Shown: positions 1-64,000 of the stretch, in pieces
How the letters are laid out: each line of letters begins with the position of its first letter
Position numbering within the stretch: position 1 is the stretch's first letter
Assembly: GCA_949152475.1 (NCBI GenBank)
Contig: OX424556.1
Location: 13,264,664-13,328,663, forward strand
DNA: 64,000 nt
Source: Terebella lapidaria
Taxonomy: Eukaryota > Annelida > Polychaeta > Terebellida > Terebellidae
Direction: 5' to 3'
The notes under the pieces: model-generated
Database searches by the model: none
What the model saw: the letters and a program-made list of their open reading frames with translations, nothing else
What the model was told of the DNA's origin: nothing
Position numbers and translations under genes: made by a program

Positions 1-259
1 GTTGCCTCTCGATGAGTATAGGGAGACTGGCTTCCCCCCACAAACAGTAGCTGTATTGGTATGGGGGCTCGACTTATGAGATCCCCGAAATGAGGTGGTA
101 GTTCACGGACTAATGCCCGCAGGATTTTATGTTTCTTTATTCCCATCTTCTGTCGGCTCATGATCCGACTCTTCCAGTGTTCGACTCTACGATGACGCCT
201 CAGTCGATGGCGCACCTGCCAAGCTGGCCCTGGCCCCGCGGTGCCCGGAGCAGGGCTTA
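1..259 (-). CDS. possible start of pol, frame -1 to gag, runs off window
   Basis: Reading the minus strand past the gag stop, the -1 frame stays open from about position 260 to the window edge (about 86 codons), while the gag frame closes with two consecutive stops. In gypsy-like elements protease-pol follows gag, often in the -1 frame, so this may be the start of pol. No protease D-S/T-G motif is reached before the edge and no clear slippery heptamer is visible at the overlap, so the assignment rests on position and an open frame only. Confidence 0.35.
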
Positions 260-1936
260 CTAGTTTTCCTCACTCTCCGTCTGCAGGAGACGGACCTGGT
301 GTGTGAGGTATTCCACCTGGTCCTCGAGGGTCGTCACTGGCTTTTCACGAGTAGGGCACTCATATGAGAAATGCCCCATTTTCTTGCACAGCCAGCACTC
401 CTTGCCAGCCCTTCTTACCGCATGTGAGGCAGGGATAGGCCGACTGGGACCATCTGCCTGGCCGGAACCTCGGGTGGTGCGCTTATCAATCAGAGCCTTC
501 ACTAGCTCCGTCAAAACCTCTAATTGCTGTTGTTGTTTTTCGAAATACCCCTTAAAGTAAGGTAATCTAACTGGTTGCTTGGCCTCATCTCTGAATTGAC
601 TTTGATTATGGGGCTGAGGGTTGGGGGGTTGCTCATTGCCATTGACAAAGGCCAACAAGTCATCCTGGCCCTCATCCTCGGCAAGGACTCTCACTGGCTT
701 CACGTTCTTTTTGTCCACGCTCTCGTACTGCGTCACGAAAGCAGTGGCTTCCTCTAATGTGTCCAAGTTTTTCATCAGGCCCATAACCCTCATATCATGG
801 TCCTGGTGACCCTTCATGAAGTGCTCGAGAGCGATGGTCTCCTGAGCATCCTCAGTGAGGCGTGGGTGGGCTCGTTCCACCAATCGGCGAACAACCTGCC
901 CATACTGTTGTGGCGTTTCCTCATGGCGGCGGCCCCTGCTTCTCAGGGTCGCCCTATGCGTCTCCTCCTGGCATGCAGGGTCAAACCGCCTCTCCAATTT
1001 TTCCACTAGGAAATCCCAGTCCCTGTACTGTTCAGGTCTGAGATTGGTAAGGATTCGCCGGGCCTCACCAGTCAGACACCCAGCCAAATACAACCTGCGT
1101 TTGTTCCTATCCCACCCATTTACCTCAGCCACGATCTCGAAATGGCTGCGGTATTCAGGCCACTCCATGGAGACCCCATCAAACTTGTCCGGGTTCAATC
1201 GCCCTCCCCTAAAGGGCGCCCTAGCACTGGATGTGCTAGAAGCTGACTCCGAGGAGCGGTGTCGAGCCAGAAGCCGTCTTTGGCGGCCTTCAGCTCGCCG
1301 TGGTGGGCTACTGTTGTCTTCGGATGAGGAATGAGACTGTGGCTGTGTCCGGCCACCCCTTCTAGAGCGTAACCCATACGTGTTACTTGGCTGCATTGTA
1401 TACATTGGTTCGGGCCCTTCCCGATAGTGTAGTAAGTGCTCAGGCTGGCCTTGGCCACCCACTCCAGCCAACCTCTGAAGTCTAATAGGGATGTTTCCTG
1501 GCGAGTAGGGCGGTGGCTGCCCCATGTTCCAAGCGTAATGGTGCTCGGCAGAGGTTGTTTGGGAGTGAGCTCCCTGTTGTCGATCCCCATGGGGCCCCAC
1601 CGCATGGCTCTCATGTGCCCTCAGGTTTTCTAGAGCCCGGATTATGCTGGAGGTCACCTCGACCTCAGGGTCCTCCTCGTCCAGGGGGTGGTGTTCCCTG
1701 ATACGGCAGTTGGCCCGCCGATATTCCGTCAGATACTGCTCTCGACTACTCTCTCGGTCTCGTCTCATATCCTCCCCTCGGACGCCCTCCTGGCTGGTGG
1801 AAGGCCGAGGATCCATCTGAGGACACTGGTCTTCCACATTATCCGAAACCCCGGTGTTCGGAGGGGTCCCGGTATGACTCACGTCCGTCATTGCCTGGTA
1901 ATGGACACTGGGATTACCAATATCGACTGAACTCAC
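260..1936 (-). CDS. gag: Ty3/gypsy-like retrotransposon Gag
   Basis: This 558-residue protein is a retrotransposon Gag, the structural protein that packages element RNA. The first 240 residues are polar and low in complexity. Residues about 248-410 have the Retrotrans_gag/capsid pattern (FDG, W..Y...F, LxGxAR, W..L...L..RF). Residues 514-527 are a CCHC zinc knuckle (CWLC..MGHFSYEC). The last 20 residues have coiled-coil spacing. The frame is uninterrupted, which suggests a fairly young copy. It lies on the minus strand, 76 bases downstream of the inferred 5' LTR, so pol and the 3' LTR should lie before position 1. A domesticated gag gene is the alternative, but the adjacent LTR-like sequence argues against it. 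Confidence 0.85.
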   Translation of the reverse strand: MSSVDIGNPSVHYQAMTDVSHTGTPPNTGVSDNVEDQCPQMDPRPSTSQEGVRGEDMRRDRESSREQYLTEYRRANCRIREHHPLDEEDPEVEVTSSIIRALENLRAHESHAVGPHGDRQQGAHSQTTSAEHHYAWNMGQPPPYSPGNIPIRLQRLAGVGGQGQPEHLLHYREGPEPMYTMQPSNTYGLRSRRGGRTQPQSHSSSEDNSSPPRRAEGRQRRLLARHRSSESASSTSSARAPFRGGRLNPDKFDGVSMEWPEYRSHFEIVAEVNGWDRNKRRLYLAGCLTGEARRILTNLRPEQYRDWDFLVEKLERRFDPACQEETHRATLRSRGRRHEETPQQYGQVVRRLVERAHPRLTEDAQETIALEHFMKGHQDHDMRVMGLMKNLDTLEEATAFVTQYESVDKKNVKPVRVLAEDEGQDDLLAFVNGNEQPPNPQPHNQSQFRDEAKQPVRLPYFKGYFEKQQQQLEVLTELVKALIDKRTTRGSGQADGPSRPIPASHAVRRAGKECWLCKKMGHFSYECPTREKPVTTLEDQVEYLTHQVRLLQTESEEN

Positions 1937-2012
1937 AACCTCTGGTGTGACTTTGGTGGTGGTTGCTGGGGAGGTGGGCTGGTGTCACTTGCCCGCTGTT
2001 ATAACCCACCAC

Positions 2013-3601
2013 TGTAGGTGATCCGGCTCCAATCTGACCCCCAAATAAATTGGAGATCCTGGTCACGGCCCCAAACTTCTTCTGTAGCGTTTTGAGGTAG
2101 TGGTGTTGGGTGTTTGGTACCGTTTGAGGGTTTTATTCTTTTATCTCGTGTGTTGCTACAGATCCCGAATTCGGGAACCACACTCTTGAAGATTTAGAGT
2201 TTATGTGATCGTATTCTTCTCTATTTTATGGACCCCTCGTTGTGTTCTAAAAGTCCGAGAAACGGTTTGATCTAAGCAAACCGTCAAGTTCACTTCAAGA
2301 GGTGGCAGAGTAGTTATTGCCGACCACCTACTTTGGTCCCCGAGCCTGTAAGACCCTAGACCCAGGATAATGCCTAGGCCCCGAGTCATGCAAGCCGGTT
2401 GACCTTCCCCTTTGTTTTCCAGCAGATTTACCCTGGTGGAACAAACTGGACCCGAACAATCAAATTCAGTCAAAACTAGTTTATATTTAATTCATCAAGC
2501 GTGCTACAAAGTACAAGAACCGTTTAATACAATCAGTGATTCATAAAAAAGAGTCTCAGGATCTTCCCCCGCCGTGAGAGCGATCACTCCCTGTAGTTGA
2601 TGCCTGCTGATTCAGTGTAGGGGCAGGTAGGGGTCGCCCGTTATGTAAGCTACTCGCCCGCAAGCGTTGTGGGCAATACTGGGGTCGCCCTCAGGTCGCC
2701 TGACGATGTGGCGGGCGTGTGGTCGCCCGCAGACGCGGTGGGCAACCCTTAGGCCGCCCGCTGGTCCACTGGTGCTGTTTTGGGCGTGGGATCACCCGCT
2801 GTGCAAGTGACTCGCCCGCAGACGCTGTTAACCACCCTTAGGTCGCCCGCTGGTCTCCTGACGAGGTGGCGGGCGTGTGGTCGCCCGCTGAGCAAGTGAC
2901 TCGCCCGCAGACGCTGTAAGCAACCCTTAGGTCGCCCGCTGGTCTCCTGGTGAGGTGGCGGGCGTGTGGTCGCCCGCTGAGCAAGTGACTCGCCCGCAGA
3001 CGCTGTAAGCAACCCTTAGGTCGCCCGCTGGTCTCCTGGTGAGGTGGCGGGCGTGTGGTCGCCCGCTGACCAAGTGACTCGCCCGCTAAGCAAGACACGA
3101 GTAGGCAAGTCGGCCCACCGTTAGGTTCGCCAGCCCCGGCTCCTTAGCCCCTCTCTCTCTCTTGAGATAACGTACTCGGATCACGGTCCCTGCTGTTGTG
3201 TAGGAGTGACGTCTCCCCCGGCGTAGGGAATCCAGGGAGTTCCCTGAATCCCTGGCTGTCCCCGTCCAAACAAAGCGAAACAAAGTTCAAAGTTCAATCA
3301 CTCACTCAGACATCCATCCACACAGGCTTCGTGGCAAGTGAGCTGCGAGTTTCTTCCATCCGTCGGCAAGCATTCATCAGGATATTTCGAAGGTAAGTAG
3401 GCTTCAATTCTTGGCAAGTCCGTGACTGGACGAAGTGGCGTGATCCTGCCGGCTCATGCGTCCGTGTTCCAGTCCACGCCACTTATCTTTTCCCGTGACA
3501 CTGATATTTCCCCACCCGGCTAGTCGACCAGCACGTGCAAATGCTTAAAAGAGCAGCAGACTCCAAAATTAGATGAAATATTTTCCCCAAATTTCGTTAC
3601 A
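2013..3601 (-). mobile_element. probable 5' LTR of the gypsy-like element
   Basis: On the minus strand this begins TGTAACGAAATTTGGGG (at 3601) and ends CACCTACA (at 2013), giving TG...CA termini just upstream of gag. A TATAAA-like box occurs near 2480-2490 on the minus strand. One base after the inner end a TGGTGGGTTATAAC stretch could act as primer-binding site, but I cannot match it to a particular tRNA beyond the CCA-acceptor pairing. At about 1.6 kb the LTR is long, partly because of an internal 89-bp minisatellite. The outer boundary is inferred because the partner LTR is outside the window. Confidence 0.5.
2640..3095. repeat. 89-bp minisatellite inside the LTR
   Basis: About five units repeat with an 89-bp spacing: the anchor acgc(t/g)gt occurs at 2733, 2822, 2911 and 3000, with an earlier shortened unit at 2663. 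Units are GC-rich with repeated TCGCCCGC words on the plus strand. The two units between about 2860 and 3060 are nearly identical, which implies recent expansion. Short open frames here arise from the repeat and are not genes. Confidence 0.9.
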
Positions 3602-5570
3602 CGCGCTGGAAGGAGTCTAGGTTCTGTTGGACGTGAACCCCTGGTCAGGCCCTGGCCAAAGGTCGATGTGAAGTCCACGACGTCGAGTGCCCAAACTCCC
3701 CCTTCGAGTGCCGTCACCGGCTTTTATAGCCCTCGCCCTTCGCCCGTCACCTCGCCCTTCAATTCGCCCTTCAACTCGCCCTTCGCCAGTCAACTCGCCC
3801 TTTGGTCCTGGCGTGGAATTGACAGTGTTGTAGGCCTAGTAGAGGTGTCGGTGACGTCACTCAAAGTGGTGTTTTCATGAATGTGTCTCTCAGTTCATGA
3901 AGTCAATGTGAAAAAGAGAGTTTCCGACGAAAGCTACAGAATTCGTGCATTTCTGTAGTAAAATCCCCAAAATGTTATTAATTCATTACAATTAGTGGAC
4001 TCGATGTGCCGGCCCTTTTTGTTACACATACATGTCTACCGATCTAGGCGAGATCTCCTTTGTCGTGTAGGTAGATTACATGTATATATAAAGTGTACTG
4101 TATTTAAGGCTTGTTTTCATATTTTGTTGTTGTTGGGCGCTACACCCATAAGAAAAAGAGGAATGTGCACGCATGAAATTTGAGCAGAAATGAAATGCTG
4201 GTCACGTTAACGACTCCGTAGGCCTACAGGTAAATACTGATCAATAAATGTACGCAAGTACGGTAAAATTTCGCGTTGGCGAAACGAAAGTTTTGTAGCG
4301 AGAAAAAATTGGTTGGCCGGAGAAATTGAAAAAAAGGAGAACGACATCATTGTGTGTCAGGTATTATTATGTACTTTCCTATTGAAATCATGTTTGTTTT
4401 ATCAACAGATTACAACGTAAACTGGTTGTCTAGGTAGCCTCTGTATGTTGTGAGCGATAATGCCGGAATATTCTGATTTACTTCGCAGCCCCACGGACCG
4501 AAAACATGGAAAACAACCAATTGACAATCTAATACTTTAGGCCTAGCATGTTGTTTTCGTATGCTAAATATCAGATCGTCAATTGCTTGTTTTCAGTTCG
4601 TGGGGCTACTTCGTACACCTAGATCTACTGTTACTAACACTAACTGCAGTCCCATGTGCCCTATTTTATTTATCGTGCGCGAAGCGAGTACTCACGCTTT
4701 GCACTCGATAAGTGGGGCAGTGCACCTGGGTCTACGCACACTGGCCACCTGCCCAGTGCCCACCACCTGGCCACAACCTGCCACAACCCACAGCCACACT
4801 AAACACTGCAAGTTCACCGATTTTTCGAGACTTCACTGCGCTCGCAGGACACATCAAGTTCGCACGTCATGACACAAGTTTCACCACTTTTGTTAGGTAT
4901 GGTCACCCATTTTGAAACACTGAACCTAAACAGAAAGCAGCCTGAGCGACGCGGAGCGCCTGAGATGGCTGTCATTTACCCTCGGAACGGAAATCGTTTG
5001 GACATCTTTTCAACTAATAAATCAAAATCTTCCACAACTGTACCTTCTAGGCCCCATCTATATACCGAGAGGACATAGGGGATACACATTTGACAAACAA
5101 TCAATGACTTTATCACTGAAATATCCCAACTTGAAAACGCGAACCAGATTTTGACAAGTTCTTGGCCGGGCCATGGGTTTATCCATTTTCCCAATAGTAT
5201 GACATCGAATTCGCTTGGGGGCGCCACAACTCGATCTCAGATAATGAGAAGTGGCGCCACCAAGTGAATTGCGAGGTCAATACAGCTGGAAAAATGTGGA
5301 AAAATGTGCCCATGAGATGTGTTAAGTTGTCACAATCTGGTTCGCATGTTAAAGTTGGACTTTCTTGCTAACTTTTCTAAGTTGAGTGTGGGACATGATC
5401 TCCATTGAGTTCATCCCCTGAGGAATGTCTGGGGCTGCGACGGTAAGGCTGGTTGCCGGTAACGGCAGTGATTCTTCTGCACCACCGGTAGTAAAGTTGA
5501 CTACCGATAAACCGTAGAGAATCTCAGGAGCCAGACTTTCAATATGAACATTTCTTTTCGTACATTTTAT
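3602..5570. other. no gene seen; short TCGCCCTTC repeats and a 20-bp inverted repeat
   Basis: Nothing protein-coding is supported here. At 3740-3800 a short TCGCCCTTC(A/C) motif is repeated about six times, echoing the LTR. At 5208-5227 and 5251-5270 there is a 20-bp inverted repeat with two mismatches (arms AATTCGCTTGGGGGCGCCAC and its complement) around a 23-base spacer. The rest is AT-rich unique-looking sequence. Confidence 0.6.
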
Positions 5571-5984
5571 TAGGGCATTTCGGCCCGAAATGCCCTTATG
5601 GTTTTGTCTGGTTTTTTTTTTTTTTTTTTTTTTTTTTCTTCTTTTTTTTTTACTTTCCGCCGTTTTGGTTTCCGATCAATAACTCGGGAACGCCTGGACG
5701 GATCTTGTCCAATTTTACACCACTGGTCAGAAATATTACATGGAAGACCCCTATTGTTTTGGAGGCGGCTCCGGGGTCCGTGAGGTCCGTGAGGATGAAA
5801 TCAAGGTTGATTTCGAGACTTGGTTTCCGATCGATAACTCAAAAAGTATTCATGCAATGGCAAGTATTCTCTGCACGGGAGTTCATTTACCACCAAGGAA
5901 GAACCCTATTGATTTTGGGATCACTCCGTCGAACGACCTTTGACCTAGAGCTCGGAAGAATTTTTGCTGATTCATCCTTGAGGC

Positions 5985-8900
5985 TTTCATGCATATCTCG
6001 GAAACGGTGCGTCGTAGAGCGAAACGGAGCTCAATTTCGGCCTCCTGGCACTAGACAAACTAGTCTAGGGGGTATCTTGGGTCGAAACGACCCCTGGTGT
6101 CGATTTTTTTTTTCGCCGACTCGGCACTTCCTGTTTGGCCGTATCTCGGAAACGGTATGTCGTAGAGCGAAACGGAGCTCAATTTCGGCCTCCTGGCACT
6201 AGACAAACTAGTCTAGTGTGTATCTTCGGTCGAGACGTCCCCTGGTGTCGAATTTTTTTTTCGCCGACTCGGCACTTCCTGTTTGGCCGTATCTCGGAAA
6301 CGGTGCGTCGTAGAGCGAAACGGAGCTCAATTTCGGCCTCCTGGCACAAGACAAACTAGTCTAGTGTGTATCTTGGGTCGAAACGACCCCTGGTGTCGAA
6401 TTTTTTTTTCGCCGACTCGGCACTTCCTGTTTGGCCGTATCTCGGAAACGGTGCGTCGTAGAGCGAAACGGGGCTCAATTTCGGCCTCCTGGCACTAGAC
6501 AAACTAGTCTAGGGGGTATCTTAGGTCGAGACGACCCCTGGTGTCGATTTTTTCGCCGACTCGGCACTTCCTGTTTGGCCGTATCTCGGAAACGGTATGT
6601 CGTAGAGCGAAACAGAGCTCAATTTCGGCCTCCTGGCTCTAGACAAACTAGTCTAGTGTGTATCTTCGGTCGAGACGTCCCCTGGTGTCGAATTTTTTTT
6701 TCGCCGACTCGGCACTTCCTGTTTGGCAGTATCTCGGAAACGGTGCGTCGTAGAGCGAAACGGAGCTCAATTTCGGCCTCCTGGCACTAGACAAACTAGT
6801 CTAGTGTGTATCTTGGGTCGAAACGACCCCTGGTGGCGAATTTTTTTTTCGCCGACTCGGCACTTCCTATCTCGGAAACGGTGCGCCGTAGAGCGAAACG
6901 GGGCTCAATTTCGGCCTCCTGGCACTTGACAAACTAGTCTAGGGGATATCTTGGGTCGAGACGACCCCTGGTGTCGAATTTTTTTTTTCGCCGACTCGGC
7001 ACTTCCTGTTTGGCCGTATCTCGGAAACGGTGCGTCGTAGAGCGAAACGGAGCTAAATTTCGGCCTCCTGGCACTAGACAAACTAGTCTAGTGTGTATCT
7101 TCGGTCGAGATGACCCCTCGTGTCGAATTTTTTTTTCGCCGACTCGGCACTTCCTGTTTGGCCGTATCTCGGAAACGGTGCGTCGTAGAGCGAAACGGAG
7201 CTCAATTTCGGCCTCCTGGCACTAGACAAACTAGTCTAGAGGGTATCTTGGGTCGAAACGACCCCTGGTGTCAATTTTTTTTTCCGCCGACTCGGCACTT
7301 CCTGTTTGGCCGTATCTCGGAAACGGTGCGTCGTAGAGCGAAACGGAGCTCAATTTCGGCCTCCTGGCACTAGACAAACTAGTCTAGTGTGTATCTTCGG
7401 TCGAGACGACCCCTGGTGTCGAATTTTTTTTTCGCCGACTCGGCACTTCCTGTTTGGCCGTATCTCGGAAACGGTGCGTCGTAGAGCGAAACGGAGCTCA
7501 ATTTCGGCCTCCTGGCACTAGACAAACTAGTCTAGAGGGTATCTTGGGTCGAAACGACCCCTGGTGTCAATTTTTTTTTTCGCCGACTCGGCACTTCCTG
7601 TTTGGCCGTATCTCGGAAACGGTGCGTCGTAGAGCGAAACGGAGCTCAATTTCGGCCTCCTGGCACTAGACAAACTAGTCTAGAGGGTATCTTGGGTCGA
7701 AACGACCCCTGGTGTCAATTTTTTTTTCCGCCGACTCGGCACTTCCTGTTTGGCCGTATCTCGGAAACGGTGCGTCGTAGAGCGAAACGGAGCTCAATTT
7801 CGGCCTCCTGGCACTAGACAAACTAGTCTAGTGTGTATCTTCGGTCGAGACGACCCCTGGTGTCGAATTTTTTTTTCGCCGACTCGGCACTTCCTGTTTG
7901 GCCGTATCTCGGAAACGGTGCGTCGTAGAGCGAAACGGAGCTCAATTTCGGCCTTCTGGCACTAGACAAACTAGTCTAGAGGGTATCTTGGGTCGAAACG
8001 ACCCCTGGTGTCAATTTTTTTTTTCGCCGACTCGGCACTTCCTGTTTGGCCGTATCTCGGAAACGGTGCGTCGTAGAGCGAAACGGAGCTCAATTTCGGC
8101 CTTCTGGCACTAGACAAACTAGTCTAGAGGGTATCTTGGGTCGAAACGACCCCTGGTGTCAATTTTTTTTTCCGCCGACTCGGCACTTCCTGTTTGGCCG
8201 TATCTCGGAAACGGTGCGTCGTAGAGCGAAACGGAGCTCAATTTCGGCCTCTTGGCACTAGACAAACTAGTCTAGAGGGTATCTTGGGTCGAAACGACCC
8301 CTGGTGTCGATTTTATTTTTCGCCGACTCGGCACTTCCTGTTTGGCCGTATCTCGGAAACGGTATGTCGTAGAGCGAAACGGAGCTCAATTTCGGCTCAA
8401 TTTCGGCCTCCTGGCACTAGACAAACTAGTCTAGAGGGTATCTTGGGTCGAAACGACCCCTGGTGTCGATTTTTTTTTTCGCCGACTCGGCACTTCCTGT
8501 TTGGCCGTATCTCGGAAACGGTATGTCGTAGAGCGAAACAGAGCTCAATTTCGGCCTCCTGGCTCTAGACAAACTAGTCTAGTGTGTATCTTCGGTCGAG
8601 ACGTCCCCTGGTGTCGATTTTTTTTTTCGCCGACTCGGCACTTCCTGTTTGGCCGTATCTCGGAAACGGTACGTCGTAGAGCGAAACGGAGCTCAATTTC
8701 GGCCTCCTGGCACTAGACAAACTAGTCTAGGGGGTATCTTGGGTCGAAACGACCCCTGGTGTAGAATTTTTTTTTCGCCGACTCGGCACTTCCTGTTTGG
8801 CCGTATCTCGGAAACGGAGCGTCGTAGAGCGAAACGGAGCTCAATTTCGGCCTCCTGGCACTAGACAAACTAGTCTAGTGTGTATCTTCGGTCGAGACGA

Positions 8901-10600
8901 CCCCCGGTGTCGAATTTTTTTTTCGCCGACTCGGCACTTCCTGTTTGGCCGTATCTCGGAAACGGTGCGTCATAGAGCGAAACGGAGCTCAATTTCGGCT
9001 TTTGGCACTAGACAAACTAGTCTAGTGTGTATCCTGGGTCGAGACGACCCCTGGTGTCGAATTTTTTCTCGCGGACTCGGCACTTTCTGTTTGGCCGTAT
9101 CTCGGAAACGGTGCGTCGTAGAGAGAAACGGAGCTCAATTTCGGCCTCCTGGCACTAGACAAACTAGTCTAGTGTGTATCTTGGGTCGAGACGACCCTGG
9201 TGTCGATTTTTTTTTCGCCGACTCGGCACTTCCTGTTTGGCCGTATCTCGGAAACGGTGCGTCGTAGAGCGAAACAGAGCTTAATTTCGGCCTCCTGGCA
9301 CTAGACAAACTAGTCTAGAGGGTATCTTGGGTCGAAACGACCCCTGGTGTCGATTTTTTTTTTCGCCGACTCGGCACTTCCTGTTTGGCCGTATCTCGGA
9401 AACGGTACGTCGTAGAGCGAAACGGAGCTCAATTTCGGCCTCCTGGCACTAGACAAACTAGTCTAGGGGGTATCTTGGGTCGAAACGACCCCTGGTGTAG
9501 AATTTTTTTTTCGCCGACTCGGCACTTCCTGTTTGGCCGTATCTCGGAAACGGAGCGTCGTAGAGCGAAACGGAGCTCAATTTCGGCCTCCTGGCACTAG
9601 ACAAACTAGTCTAGTGTGTATCTTCGGTCGAGACGACCCCCGGTGTCGAATTTTTTTTTCGCCGACTCGGCACTTCCTGTTTGGCCGTATCTCGGAAACG
9701 GTGCGTCATAGAGCGAAACGGAGCTCAATTTCGGCTTTTGGCACTAGACAAACTAGTCTAGTGTGTATCCTGGGTCGAGACGACCCCTGGTGTCGAATTT
9801 TTTCTCGCGGACTCGGCACTTTCTGTTTGGCCGTATCTCGGAAACGGTGCGTCGTAGAGAGAAACGGAGCTCAATTTCGGCCTCCTGGCACTAGACAAAC
9901 TAGTCTAGTGTGTATCTTGGGTCGAGACGACCCTGGTGTCGATTTTTTTTTCGCCGACTCGGCACTTCCTGTTTGGCCGTATCTCGGAAACGGTGCGTCG
10001 TAGAGCGAAACAGAGCTTAATTCCGGCCTCCTGGCACTAGACAAACTAGTCTAGTGTGTATCTTCGGTCGAGACGACCCCTGGTGTCGAATTTTTTTTTC
10101 GCCGACTCGGCACTTCCTGTTTGGCCGTATCTCGGAAACGGTGCGTCGTAGAGCGAAATGGAGCTCAATTTCGGCCTCCTGGCACTAGACAAACTAGGCT
10201 TATGGGTATTTTGGGTCGAGACAACCCCTGGTGTCAATTTTTTTTTCGCTGAATCGGCACTTCCTGTTTGGCTGTATCTCGGAAACTGTGCATCATACAG
10301 GGATACGGAGCTCAATTCCGGCCTTCTGGCACTAGACAAACTAGTCTAGTGGGTATTTTGGGTCGAGACCACCCCTGGTGTCGAATTTATTTTCATCGAC
10401 TCGGCACTTCCTGTTTGGCTGTATCTCGGAAATGGTGCGTCGTAGAGCGAAACGGAGCTCAATTCCGGCCTCCTGGCACTAGAATAACTAGTCTAGAGGG
10501 TATCTTGCATCGAGACGACTTCTGGTGTCGAAATTTTTTTTGCCGACTCAGCACTTCCTGTTTGCCATATCTCAGAAACGGTCCGTGGTAGAGCGAAACG
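5985..10600 (+). repeat. 148-bp minisatellite array, about 31 copies
   Basis: Successive copies of a core that includes ATCTCGGAAACGGTGCGTCG are 148 bp apart (for example 7306, 7454, 7602, 7750, 7898, 8046, 8194). Every monomer has a T-run of 6-10, the words GCCGACTCGGCA and GAGCGAAACGGAGCTC, and a dyad CTAGACAAACTAGTCTAG. Because 148 is not a multiple of three, overlapping 71-codon open frames recur every 148 bp; they are artefacts. Outer monomers (10200-10600) are more diverged than central ones, as expected for arrays homogenised by unequal exchange. Confidence 0.95.
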
Positions 10601-10753
10601 CAAAGATGCCTAAGGACGGGGTATGTCACTTAAACTTTGACCACGGACAGATTCAGAGTCATTATGGTTCTAGACGCGGTCTCTTAGGTAAATGTTAGGT
10701 AGGAATAGAACTCACACGAAATGCCCCAAGGCATCTTCAGGCCTTGACGTCTA

Positions 10754-11268
10754 CAGTACTGATTTCGCAAAACCTCACTAGCCATGCGAATGCTACATGC
10801 TAAATGCTAGGCCATGCGATTACGTGCGACTTGATGCTAGCATCAAATCGCATGGTGCGACCAGTGGGCGCGATGCCATCGCATCAGGCGGCCGTCTTAG
10901 TTGAACAGGCGAGCATTGTCTCGCACAGATGCGCGCATCATTTATTTCGGATGCAAATACTGACTTTAATATGAACTGAAATGAAACACTGCATTTTCCC
11001 ATACGATCTACATGATACAGACTGTTTATAAACCACTCGACCATGTGTTTGCGAGCATATGCGAGCATATAATGGCCTTCACAAAAAATGCGAAATGCTT
11101 TTAGTGCACCACAGTGCCAAGAAGCAATGCTAGCATCGAGGGATGCTCGCATACACAATGCTAGCATCAAATCGCATGATGCTACGTCAGGCGAAGTTGG
11201 GCGAACACGTGCTAAATGCCAGGTGTCCCATGCTGGCATTTTGGTGAGGTTTTGCGAAATCAGTACTG
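10754..11268. mobile_element. mariner/Tc1-type MITE, 515 bp, TA target duplication
   Basis: The ends are perfect 25-bp inverted repeats starting CAGTACTGATTTCGCAAAAC and are flanked on both sides by TA (10752-10753 and 11269-11270). The interior has many ATGCTAGCATCA-like inverted words and no transposase frame, so it is a non-autonomous element. It lies in the last bases of the 148-bp HLE; joining its flanks restores ACGTCTAG. Related single ends occur at about 12905-12939 and 15471. Confidence 0.85.
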
Positions 11269-11271
11269 TAG

Positions 11272-12904
11272 TTGAATTTGGCGGGCTTGTTCAAACTTTT
11301 TTTTGCCATCTGTGTTGTTATCAGTGGTTAGACTTGACCTATTTCAGCAAGGTGCAGCAATTTCCCCGGGCTTTTCATGTCAGTTTTGGGCCTCTTATAG
11401 TTCTCACTGCCCCACACATAAATTCATAGTGCATCGGTAGTTGTAGTTGTAGTGAAAACTCCTAATAAATTACCGGTAATGATTTTTCCTTACCATCGCA
11501 GCCCTAGGAATGTCAGATCGCTATGTCGCTTGAGTACAGTCACGGTCACTGTCAGCATGGTCAGGCATACAACATGATCTGCTCATGTGCAGTGATAGCT
11601 GCAGCAAATGAGACATTATACATCTCACTTGCTACATCTGCTAAATTTGCTCGTGAAAATCGGTAAATACTACATGTATCCATTCCATGGACATCATTAT
11701 ACAACACTGAGTTTCGGTTGGTGGTCTATATCATATTGACACGAGTCATGTAAATGAATGGAAGATCTACTATTTGAACAAACTATAATTTTGTTGCCAC
11801 AGACTTCATTCACCAAGGTTACAGCTGCCCTGTGTAAAGTTTGAAATAAATTGGTGTTTATATGGCAAAGTTATAAATAGAAACAAGATATTCCCATATC
11901 GTATAAATGCCCACCCTTAAAGCATCTAGACACCAACAAGATATTCATCATTTGTTCATAAGCCAAAATATCTAATTCCTAAGTTTGATTTTGAGTAGAT
12001 GTCATGAAAATTGTCTAGAAAACGGGGGATAAAAATGAAATAGAAAACTGTATATACTATAAATGACCGTACATAGAAATTTAAAAAAAAACACAAATTT
12101 GGACTAAACTGGCTATACACATTTCATCAAATGAACGTGATAAATGAGCTTTGACTAGATTTTTAAAAAGAGCTTAACTTTAGATGTTATGTGTGCAATG
12201 ATACCCCGCAAAAAGTCTCAAACCCACACACTGCCTCAGTGACCCTGCCTGCACGTCATTGGTGAACTGTTGTATGATACATGTATTGGTCAGTGAATTG
12301 TCTCATGAAATCATCAGTGAACTGGCAGTGTCAGTAAATTTCCTGATATTTTTAGTATATACACTGTGACTGTCACTGTCAGCCCTTTTACGTAAATTTC
12401 AGTGCCCCTTTGTGGAGCCAATGTGATGAATTGCATTATCTGATTATCACATAGTCTTAGGCATTAGGATCACAAGGCACAGAATCTTTGCTCTAAGCTT
12501 TGACATACCATGTATGGGTCAACGTCCTGTACACGTACGTCCACAGAGTATCATGAGTATAGCAGAGCATCTGTCGAGCCTCATTGGTTATTTTGTTATG
12601 ATGTAACAAATCAATGATAATATTGACTATATTATAGAGACAGAATTCTCGACCAAAAGCTTTTGCAATAATGCTTCACCATTTGGCTCAATGCCTCACA
12701 AAAGCACGGAAATCTCCATGTGGGATCTGTTAATGCCAATATGGGCATTGGGCAATATGGGCGACATTATACATCCAAGAACCTACTATTGTGTACATGA
12801 CTGTATGTGGCATGCACTGTACAGTTTTGGGAGGTTAGGCATTACATGATCCTGGGTAAAACCAAGAAACACTAAGGCATGCCAAATAATAAGATTAACA
12901 AGCT
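11272..12904. other. no gene seen between the HLE and the first ankyrin gene
   Basis: This is AT-rich intergenic sequence with TACATGTA words. I see no splice-consistent exon, tRNA-like cloverleaf or tandem repeat here. Confidence 0.5.
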
Positions 12905-12939
12905 AGCATATTGGTGAAGTTTTGTGGAATCTGTACTGT
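12905..12939. repeat. solo end of the CAGTACTG MITE family
   Basis: The stretch ending GGAATCTGTACTG resembles the right terminus of the 515-bp MITE at 10754-11268, with several substitutions. No left partner was found nearby. It is probably a decayed copy. Confidence 0.5.
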
Positions 12940-12949
12940 GTACTGTGTA

Positions 12950-13152
12950 CTGTAAACCCCTTTAATTGTGAGTCGGGTTAAATTCACGTTTTCACGATAT
13001 GGACATGTTTGCAGCCATTCTATTCCACATGTGCATTCACAAATCAAAGCATGGGTTGTGGAAAAATAATTTGTGTCCAGTAATTTCACATTTCAAAATA
13101 AAAACATGAAAATCACAATCATTATAGGACGCGAAAAATTAAGGGATTACGG
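12950..13152. mobile_element. 203-bp MITE with TA target duplication
   Basis: The left end CTGTAAACCCCTTTAATT and the right end AATTAAGGGATTACGG are imperfect inverted repeats (two substitutions and one indel over about 17 bp). TA dinucleotides flank both ends (12948-12949 and 13153-13154). It has no coding capacity. It lies about 270 bp upstream of the start codon of the first ankyrin gene. Confidence 0.65.
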
Positions 13153-13424
13153 TATTCTTGAAAAATACAACATATGTATATATGTTGCGGAAATACATTT
13201 TCATACTTAAATCATTCATACTTTTTTTTTATTCTACAATTATGTGGTTACTTTGAAACGAATGGAAGTTCTTTCAATTTGCTTTGTTCTTGTAAATGAG
13301 CGCATTTGAGAGTGTAATTTAAGGTCATCATTTTACATTCATGCATACATTGTACATGTATCTCTTGCCCAGATTAATACTACTGAGAGTACAAAGAGCT
13401 ACGTGAATCAAGGTAGACAGCATA

Positions 13425-15372
13425 ATGATTCACGAAGGAGATGATGTGTTGAAAAGTTCTGAGCCACAGACGTGCCCGGATCGTCCCACCACCAGTTTTA
13501 CTGGGGTTCTGATGAGACACCGCGAACAAAAGACCTGCCACGTGTGCATATCAAGACATATGAACAGGTATGTACTCATATATTTTAATACATGTCATCA
13601 TGTACATGTAATTGGGATGTACATGTTGATAAGATCCAGTCTATTGGGGGACATTCATGTGTAACAGAAGATATGCATGTGTGCATATATTTTGTATATA
13701 TTTTGCGGATTTCAGATTTGATGATGCATTTGCTGAAAGAATGGAAAACATAAAGTCATATGTGGAAAAAGACCTATCCATTGAACTTGCTCACGAGCTG
13801 GTGAAGGACTACCCAGAGTGTCTTTTGTTAGACTGTCTGTTTGATGCAGTTGAACATGATGCTTGGAGCTGTCTGAATGTCCTCCTGCAGGAGAAATCAG
13901 CGAACACATGGCTTCAGTTCAGCAATGACAAGGGAGAGAACATCCTGCAGAAAATCCTCAGCAAGCCGCGAGTCAACTGGGATGAAGCCGAGTTCATTAT
14001 TCTGGACATCATCGACAGACTCAGACACACAATGGACAGTGTTGCACTAGCTTCCTACGTCAACAAGGTGTGGCATAAGCAGACACGTGTGCAGATGTAT
14101 GTCTGGTACAACCACTCGTCGCCTCTCATGATGGCGATGTCCAAGCCTCTCAATGAGGTGGTCGCTCAGCTCCTGGACTGTGGAGCTGATCCCAACTGCA
14201 CTAACCAAGATGGCAGCAGTGCTCTGGGTGACGCAGCAGCCCGGGGAGATGTAGACATGATCCACCTTCTCCTATCTCATGGGGCGGTATTCAACAAGCA
14301 TGGCACCGAGCAAAGTGGGCGCTATTCTCCACTCCTCTCACTGCTTCACAAGGCCAAGAACAATGACCGCGTTTTCCAGTGTGCAATCACTCTAATCGAA
14401 GAAGCAGACTTCATCACCTTAGAAGAGTATGATGGAATTTTACCACATATAAATGACCACGTCTTGAGAGTGCTGATTGCGAAAGGCTTGCCTCTGAGAG
14501 TACATGACGTACATGATGTTCGTGTTGCCGTATCCGAAGCTAATAATGAATATCGCATGCCTACAGAACTGGAGATCAAGCAGTGTGCTTTCGTCATGAC
14601 AGCGGCCAACAACAAGTGTGATGCAATAGACTGTCTTTGTGAGTCTGCTTCTGAGCTGGGTATACACATCGACAAGCCATCAGAGCCTTTGTCGTTTGTG
14701 ATGGAAGATTGTATCCAAGACATCACTGGTCACACAGCACTTCAGGCAGCTTGTAAGGTTGGTCATCATGAGGCAGTCGAATGTCTGCTGGCAAATGGTG
14801 CTGATCCAGACGCTTGTGGAAACACCGGCGAGTTTCCTATCTGTCATGTTATGGAATACGAACAACAGGAAGCAATCCGTTGTGCCAGTTACCTCATTCG
14901 GTATGGGTGTGCTGTCAACCTTGACAAAAGTCGTCTTGGCAAACAGGCGGCACCACTGGACTATTTCTTAGCACACAACGAGCTCTTCATCGCAAAAATG
15001 TTAGTGATTGCAGGTGCCAAACGTTCTGGAGTAGCATACAGTACAGATTATGATGTCTTGTCTAGGATTTGTGTTCCAGTTGCTGTTTGCACCGGTCCAA
15101 TGAAGCGAGAGTTGATAGACGGGCTGAATGCAGTACCAAGCCTCTACCAGTTATGCAGGATTGTTGTGCGTCAAGCCATGCACCGTGACATCCCAAGCAA
15201 GATTCAGACATTGCCACTCGCCACACACATCAAGGAGAGTCTCAACCTGTCTGACTTGGATGAAATTGAACATGCCTTCATGAAGTATCAACCGGTGGTC
15301 CAGCAAAATGTGATGCGAGTTATGAGGGGAGGATCGGAAGATGACTTTGACAGCAGTGAATCTGATGAATAA
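13425..15372 (+). CDS. ankyrin-repeat protein with C-terminal SOCS box (ASB-like), two exons
   Basis: The joined CDS is exon 1 13425-13567, intron 13568-13715 (GTATGT...TTTCAG), exon 2 13716-15372, giving 599 residues. The intron is phase 2. Exon 1 encodes a short leader with a CHVC pair. Residues about 180-245 and 385-455 hold the clearest ankyrin repeats (LLDCGADPN, ALGDAAARGDVDMIHLLLSHGA, TALQAACKVGHHEAVECLLANGADPD). Residues about 522-560 resemble a SOCS box: BC-box SLYQLCRIVV fits LxxxCxxx(hydrophobic), and LPLA stands where ASB proteins have the Cul5-box LPxP. ASB proteins recruit Elongin B/C-Cullin-5 ubiquitin ligase to substrates through ankyrin repeats; that role here is inferred. 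The tail is acidic and Ser-rich. A closely related gene lies at 44519-46731. Further 5' exons are possible. Confidence 0.82.
13568..13715 (+). other. phase-2 intron of the first ankyrin/SOCS gene
   Basis: The donor is CAG|GTATGT and the acceptor GGATTTCAG|A. Splicing joins codon pieces AG and A to make Arg and keeps the frame. The paralogue at 44.5-46.7 kb has an intron at the equivalent position and phase, which supports the model strongly. Confidence 0.8.
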
Positions 15373-16168
15373 CCCATGACACTCACTGTGTGACAAAAAT
15401 TGTGCATTGAATGTTCAGCATTGTATTGTTATCATGGTTATAGCCTATAAGTACATACAGCGTGTAAGTACAGTACCGATCTCACAAAACTTCACCGATA
15501 TGTTAGCATGTTGAACTTAGCATTTAATATCTGTTAGCCTTTCTTGGCATGACCTAGCACCATACAGTTCATGCCAGTTAAGTATATTCCAACACTGCTG
15601 AATGCCAGCATTGCCTGTTGGCACTGTGACACACTGACACATTTAAAGCGTTTATATGCCTGCATGCCTTCGCAGGCACATTAGTGAGTGGTTATGGACA
15701 GTTTCCATCATGCAAAGCAGGTTCACATAAAAACATGTATGTGTCTAGATCTGTGTCTGAAATCACAGCATGTGTTCACCGCTAACAATTGCTGGAGACA
15801 GTGGCTCCGCGCAGGCTCTACGCATCAGGGGATTATTGTTGGCATCATTTTGCAAATAACCACACCAGCAGTTAGCATTATGCACACCATGATGATACCT
15901 GTACAGCTTTGTTGAATCGGATTGAAAGTGTTTTTCTGATGATTATAGTTTTTGTCCACATTAGAAATAAAAGTAGATGATGAACTTATGTTAGTGATCA
16001 GACTTCATGGATCCATAAAAGTATGTGTGGTACATGTATAAAAACAAACATAGGCATACACCTGGTTGTTATATGTCTAATACATTATGTGCATCATGTG
16101 TATGTTTACATGTTATATACATACAATGGTATGACAATGTATGTTTATTCACATGCACATGTACATTA
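15373..16168. other. 3' flank of the ankyrin gene; MITE end at 15471; AATAAA near 15965
   Basis: A poly(A)-signal-like AATAAA occurs near 15965, about 590 bp after the stop codon. A TA-flanked CAGTACCGATCTCACAAAAC at 15471 is a diverged left end of the 515-bp MITE family; its right end is not clear. No further gene is seen. Confidence 0.5.
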
Positions 16169-16598
16169 GGCCATAGTTATTTGATTCGCTGTTTACGGAT
16201 TTTTAACGAAAAAATTTGGGTCGGGGGGTCAGAATATGAAAATAAGTATAGTTTGACAGTTTGAAAATAAGAATAAATAAATGTAAAAATGAATGTAATT
16301 TGAAACTTTGAGCAGTCAGTCGCCCCAAAATAAATATTATTTATGATCATCTTTCAAGAATCTAGGAGCTTTAGATTCTCTAAAGGCGTGCCAGCGCTAG
16401 ATAAAATATATATCATGTATATAGCGTGCCAGCACTAGATAATTTATATATTTTTTTGAGCCTGACACTATGGTCGGTTGCAAAATAAATAATGTGGTAC
16501 TTTGGAACCAATTATATTTATTTTCCATTTCCAAAAAATATAGGGTCGGGTTGATCCGTTAACATGGTTAACCAGCGAATTAAATAACTATCATGGCC
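16169..16598. mobile_element. PIF/Harbinger-like MITE, 430 bp
   Basis: The ends are imperfect inverted repeats starting GGCCATAGTTATTTGATTCG on the left and ending as its near-complement (AATTAAATAACTATCATGGCC) with one inserted base pair on the right. TTA flanks both sides (16166-16168 and 16599-16601). A 3-bp TWA duplication with GGCC-type termini suits PIF/Harbinger. There is no transposase frame. Confidence 0.65.
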
Positions 16599-16601
16599 TT
16601 A

Positions 16602-17480
16602 CATACATGTGTTATCAAATGTATAACACAAACACACTACAGCATGGTTTATTGTACATGTATCTGTGGACAACAAGTCGGAGATACTATGGTTTTGACC
16701 ATGTTGAGCCGCGTTTGCATACACGTCATCGTCCGCGTTATCGTCTGCATACTTGGAGGTTTTCTCGTAATCGTGCTGCAGGTCACAATTTTGCTACATT
16801 CGTTCTGTAATTATATCCCCTAAACTTTGTTCATGGATTTGCAATCGTCGTCCGCGTTATGTCTTCTGCATCCACAGAGATTTTTTTTGAAACGTGCTAC
16901 AGTCCACAATTTTCACCCGATCACCATTATAATTTCTGCAGGTACATTTATAACAGTAAAACCACGACACCGATCGTTTTTGGTTGCCATGGCAACTAAA
17001 TTAGTTGTTTGGGGACAGATTGTGCGTTGAAATCAGCCTGTTTGAGATACATGGCTTGTGAATCCTCTACAGACGCATTTTCGACGAATCTCGATAATAT
17101 CTGGAAGCCTTGTTGGGAAGGACTGTCACACGAAAACAATCGTTTTTCAGAATCATCATGTAAATATTAATATGTTAACGGCCTGACTCATTATAGAAAT
17201 GCGATATATCAATTTTGACGTCTATGATCGTTGCAGTAGCCTGTATTACGAAAGCTGATTGCACTGGATTCTTGTTCAAATCAGAGAACTGATGTTTTTG
17301 GTTAGAACGGAACAATATTACTGAATAAGATCACATTAGTTTCACTAGTTAAGTCTATTACTGAGAACAATAAACATAGTTAATGTCTAGCTCAAGTCAA
17401 AATGAATTTCAAATTATTATCTTTTGTGCGATAGAAAATGCAAAAGGTATTGTATTGTGCTGGCTTTTACAGACCGTTCT
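16602..17480. other. no gene seen
   Basis: No supported exon. The segment 17290-17400 (ATTACTGAATAAG...AGTTAAGTCTATTA...) recurs in diverged form at about 35380-35470 and 38660-38740, so at least this end is repeat-derived. Confidence 0.45.
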
Positions 17481-18545
17481 CGAGCAACATGTATCACCAA
17501 TTTTGTGTCACTTTTTAGCTTATCGGTGCATATCAAGTCACTATTGGTTTTGAGCCATTGAAATTTTTTTAGGATAATTTTGCCCAATTTTTCCTTGATA
17601 ATGGGAGCTGTGCGGAGTAAACTCATAGAACACTTCAGGATTGAGCCTAAGTATTGGCACATTCAAAAGGGAAGTCATATATTGCGGTTTGAGTGATGAC
17701 CTTGAATTTGACCTTCAATGGCCCTGGAAAGTCAAAACGACCTTTTTTGTCGAAAAAAACGATGAATTATGTTTTTGGCGGCCATTTTCTCAAAATCCAT
17801 TCAAACAATTTTCTTCAAAATCATGTACAAGATTCGCCTTTTGTACCTTTGTGATGTGTATAAGTTTTGTTGCCTTCAAAATGACGGCTTGCGTGGGGCG
17901 GCCATTTTGATTATTTTGGACAGGTAGGCAAACAAATTTTTGTTTCTCCGAAATCAAGTCATCATTCGTTTCGAGCCATTTCCAGCAAAAAAAAAAATTT
18001 GTTTTGGCCGTTGTAAAAAAAAATTTGAAAAAAAAGTTTTCCTTCATAATGGGAGCTTTGCGGGGTAAAATCCTAGAACACTTCAAGATAGAGCCCAAGT
18101 ATTGGCACATTCAAATGTTAAAGCATATATTGCGGTTTGAATGATGATTTGAATATGACTTTGAATGACCTTGGACGGTCAAAACGACCTTTTTTGTCGA
18201 AAGAAACATTTTGATTTTTGTCTTTGGCGGCCATTTTCTCAAAATCTATTCAGACAATTTTTCTCAAAATGCATAAGATTCTCCCTATGTACCTTTGTGA
18301 TGTGTAAAAGTTTTGTTGCCTTTAAATCGACAGTCTGTCAGTATATGTCATTAACAAAAAAATATGTAACTCGATTTCGTATTATAATCCATACAGAAAA
18401 TGTGTTTCCGGCAACATTTATGAACATGTTTTGACAATAGAGTTCAAGATCAGTGTAAAAAAATATATGTTGGAAAATCAATACTCTGTGCAATTCTCAT
18501 GATTGCCGGTAAGCTACAGCACCCTTGGTGCTATGTTTAAAACAT
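17481..18545 (+). mobile_element. HLE family 2 element with two 0.45-kb internal units
   Basis: Two related units (about 17540-17990 and 17990-18370) share GAGCCATT, TAATGGGAGCT, GTATTGGCACATTCAAA, ATATTGCGGTTTGA and CTTTGGCGGCCATTTTCTC-like words. The 3' end is ATTGCCGGTAAGC followed by a hairpin AGCACC-ctt-GGTGCT (18518-18532). The same terminus closes the copy at 43640-44280. The plan is that of H1 and H3 with different sequence. The 5' boundary is not resolved. Confidence 0.5.
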
Positions 18546-19049
18546 TTGTACTTGAATTATAAGCTCATTAGCTAATATAATGAGTATTCATGACGTCACA
18601 CGAGTTAATTACTTAAATTAGCTACTTTTAAAGCCTATTTCTGAATCATCCGTGCATAGTATCGCTAAATAATGCGAATAGAAATGATGATAGAAAATAT
18701 ACCACACCCATAAGATGTGTCTGGTCACCATGCCAACCAGACTTAACATACGGCCTATAGCAATATGGTTGCTAGGGCGTTTACCTCGGGACTGGTATGC
18801 AAAATGAGGTTTAAAATTAATCAATGGATTTCAGAAAAAGCTCATGTACACATTTTCATCGGTTTTATGGTACCTAATTCAATATTCAGTGCATTGCGCC
18901 CCTAGCAACCATGGTTGCTATGGTCATATCTCGAGAATCTTTACCATGGCAACCAATTCTGGAAATTGAATACTGATTATATCTCATGCCAAATGAAGTA
19001 CATGCCAAATAAAACACATACCACCATCTTACAACATTTGAAAATAGAC
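18546..19049. other. no gene seen; left flank of DIRS A
   Basis: AT-rich sequence, including two closely spaced CCATGG/AGCAACCATGGTTGC-type words near 18780 and 18900. No coding or repeat structure beyond this. Confidence 0.45.
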
Positions 19050-19240
19050 GTTTATTTTAGACATCACCAATCTAAACTACTACATGCTCCTTTTCGATCC
19101 TTTGGATCGTTCTGGATAGAAATTCGCGTACTGAAAGCAAGGCACGATCGTCTGCCTGCATGACTCGAGCGCTTCTTTTGCCGCCAAAACCGCCACGCAT
19201 ATGCGCGCACAGCTGCGCAGAAGCTTCACTTTTCTGTCCA
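19050..19240 (+). repeat. left inverted terminal repeat of DIRS A
   Basis: From about 19070 to 19240 the sequence is the inverted complement of 24771-24930, with only a handful of differences. The outermost 20 bases (GTTTATTTTAGACATCACCA) are not in the right ITR but are complemented in the ICR at 24615-24638. Confidence 0.93.
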
Positions 19241-19619
19241 CCACCATTTTTGCTTGGCAGCTTTGGATTTTGGTTCCCGGTGAATTCGTAGAATTTATTC
19301 TGCAAACTAGCTTTTTGCGATATATTCTTACGGAATTTCACCCGCCACGTTCATAGACATCGTTTTGTGTCTATTTGGATAAGTATTGGTCGATAGTTTG
19401 TTACTTGCTAGATCGTCAGCGATTTGTATAGCCAGTTCACCCTATTATCGTCCATCCGTCGTACTTGATAGTGTACTTGTTGTTTACATCATCATTAGTT
19501 CTACGTTAATTTTCTACTGTATATTTATTGTCATACTGCAGATTATATATTCATAGTCCTCTTAGGGTTCTTTTTCAGCGCAGTCTCAGGTTTGCTTATT
19601 TTGCTTATTTTTGGTATCT

Positions 19620-21196
19620 ATGGAGGATTTGAGGTGTGATCTGTGCCGTTTCTGGCGTCCCTCTTCCTTCGTGCAGGCGACTGCAAAGTATTCTGAGGCC
19701 TCCATGGCTCGTCAGGATGCTTTGAGGCTTTTGGAAGCTGCGGCGCCGCAAGTCCGCCACACGCCCATGGAGGTGGAGACTCCGCCTGTGATGGCTCAGA
19801 TTGCGTCCGGTGTTAGCCAGCCCCTGGGGCTAACACAGGACATGGTCAACACGGCTGTGCAGTCCTTTTTTGCACAGTCGCTGTCGTCCCTTCAGGGTCC
19901 CCTCCTGCCGGGTCACTCTTCCCTGCTTGGACAGGGAGTCCCGGCCGGTTCTTCGGCTGCCCCTTCGTCGCAGGGAGAGCTTGCTCCCCCTGCTGGCAAG
20001 AAGTCGAAACCTTCTAAGAAGAAGGTTTCGGTTCTTGCCAAGACGAAAGCAGTCAAGGAACCGCACTCCACCTTCGTCGTCCCTCAGTCGGGGCCGATCG
20101 AGGTGGAGGGGTCCGTTACCTCTTCCCTGGGCCTTCCAAGAAGAGGAAGCGTGGTTCCTCTAAGCGCCGTGGTGCTGAGACCACATCGATTTTCGATGTG
20201 GCTCAGGCTTCGTCCGACCTCTCGGTGGGAGACGATCAGGCCTCGGGCTTCGATCGGCGGAGCGTCTTGGATGGCTCTTTCGGGTCCTCGGTCTCGAGGT
20301 TCGAGGGGGAAGAGTTCCCTATGTTTGAGGGGGGGGGGGGGGGCTCTCGATCGTTCGTGCAATCGGGAGCCTTCACTTGACCACTCAAGTCCTGTGTACG
20401 CAGATGTAAGTCGCCGGATGGGCGCGTTCGCTGAGCAGGCATTCCCTCGCCCATCTTTTGATGTATCCTTGGGGTCATCAAGGTCTTCGATCGGACCTGT
20501 GAGGTCAACGATCGGGGGGGGGGGGGGGGGTGTCGAGTGGAAGCTGATCAGGAGTCGTCATCCTCAGAGGATGAGACTTCCGATCAGGCCGGGGGTTCTA
20601 ACTTCCGGGGCTTTGGAGTCGGTGGCAAGGCGTATGGACTTACCGATCGATACCCAGGGCCCTCGTGGGGAACCGGTAGGTTCGCGTCGGCGCCAGTTCG
20701 TCGGCCGATCCGGCTCCCTGTGGCTCCCGCATTGGTCAAGTCTTTCGACAAGATCAACAAGGGAGTTATGGCTAAGAAGGATGTGGCTCGTGCAGAGTCG
20801 ACATTCCCGACTAGCCGTGTTCGACCTGAGTCGATCGACACCTATCGGACTATAGAATCCGAGGGTGGACATCAGACTTCCATCCCGGTCGAAGACCCTA
20901 ACCTTCACCTGCTTTCCTGGAAGCAGGGTACGGTCTGGTCAGCTTATGTGAAAAAGGCTTGCCTTTCTCACTGGCAGACGCTGTCTCATCAATTGATGGG
21001 GCAGCTCTCGTTGACAGATCACCTGACCACTTTGGTTCAGGAGTTTGTGGACGAGGCGGATCTGGAGGAGTGGAGTCGCGCCAACATTCATGCGGCACTC
21101 GGCGTCTTGGCCGGAGTTGTCCATGCTGCTGAGCGTGACAGTGCGCACCTGGGCGGGAAGTCGGCGGGGTATGGGACAGGCAAGAAGACAGGTTAG
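19620..21196 (+). pseudogene. DIRS A Gag-like region, frame-broken
   Basis: The first ATG in the main frame (19620) starts MEDLRCDLCRFWRP, a CxxC motif that is shared by copies B and D. The following Ser/Pro/Gln-rich region includes Lys-rich blocks. At about 20137 a frame-shifted SKKRKRG resembles a classical nuclear localisation signal. G-runs of 15 (20329-20343) and 17 (20514-20530) interrupt the frame; the conserved C-terminal part (about 20537-21196; HQLMGQLSLTDHLTTLVQEF) is read in another frame. The DIRS Gag presumably binds RNA and enters the nucleus. The N-terminal Cys/His-rich part present in copy B at 26230-26330 is missing here. Confidence 0.8.
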
Positions 21197-21419
21197 AAGC
21201 CTGCCCAACCGCAGGCACCACATGCACCCGCTTCTGCGCAGCCGCCCTTTCGGGGGGTGCAGCCTCCCCCTCCTCAGGGGGATGGCAAGCGTGGAGGCAA
21301 AGGGGGTGGACGCTTTAAGGGCAAAGGGAAATCTTCTGCTAAGAAGTGACTCGTTGCAGGAAAGCGTAGGCTCTGTGGAAGGTTCTGTTCTTTCGGAATT
21401 CGATCTTCCACAACCTGGT

Positions 21420-22790
21420 CCAGTCGGGGGGGGGGGGGCGCCTGGCTCAGTTCGTTCAGAACTGGAGCGATGTGGCGTCGTCAGACAACTCAGTCGTGGC
21501 ATGGGTGAAGTTCGGTCTCACCTTCAGATGGGAGGCTGGAAAACCACCGATCAGGCTGGAAAAAGCCCGGCGATCGGGAAAAGTTTCAGCTTCTGCAGCA
21601 CGAGGTGCAGCAGTTGCTAGAGAAACGTGCGATCGAGGTGGTCAAGGACGAGAGGGGATTCTTCCTAGTGCCGAAAAAGACAGGCGGGTGGCGCCCGTTT
21701 TCAACCTGTCAAACCTCAACAAATTCCTGATCATACCCAGGTTCAAGATGGAGTCGGCGCTTTCCGTTCAGAAAGCTCTGTCCATGGGGAAGTGGGCAGT
21801 CAGTATCGACGTCAAGGACGCGTACTTACACGTGCCCATACACCCAGCCGATCGGCGATACCTCAAGTTCGCCTTCGAGGGCTCGGTATATCAGTTCAGG
21901 GTACTTCCTTTTGGAGTAGCCACCGCCCCTAACGTGTTCACCCGTATCGTAAGGGCGATGGCAGCCAGGTTTCGATCGGTTGGAATTCAATTCCACCATT
22001 ACATCGACGATTGGTTAATCATAGCCTACTCCCCGTCTCAGGCTATAGAGCAATCCGGGTTCGTCCTCAGGTTGGCGACCAGCCTTGGCTGGATCCCCAA
22101 TTGGGCGAAGTCTCATCTGTCCCCATCTCAGAGATTCGAGTATGTGGGGGTAGATTGCAATTTAGATCGAGGAGTAGCTCTTCCTCCGGTGAAGAGAGTT
22201 CTCAAGGCGATTGCGGCGATGGATGTCGTGCTGACGCAGTCGTCGATCAGAGCTCGACAGTTTCTGTCCATCATCTGTCTGTTGGCGTCGATGGAGAAAC
22301 AGGTGCCGTACGGCAGGTGCTTCCTCAGACCCATTCAATGGTGTCTAGCGTTGCAATGGCGGATCCTCACCAATCGACTAGACCAAGTCGTATCGGTGGA
22401 CGATCGTGCTTGGGAAGCAATGCATTGGTGGCGGGACCATCGGAATCTTTTCCGAGGGATGCCACTGGCGGAGTATCTGCCCGATCGGACCTTCTTCACC
22501 GATGCGTCAGAATTAGCTTGGGGAGCTCATATGGACGAGCACGAACTCTCGGCTGTGTGGAACACGAGCGAGAGGGTGTTGCACATCAATGTCCTAGAGC
22601 TGCGAGCGGTGAGACGTGCGTTCGAGATATGGGGGCCTTAGAGTCCCCCAGGGACGAAATGGTTGGTCTTCACGGACAACAGCACAGTAGTGGCGCACGT
22701 AAACAAACAGGGTGGAACTCGGTCGAGTCAGCTTGGTTTGGAAGCCGAGTGTCTTTGGAAGCCGAGTGACCCGTCTGTTTATTAGGGCAA
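21420..22790 (+). pseudogene. DIRS A reverse transcriptase and RNase H
   Basis: The RT domain is recognisable from about 21480, with a frame disturbed near 21540-21670, then continuous to 22641. It contains IDVKDAYLHVPIHP, FRVLPFGVATAP and the catalytic YIDDW (codons from 22000), where most RTs have YxDD. RNase H begins around 22485 with FFTDAS and continues IN-VLELRAVRRAFEIW; a TAG at 22639-22641 ends the frame, and the domain resumes in a different frame with VFTDNSTVVAHVNKQGG. A G13 run lies at 21426-21438. Together these enzymes would copy element RNA into DNA; the interruptions indicate a dead copy. Confidence 0.9.
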
Positions 22791-23180
22791 GGCACCTACC
22801 GGGTCGCAGGAACGTCCTAGCAGACGCCCTGTCAAGGCCGGACAAGATCATAGGCACGGAGTGTAGTTTACATCCGGGGGTGTTTCGTCGCACCGAACAT
22901 AGACCTGTTCGCAACCTCTCGGAATCACAAGCTCCCGGTCTACTTCTCACCTCTGCCAGAGAGCGAGGCACTGGCTGTGGACGCGATGTCCCAGTCGTGG
23001 GACGGGATGTTCGGGTATGCATACCCGCCAACATGGTTCCTAACGGAAGTGCTGCACAAAGTAGCCAGGTCTCGGTGCGATATTCTGTTGGTGGCGCCAT
23101 GCTGGCCGATGCAGGCGTGGTTCCCGCTGCTACTGTCTCTCCTGATCGATGTACCACGGGTTCTCCCGATCGAGAACAGG
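22790..23180 (+). pseudogene. DIRS A connecting domain (Dam-methyltransferase-like region of DIRS elements)
   Basis: Across shifting frames one can read IRARHLPGRRNVLADALSRP (RNase H tail), then VDAMSQSWDGMFGYAYPPTW and LLVAPCWPMQAWFPLLLSL. DIRS elements carry a domain here often annotated as Dam-like adenine methyltransferase; the YPP motif sits where such enzymes have a [DNS]PP[YF] motif. Activity is doubtful given the frameshifts and weak motif. Confidence 0.6.
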
Positions 23181-24306
23181 TTGCTGAGGCAACCAGGGCG
23201 GGATATATTTCACGATTCCGTCCACGTGCTCAAGTTACACGTGTGGAGGCTATCGAGCGATCCTTCCAGGAGGCAGCATTTTCTCAGCAGGTGTCCGTAC
23301 ATCTCACGAGAAAGAATAGGAGATCCTCCTCTAAAACGTATGAAGCTAAATGGAGAGTATTCGTACGTTGGTGTAACGGAAGGCGCATTGATCCGCTCTC
23401 TGCCCCTTTGAATGCAGTGCTAGACTTTCTCTTCTATCTCTTTGCTAGGCTTAATTTGAAGCCTACTACGATCTAGGGATACAGGTCCATGCTGGGGCCT
23501 GTATTCCGTGCTAGGGGGATCGATTTAACTAATAATCATATCCTTGCTGATCTGTTAGCGTCCTTTAGGACGCAAAGGCCACGGGAATTCCCTACTCTAC
23601 CGGATTGGGACATGGCTTTTGTGCTATATTGTCTTACTAAAACACCTTGGGAGCCTCTCAAGGAAGTTTCCTTGCAGAGGTTAACTCTTAAGACTTTCTT
23701 GTTAGTCATGCTAGCAAGTGGTCGAAGACGCTCAGATGTCGCGGCGATCGACGTATCGCGAGTGGCATTTGGCGCGGATGGGTCCGTTTCCTTATACTCA
23801 GTACGTGATTTTATGCCTAAGACACGTGCTGCGGTTGAGGACGGGAAAGCATTCTCCCCTATCGTAATTCCGTCACTGGGTGATTACGTAGGACGGAATG
23901 AGCCGGACGCTCTATTGTGCCAGGTAAGAGCGCTGAAAATTTACATCGATCGTACCAGATTGATCAGGAACGATCGTAAGCGATTATTTCCTATCAGCCT
24001 AATAGGGCTACGGATATCTCCACAGCTACACTATCCAGATGGCTGAAGGTTGTAGTGAGGACTGTCTATTCGGAGTCAGGTGCTGACGATCGAGTCACTT
24101 ACAAAATATCGTCCCACCAAATCCGACACATCTCGATGCCTTTGGCGGCCAGGTCGAATATTCCGTTGGAATTTATCGTGAGGGCCGGAATGTGGACTAA
24201 TTCTACGACATTCATCGGGTTCTATCTGTCCAATGCTGCCGAACATCAGGACCAGTCGTCCAGATTTAGACTGGGTCCGCTGGTCGTAGCACAATCTATT
24301 GTTTGA
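23181..24306 (+). pseudogene. DIRS A tyrosine recombinase
   Basis: The N-terminal core-binding part reads KTYEAKWRVFVRWC. The frame meets a TAG at 23474-23476, resumes in the same frame, and needs a one-base shift near 24000. The catalytic set is visible: Arg in LASGRRRSDVAAID (about 23715), HxxR in SSHQIRH (about 24112), and the Tyr nucleophile in TTFIGFYL (about 24226) after a Trp. It would integrate the circular DNA form. The stop and frameshift make it non-functional as it stands. Confidence 0.88.
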
Positions 24307-24582
24307 ACCAGCTGGACAGAAAAGTCTTGGTTTTAACGTGCACGTGTATATAGCAACACTTTGTGTTTGTGTTCTTTATGTTACGGTCTCAAGTAGAGTT
24401 CCGTTTTCCACCGATGGGTGAAGAAGAAATTTGTGCATGTCGGAGGCAAGCGATCGCACCGCTAGGTGAGTATCTTTATTATTCAATAAAGATATATCGA
24501 AAATGTAGCATTTTAGCGATTCGCTTGAAATCAAGACTATCGTCTGTTTTCATGACTCTCTATCACAACTGCTCCACCGCCT

Positions 24583-24695
24583 ATCCTTTGATTCTAAGGA
24601 TCATGTAGTAGTTTAGATTGGTGATGTATAAAATAAACTTCCCAAATTTTAATTGTAAATTTGCTGTTTATTGTTATTACTCATCTCTAAACGAC
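24583..24695 (+). repeat. internal complementary region (ICR) of DIRS A
   Basis: Left part (to 24638, ...GATGTATAAAATAAAC) is the complement of the outer left ITR edge; right part (from 24639, TTCCCAAATTTTAATTG...) is the complement of the outer right ITR edge. The join between them is what a head-to-tail circular junction predicts, the hallmark of DIRS1 replication. Confidence 0.92.
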
Positions 24696-24770
24696 TAAAG
24701 TAAAGGTCCTCCCATCGATCCCCGCCAGTTTTGTGCTAGGGGGCTTCCTTTTGTCGTTTTTGGACAGAAA

Positions 24771-24977
24771 AGTGAAGCTTCTGCGCAGCTGCGCGCGCAT
24801 ATGCGCGGTGGTTTTGGCGGCAAAAGGAGCGCTCGAGTCATGCAGGCAGACGATCGTGCCTTGCTTTCAGTACGCGAATTTCTATCCAGAACGATCCAAA
24901 GGATCGAAAAGGAGCATGTAGTAATTTAGAGGTGAGTAATAACAATAAACGGCAAATTTACAATTAAAATTTGGGAA
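24771..24977 (-). repeat. right inverted terminal repeat of DIRS A
   Basis: It begins TGGACAGAAAAGTGAAGC and is the inverted complement of 19070-19240, followed by about 50 bases of right-specific edge ending AAAATTTGGGAA that is complemented in the ICR. Confidence 0.93.
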
Positions 24978-24980
24978 GTT

Positions 24981-25580
24981 TGTGACGTTATGAATACTCA
25001 TTATAACAGTTAATTAGATTAAAAAAAGCCCAAAATTTGAACTAAAACTCATATTTTCATAAATAATCAAGACATTGACATGCTGTAAAAACTATAATAA
25101 GGTAAAAAGAAAAGTATGGTTCTATTTATTAGGGTCCCCAAAAAGTTATGCGGCGACACGATTTTTCTTTTACTTCTTTTTCATTCCCTAGAATTGGCTG
25201 CTGGTGAAAGAATCGGTCAAATACATGTATGGCCCATTTGGCCAACCATTTTCCCCTAAAATCGCCTGCTGATGACTAACACGGTTGATTTTTGCCAATG
25301 TGGTCAGCCATACACCAAGGTTTCATTATCTCACCAAAATCAGCGTATGGGGGTCAATCTACTAAATAAAAAAGGAAAATCGGCTATCCGGAAGTGATGC
25401 GCACGATTTTTTTTTTCGTTCTAAAAAAAAAATTAGTGATGTGTGGGGTTTTAAGTGACTCGCACCTAACCAGAACCATAATACTTTTTTTTCCCTGAGA
25501 TTCACTCTATCATCTGACAAAAATAAATATCCTGACTTTAACATTTATTATTGGGCTCAGCAGAGTACGTGTAAAGGTTC
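24981..25580. other. spacer between DIRS A and DIRS B, no gene seen
   Basis: AT-rich with A/T homopolymers. No repeat, exon or RNA gene is evident. Confidence 0.5.
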
Positions 25581-26199
25581 GTTTATTCTATACATCACCA
25601 ATCTATACTACTACATGTTCCTTTTCGATCCTGTGGATCATTCTGGATAGAAAATTCCTGTGATTGAAACTAGGCACAATCGTCTGCCTCATGACTGGGC
25701 TCCTTTTCTCGCCAAAACCGTCGAGCACCTGCGCGCGTGCGCATGCACGGCAACTTTTCTGTTCACCGCCAGTTTTGCTTGGCAGCTTTGGATTTGTTCT
25801 CCCGGTGTATTCGTGGAATTTAGTCTGCAAACTAGTCTTTTGCGAAATATTCTTATGGAATTTCATCAGAGTTTCAATAGACATCGATTTGTGTCTATTG
25901 TGGATAAGTATCATGACAATATTGTGTTACTGCTAGATACGTCAGTGTTCTTATAGCCAGTTCACCTATTATCGTCGACCTATCATCAGATAGTGTACCT
26001 GTTGTTTACTGTTACATTTACCTGTCGTTTATTACTTGGATATATTTATAGTTGGTAGCTTGGTCTACTAGTTTACACAGCTATATCCGTATCCCTGTTA
26101 GGGTCTTCTTTCAGCACAATACAGGTTTTTCAGTGCCCGCCACTTGTTTCCCTGTCACTGACTGTTGTTATTTACCCTTTCGTGATTGTAATAAACAAC

Positions 26200-26540
26200 C
26201 ATGTTGTCTCACTCTGGGCACCGCCTATGATTCGAGGGTGTGTTCCCCGTGCGGGGTTAACCACCTTCGTCAAGGGGAGAAGCATGGCTTATGCTTCGAC
26301 TGCTTGGATCATGGTCCGGTGTCCATGGAAGACCTGAAGTGTGACCTGTGTCGTTCGTGGCTCCCGTCCAACTTTGTTCGGACACGGAGGGCCCCAGAGC
26401 CCGCAGGTGTAGCTTTGTCAGACAATTCACCGCTCATGGAGTCAGACTCTACCCCAACCACACAGGCCGTGTCCTGTTCCAATCCGCCCCTGGGGTTGAC
26501 GCAGGACATGGTTAACATGGCTGTGCAACTCGGCTAAGAA
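26200..26540 (+). pseudogene. DIRS B Gag N-terminal remnant with paired cysteines
   Basis: The frame reads CSPCGVNHLRQGEKHGLCFDC, then MEDLKCDLCRSW. The spaced CxxC/H/CxxC pairs look like a small zinc-binding module that copy A no longer has. The frame ends at 26535; most of the gag region between here and RT is deleted relative to copy A. Confidence 0.7.
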
Positions 26541-26559
26541 GTGACTTGTTGCCGGGAAG

Positions 26560-27900
26560 CGCAGGCTTTGTGGGCTCTTTGATTATGAGGAACAAGGAGG
26601 TCCCACAACCTGGTACAGTCCGGTGTCGTCTAGCACAGTTCTCTGGGAACTGGCGTGACGTCACGGCTGCCGACACCAGCGTCGTGGCATGGGTGACGTA
26701 AGGTCTCACCTTTCGATGGAATACTCTAAAACCAACGTTGAGACCGAATGTGTGGTTCTTCCCTGTGCCCAGCAGTCACGAAAAGTACTCTCTCTTAGAG
26801 CACGAAGTTGACCAGTTGCTAGAGAAGAGGGCCATCGAGGTGGGAAAGGATGAGCAAGGATTTTATTCTCTATTCTTCCTTGTGCCAAAGAAGACAGGTC
26901 AAACCTCATAAGTTCCTGATCATACCCAGGTTTCGTATGGAGTCGGCGCTTTCCGTTCAGAAGGCCCTAGTAAAGGGGAAATAGGCAGTGAGTATCGATG
27001 TCAAGGACACTTGCTTGTCCCAATCCATCACGCTTATCGATGCTATCTGAAATTTGTTTTCAAGTGCATAGTGTACCAGTTCAGGGTACTTCCATTCGTG
27101 GGTCGCCAGAGCCCCTTCTGTATTCACTCGGATCATACGGGCTATGCCAGCCAGGTGTCGGATGGCAGGAATTCAGTTCCACCATTATATTGACGATTGG
27201 CTAGTGGTAGCCAAACCCCCTAGCAGGCAATCGAGCAGTACGGGTTCGTCCTCAGTTTGGCCACGAGTCTAGGATGGATTCCAAACTGGGGAAAGTCTTA
27301 GCTCACTCTGATTCAGTCATTCGAGTATGTCGGAGTTGAGTACGATTTGTTGGGAGGGGTAGCTCTTCCTCCCAGGAAGAGAATACTCAAGATGAAGATG
27401 GAGATCGAGGAGGCCTTGGGTCTACAGTTGATTACAGCATGCCAGTATCTCTCAATCAGGTTTGCTGGCGTCTATGGAGAAGCAAGCTCCATTCGGCAAA
27501 TGCTTTCTCATGCACATTCAGCGGTGTTTGGCCTTGCAGTGGCAGATCCTCACTGATCGATTGGACCAGATCATGGTGTTGGACAACTCCGCCAAGGGGG
27601 CTATGAGATGGCGGCTCAATCATGTCAACTTTGACAGGGGGATGCCACTGTCGGGAGTATCTGCCCAATCGGATCTTCTTCACGGATGCGCCCAATGTCG
27701 CTTGGGGGGGGGGGGGGGGGGGGTCACATAGACGAGCAGGAACTGTCAGGCATGTGGAACTTGCAGGAACAGGGACTGCATATCAATGTCCTGGAACTTG
27801 GAGTGGTGAGGCGTGCGTTCGAGCGTTAGGGACCTCTGAGTCTGCCAGGGACTAGGTGGCTGGTGGACAACAGCATGGTTGTAGCCCACGTGAACAAACA
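26560..27900 (+). pseudogene. DIRS B reverse transcriptase and RNase H remnant
   Basis: Split-frame segments match copy A: a KFLIIPRF-like run, VYQFRVLPF, HHYIDDWL (around 27180), LLASMEKQAPFGKCF and FFTDA. A run of 21 G (27703-27723) replaces the codons after AW in RNase H. Multiple frameshifts show decay. Confidence 0.8.
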
Positions 27901-27959
27901 GGGGGGAACTTGTTCGAGGGAACCCTGTTTTGAGGCCGAGGCTCTGATCAGGTTTGCCT

Positions 27960-29300
27960 TTTGGCACTGTCTGTACATCAGAGCTCGCCATACTGGGGTC
28001 GCAGGAATGTCTTAGCAGACGCCTTCTTGCGACCAGACAATGTGATCGGCACGGAGTGGAGTCTAAATCCGGAGTTATTTCGGCCCATTTGTCAGGTATT
28101 CGGAACGCGGAACATAGACCTGTTTGCGACCTCTCGGAATCACAAGCTTCCGGTCTTCTCACTACTCCGAGAGAGCGAGGCACTGGCACTGGCAGTGGAT
28201 GCGATGTCCCAGTCGCGGGGTGGGATGTACGGGTATGCGAATCTGCCAACCCACTTTCTCACAGATGTGCTTCACAAAGTGGCCAGGTCTCATTGCGAGG
28301 TCCTGTCAGTGGCGCCATGCTGGCCGACGCAAGCATGGTTCCCGCTGCTGTTGACCCTGTTGATCGACGTCTGCTCAAGCAGCTGCTTCAGGACATATAT
28401 CACAATTCCGCCCACGTCCTCAAATTACATGTGTGGAGGCTATCGAGCGATCCTTTCAGGAGGCAGGTTTACCTAAACGGGTGTCTCAGCATCTCGCAAA
28501 GAAAAATCAAAGATCCTCTTCTAGAACGTACGAGGCTGAGTGGAGAGATTTCGTACGTAGGTGTAACGGAAGGAGCGTGGTTCTGCTCTCTGGTTGGATT
28601 GATTTGTCTAATAACCAAAAACAAATGGCGTAACATCCCCGGGGAGTACCATCCCTACCTGATTGGGACATGGCTTTTGTGTTATATTGTCTCACAAACG
28701 CTCCATGGGAATCGCTGCAAGATGTTTCTTTGCAGCAGTGAACCTTGAAAACCTTTTTTCTGGTCTTATTAGCCAGTGGGAGGAGACGATCGGATATTGC
28801 TGCTATCGATTTTACTAGGGTAGCATATTCGAATGATGGATCAGTTTCTCTCTATCCAGTCCGTGATTTTATGCCTAAAATACCTGCTGCAGTAGAGGGA
28901 ATAAGGCTTTCAGTCTGATTGTGCTGCCGTCTATCGTCGGTCACGTCTGTCGCAATGAGCCGGATGCTCTGTTATGTCCTGTGCTAACAGGGTTACGGAT
29001 ATTTCGCCAGTTACACTATCACGATGGGTGAAAATACTAGTGCGAGCTGTCTATACGGAATCAGGTGCTGACGATCGTTACACCTACAAAATATAGTCAC
29101 ACCATGTCCGACATACATCTCGAAGTATTTGGCATCCCGTTCGAATATTCCGTTAGAATATATCGTAAGGGCCAGATTGTGGACTAATTCCACGACATTC
29201 ATCGGGTATTACTTGTCCAATTTTACCGAGCTGCAGAACCAGTCTGCCAGATTTAGGCTGGGACCGCTGGTCGTAAATGTAGCTCAAAATGTTGTCTGAC
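27960..29300 (+). pseudogene. DIRS B connecting domain and tyrosine recombinase remnant
   Basis: The segments GTRNIDLFATSRNHKLPVF, VDAMSQSRGGMYGYANLPTH and VAPCWPTQAWFPLLL are clear, then the recombinase start SSRTYEAEWRDFVRRC and later pieces to about 29230. A deletion near 28600 removes sequence present in copy A. The equivalent HxxR region (around 29100) has a TAG stop. Confidence 0.75.
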
Positions 29301-29326
29301 CAACCGGACAGAAAAGTCAGGTTTTT

Positions 29327-30911
29327 AGGTTACCGGACCTTTGGTCCGATAACCTATTGCCGTGGCGTTGCGTCCGTCGTCCGTCCGTCCGTCCGTCCGT
29401 CCGTCCGTCCGTCCATCCGTCCGTCGTCCGTTCACATTTTTATCTTTAAAGTTTACGGTCGAATCTTTCTGAAATTTTGCACAAAAATACCTAAAAATAT
29501 TTCCAGGAAAGGTTTTTTTTAGTTTTTCGATTTTCGCATTTTTTTAAAAATGGCGGCCGTTTTCGACGAAAAATGCCTGATTTTGGTCTTTGGCGGCCAT
29601 TTTCTCAAAAACTGTTCAGTAACTTTTTTTCTTTTTGATACACAACACTCCTCATATGTACTCCTGTGATGTGTATAAGTTTCGTTGCGCTTGAATCGCT
29701 CGAAGTGGGCCATTTTGGGCCAAACTTGGCCCAAATGGGACTTTCCCATGTTAAATTCTCCTATGCTTTATAATGGGACAAATTATGCCTTATATCTCAC
29801 TTAATATTGAGATTAGAGAATAGGAATCAATTGTGGACATATAGGAAACGATATAAGCTGAATATTCTCGTGACCTTGAATTTGACCTCTGACCTCAGTT
29901 TCAAGGTCAAAGAACAAAATGGCTAATATCTCGCTTATTATCAACTTTACAGCTTAGAAATCAATTGTGAACATATAGGAAATGATATATGCCGAATATT
30001 CTGATGACCTTGAATTTGACCTTTGACCTCATTTTCAAGGTCAAAGTTAAAAATGGCTAATATCTCACTTCTTATCGACTTAATAGCTTAGGAAATAATT
30101 ATGAACATATAGGAAATGATATAAGCAGATTATTGTCATGACCTTGAATTTGACCTTTGACCTCATTTTCAAGGTCATGGGACAAAATGGCTAATTTCTC
30201 CCTTATTATCGATTTTACAGCTTAGAAATCAATTGTGGACATGTAGGAAATGATATATGCTGAATATTCACGTGACCTTAAATTTGACCTCTGACCTCAT
30301 TTTCAAGGTCAAGAGCCCGAAATGGCTAATATCTCGCTTATTATCGATTTTACAGCTTAGGAATCAATTGTGGACATATAGGGAAGGATATACGCTGAAT
30401 ATTCTGATGCTCTTAAATTTGACCTTTGACCTTATTTTCAAGGTCATAGCACAAAATGGCTAATATCTCGATTATTATCGATTTTACAGCTTAGGAATCA
30501 ATTGTGGACATATAGAAAATGATATATCCATAATATTCTTGTGACTTTGAATTTGACCTTTGGCCTCATTTTCAAGGTCAGAGTGCAAAATGGGTAATAT
30601 CTCTTTTAGTATCAACTTTACAGCTTAGGAATCAATTGTGGACATATAGAAAATGATATATGCGGAATTTTTCCGTGACATTGAATTTGGCCTTTGACCT
30701 AATTTTCAAGGTCAAAGCACATAATGGTTAATATCTCGCTCATTATCGACTTTACAGCTTTGGAATCAGTTGCGAACATATGGGAAATGATATATGGTGA
30801 ATATTCTCACGACCTTGAATTGACCATTGACCTTGTTTTAAGGTCACCAGACAAAAGGCTAAGATCTAAAATATATATTGTCCGGTAACCTCTCTTAGCC
30901 CTTGGGCTAAT
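29327..30911 (+). mobile_element. HLE family 3 (H3) with (CCGT)n and 134-bp array
   Basis: The 5' end has GGTTACCGGACC-ttt-GGTCCGATAACC (29328-29354), a palindrome with one mismatch. A (CCGT)n microsatellite follows (about 29374-29431), then a conserved block, then the 134-bp array. The 3' side has GTCCGGTAACC (30880-30890), a perfect inverted match to the first 11 bases, and a hairpin TTAGCCC-tt-GGGCTAA (30895-30910) followed by T. This is the plan of Helentron/DINE-1-type non-autonomous elements. It interrupts DIRS B just after a run of T. Confidence 0.68.
29780..30870 (+). repeat. 134-bp minisatellite, about eight copies
   Basis: The anchor GACCTTGAATTTGACCT occurs at 29872, 30006, 30140, 30274 and about 30408, a 134-bp spacing. 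Each unit ends with ATGGCTAATATCTC and has ATATAGGAAATGATAT. Units contain a short inverted pair GACCTTGA/TCAAGGTC. Confidence 0.93.
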
Positions 30912-30944
30912 TTTTATTTGTACATGTTTATAAGCACACAAGTG

Positions 30945-31910
30945 TCTTATTGTATCCCCCGAACAAAGTTCGGATCTGGCTCTAATTTCGTCATCTTGAA
31001 ATGCAGTTTTGGTCAACTTTTAGCTTGAATTTCAACCTAAAGCCAAGTTTGGCACATATTATTAGTTAAAATATACCTCATGGAAAGTTCGATCTGGCTA
31101 CAATTTCGTCATCTTGAAATGCAGTTTTGGTTAACTTTTAATTTGAATTTAACCTTGAAACCAAGTTTGGCACATATTATGAGTTAAAATATAACTAATG
31201 ACGAAACGTTCTATCTGGCTCCAATTTCGCCATCATGAAATGCAGTTTTGGTCAACTTTTAGTTTGAATTTCAACTTGGAACCAAGTTGGGCACCTATTA
31301 TGAGTTAAAATATAACTCATGGCGAAAAGTTCGATCCTGCTCCAATTTCTTCTTCTTGAAATGCAGTTTTGGTAAACTTCTAGCTTGAATTTCAACTTGA
31401 AACCAAGTTTGGCACATTTTATGAGTTAAAATATAACTTATGACGAAAAGTTCTATCTGGGTCCAATTTCGTCATCTTGAAGTGCGGTTTTGGTCAATTT
31501 TTACATTGAATTTCAACTTGATACCAAGTTTGGCACATATTATGAGTTGAAATATAACTCATGGCGAAAAGTTTGATCTGGCTCCAATTTCGTCATCTTG
31601 AAATGCAGTTTTGGTCAACTTTCAGTTTGAATTTCAACTTGAAACCAAGTTGGGCAGGTATTATGAGTTAAAATATAACTTATGACGAAAAGTTCGATCT
31701 GGCTCCAATTTTGTCATCTTTGGAACCATGTTTGGCACATACATGTAATATGAGTCGAAATATAACTTATGGTGAGAAGTTAGATCTGGCTCCAATTTCG
31801 TCATCTTGAAATGCAATTTTTGACAACTTCTACTTTGAATTTCGACTTGGAACCAAGTTTTTAAAATATTCTAAGTTAAAATATAAATAGGTGAAAAGAT
31901 TGATCTATCT
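30945..31910 (+). mobile_element. HLE-like element H4 with 121-bp array, 3' end not found
   Basis: It starts with a palindrome CCGAAC-aaa-GTTCGG (30959-30973), again with a 3-nt loop, leading directly into a 121-bp minisatellite of about eight units (anchor CTGGCTCCAATTTCGTCATC at 31215, then near 31336, 31457, 31578, 31699; the first interval is 118-121 and the last 87). A terminal hairpin for this family was not identified, so it may be truncated by the next element. Diverged single monomers lie near 34665 and 35310. Confidence 0.6.
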
Positions 31911-31995
31911 GTATTTTCATTATTTTATCAAACATGTCGAAATGGAAATTCATATAAAGAGATTTCAGTGGTGATTTTGAATTTGACCTTCAACT

Positions 31996-34070
31996 AGACG
32001 TCAAGGCCTAAAGATGCCTTGGAGGCATTTCGGTGTGATGATTAATTTATAATATATACTAGATATCGACGAAAATGAAAAATGTCGACTCCGCAAAAAA
32101 ATTTACCGTTAAAATAATACCCCTTAGACAGGTTTGTCTAGGGCGACGAGTCCGAAAAAAAAGTCTGTTTCGCTCTACGACTCAGTGTTTCCGAGATATC
32201 GACGAAAACGAAAAATGCCAACTCGGCAAAAAATTTTTTAGTCAAGGTCAAAGTTCATCCATAATACATATAAGATAAATGTTGTCTAGAGCGACAAGTC
32301 CGAAAATAACGTCCGTTTCGCTCTACGACACACCGTTCCCGAGATATCGACGAAAACGAGAAATGCCGATTCGGCAAAAAAATTTCGGGTCAAGGTCAAA
32401 GTTCATCCATAATACCCCTTAGACATGTTTGTCTAGGGCGACGAGTCCGAAAATAACGTCCGTTTCGCTCTACGACACACCGTTCCCGAGATATCGACGA
32501 AAACGAAAAATGCTGACTCGGCAAAAAAATTTCGGATCAAAGTCAAAGTTCATCCATAATACCCCTTAGACATGTTTGTCTAGGGCGACGAGTCCGAAAA
32601 TAACGTCCGTTTCGCTCTACGAAGCACCGTTTCCGAGATATCGACGAAAAACGAAAAATGCCGACTCGGCAAAAAAATTTCGGGTCAAGGTCAAAGTTCA
32701 TCCATAATACCCCTTAGACATGTTTGTCTAGGGCGACGAGTCCGAAAATAACGTCCGTTTCGCTCTATTACACACCGTTCCCGAGATATCGACGAAAACG
32801 AAAAATGCAGACTCGGCAAAAAAATTTCGGGTCAAGGTCAAAGTTCATCCATAATACCCCTTAGACATGTTTGTAGACATGTTTGTCTAGGGCGACGAGT
32901 CCGAAAATAACGTCCGTTTCGCTCTATTACACACCGTTCCCGAGATATCGACGAAAACGAAAAATGCAGACTCGGCAAAAAAATTTCGGGTCAAGGTCAA
33001 AGTTCATCCATAATACCCCTTAGACATGTTTGTCTAGGGCGACGAGTCTGAAAATAACGTCCGTTTCGCTCTACGAAGCACCGTTTCCGAGATATCGACG
33101 AAAACGAAAAATGCCGAATCGGCAAAAAAAATTCGGGTCAAGGTCAAAGTTCATCAATAATACCCCTTAGACATGTCCGAAAATAACGTCCGTTTCGCTC
33201 TACGACACACCGTTCCCGAGATATCGACGAAAACGAAAAATGCCGACTCGGCAAAAAAATTTGGGGTCAAGGTCAAAGTTCATCCATAATACCCCTTAGA
33301 CATGTTTGTCTAGGGTGACGAGTCCGAAAATAACGTCCGTTTCGCTCTACGACGCACCGTTTCCGAGATATGCAGGATGCCTCAAGGATGACTCAGCAAA
33401 AAATTATTTCGACCTCTAGGTCAAAGTTCGTTTGACGTATCGATCCCAAAATCAATAGGGTTCTTCCCTGTTGATATATAAACCTCCGTGCAAAATTCTG
33501 CAACTATTGCCTGAATATTTTTCGAGTTATCGTCCGGAAACCAAGTTTCAAGATCAGCCTCGATTTCATCCTCAAGGACCTCACGGACCTCGGAGCCGGA
33601 TCAAAAAAAATAATACACCCTAGAGATGTTTGTCTAGGGCGACGAGTCCGAAAATAACGTCCGTTTCGCTCTACGATGCACGGTTTCTGAGATATGCAGG
33701 AAGCCTCAAGGATGAATCAGCAAAAAATTATTTCGACCTCTAGGTCAAAGGTCGTTTGACGGATCGATCCCAAAATCAATAGGGTTCTTCCCTGGTGGCA
33801 TATGAACCTCCATGCAGAGTTCTGCAACTATTGCGTAAATATTTTTCCAGTTATCATCCGGAAACCAAGTCTCAAAATTAGCCTTGATTTCATCCTCACG
33901 GACCTCACGGACCTCGGATCCGGCTCAAAAAGAATAGGGTTCTTCCACATATCATTTCTGACTTGTGGTGAAAATTTGACGAGGATCCGTCAAGGCAATT
34001 TAAAGTTATCGTCCGGAAACCAAAAGTGGCGGAAGAAAAAAAAAAAAAAAAAAAAAAAAAAAAACAGGGG
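31996..34070 (-). mobile_element. second copy of the 148-bp HLE family, inverted (H5)
   Basis: On the minus strand it ends with CAAGGC-8 nt-GCCTTG (32002-32021) and ACGTCTAG followed by T, matching H1. The subterminal repeat is CGAAATGCCTCC (one mismatch). About nine 147-148-bp monomers fill 32060-33370, followed by a duplicated flanking block (about 33370-34020) similar to 5650-5990 of H1 and an A29-like homopolymer (34036-34064). The 5' palindrome of H1 is absent. Monomers share with H1 the words GCCGACTCGGCA, ATCTCGGAAACGGTG, CGTAGAGCGAAACGGA and the TAGAC...GTCTA dyad, but the rest is strongly diverged. Confidence 0.65.
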
Positions 34071-34093
34071 AAAAGAAAACAGTTGTGACTTGA

Positions 34094-34131
34094 GATTTAA
34101 CATTTCTCTGGTAATCCTTTTTAGCCCTTGC
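34094..34131 (+). repeat. H3-like 3' terminus without a matching body
   Basis: CTGGTAATCC and TTAGCCCTTGCTCTAG followed by T look like a decayed H3 3' end (CCGGTAACC, TTAGCCCTTGGGCTAA). It lies just beyond the poly-A end of H5. It may be the 3' end of an element into which H5 inserted, or a chimaeric 5' end of H5. Confidence 0.5.
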
Positions 34132-34635
34132 TCTAGTTTTTCACACTTAACAGTGATATATTTGGGGCAACAGACATGATAGGGCTACGGGGGATACACC
34201 CAAGCGGTCGTAGGCGACCGGTAGCGTCTAGTTATTTCTTTGCTTTGGGCTCAAGGAGAGCGCAAATTTCCACCGATGGGTGAAGTTAATCTCTAGCACA
34301 AAATGCTCCGCCGCGTCTCCTTCGATTCTAAGGAGCATGTAGTAGTTTATATCGGTGATGTATAGAATAAACTTTTATTGTAATTTTTCCGTTTATTGCT
34401 ATTAGTTACTCACCTCCAATCTACAGTAAAAGACCCTCCCATCCTCCCCACCTTTTGTTGTGCTAGCGGCTCTCTTTTGTGGAGACAGAAAAGTGAAGTT
34501 GCTGCGCATGCGCGCGCGCAGGTGCGCGGCGGTTTGGGTGTGAAAAGGAGCGCAGTCATGAGGCCGACGATCGTGCCTTATTTCAATCACGCGGATTTCC
34601 TATCCAGTGAGTAATATCAATAAACGGAATTTTTG

Positions 34636-36025
34636 TTTCTCCAATTTTTAGATACTTTATGGCTTTAGTAGGAAACCAAGTTTGGCACCCATTCTGAGTT
34701 CGCACCCATTTGAGAACACGGGGAGGGGGGGGGGGGGGGGGTAAGCGAATCATAACGTGCGGGTATATTTTGTGGATTATCTGGCTAAATATGGAGATAT
34801 ATAATTCAGGCAGGGTTCATCCGGACCACACTATTATTCCACAGATTATCAAATGGACAATATTGATTTTAATGGTCCTTTTCACAGACCCCCTCTAGAA
34901 GTCGGCAAACTCCGTAGTTCAAACTAACCAATCACAGCTGCGCGCAATCTTCGGAAAACTGGGGGAAATCCCAGCCTGACCACGAGTAGCAAAACTACTC
35001 ATAATGTCGTGTACGTGACACGCATGATATATTGTTCGGGTCAAAAAAAGAAACCTGACATTATGTGACAATCGCATATATATCGAGGACCATTGAAAAC
35101 GTTGCGCATAACAAATGAAAATGATTATTTTCAGTTTTTTGTCTTCATCTTTCAATATGTCTATAATTACACCAATTTTTGTCCAACCTGTGTGAGGGTG
35201 TGCTTGGGAGATCCGGATGAAACATATCCCAATCAATAAATCAGCATGTTCTACAATTTTTCAACTAAAATATGCCCGAACGTTATGACCCGCTTACCCA
35301 GCGTGTTGAAACCAACTTTGGCACATATTTTAGTTTATATAACTTATGATGGTTAAGGTTTACAGATGATGGTTTTGTGGAAAACAGATTACTATTACTG
35401 AATAAGTTAGCAAGTTAGATTTGAGTAGTTAAGTCTATTATTGCCCACAATAAAAATAATCAAGGTGAGAAACATTATTTGACTGAGCAACTCAAATCTT
35501 GTCCGGTCAGGGGCGCAACTACGGTGTAAAAGTTGGGGGGGGGGGGGGGTCAGTCCAATGTTTGCATAATACATGATTTTCTAACGCATGCCCCGAAGCG
35601 GTGAAGCAACACTATAGGGGGGTCTGGGGACATGCACTATAGGGGGGTTTGGGGACATGCCCCCGGAAAATTTTTGGAAATACACATGATAAATGGTGGT
35701 ATTTGGTTTCATCTGATACACGTATAACATTATATCTCCCACACAAAAAAACTGTCCCAAAGTTGGGGGGGGGGGGGGGTCACCATAAAAGTTGGGGTGG
35801 GGTGGGGGGGGGGGGGGGTCGCGACCCCCTGATCCCCCCATTTGTGAGGGAGGTCTTTGTTCAATGGGTTTGTCTATGATGATGTCTCACAAGCGTGACC
35901 TTCTTTGAAATGAGATACATGTATGGTCTCAGGCACTCTTCGACAAGGTGGGGGCAGATTACTGGTTAGGAAGCTAAGGGCCAGTCCAGCGCCCTCGGGC
36001 ACTTTCTGCGAAACATAAGCCTTTG
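34636..36025. other. no gene seen; poly-G-rich repeat-derived sequence
   Basis: Runs of 12 or more G occur near 34724, 35537, 35765, 35805 and 36026. Stray 121-bp-type monomer pieces (ACCAAGTTTGGCAC-like) occur near 34670 and 35310. No exon is supported. Confidence 0.5.
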
Positions 36026-36720
36026 GGGGGGGGGGGGGGGGGCAGTCAGTGGTCCTCTATCACCGACTCTACGGAAATGACACTGTCACAGCCTCCAACA
36101 CAAATGTAGTGACATGGGTGATGGAGGGACTCACTTTCTGATGAGGGGCTCTAAGGTAATCACTAAGACAGAACAGATGATTTTTCTCCCTGGACCCACC
36201 TGTAACCTTCTCCTGGCAAGATGCTCTGACACCTAACACGCAAAAAACCATGCCTGCTGGAAAGTTCACTTGATAACTTTGATAACTTCAACACGTGTAG
36301 CTTGAGGATTTCAAGTCCTCAAAATCCCACGATCGAGGGAGTGTGAGGTATTGCTAGAAGCCCCATGCTGGCCAATGCTATTGTCAATGCTGGTGGACTT
36401 CCCCAGGGAGCTTCCACTCAGCAAAATGTTGCTGAGGTAACCAGGGACCTTAACCTTCCACCACGCACCTCCGTCACAAACTCTGACGGAGGGTACACAT
36501 ACAACAGTACGTGGTCTCACACCTGTGACATGCGGCTGTCTTCAGGGCCTCTCTCTCTGGGAGGGGCTAGAAGGAGACTGGAAGCTTGTGATTCCTCGAG
36601 GTTGTGAAGAGCTCCACCTGAGGAGTGCCAAATATGTGACATATCCAAGTGAACAAGCGAGTGCACAGGCTCCACTCGGTCCTCAACACTTGGTCCGGAC
36701 ATGACAAAGCATGTGTGAGC
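36026..36720 (+). pseudogene. rearranged DIRS RT and connecting-domain fragments
   Basis: After a G-run at 36026, the sequence encodes DVTASNTNVVTWVMEGLTF-like residues, matching the RT start in copy A (VASSDNSVVAWVKFGLTF). Near 36345-36370 a CCCCATGCTGGCCAATGC segment matches the connecting domain, and near 36580 a segment matches it on the opposite strand. The order is scrambled, so this is debris. The same pieces recur at 39300-40000. Confidence 0.6.
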
Positions 36721-36770
36721 ACGTTTCTGTTCCCTGGAGATGATATGTCCTGATCATGATCCCTCGATCA

Positions 36771-37313
36771 AAATTCTGCAACTATTGCCTGAATATTTTT
36801 CGAGTTATCGTCCGGAAACCAAGTTTCAAGATCAGCCTCGATTTCATCCTCAAGGACCTCACGGACCTCGGAGCCGGATCAAAAAAAATAATACACCCTA
36901 GAGATGTTTGTCTAGGGCGACGAGTCCGAAAATAACGTCCGTTTCGCTCTACGATGCACGGTTTCTGAGATATGCAGGAAGCCTCAAGGATGAATCAGCA
37001 AAAAATTATTTCGACCTCTAGGTCAAAGGTCGTTTGACGGATCGATCCCAAAATCAATAGGGTTCTTCCCTGGTGGCATATGAACCTCCATGCAGAGTTC
37101 TGCAACTATTGCGTAAATATTTTTCCAGTTATCATCCGGAAACCAAGTCTCAAAATTAGCCTTGATTTCATCCTCACGGACCTCACGGACCTCGGATCCG
37201 GCTCAAAAAGAATAGGGTTCTTCCACATATCATTTCTGACTTGTGGTGAAAATTTGACGAGGATCCGTCAAGGCAATTTAAAGTTATCGTCCGGAAACCA
37301 AAAGTGGCGGAAG

Positions 37314-37344
<31 letters not shown>

Positions 37345-40049
37345 AGGGGAAAAGAAAACAGTTGTGACTTGAGATTTAACATTTCTCTGGTAATCCTTTT
37401 TAGCCCTTGCTCTAGTTTTTCACACTTAACAGTGATATATTTGGGGCAACAGACATGATAGGGCTACGGGGGATACACCCAAGCGGTCGTAGGCGACCGG
37501 TAGCGTCTAGTTATTTCTTTGCTTTGGGCTCAAGGAGAGCGCAAATTTCCACCGATGGGTGAAGTTAATCTCTAGCACAAAATGCTCCGCCGCGTCTCCT
37601 TCGATTCTAAGGAGCATGTAGTAGTTTATATCGGTGATGTATAGAATAAACTTTTATTGTAATTTTTCCGTTTATTGCTATTAGTTACTCACCTCCAATC
37701 TACAGTAAAAGACCCTCCCATCCTCCCCACCTTTTGTTGTGCTAGCGGCTCTCTTTTGTGGAGACAGAAAAGTGAAGTTGCTGCGCATGCGCGCGCGCAG
37801 GTGCGCGGCGGTTTGGGTGTGAAAAGGAGCGCAGTCATGAGGCCGACGATCGTGCCTTATTTCAATCACGCGGATTTCCTATCCAGTGAGTAATATCAAT
37901 AAACGGAATTTTTGTTTCTCCAATTTTTAGATACTTTATGGCTTTAGTAGGAAACCAAGTTTGGCACCCATTCTGAGTTCGCACCCATTTGAGAACACGG
38001 GGAGGGGGGGGGGGGGGGTAAGCGAATCATAACGTGCGGGTATATTTTGTGGATTATCTGGCTAAATATGGAGATATATAATTCAGGCAGGGTTCATCCG
38101 GACCACACTATTATTCCACAGATTATCAAATGGACAATATTGATTTTAATGGTCCTTTTCACAGACCCCCTCTAGAAGTCGGCAAACTCCGTAGTTCAAA
38201 CTAACCAATCACAGCTGCGCGCAATCTTCGGAAAACTGGGGGAAATCCCAGCCTGACCACGAGTAGCAAAACTACTCATAATGTCGTGTACGTGACACGC
38301 ATGATATATTGTTCGGGTCAAAAAAAGAAACCTGACATTATGTGACAATCGCATATATATCGAGGACCATTGAAAACGTTGCGCATAACAAATGAAAATG
38401 ATTATTTTCAGTTTTTTGTCTTCATCTTTCAATATGTCTATAATCACACCAATTTTTGTCCAACCTGTGTGAGGGTGTGCTTGGGAGATCCGGATGAAAC
38501 ATATCCCAATCAATAAATCAGCATGTTCTACAATTTTTCAACTAAAATATGCCCGAACGTTATGACCCGCTTACCCAGCGTGTTGAAACCAACTTTGGCA
38601 CATATTTTAGTTTATATAACTTATGATGGTTAAGGTTTACAGATGATGGTTTTGTGGAAAACAGATTACTATTACTGAATAAGTTAGCAAGTTAGATTTG
38701 AGTAGTTAAGTCTATTATTGCCCACAATAAAAATAATCAAGGTGAGAAACATTATTTGACTGAGCAACTCAAATCTTGTCCGGTCAGGGGCGCAACTACG
38801 GTGTAAAAGTTGGGGGGGGGGGGGGGGGGTCAGTCCAATGTTTGCATAATACATGATTTTCTAACGCATGCCCCGAAGCGGTGAAGCAACACTATAGGGG
38901 GGTCTGGGGACATGCACTATAGGGGGGTTTGGGGACATGCCCCCGGAAAATTTTTGGAAATACACATGATAAATGGTGGTATTTGGTTTCATCTGATACA
39001 CGTATAACATTATATCTCCCACACAAAAAAACTGTCCCAAATTTGGGGGGGGGGGGGGGGTCACCATAAAAGTTGGGGTGGGGTGGGGGGGGGGGGGGTC
39101 GCGACCCCCTGATCCCCCCATTTGTGAGGGAGGTCTTTGTTCAATGGGTTTGTCTATGATGATGTCTCACAAGCGTGACCTTCTTTGAAATGAGATACAT
39201 GTATGGTCTCAGGCACTCTTCGACAAGGTGGGGGCAGATTACTGGTTAGGAAGCTAAGGGCCAGTCCAGCGCCCTCGGGCACTTTCTGCGAAACATAAGC
39301 CTTTGGGGGGGGGGGGGGGGGCAGTCAGTGGTCCTCTATCACCGACTCTACGGAAATGACACTGTCACAGCCTCCAACACAAATGTAGTGACATGGGTGA
39401 TGGAGGGACTCACTTTCTGATGAGGGGCTCTAAGGTAATCACTAAGACAGAACAGATGATTTTTCTCCCTGGACCCACCTGTAACCTTCTCCTGGCAAGA
39501 TGCTCTGACACCTAACACGCAAAAAACCATGCCTGCTGGAAAGTTCACTTGATAACTTTGATAACTTCAACACGTGTAGCTTGAGGATTTCAAGTCCTCA
39601 AAATCCCACGATCGAGGGAGTGTGAGGTATTGCTAGAAGCCCCATGCTGGCCAATGCTATTGTCAATGCTGGTGGACTTCCCCAGGGAGCTTCCACTCAG
39701 CAAAATGTTGCTGAGGTAACCAGGGACCTTAACCTTCCACCACGCACCTCCGTCACAAACTCTGACGGAGGGTACACATACAACAGTACGTGGTCTCACA
39801 CCTGTGACATGCGGCTGTCTTCAGGGCCTCTCTCTCTGGGAGGGGCTAGAAGGAGACTGGAAGCTTGTGATTCCTCGAGGTTGTGAAGAGCTCCACCTGA
39901 GGAGTGCCAAATATGTGACATATCCAAGTGAACAAGCGAGTGCACAGGCTCCACTCGGTCCTCAACACTTGGTCCGGACATGACAAAGCATGTGTGAGCA
40001 CGTTTCTGTTCCCTGGAGATGATATGTCCTGATCATGATCCCTCGATCA
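36771..40049. repeat. 3.28-kb tandem duplication, second copy
   Basis: Near-identical to 33493-36770. The join reads ...CCCTCGATCA|AAATTCTGC..., and this copy ends with the same CCTCGATCA before unique sequence. It carries a second right end of DIRS B (about 37600-37913) and a second partial H5 block (36771-37345), neither of which has its own left half. Confidence 0.95.
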
Positions 40050-40199
40050 TAGGCGAACCTGAACAACCGCTTCCTTCCAGACAAAAATCCGACGTTCTGG
40101 TGCCTCTTCAATTGTGCTACTTCCGTGGTGTTGTCTGACTTTGGCTGCCCCAGTGATGGAACACATGACGCACCGCCTTAAGCTCCATGACTTTTTTAT

Positions 40200-40860
40200 G
40201 TGACTCGCTGTCCTGAGTGACCCAACAAATGGATAGCTGTTCCTAATCCTTCTGAACTCCCCAAGCTACCTGTGACATGTCCACGAATAATGTCTCGTGA
40301 GGTACATAGGCCTCTAAAGGCATTCCTTGGCACAGATTGGAACGATCTGTCCACCATCAAGAGGCCTGAATGGCCATGTGATCGAGGCGGATCTGACGAT
40401 CCAGTGGGTTCACTAAGATTTCCCACCGAGTACCTAGTAACAACTGAATCGGCTGCATGAAACATCTGCCAGGAGGAAACTGCTCCACCATCGACACTAG
40501 CAGTCGGATTACTGACACTGTCCTTGCTGTCACCTCCAGCAAAGCAAACCTCCAGCAAAGTCTTTTCGATGCAGTATCCAGATACATTCTGGAATGGGGA
40601 TGAATAGGGATACCATCCCATTTCAGATACCTACTGAAATGGGGATGGATAGGGACATGGATATAGGCGTATTTTATGTCTACATATACACTGACGACAT
40701 AAAATAACCCCGGTTTATTGCACGTTCCACTGATAGTGGGGTCTCCATTATTGTTGAACCTGGGAATGATCAGGAACTTGATTATCTGCGACCGGTTGAA
40801 TACTGGGCTCCATCTGCCTGTTTTCTTCAAAACAAGAAAATATGAGTGCGTCTGAAACCT
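40200..40860 (-). pseudogene. DIRS D reverse transcriptase remnant
   Basis: The minus strand reads KKTGRWSPVFN, IKFLIIPRF and VDIKYAYIHVPIHPHF, which align with copy A's RVAPVFNLSNLNKFLIIPRF and DVKDAYLHVPIHP, then a thumb-like region (PPGRCFMQPIQLLL). The catalytic YIDD segment is deleted. Confidence 0.75.
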
Positions 40861-41344
40861 TCTTCAAGAGATGATCATACTTGTTTTGATAGCTCAGAGT
40901 GGGAAAGAACTATGGTGTTTGACGTACTAGTGGCTTTTGGTTCTCTCCCCAGCCAATCTAGGACTTGAGTGTCAGAGGTAGACGTGCTGCACAGGGCTGC
41001 ATTCAACATGCCCAGATGCGCTCCGACGGGAACTGGCGAAGGTATTTGAGTTCTGGTCAGAACTCTGCCACCCTCGTCTAGTCGATTGGACAGAGAGTCA
41101 CTTATATGCTGACTTTCCACCCCGTAATTGACCTCCTTTCCCTTCACACTTTCACACATCCTGGAGTAGGGGAGGCTGGCAGGACGAAGAGAGAGTGGTC
41201 TGAGGAGGCTGCGGCAGACCTGCTGTGGAAGCATTGTGCTTCTCAGCAGCCTTCCACACACCACTGCCCCTAGCAGTCACCTGCATGAGTACCTAATTGC
41301 GAAGGGTTTGCCCAAAGGCCAAACCATCTTCACATGAGACATCA

Positions 41345-42890
41345 TCAGAGGAGTAGCAAGTGAACCTTGGCCAAGGCAGCAACGTCTACAGAAATCAGCC
41401 CCAGAGTGGGAAGCTCTTCCTTTTGGTCCGTCAAGTCCAAGCGGAAGTCTAGATAGGTCGAGTTATGCTCAGCCTCCCCCCCCCCCACCTCTTGAGCACC
41501 CAAGGCACTCTCGTTCGCGAATTCCTGAACCAATGTAGTCAGGTGATCCACGAGCAAAAGCTGACCCATCAACTGATGAGCAATAGTCTGCCCTGTTTGA
41601 AGGCGACCAGTCCTAACATAGACAGACCACCATGCCTGGCTCGTGAGAAAGCAAGTGCAGATGGGGGTTTTCGACCAGTGACTTGACTCCACTACTGCCA
41701 GACGATCGATAGGTGTCCAATGCAGCAGATGAGCTTTACAGCTTACCAAGCAGGAAAGGAAGCCTCGATCTGGAGACATCCTGCTTGGAGGTGACCTGAT
41801 TGTTTATGCACTGCACTGCAGTCAACAACGGCGAGATTACACATAAACAGATGTGCTGTTGCTGATCATCAGCAATTAACCTCCCTTTACCCTTATAGTT
41901 CTTTGGAACCTCGATCAGTAGACACATGCGGGTAGCAATTGACAGCACCCTCGGCCTGCCTATCGATCCTAGGGATTTGAGAGGTGCCAGTTGACCGCCA
42001 GTCTCATGATCATGACCAGCATAATTGGTAGACCACTTATCCAACTCGAGCAGGGCTATCAAGGACCCATCGACCTATCGACTCAGGCTATCAACTCAGA
42101 CCAGCTAGCCTGAGGGTCCTGCCACAAACCAGAACTCTCCTAAGCTTTGGAAGAAACCTACCATAAAAAGCGACCACCAAGGGGGTCACAGACAGTCTGA
42201 GACGTAGGACACTTCGAAGCCAGGAGAAGAAACCCCAGAAGAGGGAGAGAGGACTGCTCCTGTGAAGCTTTGATTGAAGCCACAGAAATAGGAAGATCTG
42301 TCCCGAATTCTTCTTGCAAGAAGCCTTTTTAGCCTTCTTAGATCTCGTAGTCTTCTCCAAGGGAGGAGCAGAAGATCTCACGGGGAAATCTACACCCAGG
42401 AGTCCAGAAGGGCCTGGAATCATGGGACCCTGAGTAGGGAGAGGGACCAAACCCAGGCCTTTTAAAACTGACAGGATGGAGAAGGTTAGGAATTCTGCAA
42501 CAACCCTGGGGATGAGTTGCCTCGCTGTATCTCTGCCGATCCGGAGCTGGCCACTTTAGGGCAGTCACCACCTGATGTCTTGCTTGTGGCCTCGACCAAA
42601 ATGAGAGCATCACATGCCTAGCTGCGGACGAATCCACTACTTGTCAGTTACAGCCCTCAAAATGGGCGGGTCTCCAGGATCTGCAAAGATCACAACGAAG
42701 ATCCTCAAAATCGTTGGCTCCGTACCCCCAAACAGTTGAAATACAGCTCATGTTTCTCCCGTCTATGGAGGGTGTTGAGGTTACCATGGGAGACCCTTTC
42801 AGGGCAAAGACCCGTGGAAAATGACTGATCCAAGACACTAGGCAAAACTTCGCTAAGAACTGAATCAAGGCTACTTGGAAGAATGCCAAG
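41345..42890 (-). pseudogene. DIRS D Gag-like remnant
   Basis: Near 42660-42710 the minus strand reads EDLRCDLCRSWRP, the shared N-terminal CxxC motif. Near 41500-41620 it reads IAHQLMGQLLLVDHLTTLVQEF, the conserved C-terminal Gag segment. A C11 run (41476-41486 on the plus strand) lies in the latter region. Several frameshifts separate the pieces. Confidence 0.75.
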
Positions 42891-43099
42891 CTCTACAGGT
42901 CCACGCTCACCAAGATGGCCCCAGAGAAGAAAGATGGTCTAGCATTCTGTAGTATTTCAGATTGGTACATGTAATACTTAAAATAAACGTCAGCTCTTCA
43001 TGGCGTTTGAAAACTTTAGGGTCTAGTACGATTTGATGTGCACGAAATGATGTAGATCTTACTCCTCTGAAGATCGAGAAGCATTAGAGACACTCGGCC

Positions 43100-43640
43100 A
43101 TAGCACGTCAATGTCTCTTGATCATAGGCCTGCTGGTGTCAATGGAGAACCAAGGTCGGTTCGGCAGATGCTTTGAACGACCCATACAGATGCGGCAGAT
43201 GCTTTGAAGACCCATACAGTGGTGTCTGGCCTTTGCGTGGGAGATCGTCGGCGATCGGTTGGACAAGACCTTAGTGTTGAAGAACCGCTCAAGGAGAGCT
43301 TTGATGGGATGGCTGGAACCTACTAATTTGTGATCGGAGTATACTCAAACAACAGCGTGGTCTTAGCAGACCTACAGATGTGAACGAACAGAGAGGGTTG
43401 CGGTGGAGGTGGTGTTAGTCGATCGAGTGAACTCTCTCTAGACGCTGAGAGTCTGCACTGCCTGTTCTGCAGGGTACGCCGTCCACCAAGTCAGAGTAAT
43501 GTCCTGGTGGACACCCTCGCATGGACGGACCAGAAAATTGACTTAGAGTAGTCTCAGTTGGGTGGTGTTCATCGCATTTGTTAGGGGAATGTCGTACATA
43601 GCCCATTCGTGACCTACCAGAAATCTCCCAGTCTTCTCGT
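43100..43640 (+). pseudogene. DIRS RT/RNase H fragment E, plus strand
   Basis: GGCCTGCTGGTGTCAATGGA and the following CGGTTCGGCAGATGCTT correspond to LLASMEKQ..(Y/F)GRCF of the RT thumb in copy A; later pieces resemble the connection segment and the CGGAATCACAAG region. A 32-bp local duplication (CCCATACAGATGCGGCAGATGCTTTGAA) is inside. It lies head-to-head with copy D. Confidence 0.6.
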
Positions 43641-44280
43641 TACTGTTTGATCAGTTTTGAGATTTTTGTTTCAAAACATTCCTCTCATGTACCTTTATGA
43701 CGTTTATAAGTTTCGTTGCTCTTGAATCGCTGGTCTGCGTGTGGCGGTCATTTAGATTTTTTGACGGGTCGGCGAAAAAAGTTTTTTGGGTCCCAAATTA
43801 AGTCATTATTCGTTTTGAGCCATTTCCAGCTAAAAAAAAAAAATTGCCATTTGAAAATTGGACTTTTCTGGAATTTTCACCCAATTTTTCCTTCATAATG
43901 GGAGCTGTACGGAGTAAACTCATAGAAGACTTCAAAATAGAGCCTAAGTATTGGCACATTCAAATGGGAAAGCATATATTGCGGTTTGGGTGATGACTTT
44001 GAATTTGACCTTCAATGACCTTGGAAGGTCAAAAACGATTATTTTTGTCTTTGGTGGCCATTTTCTCTAAATGTATTTAGACAGTTTTTTCTCAAAATCA
44101 AGTATAAGATTATCCTTATGTACCTTTGTGATATGTAATTTGATTTCGTATTATAGTCCATACAGAAAATGTGTTTCCAGCAACAATTACGATCAGTTTA
44201 ACAATTTATATGTTGGAAAATCAATACTCTGCATTTCTCATGATTGCCGGTAAGCTACAGCACCCTTGGTGCTGATGTTT
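43640..44280 (+). mobile_element. HLE family 2, second copy (H7)
   Basis: It repeats the family-2 block (GAGCCATTTCCAGC, TTCATAATGGGAGCTGTACG, GTATTGGCACATTCAAATGG) and has the same 3' end, GATTGCCGGTAAGC plus hairpin AGCACC-ctt-GGTGCT (44259-44273). It has one unit rather than two. Its 3' end lies 239 bp before the start codon of the second ankyrin gene. Confidence 0.6.
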
Positions 44281-44518
44281 AAACTTTACTGCGTGGCTCT
44301 GAGTTTGTACAACGATATCGTGCCATACGATCTTGCCGGGACTGATAGGGACCAGTAGAACTCCTATTTCATAACATAAACATCAGCTACAATTTCCATA
44401 TGTGCAGCGAATGCCAATGATTTATCATAATGGTATAACCATGTAATGAATGGAACTTTCTATTGCTTCACAGTCCGGACCAGGTTCGCATTGTTCGGTG
44501 TGACGGAGTTACAGAGAG

Positions 44519-46731
44519 ATGAGTTCGGAGACAGCTACGACATCTTCCTCTATGGCCGATTGTGAGGAGGAGTCCTGGGACTGGGAGCAAGTCATCACTC
44601 ACCTGACCAGGGGCATCCGGTCCAAGGACACGTGTCTTGCGTGTGTCCACAAAAGTACCATCGAGTGAGAATGCTAAAATCTGTTGATTGATTCCAGTTT
44701 TGTGCAAGTATAAGTAGTGAGTACTATACCATGTGTATACACGTATAGTATGTACACGTATATGGCCAGTAACTGAGCCGCCAGCTAGTTGAAGAATGGT
44801 TACCGATTGCCTCCCTGCCGGGCGCCTGGCATATACATTGTAGGATAGGAATCAGGGTAAAGCTGGTCAAGAGAACAGAGTATCTCATAAGCCCGAGTGA
44901 GGCTGACCCTTTCAATAGGGGTATTACTAAAAACACTACTTTTTACATCGGTCATCCTAGAATACACGAGTCGATGCAAGTCGATGTACATGTACACATG
45001 TATTCTGTTCAGTATAGATGAATTCGTACACCATCTACAGTGATGTCTGAGTTGGACACAGCTGGATGATCCCTGTAGAAAAATGATAGCTTGTAAACTT
45101 GTACATGCAGTACACACGTGTAAAAATTGTAGTGATATATGATTGTGACCACACTTCAATTCCACAGGTCTGATGATGCTGTTGGGACGATAGCTGATAT
45201 ATTGCCGACGATTGACAATGAACGAGTGGAAGAATTGGCGTATAACCTGCAGTTTGCATATCCTGAGTGGATGTTACCGAACTGGATATTCATAGCAATT
45301 GAGAAACAAGCGTGGAATTGTCTGGATGTGTTGCTTGAAGAGGAGGCTGCTGACAGGGCGCTCCAGCTCCGAGACGACAATGGCCTTACGGTATTGCAGA
45401 AAATCATGTACATGGGAAAGGCCGACGAGAAAGCGATGCACATGCGAGTGTTGGATATTCTTGAACGTCTTCGTCTTTCGATGGATGAAGAAAGCTTGGC
45501 GGCCTATGTCAATAAGACGCGAAACCTAGCGAGAGAAGACAATGTACTGAATCAGATCGCTGATGTGCCGCTCCTGCATTCTGCGATAGAGAAATCCTAT
45601 CCGTTGGAAATCATTGTTGAAGTTCTTGACTGTGGAGCAGACGTTAACTTGATCTCCTGGCGCGGGAAGTGTGCTCTGAGCATTGCTGCCTCGCACGGGG
45701 ATATCGGTATCATTGACATGTTGTTGTCGCGTGGGGCTCGGGTCAACAGCTACGTGTACGCCAACAAGTACCCGAAGAACCGCTACTTGGCCTCTCCTAT
45801 CGCTCTGATGTTTCAATCTAAGAATGAGCGGGGTTATTCTGACGATTACATGATTGTTTGGTTGAAAGAATTGATACAGTTAGCTGACTTCTATCTTCTA
45901 GATGATTATGCAATGATGCTACGATTCTTGCATGGGAGTATGCTGGACGTTGTAATCGCAAAAGGCTTCCCGATCCGGGTTTCTGGAACAAATTCGTACA
46001 TGTATGACGAGGACGACCGTGTCCCAACAGACACAGATGCTAAACATTCTGCATTCGTTATGACAGCAGCTGAGGGTAACTGTGACGTCCTCACGCGCCT
46101 CTGTCAGTCAGCTGGAGACCTAGGCATCGACATCAACGCTCCGTCTGTTGTCAATCAGAGGGTGTCCACCAGTTGTGACATTAGAGAACTGACGGCCCTG
46201 CAAGTGGCCTGTGAGAATGGTCTTCAAACTGTTGCCGAGTGTCTGCTGGCAAATGGTGCAGATCCTGATTGCTGTGCTGAGAGAGATCCCCCGCTCATAC
46301 ACGCGTGTACCGAGATCTTTATGAAATACGACTTGGTTAACCCGCTACGTTGCGTCAGGGCGCTGATTCGCTATGGCTGTGAGGTCAACGGAGAGAAGTC
46401 AAACCTGATAGAGGACCCAATTGATTCGTGCATCCTGGCCGACGAATTGAGGGTGGCTAAAATGTTTTTCGTTGCAGGTGCTAGACCAAGGGGAAACAAA
46501 AGGTTCATGTCCATGGCTGGCTTTTGGGTCACTGACAGAACAAAGAATGCCGTAGCAACGTACTTGCAAGTAGTGCCCACCTTGTTCCACTGTTCTGTTC
46601 TGGCTGTACGCCTTGCTCTACATCGGGACTTGCCGCGGAAGATCCGCTCTATGCCTCTACCGGAGCACATCAAAGAGGAACTGAACCTTCCTGAGCTGGA
46701 TGAAATCGTGGCAACAGTAGAAAACAGATAA
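44519..46731 (+). CDS. ankyrin-repeat protein with SOCS-box-like C-terminus, paralogue, two exons
   Basis: Exon 1 is 44519-44664 and exon 2 is 45168-46731, giving 569 residues. Exon 1 encodes an acidic Ser/Thr-rich start and a CLAC pair aligned with CHVC of the first gene. The intron (GTGAGA...TCCACAG) has the same position and phase 2. Ankyrin repeats are clearest at residues about 181-245 (VLDCGADVNL, ALSIAASHGDIGIIDMLLSRGARVN) and 389-430 (TALQVACENGLQTVAECLLANGADPD). The C-terminus (about 518-556) resembles a SOCS box with Cul5-box-like MPLP, but the expected BC-box Cys aligns with Ser (TLFHCSVLAV). The likely role is substrate adaptor for a Cullin-5 ligase; Elongin binding may be altered. 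An AATAAA is near 47046. Confidence 0.82.
44665..45167 (+). other. phase-2 intron of the second ankyrin gene
   Basis: The donor is ATCGA|GTGAGA and the acceptor TTCCACAG|G. Joining GA with G gives Glu at the position where the first gene has Arg. At 503 bp it is longer than the 148-bp intron of the first gene. The in-frame ATG at 45139 inside the intron is not the start because it would discard the conserved exon 1. Confidence 0.75.
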
Positions 46732-47860
46732 TTCAAGAGGATACTACTAACACATTCACGCGTTTGCACGTATATACATGTACACGTACGTACGTGTACC
46801 GCTATTCAAGTGTTTAATGCGTTCAATGTCATACATTGTACATATGTATAGATCTACATGTATGTACACATCATTGATATTTTAGATATTTTAGAACTGA
46901 TATACTGGTGATTACCGGAAGTATCATTTGGTCTCTTTATCACCATTGACCGTTTCACGTGCTGATATCAAAACCTTGCAAATGTAGTCAAGTCATTCAC
47001 AATCCTGATTTGTAGTCTTAAGGTTTATATTTGTTCGCATATTCATAATAAAAGGAAATGTTTCTGTTCGTAATAGCTTTTGAATTTCACCTCGACGCAA
47101 TATGAGTTTTCGCGCCTCTAAAGATCAGAGTACCATGCTCTTTTGATCGATATTTGCTTGAAAAATTGGACAGACCTATCTCTGTTGAATATATTGGAAA
47201 TTTTAAACAATTTCATATATACATGTACAATATGCTTCACATCATTGATTCGTATACTTGCACATACTGTGGTGAATATCTGAATGGACATCATCATAAG
47301 TTATTTTATTGCACTGACATGTTAATTGTAACATGTATGTAAGACTATTGGAGTACATGTCTTGACGGGCTCACGTGACCGTGAACTACAAGGGAACAAG
47401 ATTACAAGCGTGATAACGCCGAAATGAAGGTGGGAATGCATGGTTCTTTTGATACCAGCACAACGTGCACTAGATTGATCCCCATTTTCTCTTGAAGTCA
47501 ATTGAGCGAAATACTAGAATAAGTACATTGTAGTCTATATAGGGTGTCCCTGTCCACAGAGAAAACGTATCACTCAAAGATTTGTACACATCAATTGTTT
47601 CAGTAATTGATTTTAGATCTAGAAGCCTTTTTTGTACTCTTTGAAATACCTGTAATATAACGGATTTTAGTCAATAAATTCTCAATTTGATTTCGGATTA
47701 TTTTGAACACTCAAACTTTAGCTAGATGTATCAACCTTGTGTGATGAACATGTAAGGTGTGAAATGTGAATGCACTTTCAAACTCTCTTTTTCGGTGATC
47801 TCATAAATTTTGTCTTTCCAGATATTTGGCTTGCGAATATTACTGCTCACAACTTTGTGC
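46732..47860. other. 3' flank, no gene seen
   Basis: AT-rich with TACATGTA-like words around 46775-46870 and a candidate AATAAA at 47046. No repeat structure or exon. Confidence 0.5.
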
Positions 47861-48870
47861 AACATTATCGTGTACGTTATGATTTACGAGCACCAGAGAC
47901 GGATAACTGGTAGGCATTAATCACAAACACCACACATGTACTAAAGCACGTTATGATTTATAAACACGTACACACAGATAAGTGGTGGACAATACTCACA
48001 CAAACACTACACATGTATTAAAGCACGTTATGGTTTACAAACACGTAGGATAAATGGTGGACAATTTTTATACTCACACAAACACTACACATGTTTTAAA
48101 GCCCGTTATGGTTTACAATAAACGTGTACATACAGATAATTACGTAGTGGACAATAATCACACCAACACTACACATGTATTAAAGCACATTATGATTTAC
48201 AAACATGTAGGATAGATGGTGGACAATTTTCATACTCAAACACAACACATGTATTAAAGCATGTTATATTTTACAATAAACCCGTATATACAGATCATTA
48301 TTTGGTGGACAATATTCACACAATCATTACACATGTATTAAAGCACTTTATGATTTATAAACACGTAGAATAGGTTGTGGACAATTTTTATACTCAAACA
48401 AACACTACACATGTTTTGAAGCACGTTATGATTTACAAACACGTAGGATAGGTGGTGCACAATTATTATACTCAAACAATACACATGTATTAAAGCACAT
48501 TATGATTTACAAACATGTAGGATAAATTATGGACATTTTTTATACTCAAACAAACATAACACATGTATTAAAGCACTTTATGGTCTACAATAAACGCATA
48601 CTTGTACAGATAAGTGGTGGACAATACTCACACAAACACTACACATGTAATAAAGCACATTATGATTTATAAACACGTAGGATAGGTGGTGGACAATTTG
48701 TATACTCAAACAAACACTACACATGTGTTAAAGTACATGTACGTTATGATTTACAAACACGTAGGATAGGTGGTGGGCAATTATTATAATCACTCAAACA
48801 CTACACATTATGATTCACAAACACGTAGGATAAATGTTGAAGAATTTTTCATACTCAACCATACACTACA
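47860..48870 (+). repeat. 77-bp minisatellite, about 13 copies
   Basis: The motif CACATGTATTAAAGCACG recurs with 75-80 bp spacing (47933, 48010, 48089 and onward). Each unit also has TTATGATTTACAAACACGTA and GGTGGACAAT. Further units lie at 49310-49600 and 52260-52425. Confidence 0.9.
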
Positions 48871-49309
48871 GGTTATGGACTGGTATAGTCCTTATATGAT
48901 CAAAATGGAGCATCAAAGTACTATATTATTTAAAAACTCCCAGTTTCTCCTCCAAATGCACATGTATTACTTTAAAATGTCTCTCTTTTGGTTTGTATAG
49001 TTGTAATAGCGGCATTCTTTTATGTACATGTGAATTTTCATGTTGATTGGAGCTGTTACTGTGCGCATGAAAACATATAAACAAACCGGCCCTTTTTGGG
49101 AGTTTGCTTTCCGAGGAATTCGCCAGGTGTCAGCAGCTAACGGTCAAATGCTTGTAGCGTGTGATCTATTCCAACATGTGCAGATTTTTTTTTTCATTTT
49201 GTAAGTTATATACAACATACTGAAATTTTATCAAAATTGGTCCATTTTGAAAGTGATTTCTCTCATAAAACGTTACAAAGGAGTATAATGGCATTCCTAT
49301 ATGTGTTTG

Positions 49310-49600
49310 ATCACATAAACATGTATTAAAGCTTATGATATGTAAAATGTAGGATAGATGGTGGACAGTTATTATACTCAATCAAACACTACTTATGTAT
49401 TGAAGCATGTTTTGATATACAAACACGTAGGATAAGTGGTGGACAATACTCACACAAACTACACATGTATTGAAGCACGTTTAGTATGATTTAAAGACAC
49501 GTACATAAGTAGTGGACAAGTCTCGCGTTAAAACGACACATGCTATTTAGTGTACGTTATTATTTACGAACACCGTAGATGGATAAAGCATGGACAACAC
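49310..49600 (+). repeat. continuation of the 77-bp minisatellite
   Basis: Three to four diverged units with CACATGTATTGAAGCACG and GTGGACAATACTCACAC words. The 48870-49310 gap between the blocks is unique-looking and has no gene. Confidence 0.85.
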
Positions 49601-49696
49601 TGTGAAAAGGGTAATATTGACGGCTATTGACTTCGATGGATATGACCACAATATACTGGGTGTTCAAAAAGTCACTGTGCAGAGTCATTGTTGTAT

Positions 49697-50522
49697 GGAA
49701 GCCCATAGGTGACAGGTGTGGGAAAAAAAATTTGGTGTTTTTGTCTATTAAAAACCTTGCACGTTCGAACGTAGAAAGTTCAAAACTACCACGTTCGCAC
49801 GTGGAAGCATTTAACGCTATCACGTTCGCACGTGATAACTTTAGAACTTATCACGTTCGCACGTAGAAAGGTTTTAGGCTTCCACGTTCACACGTAGAAA
49901 GTCCAAAGCTACCACGTTCACACGTGGAAACATTATATGCTTTCACGTTCGCACGTAGAAACTTTAAAACCTATCACGTTCGAACGTAGAAAGATGTAGA
50001 TTTCCACGTTTACACGTAAAAAGTTTCAAAACTACCACGTTCACACGTGGAAACAATATATGCTTTCAAGTTCGCACGTAGAAACTTTGAAACATCACGT
50101 TCGAACGTAGAAAGATGTAGGTTTCCACGTTCACACGTAGAAAGTTTCAAAGCTACCACGTTCACACGTGGAAGCATTTATACCTTTCCACGTTCGAACG
50201 TAGAAAGATTTAGGTTTCTACGTTCACACGTAGAAAGATTCAAAGCTACCACGTTCATACGTGAAAGCATTTGATGCTACCACACCCAAGTCTTTGCACG
50301 TGCGAACGTAGTAGCTCCTAAAGTTTCCACGTGCGAACGTGGAAGCGTTAAATGCTTCCACGTGCGAACGTGGTAACTTCGGACTTTCCACGTGAACGCA
50401 ATAGCCTTAACTGTTTCCACGTGCGAACGTGATAGTGTTAAATGCTTCCACGTTCGAACGTGCTAGCTTTTTGCTGGAAAAGACATTGAAAATTTTTACG
50501 CGCATGTCACCTATGGGCTTCC
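49697..50522. mobile_element. nested TIR element with 31-bp palindromic minisatellite
   Basis: Ends are perfect 17-bp inverted repeats GGAAGCCCATAGGTGAC...GTCACCTATGGGCTTCC. Flanks GTAT and GTAG leave the target duplication uncertain. Almost the whole interior is a 31-bp tandem repeat. There is no protein-coding capacity. Confidence 0.7.
49765..50475. repeat. 31-bp minisatellite built on the palindrome CACGTTCGNACGTG
   Basis: About 23 units each centre on CCACGTTCG(C/A)ACGTGG-like sequence followed by about 15 spacer bases; several contain the perfect palindrome CACGTTCGAACGTG. Unit spacing is about 31 bp in the left half. Palindromes are better conserved than spacers. Confidence 0.9.
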
Positions 50523-52259
50523 GTAGTGTTGAGAAGTAGGAACATGTGGAAGAGGAGGAGTTATTTTGTTACAGGCCAGCGCGACCGAGATTTTGCAAAC
50601 TTTCCATCAAAACAGGCACACTGTTGCGATATGACATTCCTTGATCAATATTATATTTGTTTAGTCTTCTTGAATCCCTGTGAAATATTCTCCTCATTGA
50701 CTTCATGCACCTTTCTTTTTTGTAAACTTCGTACACTTTACACCAAAAAGTATGGGTGTTTCTTAATACAGCACTGTGAATACACCTAGTCTGGAGTAGA
50801 TCTAGTAACTGTCAATCTAATACCTTTTTGGGGAATTCATCATTTATGACATGTTGATATTGTGTTGTCATGTAGTGGGTGTCATTAAAGTGTCATGATT
50901 GCGTAAAAGTTTTTCATACACTTTCATGTAATTCATCACTTGGTCAAAGGCGTATCTCACCAGACAACCATCATACGGAAGCGTAGAAGGGCTACCTGTG
51001 AAACTGTATTTTCTTCATTCCCCGACTTAGTAACTCGATAATATCGACTTAATAACTCGACAGATCGACTTAATATATTAGGATTGTCGGCCCTTGTAGC
51101 GCACCTTACTCTATAAATACTACTCAACCACTGAATATGTACCATATTTAATCCGTCTGGCACATTTTTAATCTTCATTGAATTTAGAAGAAAGAGTTAC
51201 AACCTGCGCTACATGGGCCGGATTGTGCAGCGCATGTTTACCCGTATGTGTATTAAACCAATACCGATTGTGTTAATTGACGTATGTCCACGTGTGAACA
51301 TCGAAATAAACGATATCTAAAACTTTCCCCTCTGATGTGAATATCAATTACATTTATTACATATTGGAGTTCTAACGGTATTCTGTTTATTAGTTTGTTT
51401 TCTCATATACACGTGTGCACATGCAGACTAACTGGCCGGATTTTGTTTATGTTTAATCGTTATCTGTTCTTCTGATTCTGTAATTGGTCGCTAACTATTT
51501 GCCATGCACTCGCATAAAATCTTTATGAGACGACTGGAGAGAGCAGACTGATATACGACGTGGTGCAAACCATTGAAGACTATTTGCTACTCTAAACGAC
51601 TGATTAGAAACGAACACAGACCACTTAGCGAAAAAAAGCATGTTCAAAATTGTATGGCGAATGAAATGAAAACGAACAGACTGTTTGGCGAATTGGAATA
51701 CTGCTTCCGGCGAATGGGGGCACATTATCGAGAGGTGCAAATTGTTTGTGATATTCCAATTTTCACAGTTTCATCATGCATGACTGAAATTAATGGATAT
51801 TCATAGAACATGGTCGGTGCTGACCAGAAAGGCGAGTAGAATTTGTCAACAATACTGTCTTCGCAATGCATGAAAGGCTTTCCCAGAAGAGTGCATGAAA
51901 TGCAAGGTGGGTCTTTAGCGAATGACTTCAATGAATTTTGCAGTTGACGTAGGTGCCGCATTGGCATTCGTCTGAGTCGCTAATTGGTCGAAAGTCCGGT
52001 GAGATAGGCCCTCAAGATATCGGTAACATACTAATCGCATAACGTTCTGAAGTGCATGTTGAAATTTGAACACCCTGTAGTATTTGGAAGACAATTAATT
52101 TGACGGTTTCAGAACCCGATATATGTTTTATCATATCTACTTGACTTCACGCGAGATTTAACTCGGCAGTTAGTCTTACTGTCAAATCTGCCAAATAAAT
52201 CGCCCCTTAAATTTAACGTAGTCATTTCAAAGTACACGCAAAGAATTTATAAGCTACTT

Positions 52260-52425
52260 GGTACATCAGGGACGTACATGTAACTGGTAGACAATACCCG
52301 TGCAAGCACTTCATATACCAGTACACGTTATGATTCAGGAACCACACAAATGTTTATTCACGGGTGGACAATACTCGCGTAAAAACTTCATACAGTCATA
52401 CCAGTGCACGTTATGATTTACGGGC
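52260..52425 (+). repeat. third block of the 77-bp minisatellite
   Basis: Two diverged units with CACGTTATGATT and GTGGACAATACTCGCG words, separated from the earlier block by the mariner-like insertion. Confidence 0.7.
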
Positions 52426-52479
52426 AGACCACCTTAAAAGCTAGCGATTGTATCATTTTCATGTCATTGTATATGGTGG

Positions 52480-53580
52480 AGTTCCAATGACATTGGACTT
52501 GACCTCAGACAACCTTGAATGGTTGAACTCAAGGTCACGTCTGACCTGAAATCTGTAAGTTGACCTCTACAGAAAATATTCTTTTAGATTTAGCTTAGGA
52601 ATGTATTGTGAGCATGAATATATTCCAAGAAGTCGTATATGGTGGATATTTTGGATACATGGAACTTGACCTCAAGTTTCAAGGTCATGTACGCCAAACC
52701 TGAAATGCATGAAATGGCCTCTGCATATAAAACGTTGTAGACAGAACTTAGGATAGTATTATTAGAATAGACACTCATTAATGTGTGATCTTTGACGATC
52801 TTGAAGTTGACCTTATATGACCTTGTGTAGTAAATCTCAAGATCAAATTTGACCTGAGATGTGTCAACTGACCTATAAAGACGACAAGCTTGTGATTTCG
52901 GTTTGTATCGTGAGCATAATTATATGAAGTCATAAATGGCAGATTCTTTGCTGGCCCCGAACTTGACTTCAGGTGACATACTGCTAAACTTAACTGTCTT
53001 GTATGATCTGGAAAAAATGGCCCTCTACAGACAAAACTCTTGTGCATATAAGTTTGGTTTGTATTACGATCATACATGAAATCATATTGTGGTAAATCTC
53101 AAGGTCAACTTTGACACGAAATGCGTAAATTGGCCTATTTAAATGAAATGACAAAATGATTTTGGATAAACATTAGGATTATACTATGAGAATATATGAA
53201 GTTTTATTATGAAGTTTTATATTTTGCTGACCTCAAATTCAACATGAAGTAAAATGACTGGTCTCAAGAACAAGTCTGAAATGTATAAATTGGCCTGGAG
53301 CTGCGAGAGAAAAAAAAATTCAAGTAGAGATTAGTATTGTATTAGGAGCATACGAGAAGTCATGACAGACTGTCAGTGTCCTCGAACTTTGTCTGAGATG
53401 ACCACAAAAGTCAATTTATGTCATTGACCGGCAAATCCCATGAAGACCTCGACCTCATATTATCTTGAATTGACGATTGGGGACAAACTCGTGAAGACAG
53501 TTATTATGATCTTTTTGATAATACTTTGATGAAAGAACAATATGCACAAGTCTGCGGTTAACTACAGCACTACTATGTTT
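52480..53580 (+). repeat. decayed minisatellite, probably an old HLE
   Basis: About seven loose units of roughly 130-150 bp share GACCTCAA/CTCAAGGTCA, CTGAAATG(C/T)(A/G)TAAATTGGCCT and GAGCATA-ATATGAAGTCAT words. They resemble the H3 134-bp monomer in layout. The 3' side (GCGGTTAACTACAGCACTACTATGTTT, 53555-53580) resembles a broken family-2 terminus. Confidence 0.55.
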
Positions 53581-54313
53581 AAAATTTGTCAAGCCACTCT
53601 TCCTAAGGTAGTCCGCTCCAAATAGTGAGGGGAGGAAGTCAGAGAGTCTCTTAAAGTAAATAACAGTATCAACAAAATCTAGAGCTTCAAAATGACCTAT
53701 TCAAAAGAGTAACTGATCAGCATCCTAAAACTGAAAAGAAAAAAGCGGGTCATCGTATCCGTTCGCATGGAAAACACGATGCAAGATGTCAATATGGACA
53801 GAAAACGTGCAAAAATGCCATAATTTATGTCATTCCAGGTAAATGTTTGTGATTTTCATCGAATATGTCGAAGAAACCAGCACGGGGACCCCTTATTATC
53901 TTTCCAGTATCAGAATGCTGATCAGTCACTCTTGAAATAGGTCATTTTGAAGAGATAATATTCAAGAAATATCTTTTAAATTTTGACTCTTCGTTACCTC
54001 ACTGTTTGAAGCGGACTACGTTAAAGCTCGCTCTTTTTCGACTGTATGTTGCTCTTTCATGTCACTTTTGTGTGAAGAAAACAATCACATCTTAAATCAG
54101 AAATTATATGCCATTGAGAATTTTCATATCCGATATGTATTTTTTGTGCGAATAAAAAGAATATAGTTAATAACGGTATTTGTGTACGTTTGATACAAAT
54201 AGCATATTGAATGACAAATAGCAATTAAAATAGCGAATAGTGGGCGCGTTTCTTTGTGGCAGGTTGAATATAAACTGCGATGCATAAAAAATACGTTATT
54301 TTCATCTGTTTAG
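53581..54313. other. upstream flank of the sulfotransferase gene
   Basis: No repeat is seen. TCTGTTTAG at 54305-54313 is a good splice acceptor, so exon 1 of the sulfotransferase may lie upstream; I could not identify it. Confidence 0.4.
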
Positions 54314-57300
54314 GCTCGAAAGTTGCCCGGCGATTGATACAGAACACGCATGTAGGAGCTCTACGCTTGTTTGACTCCAGTGATGAGTCAGACATTCTGG
54401 ATGGACAGGGAACACATGTGGAATCTCTTGGTACCCTTTCATTGTCCAACACGACTAATGCTGGAGAAACTCGCAGAAACGGTGAAAGTTCCGCAATGAC
54501 AGAAAACGCTGACCCTGGCTCTGACGAGGATCACATGTTTGAAAGCAATAATCGTTCAGGTGACGAAGCAACTGACCTACAACAACAAAATATCGGTGAA
54601 AAACTTGGTGGATCTACTGAAAACAAATCACACCCCATTGTCAGTGGTGACCTTTATTCCCAAAATTTTTCTGAAATGCATTTCCACAATGACAGTGGAA
54701 TTGTAAATCATAGCAGTATGTTTCCACTACAAGACACGTGGACCACTGAGGGCAACACTTGGACAACCCCAGAGTCCCCCCGGAGTGTCAGTGCTGTCAC
54801 GGTCCATGATCAACAGTTTACTGGTGATGAAGAGCGAAGCCCTGTCATTGAGAAGTCATCGGAAGTCATCGAACCACGTATATTTTCTACTAGTACTGTG
54901 AGCCAGAACAATCTCATGGCTGAAAGTGACGCTCTTCAAGATATTTCAGCTCAAGAAAGACTTCCGATGGAACTAAATCCAATTCACATCAACGACCCTC
55001 TTCCACAACAGCATCACAAACGTGACGTCACTGCTGCAAAAACAGAAGCATTTGGTCCATACAACATGTCGCGATATTCAGAGAATTCTAAAGCCGATGA
55101 CATTCTCCAGGGAAACAAAACGTTAGAGTTTCAAATGATTGATGATGACACCGATTCTGCGTACAATGATATTGTATCTGGAGAGGAAATGACAACCGAG
55201 AAATATGAGGAAACAGCAGACTCGGACATAATATTTCCCATTGATACTGGAGATAGGATTTCATCTGGTTACAATCTTCATGATATTAGTGTGTCAATTG
55301 CCGGAGGAGATCAGCAAGTCATAAACTATGTTATTCGTGACTCATCGCCTGATACAGCTGTGTATTCACCTACCAAACGTGATGAAAACTACATTTCAAA
55401 CATCACCGGTTTTACCAACGAATCCACATCCAATTTCTCTCAAACTCAAGAGGCAGAGTCGGAGAATACAAAGACAAATGCCTCTATCAGAGGCGATGAG
55501 AATGTTATCGCCAGACGACTACCCCAAGCAGATGAGCATGGTAACATACCTTATAAGAATATGTTCGTCCAGTTATCATCGGATTCATTCGGCGATACTT
55601 TGTTGAAACAGAGTACCTGGTGGGACAAACATAACGGACCGCTAAATGTGTCAGCCAACGAAACTCTGAAAAAGACTCCAAGTGAGCCGCGCATTTATCA
55701 CAAATCCGAGAGGGAACCTTTGCCACTGTCTGACTTGCCGGTTCACCATCAGTTGGGGTTCCTGGAGCATAAAGAAGCAGAAAAGCACGTATTCGCGTCA
55801 CTGGAAGACGCGGAACATATAGCAAGGATGCATGATCGCAGCGCAGCAATATCTGGCGACATGAAGTATGATGCTGTACCTGAAGATAAAACTGTGAATG
55901 CACTAGCAGACACACCCAGCACCACGATGTCTGAGTACATCGCTTTATATGGCGATGATCTTCCACCTGTTGATGGATATGTGAATACAACAGGAGTTGG
56001 TACAACAGTGAGCACAACTCTGGCCGCTGAAGACATGGATTTGATGCGCGGAGAGGCATCCGACGAGGAGGCAAGAAAGAGGCAAGAAACGCAATCGAGA
56101 GCTAAACCGAATGCTCCTCCTCAACCTGATAACAATTCGCGGGAAATCGAAACACGCCAAGTACAATCTGGACTGGACCAAGTACATCCCGTAGTCCGGC
56201 CATCTAAAGCCGGTTCTCCTCGTCACGATCCATCAATTCCAAGTACATCTTCAAGAAAGGCCTCTGAAACATACGAGGTAAACTGAATAAGTCAGCTGTA
56301 GTCCATATTTTATTCTTTTGAGATACTACTTTCACGAAAAAAACGTCATGTAACCAGATAACCAATTCGCTTCAGCTAAATGGCGGCAGGCAGAATGTGA
56401 ACGTGATTTTCTATGCATACTCGAGGGGTGGTTCATCTATCGGTACCCATGTGTTCAGTCTCGACCCTGACGCGTTCTTCTGGTATGAGCCTCTCGACGC
56501 CTTCTACAGTGCTCATTTTGGTATTCCCCAACACGTCATTCCTGGGAACCAGCTGTACTACAATAATGGCACTAAAAGGTACATGTGGAAATAGTAAAAT
56601 ATCCAGCGCTATTATATCGATCTAACGGTACAATAAACGACAAACCACATTTTCCTTTCTGATTGGTCTATATTTTTGTTGGTATTATTACTACGACAGA
56701 GAGTTGTTGTTTGAGGAGAGGCGCTGGTTGGTAGCGTTCTTCAGGAATCTGTTCGAGTGTAAGTTGTACGACCTCCCTCCGGATGTGTTTGCACACGCCT
56801 TCAGACACAAGTCGGACAGCCTCCGCGGGTTCAGTAACTGTTACATGAACACCCGTGCCCGAGTTACCCTGGACCTGTGTCGGAGCTACACCACACCTCT
56901 ATGTGGAGAAACCGTGGAAGACTCCATAGACAGACAGTGTCACGTGATTCTACGTGCGGTATGGCGAATACGGGAATCGCTGCCCTATCGTCGGTCCACA
57001 GATTTTGATTTCAAAGTGAGAGAAGAGGACATGGCCAGATACCTAGGTATCCTGAGGGACTCAATATCTCGCATGCGGATCATTCTCAGGGAGGAATTGC
57101 AGTACCAGTTGCATCAGTTCGTGACGCACCAGATATGCATCAACGCTATCGCGGCACAGATTTCAGAATGTCTCCCTCGAGCAGTTGAACAATGTCAGAA
57201 AAGTGGACTCCGTGCTGTCAAAGTTTTACGATTGAGGTTCGACGAACTGGAAGAACTTATGTTCCTATATCCCCAGCTAAAGACGATATACTTCACAAGG

Positions 57301-57729
57301 GACCCTAGAGCTATTGCTTATTCTCGAGCTAAAAATAATGTTGTCAAGAGCAAGCGCGACCCAAGCTACATCGAGGAGGCCAAATTCATATGCCGTCGTC
57401 TACGCAACGACTTGAAGAAGAAGGCTATCCTGGAGAGTAGATATCCTCTCAATCTAATCACTGTGAAGTATGAGAGCTTGGCCAGGGATCCTCTCAGGTA
57501 CGCCGCTGACGTGTACCGCTTCCTCGACAGGCAAGTGCCTGCCGGCTGGGAGAAATTCATCCAAGCCATGTACAGAAGACAGATGAAACAGGACGGTCCG
57601 TTTGGTCTGGTGAGACACAACCCTATGGAAACCGCGCTTGCGTGGAGAAGGAATACGATAGGGTCAGGACAGAACAACATGTACGCATCGTGCAAAAACG
57701 AACTGGCACAACTACAGTACGACCCGTGA
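54280..57729 (+). CDS. carbohydrate sulfotransferase with a very long disordered stalk, three exons
   Basis: Exons are 54280-56277, 56376-56578 and 56700-57729 (introns phase 0 and phase 2, GTAAAC...TTCAG and GTACAT...GACAG), in frame for 1076 residues. The last 410 residues are a PAPS-dependent sulfotransferase of the Gal/GalNAc/GlcNAc 6-O family: the 5'-phosphosulfate-binding motif SRGGSSIGTHVF (from residue 682) and 3'-phosphate-binding motif RDPRAIAYSR (934-943). Such enzymes are Golgi type II membrane proteins that sulfate glycans. Residues 1-660 are acidic, Ser/Thr-rich, with many N-glycosylation sequons and no recognised domain; family members usually have far shorter stems. No convincing membrane anchor is seen after the ATG at 54280, so a true first exon upstream spliced at 54314 is likely. 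Confidence 0.82.
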
Positions 57730-58216
57730 AGGAAAACTTCGTCCATTAGAATTTGTGATACACAAATGTGAAGGACTGCGTAAAGAAAGATTCATGTACA
57801 TATTGGGCTTACTGACTCACTATTAACTTCGATGTTCTTCTAGTTAATATTAGACAAAAATGAACGATTCGACACGAACACATTAATGCATTTATCTAAG
57901 TACTCAAAGTATACAATATGAATATTAAAGTGACAGAAAATATCTTTAGGCAATGTCTAACATGTAAATATTGTCGCCGCCTACACTGCGCGGAGTCGAT
58001 TGCTTATGCATTCAAACTCATTAATTATGCAGTCATGAACGTATCTAGTCAAATGAATAAATTAAATATGCCAGGGAACACTGTCTTGTAAAATATTTTA
58101 CATGCTTTTCACGGGAAAAGTTATATTGTATGACATTGTTTCGTGCATGTTGGTCGATGTATTAACTAACGTATCACAGACGCGAATAACTTGATATCTA
58201 TACCACTACAGTTTAT
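57730..58216. other. intergenic, no feature seen
   Basis: AT-rich spacer between the sulfotransferase and the next gene on the same strand. No repeat or RNA gene is evident. Confidence 0.5.
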
Positions 58217-59266
58217 TTGCAAGATCGGAAGATACACATACGTTCTTCCCCTAGGAAGATAAATTTCCCAACTTTCATGTCTGTATCGGTCAGTGCACCG
58301 GCGACTGACAGCATGTTGACACGGGATTACAAGCACTGTCCCTTGTCGAAGATGAACGTGTACATCCAGAGACACCGGGCCACACTGACCGCCGTGTTCT
58401 ATGTCATACTGACGGTGTCCTGTGTTGTGCTTCTCTATGACCCGTCCTACATAGAACGTCTCCTGTCCTACTTGATATCGCCGACTGTGTCATCACAATC
58501 CCAAGAGAACGATCAGCATGTCACCAAAAAACCAGCAACCACCCCGGCTCCCACACGTACACTACACAAGCTGCTCGACTTGCCCTTCACGCCTAAAAAC
58601 TTCAAGTGCGAGGACATGCTCGAACAAGCCGGGCTTAACTTCACGTATCTGGACACGTATTGGGACCATTTAGACGCCTACAAGACGGCGCTGGGTCTGA
58701 ACGACATCATGGGACACAGCGCGTCCAATGAGCATGCCTGGATACTGCAGGAAATTGGTCGCCTGCCCTTTGTAAAGACGGTATGTGAGACTGGCTTTGA
58801 TGCCGGAGCCACGAGCTTCCAGTGGCTGTCCGGAAACGAGGATGTCATTGTCTACTCTTTCGACGACACCAAGAAAAACTACTCCTTGGAAATGGTCGAC
58901 TTCATGTCCATCGAGTTCCCGGAGCGGTTCTATCTGTATCCGGGGAACATAGCAAAAACCGTCAATGCCTTCGTGCAGAAGCGAGAGGGCAAGGTGAGGT
59001 GTGACGTCGTGTTCGTTGACAGCACACAACCAACGGACACCGTACGGGCCAACCTGAAGGACTTCAAGCGACTCGCTAACCGCGTCGAGAACCTGGTCGT
59101 CATGGACACTCACCCGCAGAACAGCCCGGGTAGCGACATCCACGGGGTGTGGAGGGAGTTCACAGAGAGCGGCTCTATCACAGAACACTTCAAGTGCTAC
59201 TTCGCCAACCTCAGCGACATCGGCAAGGAACGAGGTCTCACAGTCGGATCTTTTAACTTCAATTGA
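58217..59266 (+). CDS. type II membrane protein with methyltransferase-like domain, single exon
   Basis: The frame gives 349 residues from the first ATG; ATGs at 58277, 58313 and 58352 are alternatives and the last three would leave a shorter cytoplasmic tail. One membrane segment is at residues 56-74, then a Thr/Pro-rich stem (to about 118), then a lumenal domain. Residues 187-204 (VKTVCETGFDAGATSFQW) resemble the glycine-rich SAM motif I (E-G-aGxSS), VYSFDD (212-217) resembles motif II, and CDVVFVDS...VVMDTH (262-299) resembles motifs IV-V of class I methyltransferases (Methyltransf_24-like). Three of the motif-I positions deviate, so catalysis is uncertain. The topology predicts a Golgi or ER lumen enzyme. 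It lies 487 bp after the sulfotransferase, same strand. Confidence 0.72.
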   Translation: MQDRKIHIRSSPRKINFPTFMSVSVSAPATDSMLTRDYKHCPLSKMNVYIQRHRATLTAVFYVILTVSCVVLLYDPSYIERLLSYLISPTVSSQSQENDQHVTKKPATTPAPTRTLHKLLDLPFTPKNFKCEDMLEQAGLNFTYLDTYWDHLDAYKTALGLNDIMGHSASNEHAWILQEIGRLPFVKTVCETGFDAGATSFQWLSGNEDVIVYSFDDTKKNYSLEMVDFMSIEFPERFYLYPGNIAKTVNAFVQKREGKVRCDVVFVDSTQPTDTVRANLKDFKRLANRVENLVVMDTHPQNSPGSDIHGVWREFTESGSITEHFKCYFANLSDIGKERGLTVGSFNFN

Positions 59267-61640
59267 GTCTTCTCGCGGACATGTTGTTAACCTGAAAACA
59301 ATACTTCCTTACGCAATTCTAAATATAATATCGCATTTGATTGTCTTACTGCTCAGCAAGGTGGTAATTACTTTGATTGGCAAGGGAGTGGATATTGCGC
59401 TGGGCACTAATCATACCATGTGGATGTCGTGTAATTTAGAATTGTTATATGCTGCATGGTTATCCCTGGCAGAGGTAATACGTATCGCCACCGGATGTGA
59501 ACGCTGGCATGTACTTGTAGACGTCCTGTGCAGCTACAGATAATACTCATCGTAATTAATTACATATTGCTCGAAACTCGTGGAGACAAAATCCTATTGT
59601 AGTTGGTCCGCATAATTATAAGTTGCCGTTGATTGCCGTTCGTGCAGAAATGATGACTATTTTTGATAGTCTACTATTTGTGATGCGAAAGGTCGATATT
59701 TAATTTGGAATGATATGAAAAGAGTTGACACTGACAAACGTTTTCACGATACCAGCAAAATACTTCCAAGTCATGAGTGAATATCAAACCTAGACCCACA
59801 TGTACATATGAATACTAAGTACAAATGTAATAGTGTGATCATCAGATGGAACTGTAGTACTCAACACTTCGTTGGCTAGCTTACATGTACAGTTCTTACA
59901 ATGATAATGTCCAGTTAAAGCTACTGCCTTCGAATGTATGCAATATATTTTTCAAAACTAAATTTTTGTGCAACATGTCTAATGTTGCACAAAAATAACA
60001 AAAGGTGTGCTCAATGATTTTGACCATTACAATTGTCCGAGTTGTCTTTTCATCCGTTTCAATAAACATGTTGGTCCGGTTTTGTATATAAACAATCGAA
60101 AGTGTATCCATCAAACCCGAATGTAAACAAATGCCTAAATCGCGCTTAAAAGTCCCCATCGAGTGCATTTTTCAGTTCGTATGTGCATATATAGTGTAGT
60201 TATGAGAAAAACAATCAGTGATATACCATGATGTATGTGAAATATTCAGTCCATCTTGCACTTATATGCTTTGTTTACATCTGCGTGTGATGGATACAGT
60301 TCCTGTATTTACGCTAAAACCGCCTGTTCAAATGAGCAAAATTTCCCTGAGGACTGGCTGTAGTCATTACATTTGATGTGAGTGTGTCTCATTCAGTTAA
60401 TTTAGCATGTTTAATATGAAATATAGTTTTCAATAAATATTGACCGGTTTCGATGGCAGTTGCTTTAAATAGTTCGCACGTACCGGATTTGTATTTCTGA
60501 GTTAGATAGAAACACACTAAAAAATAATTTTCTTATGTAAGAAAATATGAGAAAGTTAAACTCAAATTAAGTATTATTTTCTAGAGATTTCTTGGACAAG
60601 AAAATAATTTTCTCACGCAAAAAAATAAAACAAATAATAAACTCAAATTGAGTATAATTTTCTTGACATTTCTCACACAAAGAATAAATTTCTTGCAAAA
60701 GAAAATTTTACTAAAACTGAGTATTATTTTCTTGACTTTTGTGATACCGGGTAATAAAAACAAAATTGCATGTTCTTGATTGCAACATGGAAAGTTTTTT
60801 TTTTTTTTTTTTACATTGACAGTGTTTTTCCTGTTAAACATGTTTTAGTTCTTGATACCAGTATTCTACTGATGATCACATGCACATGCAGAATGTAACA
60901 ATTCCTTTCCCAAAATTGCACCATAAAGAAATACATGTTCATTTTAGCAGCTCCGTGATGAAAGCTAGGTATTTCATCTGTTACATGTTATACATTCTTA
61001 AAATATGCAATTCATTATCAAACTCATACACCTCACAATAGTGAGGATCAAGCATTTGTTGTGATTTATACAGAACATTTAAAACATCTGCCATTATAGG
61101 TACATTGTACTGACACCAAATTAAATAACTTGAGCTTTCATTAACAGTAACCATAACTTTTCTTCCCAACTTTGATACATATTTTGGTAACTAGTAGTGA
61201 ACATTCTCCAATAGAACTTTAAATGCCCAGCATAAGGCATGTAATGCTTACAAAGTTAGAAACCATTTGGCTTATCGGGCTCAGCAGCAGGGCTTTATAT
61301 CCCTCCTCCCCATTTCCGATTTAAACACACACAAATATGTGTTGTGAGTATTCTTGTAGTCTGCAGCTGGTGACAGATATGTGAGGATATTATTTGTTTG
61401 TAAAAATTTACTTTGTACATCTTTTGCGAAGATATATCACAAAAGAGATGTAATGATTTCTTAAATTTTCTTGCTTTAAGAAATTTTCTTGTTTCACCTA
61501 TAATACTAGTGATCACATGACCAATCACATGACTAATCCGAATGGAAGAAGACAATATGGCCGCCGTAGATTTCAAATATGACATAGATGCACAGTATGT
61601 ATTGTGAAAATTTATTCCGATGAGAAAAGATTTCCAATAA
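59267..61640. other. no gene seen; AT-rich degenerate repeat at 60510-60745
   Basis: At 60510-60745 the motif ACTCAAATT(A/G)AGTAT(A/T)ATTTTCT recurs about three times (60554, 60637, 60707), in an A/T-rich region with many AAGAAAATT words. A T18 run is at about 60797. Nothing else coding or structural is seen. Confidence 0.5.
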
Positions 61641-61989
61641 TCTAGTTCACCACTGGTCAGAAATATAATTTGGAAGAACCATAATGTATTGAGCCGGTTC
61701 CAGGGTCCGTTAGGACGAAAGCCAAACTTATTCAGGCAGTGGCAGTAGAACTTTGAATGGAGGTCCATATACCACAACTGAAGAATAGTTGTGCAGAGTT
61801 GGTATAAAGGTTCATTTTTCATTTTTGACGATATTTTCAGATGGACAAACATTGTTTCATGGACATTGAGGATGTAGGCCTATTGACCTTGACCTTTTTA
61901 GAGTATTCTACACTTTTTTAATTTTCGTCGATATCTTGTTATTCTTACACCAAAATGACTCCAAGGCATCTTCAGGCCCTGACGTCTAG
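61641..61989 (+). mobile_element. minimal copy of the 148-bp HLE family without an array (H9)
   Basis: CACCACTGGTCAGAAATAT, GGAAGAACC, GAGCCGGTTCCAGGGTCCG and GTTGGTATAAAGG-like words follow the conserved block of H1 at 5717-5910. It then passes almost directly to TTTTCGTCGATATCTTG and the 3' end: CAAGGC-8 nt-GCCCTG (61962-61981) and ACGTCTAG, followed by T. The 5' palindrome is missing. Confidence 0.6.
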
Positions 61990-62420
61990 TTTTGTTCACC
62001 GTGGTCTTGAATGCAGATGTTTCTCTCGATAAATATCGTATCGTATGACACTTATGACCGACCCATGTGGTTGATCCTATACCGTATAGCAAGCTGTCTA
62101 GGACTGGCTCTCGTACATCAGGTTATATTGGCTCGCTGTCTGTAGGATATCGACTGTATGTCTCAACTGCAGAAATCTACAGTTGATCTTCTCACACTTT
62201 GAGTTTATATCAAGAGGATGCCAATTACAACAAGAGTTTCAATCTCTCGCAGCTCCGAGCGAGAGTATAGTGTGTGCCATAAAACAGGTATTATTTAGGG
62301 AGAAATTGATCAAAATGCTTAGTAAAACGTATATGTAGGACATGTCTAAATATGTATGCAATTCATTCAAATTAAAAAGATTTTGTTTTGTCCTTGTGTT
62401 CAAACCCCGCATCCGGTTTA
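61990..62420. other. no gene seen
   Basis: AT-rich unique-looking sequence. Confidence 0.45.
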
Positions 62421-63266
62421 CATGGTGTCCTAAGATAAAGTAGCCCCATAACAAAGCCACATGTGTGGACTGATCATGCTGATGGTATGGATACATCTGA
62501 CAAAGGTAACCATGGTAATAGCAGAGTAAAGTATTCTGCTGTATCAGCAGCTACCCTTTTATTCTGCATGTACCTGTGTGATCCGGATAAAGGTCCTGTT
62601 TTAGCGTCCGGGTGCGGGTACATGTAGGTTTTCCAAGAAATTTGTCACCAACCGACTCAGAAAATCTTGGTCATTCATCCATAATTGTTCTTCAAATTTC
62701 AATCGGCCTCAATGTCGGATAACTACATGTAATGAGCAATAAAACGATATTTCCTTTTGAATATATTGCTTTGTTTTTTTCTTTGTTCTGGCGTCCATAG
62801 AACATGTTTTCACTTGAAATGTACACAAGAATTTATCAGATCTATGCGTGTTGTATATTGGCTTGTGTTAATAATTTGTGTGTGTTAACATTCCGTGCTG
62901 CCTGATACCTTTTCGAAAGTCTCAAGACAGCACGGCCTAATATCGGCAGCAACACAATGTAAAAACAAAACACAGAACATTTCTGTGGATATATTCATTC
63001 ACTCAAATTGAATGTCAGTAACAATTTAGTATAAAATATACAGGGATAAAGGCTCCCTGCAAGTGCACCACTCAAAAATTGATGGAAGTCATCAGACTAT
63101 TGTAAACAAAACATATCGCAATCCACAAATATATACCGATGTTTAATTCAATTTATATAGCTTAACAGTATGAACCATAAGATGCGCGACATGTCTGGTT
63201 TCTGATGCTTTTTTGTCATCGTGGTAAATCCAATCAATCGGGGCTACTTTATCTTGGGACACCCTG
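62421..63266. mobile_element. 846-bp MITE with 27-bp TIRs and TA target duplication
   Basis: The left end CATGGTGTCCTAAGATAAAG... and right end ...CTTTATCTTGGGACACCCTG are inverted repeats of about 27 bp with two mismatches, and TA flanks both sides (62419-62420 and 63267-63268). The GGTGTCCC terminus is typical of mariner/Tc1-related elements. No transposase frame is present. Confidence 0.85.
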
Positions 63267-63268
63267 TA

Positions 63269-64000
63269 CCTTCGATGATATGTGATGATGTGTATCATTG
63301 ACGTTAGGAACAATCAAAACTAATGGTGTGTTTGTCCAATGAGATGTCCTGCTTGTCTACATGTAGGTGGTGTTGGCAAATATTTGTAAAAGGATGCAGT
63401 AAGCTATTTCTCAACGGCTACTGTGTAAACACGTGCTTGTACCAATGCAAAGTTACGTCGAATACAATCCATAGTCATCGGTGTATTCAAATAGAAATTC
63501 GAAGCTTATTCTCACCAGTCAGAGCCCACTATGTCCAGGGTTTTGTAATCTAGACGATGCCTTGCCATTTGTTGTCTGACAATAATTAATATAGTGCTTT
63601 AGTATTTGCAAATGTTCGGTGGTTTATGTTTTGTTGTCATTCGTGTGTTCGATTTCCTTCACTTCCAGTTTATCTAATTAATTACAGAGGATTACATGGT
63701 GTGAGTTTTGATAATGTAACAACAAGAGAAACGTCTTCACGTCGATGTGCAATATCACAGCTCGTTTTCGTCCATGTATATTTGTCGAGATGAGGGTCGC
63801 AATCTTACAAAGGAACCTAATTAAGAGACCGAAGACTTGTAACTGCTATCAGTGAGGGAGGAGAGGCACATCGCCACGGAACTCCGTCTGGTTTATTGTG
63901 CTGATGTCCAATGTCCGCCACTGCTTGTCAGTGTGGAGCTTCGAGAGCGAGGCGCGGGCAAAAAACTCCACATTAATGGTCCATGTTTTAGGTAGTTAAT
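63269..64000. other. no gene seen
   Basis: No exon, repeat or RNA gene is supported in this end of the window. Confidence 0.45.

Follow-up and report, generated by a model that had tools for sequence, protein, structure and literature searches.

Minisatellite-bearing elements in Terebella lapidaria are very probably non-autonomous Helitron2/Helentron transposons

A 64,000-nt stretch of Terebella lapidaria DNA (contig OX424556.1; hereafter, the window) carries several elements, here termed H1, H3, H4 and family 2, which were originally predicted from sequence to share one architecture. Three of them present minisatellite arrays of unrelated monomers next to short palindromes and hairpins. This raises the questions of which class of element they belong to, and of whether the pairing of such ends with interchangeable repeats is a design in need of a name. 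The analysis makes it very probable that these four are HINEs, non-autonomous members of the Helitron2/Helentron group, served by a Helentron Rep-helicase-endonuclease from the same genome. H1, H3 and H4 are mobile elements with hairpins marking their boundaries. They are of the HINE/DINE-1 type, that is, rolling-circle, non-coding families with thousands of copies within the Helitron2/Helentron group.

Terminal architecture of the elements

The main elements and their parts are as follows, with a slash marking the end of an element or the point of insertion.

5570-11271, plus strand: H1, with both ends defined by exact pattern in 18 of 20 fetched genomic copies; 5' TT, palindrome (5572-5596), T-tract, 148-bp array (5994-10600), 3' arm (10717-10726), hairpin (10727-10746).
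29327-30910, plus strand: H3, defined by window scan, empty site and genome counts; 5' palindrome (29327-29355), GTCC microsatellite (29371-29431), 134-bp array (29785-30867), 3' arm (30880-30891), hairpin (30895-30910), ending CTAA/TTTTT.
30950-34231, plus strand: H4, defined by empty site, 20 fetched 3' ends and genome counts; TT, 5' arm (30951-30961), hairpin (30959-30973), 121-bp array from 30965, 3' arm (34188-34198), hairpin (34205-34220), ending GCGTCTAG/TT.

The predicted arrays of 148, 134 and 121 bp were thus located, and a self-comparison at an E-value of 1e-4 returned no match among them, in agreement with the proposal that their monomers are unrelated. All three window copies also begin, as predicted, with a palindrome with a 3-nt loop. 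In H1, strict arms of 12 bp surround a central base, which implies a hairpin loop of 3 nt; H3 has arms of 13 bases with one C-A mismatch and loop TTT, and H4 arms of 6 bp with loop AAA. Perfect 6+3+6 palindromes are common, the window containing 52 where 20 Markov sequences average 18.9, and that of H4 is hence weak evidence alone. A combined scan of both window strands for a 3-nt-loop palindrome, a single arm and a hairpin identified exactly H1 and H3, with one match in 20 Markov sequences (one strand each). The arm-pair scan without the palindrome, with 146 window matches versus 9 to 25 per strand in Markov sequences, was too noisy by itself.

The matching 3' arm followed by a hairpin that had been noted in H1 and H3 was recovered in both, with 10 of 11 bases matching in H1 and a perfect 12 of 12 between the 5' arm and the distant 3' arm of the H3 window copy. 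The stability of these hairpins is modest (H1, z -1.4, 20 of 200 shuffles as good; H3, z -1.7, 15 of 200). The original prediction gave no such 3' end for H4, and here it needs correction: positions 34188-34231 contain an 11-base arm, a hairpin and an end, overlooked because an H1-family copy sits inside H4. The quality of the H4 arm pair was equalled in 5 of 11,580 Markov 30-nt segments. All three elements end in CTRR/T. They have no coding capacity: Rep and helicase domains were absent from a Pfam scan of all 34 window frames of at least 150 aa.

Additional copies and nested sequences were mapped in the window.

10754-11270, strand not given: small nested element with inverted ends starting CAGTACTG and TA flanks, within the CTAG end of H1.
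31994-34070 (upper limit approximate), minus strand: H1r, a second-subfamily H1-family copy nested in H4.
34104-34136, plus strand: H3-like 3' terminus inside H4, with arm TCTGGTAATCC, weak hairpin and CTAG/TTTTT.
61640 (approximate) to 61989, plus strand: third H1-family copy, decayed, with the same 3' end.
17517-18541, plus strand: family-2 copy, with 5' arm AGCTTATCGG after T5, 3' arm (18505-18515) and hairpin (18518-18532).
43640 (approximate) to 44280, plus strand: family-2 copy named in the original prediction, with 3' arm (44246-44256) and hairpin.

H1r consists of 147-bp monomers with a consensus identical to that of H1 at 102 of 145 positions, and has lost its 5' palindrome. The small nested element, which we take to resemble a Tc1/mariner-type MITE and which has a 98% copy at another locus (L062), breaks the CTAG/TT end of H1. 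The terminus at 34104-34136 was considered as a separate nested element and rejected: it recurs together with the H4 tail in L013/L020 and, given this same context at another locus, probably belongs to the body of H4. The similar 3' hairpin anticipated for family 2 is present, with arm and hairpin at 44246-44275, and a second copy was found at 17517-18541. A search of the latter for a 5' palindrome or 5' pairing partner detected neither, and no 5' end was found for the copy at 43640-44280.

Genome-wide recurrence of the ends

Searches of the 762-Mb genome returned 3,943 exact 3' ends for the H1 family, 4,861 for H3 and 2,128 for H4, with zero matches to the control in each case. At the 5' end, the H3 arm with its nearby pairing bases yielded 11,830 matches and the H1-family palindrome 4,041 (perfect palindromes being counted on both strands). 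Among the matches listed for contig C1, 40 of 52 H3 and 70 of 91 H4 3' ends have a 5' end upstream in the same orientation, versus 2 and 0 with one on the opposite strand. Likewise, each of the two H1 subfamilies is paired with 3' ends of its own kind (62 of 78 and 14 of 22), with one crosswise pairing each.

The 18 H1 copies fetched with both ends read TT-AGGGC...CTAG/TT, with TTAGGG at the 5' end in all 18, and are preceded by A in 17 cases and by G in one. All 20 fetched H4 3' ends read CTAG/T, 19 of them with TT; the H4 5' end reads TTGTATCC, preceded by A in the window copy, the one read for this base. Neither family shows the canonical 5' TC. A loop fixed at 3 nt, as originally proposed, holds for H3 (98 of the 100 matches listed, with varying loop letters) and fails as a general rule, the H1-family loop being of 4 nt at 64 of 83 sites among the matches listed. 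The H3 stem mismatch is similarly present in 98 of the 100 matches listed, the other two being both strands of one perfect site; it reads C-A on the top strand of the element and as a G-T wobble on the bottom strand.

Plain satellite DNA, with arrays growing in place next to chance hairpins or local foldbacks, would accommodate the length of the arrays (between 10 and 29 monomer motifs were counted in the 18 H1 copies), but constant ends bound arrays of varied length at unrelated sites and some of these sites have empty counterparts, which already refutes this account and leaves it virtually no likelihood.

A scan of viral contigs for the H1 3' end located eight loci. In none of them is the motif preceded by the H1 arm, and seven have a different sequence context in common; none of the eight was retained. 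Literature matches to the terminal letters, among those listed, looked by title unrelated and of primer type.

Insertion sites

H3 and H4 share one empty site, in a paralogue of the retroelement they interrupt.

19376-24889, plus strand: retroelement copy A, with reverse transcriptase at 21370-22641; uninterrupted paralogue of the H3/H4 site.

Between anchors, the host contributes 86 bases at the H3/H4 site versus 82 in the empty paralogue, so that any duplication amounts to at most a few T. The right flank of H3 gave a weak result in a single-flank test, equalled by 68 of 2,978 random placements, and joined-flank tests settled the empty site. Together with empty paralogous sites for three H1 insertions, these data reveal insertion into T-rich or TT sequence without target duplication. 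Within the terminal T runs the boundaries are ambiguous by 2 to 5 bases, and a 2-bp TT duplication is hence indistinguishable from a 5' TT.

An alternative origin is as MITEs or foldback elements of a cut-and-paste transposon, with arms as terminal inverted repeats and TT or TTTTT as target duplication. In its favour, each of the 18 H1 copies has TT on either side, and H3 is bordered by T runs. Against this, the 3' arm is subterminal with the hairpin outside it, the ends are asymmetric (one palindromic, the other single), the 86 versus 82 host bases restrict any duplication to a few T and the H3 3' end is common to Rep-encoding elements; this already disfavoured origin is highly improbable. 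The outcomes that the original prediction named as contrary to it were checked: boundaries coincide with hairpins, and the empty sites lack long target duplications.

Helentron proteins and Rep-encoding partners

One Helentron protein of this genome combines Rep (Helitron_like_N), PIF1, OTU and endonuclease (Exo_endo_phos) domains. In addition, a Rep-encoding family has three copies whose similarity stops exactly at the end of CCGGTAACCTTTCTAGCCCTTGGGCTAA/TTTT, an H3-type 3' terminus. These copies and the one full Helentron protein tested come from different Rep families, so that the H3-type end and the endonuclease were each seen in a separate family. The 5' end of the Rep-encoding element with H3-type termini was searched for in genome copies and not found, and no Rep-encoding partner was found for H1 or H4. 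In the first Rep family examined (C130, C199) no 3' end was located, its copies remaining similar as far as 1.7 kb into the adjoining sequence, which was covered for 2 kb in one copy. An H3-type copy adjoining a Rep gene in L066 was rejected as the terminus of that gene, being a complete independent element.

These proteins also bear on canonical Helitrons (Helitron1) carrying short inverted repeats by chance, a quite improbable origin for the elements. The termini of H1 and H4, in which the hairpin is followed by 8 to 11 nt and then by CTAG before T, and the A preceding TT in H1 fit it, a 3' hairpin followed by CTRR and an A/T target being found, with H3 as CTAA/T within a T run. The 5' ends, however, consist of TT and a palindromic arm instead of TC, the position of the 3' arm, immediately before the hairpin, is described as a Helitron2 feature (PMC3627910), and the one Rep protein tested, at most a candidate mover of H1 and H4, has the Helentron OTU and endonuclease domains. 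The original assignment to Helentron/DINE-1-type Helitrons is backed by the ends, the empty sites, the thousands of copies, the Helentron protein and the Rep-encoding elements that share the H3-type 3' terminus. A point against the HINE assignment is that H1 and H4 end in CTAG, said to be absent from DINE-1 in the available part of PMC2374699.

Relationship to known systems

The original prediction considered the palindrome with interchangeable minisatellite a design worth naming, but it has been described and named, its layout by Bao & Jurka 2013 and its interchangeable repeats by Vojvoda Zeljko et al. 2020. Helitron2 is defined by exactly such a layout, with a self-folding 5' arm, its complement at the 3' end ahead of the 3' hairpin, and arm pairing proposed as the mark of the replication end; it concerns other species, and central minisatellites are unmentioned in the available part of that account (PMC3627910). 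Cg_HINE of Crassostrea gigas, as described in the available part of PMC7492417, has the same layout: a 5' arm of 11-12 bp whose complementary repeat lies at a distance of 1-12 bp, a GTCC-type microsatellite, central repeats of 140-180 bp on average, a 3' arm and a 3' palindrome. It resembles the window elements in this described layout, in its T-rich target without duplication and in one group with unrelated repeats between related flanks. It differs in the CTAG ends of H1 and H4, in the A/TT target of H1 and in the GTCC microsatellite, which among H1, H3 and H4 is present in H3 only.

Helentrons and DINE-1/HINE elements, in the available text of Thomas et al. 2014 (PMC4067079), share palindromic subterminal repeats, the 3' hairpin, a TT preference, tandem repeats in some copies and Rep-helicase-endonuclease and OTU genes. 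The H1 and H4 ends (5' TT, 3' CTAG, A/T) equal those given there for the Phytophthora infestans proto-Helentron, unlike typical HINEs. Oyster Helitrons with subterminal inverted repeats in the C. gigas assembly likewise have CTAG ends and A/T targets, the three features being combined in 257 of 751 elements, termed possible intermediates; their 5' end is TC, versus TT in the window elements (PMC7992393, as far as available). FoHeli of Fusarium oxysporum, from the available part of PMC5148889, includes two subgroups with 5' hairpins with 3-nt GAA loops and a 12-bp inverted repeat, but is fungal, has Rep-encoding copies and targets sites after TNAT. Two traits of the window elements are the least ordinary: H1 and H4 have hybrid TT...CTAG ends, and H3 has a conserved stem mismatch.

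Proposed mechanism and significance

In the proposed mechanism, a Helentron Rep-helicase-endonuclease encoded elsewhere in the genome would copy H1, H3, H4 and family 2. Their 5' end would be a short arm able to fold on itself, and their 3' end a complementary single arm and terminal hairpin, with CTRR/T in H1, H3 and H4. Following the model of Bao & Jurka (PMC3627910, as available), Rep would nick the 5' end and the displaced strand would be peeled to the 3' hairpin, while pairing between 5' and 3' arms would compete with the 5' hairpin and mark the end. The freed strand would then insert in T-rich DNA, in the case of H1 at A/TT. The interior would be cargo, here a minisatellite, dispensable for transposition and possibly different between elements with similar ends.

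It is conceivable, but unlikely, that the ends constitute a tuned DNA switch with a direction, and that the H1 and H4 ends are a surviving, still abundant Helitron-Helentron intermediate. The C-A mismatch on the top strand of H3, versus the G-T wobble on the bottom strand, would weaken the hairpin on one strand alone and could thereby give direction to the order of opening and termination.

Under the preferred HINE assignment, this genome offers thousands of Helitron2-type ends together with long open Rep frames and clean empty sites, so that the published arm-pairing model of termination could be tested by relating variation in the ends to the success of the copies. The short hairpin ends of these families are reused with differing internal repeats, and illustrate how one set of transposon ends can carry unrelated minisatellites across a genome.

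The elements and their setting

The window corresponds to C2:13264664-13328663 of the searched assembly (761.6 Mb, 438 contigs) and carries ankyrin-SOCS, sulfotransferase and retroelement genes, which point to an animal. The minisatellites of its three array-bearing elements, H1, H3 and H4, gave no match to one another in a self-comparison of the window (E 1e-4). The relevant features are:

5994-10600, 148-bp minisatellite (H1)
10754-11270, small nested element with CAGTACTG inverted ends, TA-flanked, in the H1 CTAG terminus
19376-24889; 25901-34607 (interrupted, hosting H3 and H4); 40148-43317 (-), reverse-transcriptase retroelement, present as three divergent copies
29785-30867, 134-bp minisatellite (H3)
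30965-31720, 121-bp minisatellite (H4)

Other tandem arrays occupy 2723-3086 (89 bp), 47922-48858 (78 bp) and 49756-50468 (31 bp), and the array at 49.7-50.5 kb is followed by its unit in inverted orientation. Two ankyrin-repeat genes of similar look lie at 13633-15372 (with a SOCS box) and 45136-46731, and segments 33478-36770 and 36756-40049 form a tandem duplication (~3.28 kb, 99.5% identity) that duplicates the 3' end of H4 along with part of the H1-family copy nested there. The central repeats or bodies at 29785-30867, 43985-44035 and 32230-33280 differ, yet have in common the motifs TTGACCTT and AAGGTCAA, which seem to resemble paired AGGTCA half-sites.

Terminal structures

H1 starts with AGGGCATTTCGG C CCGAAATGCCCT and H3 with AGGTTACCGGACC TTT GGTCCGATAACCT. 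As single strands, these 5' hairpins reach -11.9 kcal/mol (z -6.1) and -10.6 kcal/mol (z -5.4), respectively, with 0/200 shuffles as good in either case, the H4 5' hairpin being less stable (z -2.7, 3/200 shuffles as good). The 3' hairpins of H1 and H3 are weaker still (z -1.4 and -1.7); that of H4 scores -2.6, and those of the two family-2 copies -2.8 (the copy named in the original prediction) and -1.1. A window scan for a palindrome with a 3-nt loop, followed by its single arm and a hairpin, matched H1 and H3 only, and the control, 20 Markov sequences searched on a single strand, yielded one match.

Besides its 5' palindrome, H4 has a matching 3' arm and end: the 11-base arm TGTATCCCCCG at 30951 is matched by a complementary arm at 34188, with a hairpin and then GCGTCTAG abutting TT downstream of it. 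Arm pairs of this quality occurred in 5 of 11,580 Markov segments. This end had been overlooked because an opposite-strand H1-family copy (31994 to ~34070) is nested in H4.

Genome-wide copies and insertion sites

The H1 5' kilobase returned 40 full-length matches at 96-100% identity, window copy included, scoring having covered 40 of the 3,035 candidates found at first look. Among 20 other H1 copies fetched, exact patterns located both ends in 18 and the 3' end only in two. In all 18, TT stands at the 5' junction, preceded by A in 17 and by G in one, and CTAG followed by TT at the 3' junction, with 10 to 29 counted monomer motifs per copy. Fetched H4 3' ends read CTAG followed by T in 20/20 and by TT in 19/20. 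In the window, three H1-family 3' ends agree up to GACGTCTAG followed by TT and then diverge, the small TA-flanked nested element being read across. This small element has a 98% copy in the fetched stretch L062 and weaker partial copies at 12.8 and 15.5 kb.

Exact 3' ends numbered 3,943 (H1 family), 4,861 (H3) and 2,128 (H4) across the genome, and exact H4 5' ends 2,271, with zero matches for each reversed control. Among the matches listed on contig C1, a 5' end lay no more than 8 kb upstream, in the same orientation, for 40/52 H3 and 70/91 H4 3' ends; pairing on the opposite strand was found for 2 and 0, and same-strand pairing on the wrong side, which reflects clustering, for 17 and 9. These counts leave out 3' ends outside the reach of the partner list (48/100 for H3, 9/100 for H4) and the pair of rows that a single perfect H3 palindrome produced.

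H3 and H4 interrupt a retroelement copy, matched in blocks 25901-29325 and 34290-34607. Its paralogue at 19376-24889 has neither element and is a paralogous empty site for the two at once. With H3 and H4 removed, 86 host bases (8 + 39 + 39) separate the anchors GACAGAAAAGTC and CACCGATGGGTGAAG, versus 82 in the paralogue, so no duplication beyond a few T is present. The comparison is limited by the divergence of the paralogue (67-77% identity in these blocks) and by ~130 additional bases that it carries between the right anchor and the following block of similarity; some of the sequence on the right also recurs inverted near 25.6 kb, and the H3 right flank tested alone gave no convincing match. 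In three fetched H1 insertions into repeats with a known uninterrupted form, TT...CTAG splits the host between A or G and TT; the same sites fit equally well an element AGGG...CTAG with TT duplicated. Neighbouring insertions were also observed: at L020 215, an H1 copy stands exactly between CTAG and TT of an H3-like terminus within an H4 body, and at L074 ~437-500 an H3 element begins 11 nt past the CTAA end of a Rep-encoding-family copy, tail to head.

Loop length of the 5' palindromes

When their usual single mismatch was tolerated, H3 5' palindromes gave 11,830 matches in the genome, and the loop measured 3 nt in 98 of the 100 listed (9 and 12 nt in the others). A 3-nt loop, reading TTT, TAT, TAA, TCT or complements, was also present at 24 of the 26 sites whose 12-base arms pair perfectly; loop length is therefore held while its letters change. 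In the H1 family, by contrast, 64 of 83 sites among the matches listed carry a 4-nt loop (GGCATTTC GGCA GAAATGCC or a variant of it); another 17 have H1's perfect palindrome, and two have other forms. Each of the first two groups is paired with its own variant of the 3' hairpin (62/78 and 14/22 among the matches listed) and crosswise once each way, the two other-form rows being left out. The proposed fixed 3-nt loop hence holds for H3 and fails for the H1 family, making it a family trait; in H1 it only reflects the tightest fold open to a palindrome that has hardly any gap. The conserved loop length and stem mismatch of H3 can be explained by shared descent, since all copies stem from few ancestors.

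Array exchange and Rep-encoding relatives

The monomer consensuses of H1 and H1r, a minus-strand H1-family copy of a second subfamily nested in H4, are identical at 102/145 positions (27 versus 8 monomers) and have the block TATCTCGGNAACGGTGNGTCGTAGAGCGAAACGGA in common. These monomers (5994-10600 and 32114-33371), divergent overall, keep a 35-base block and a GCCGA-TCGGC palindrome, and also contain a TAGACA/TGTCTA-type hairpin. H3 has the arm core CCGGTAA and stretches of its body in common with family 2, but not its array. In the fetched stretch L071 (~525-2675), an apparent H4-like end pair, probably belonging to one element, surrounds an unrelated 132-bp array without a match to that of H4. 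This is the interchange of minisatellites suspected in the original prediction, and it corresponds to the 'group 2' described for oyster elements (PMC7492417).

A PF14214 search returned 150 scored matches among 234 candidates. Many of them lie in open frames 2,200-2,800 aa long, and 14 control genomes gave no match. The protein at L057 (2,266 aa read) comprises DUF6570, OTU, Helitron_like_N, PIF1 and Exo_endo_phos domains; in PMC4067079, Helentrons are described as having Rep, helicase, endonuclease and OTU parts. In another Rep family, the copies on C9, C14 and C2 agree as far as CTCCGGTAACCTTTCTAGCCCTTGGGCTAATTTT and all diverge from that base on; this terminus equals the H3 3' end minus one base and with one base changed. 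The C14 and C9 copies are collinear, in several blocks, from the open-frame end to this divergence point; for the C2 copy, 2 kb were compared ~6 kb downstream of the Rep match, with 468 bases matching. The upstream stretches examined contained nested H4- and H1-family pieces and no 5' end of this family. No Rep-encoding partner was identified for H1 or H4. Among eight Rep loci sampled downstream, the sought arm motifs occurred in L062 and L066 only; the H3-type copy at L066 was rejected as the end of the Rep element, being an independent element.

Relation to known Helitrons

The layout, originally proposed as a design awaiting a name, is already defined as that of Helitron2, in which the 5' arm forms a hairpin with downstream bases and the 3' arm stands just upstream of the 3' hairpin (Bao & Jurka 2013, PMC3627910), and the array swap as 'group 2' (PMC7492417). 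Pairing of the two arms has been proposed to dissolve the 5' hairpin and set the end point (Bao & Jurka 2013). Palindromic subterminal repeats and TT targets are described for mite, Culex and Drosophila elements, and 5' TT, 3' CTAG and a target between A and T for a proto-Helentron (Thomas et al. 2014, PMC4067079). Oyster elements have central repeats (Vojvoda Zeljko et al. 2020, PMC7492417), and 257/751 CTAG-ended Helitrons of an oyster assembly have subterminal repeats (PMC7992393); 3-nt loops are reported for FoHeli1 and FoHeli2 (PMC5148889). The predicted architecture is real, and these elements constitute a new set of families of an already known kind. Less usual are the combination, in H1 and H4, of TT...CTAG ends inserted between A and TT with hairpin-forming arms, and the conserved stem mismatch and loop length of H3.
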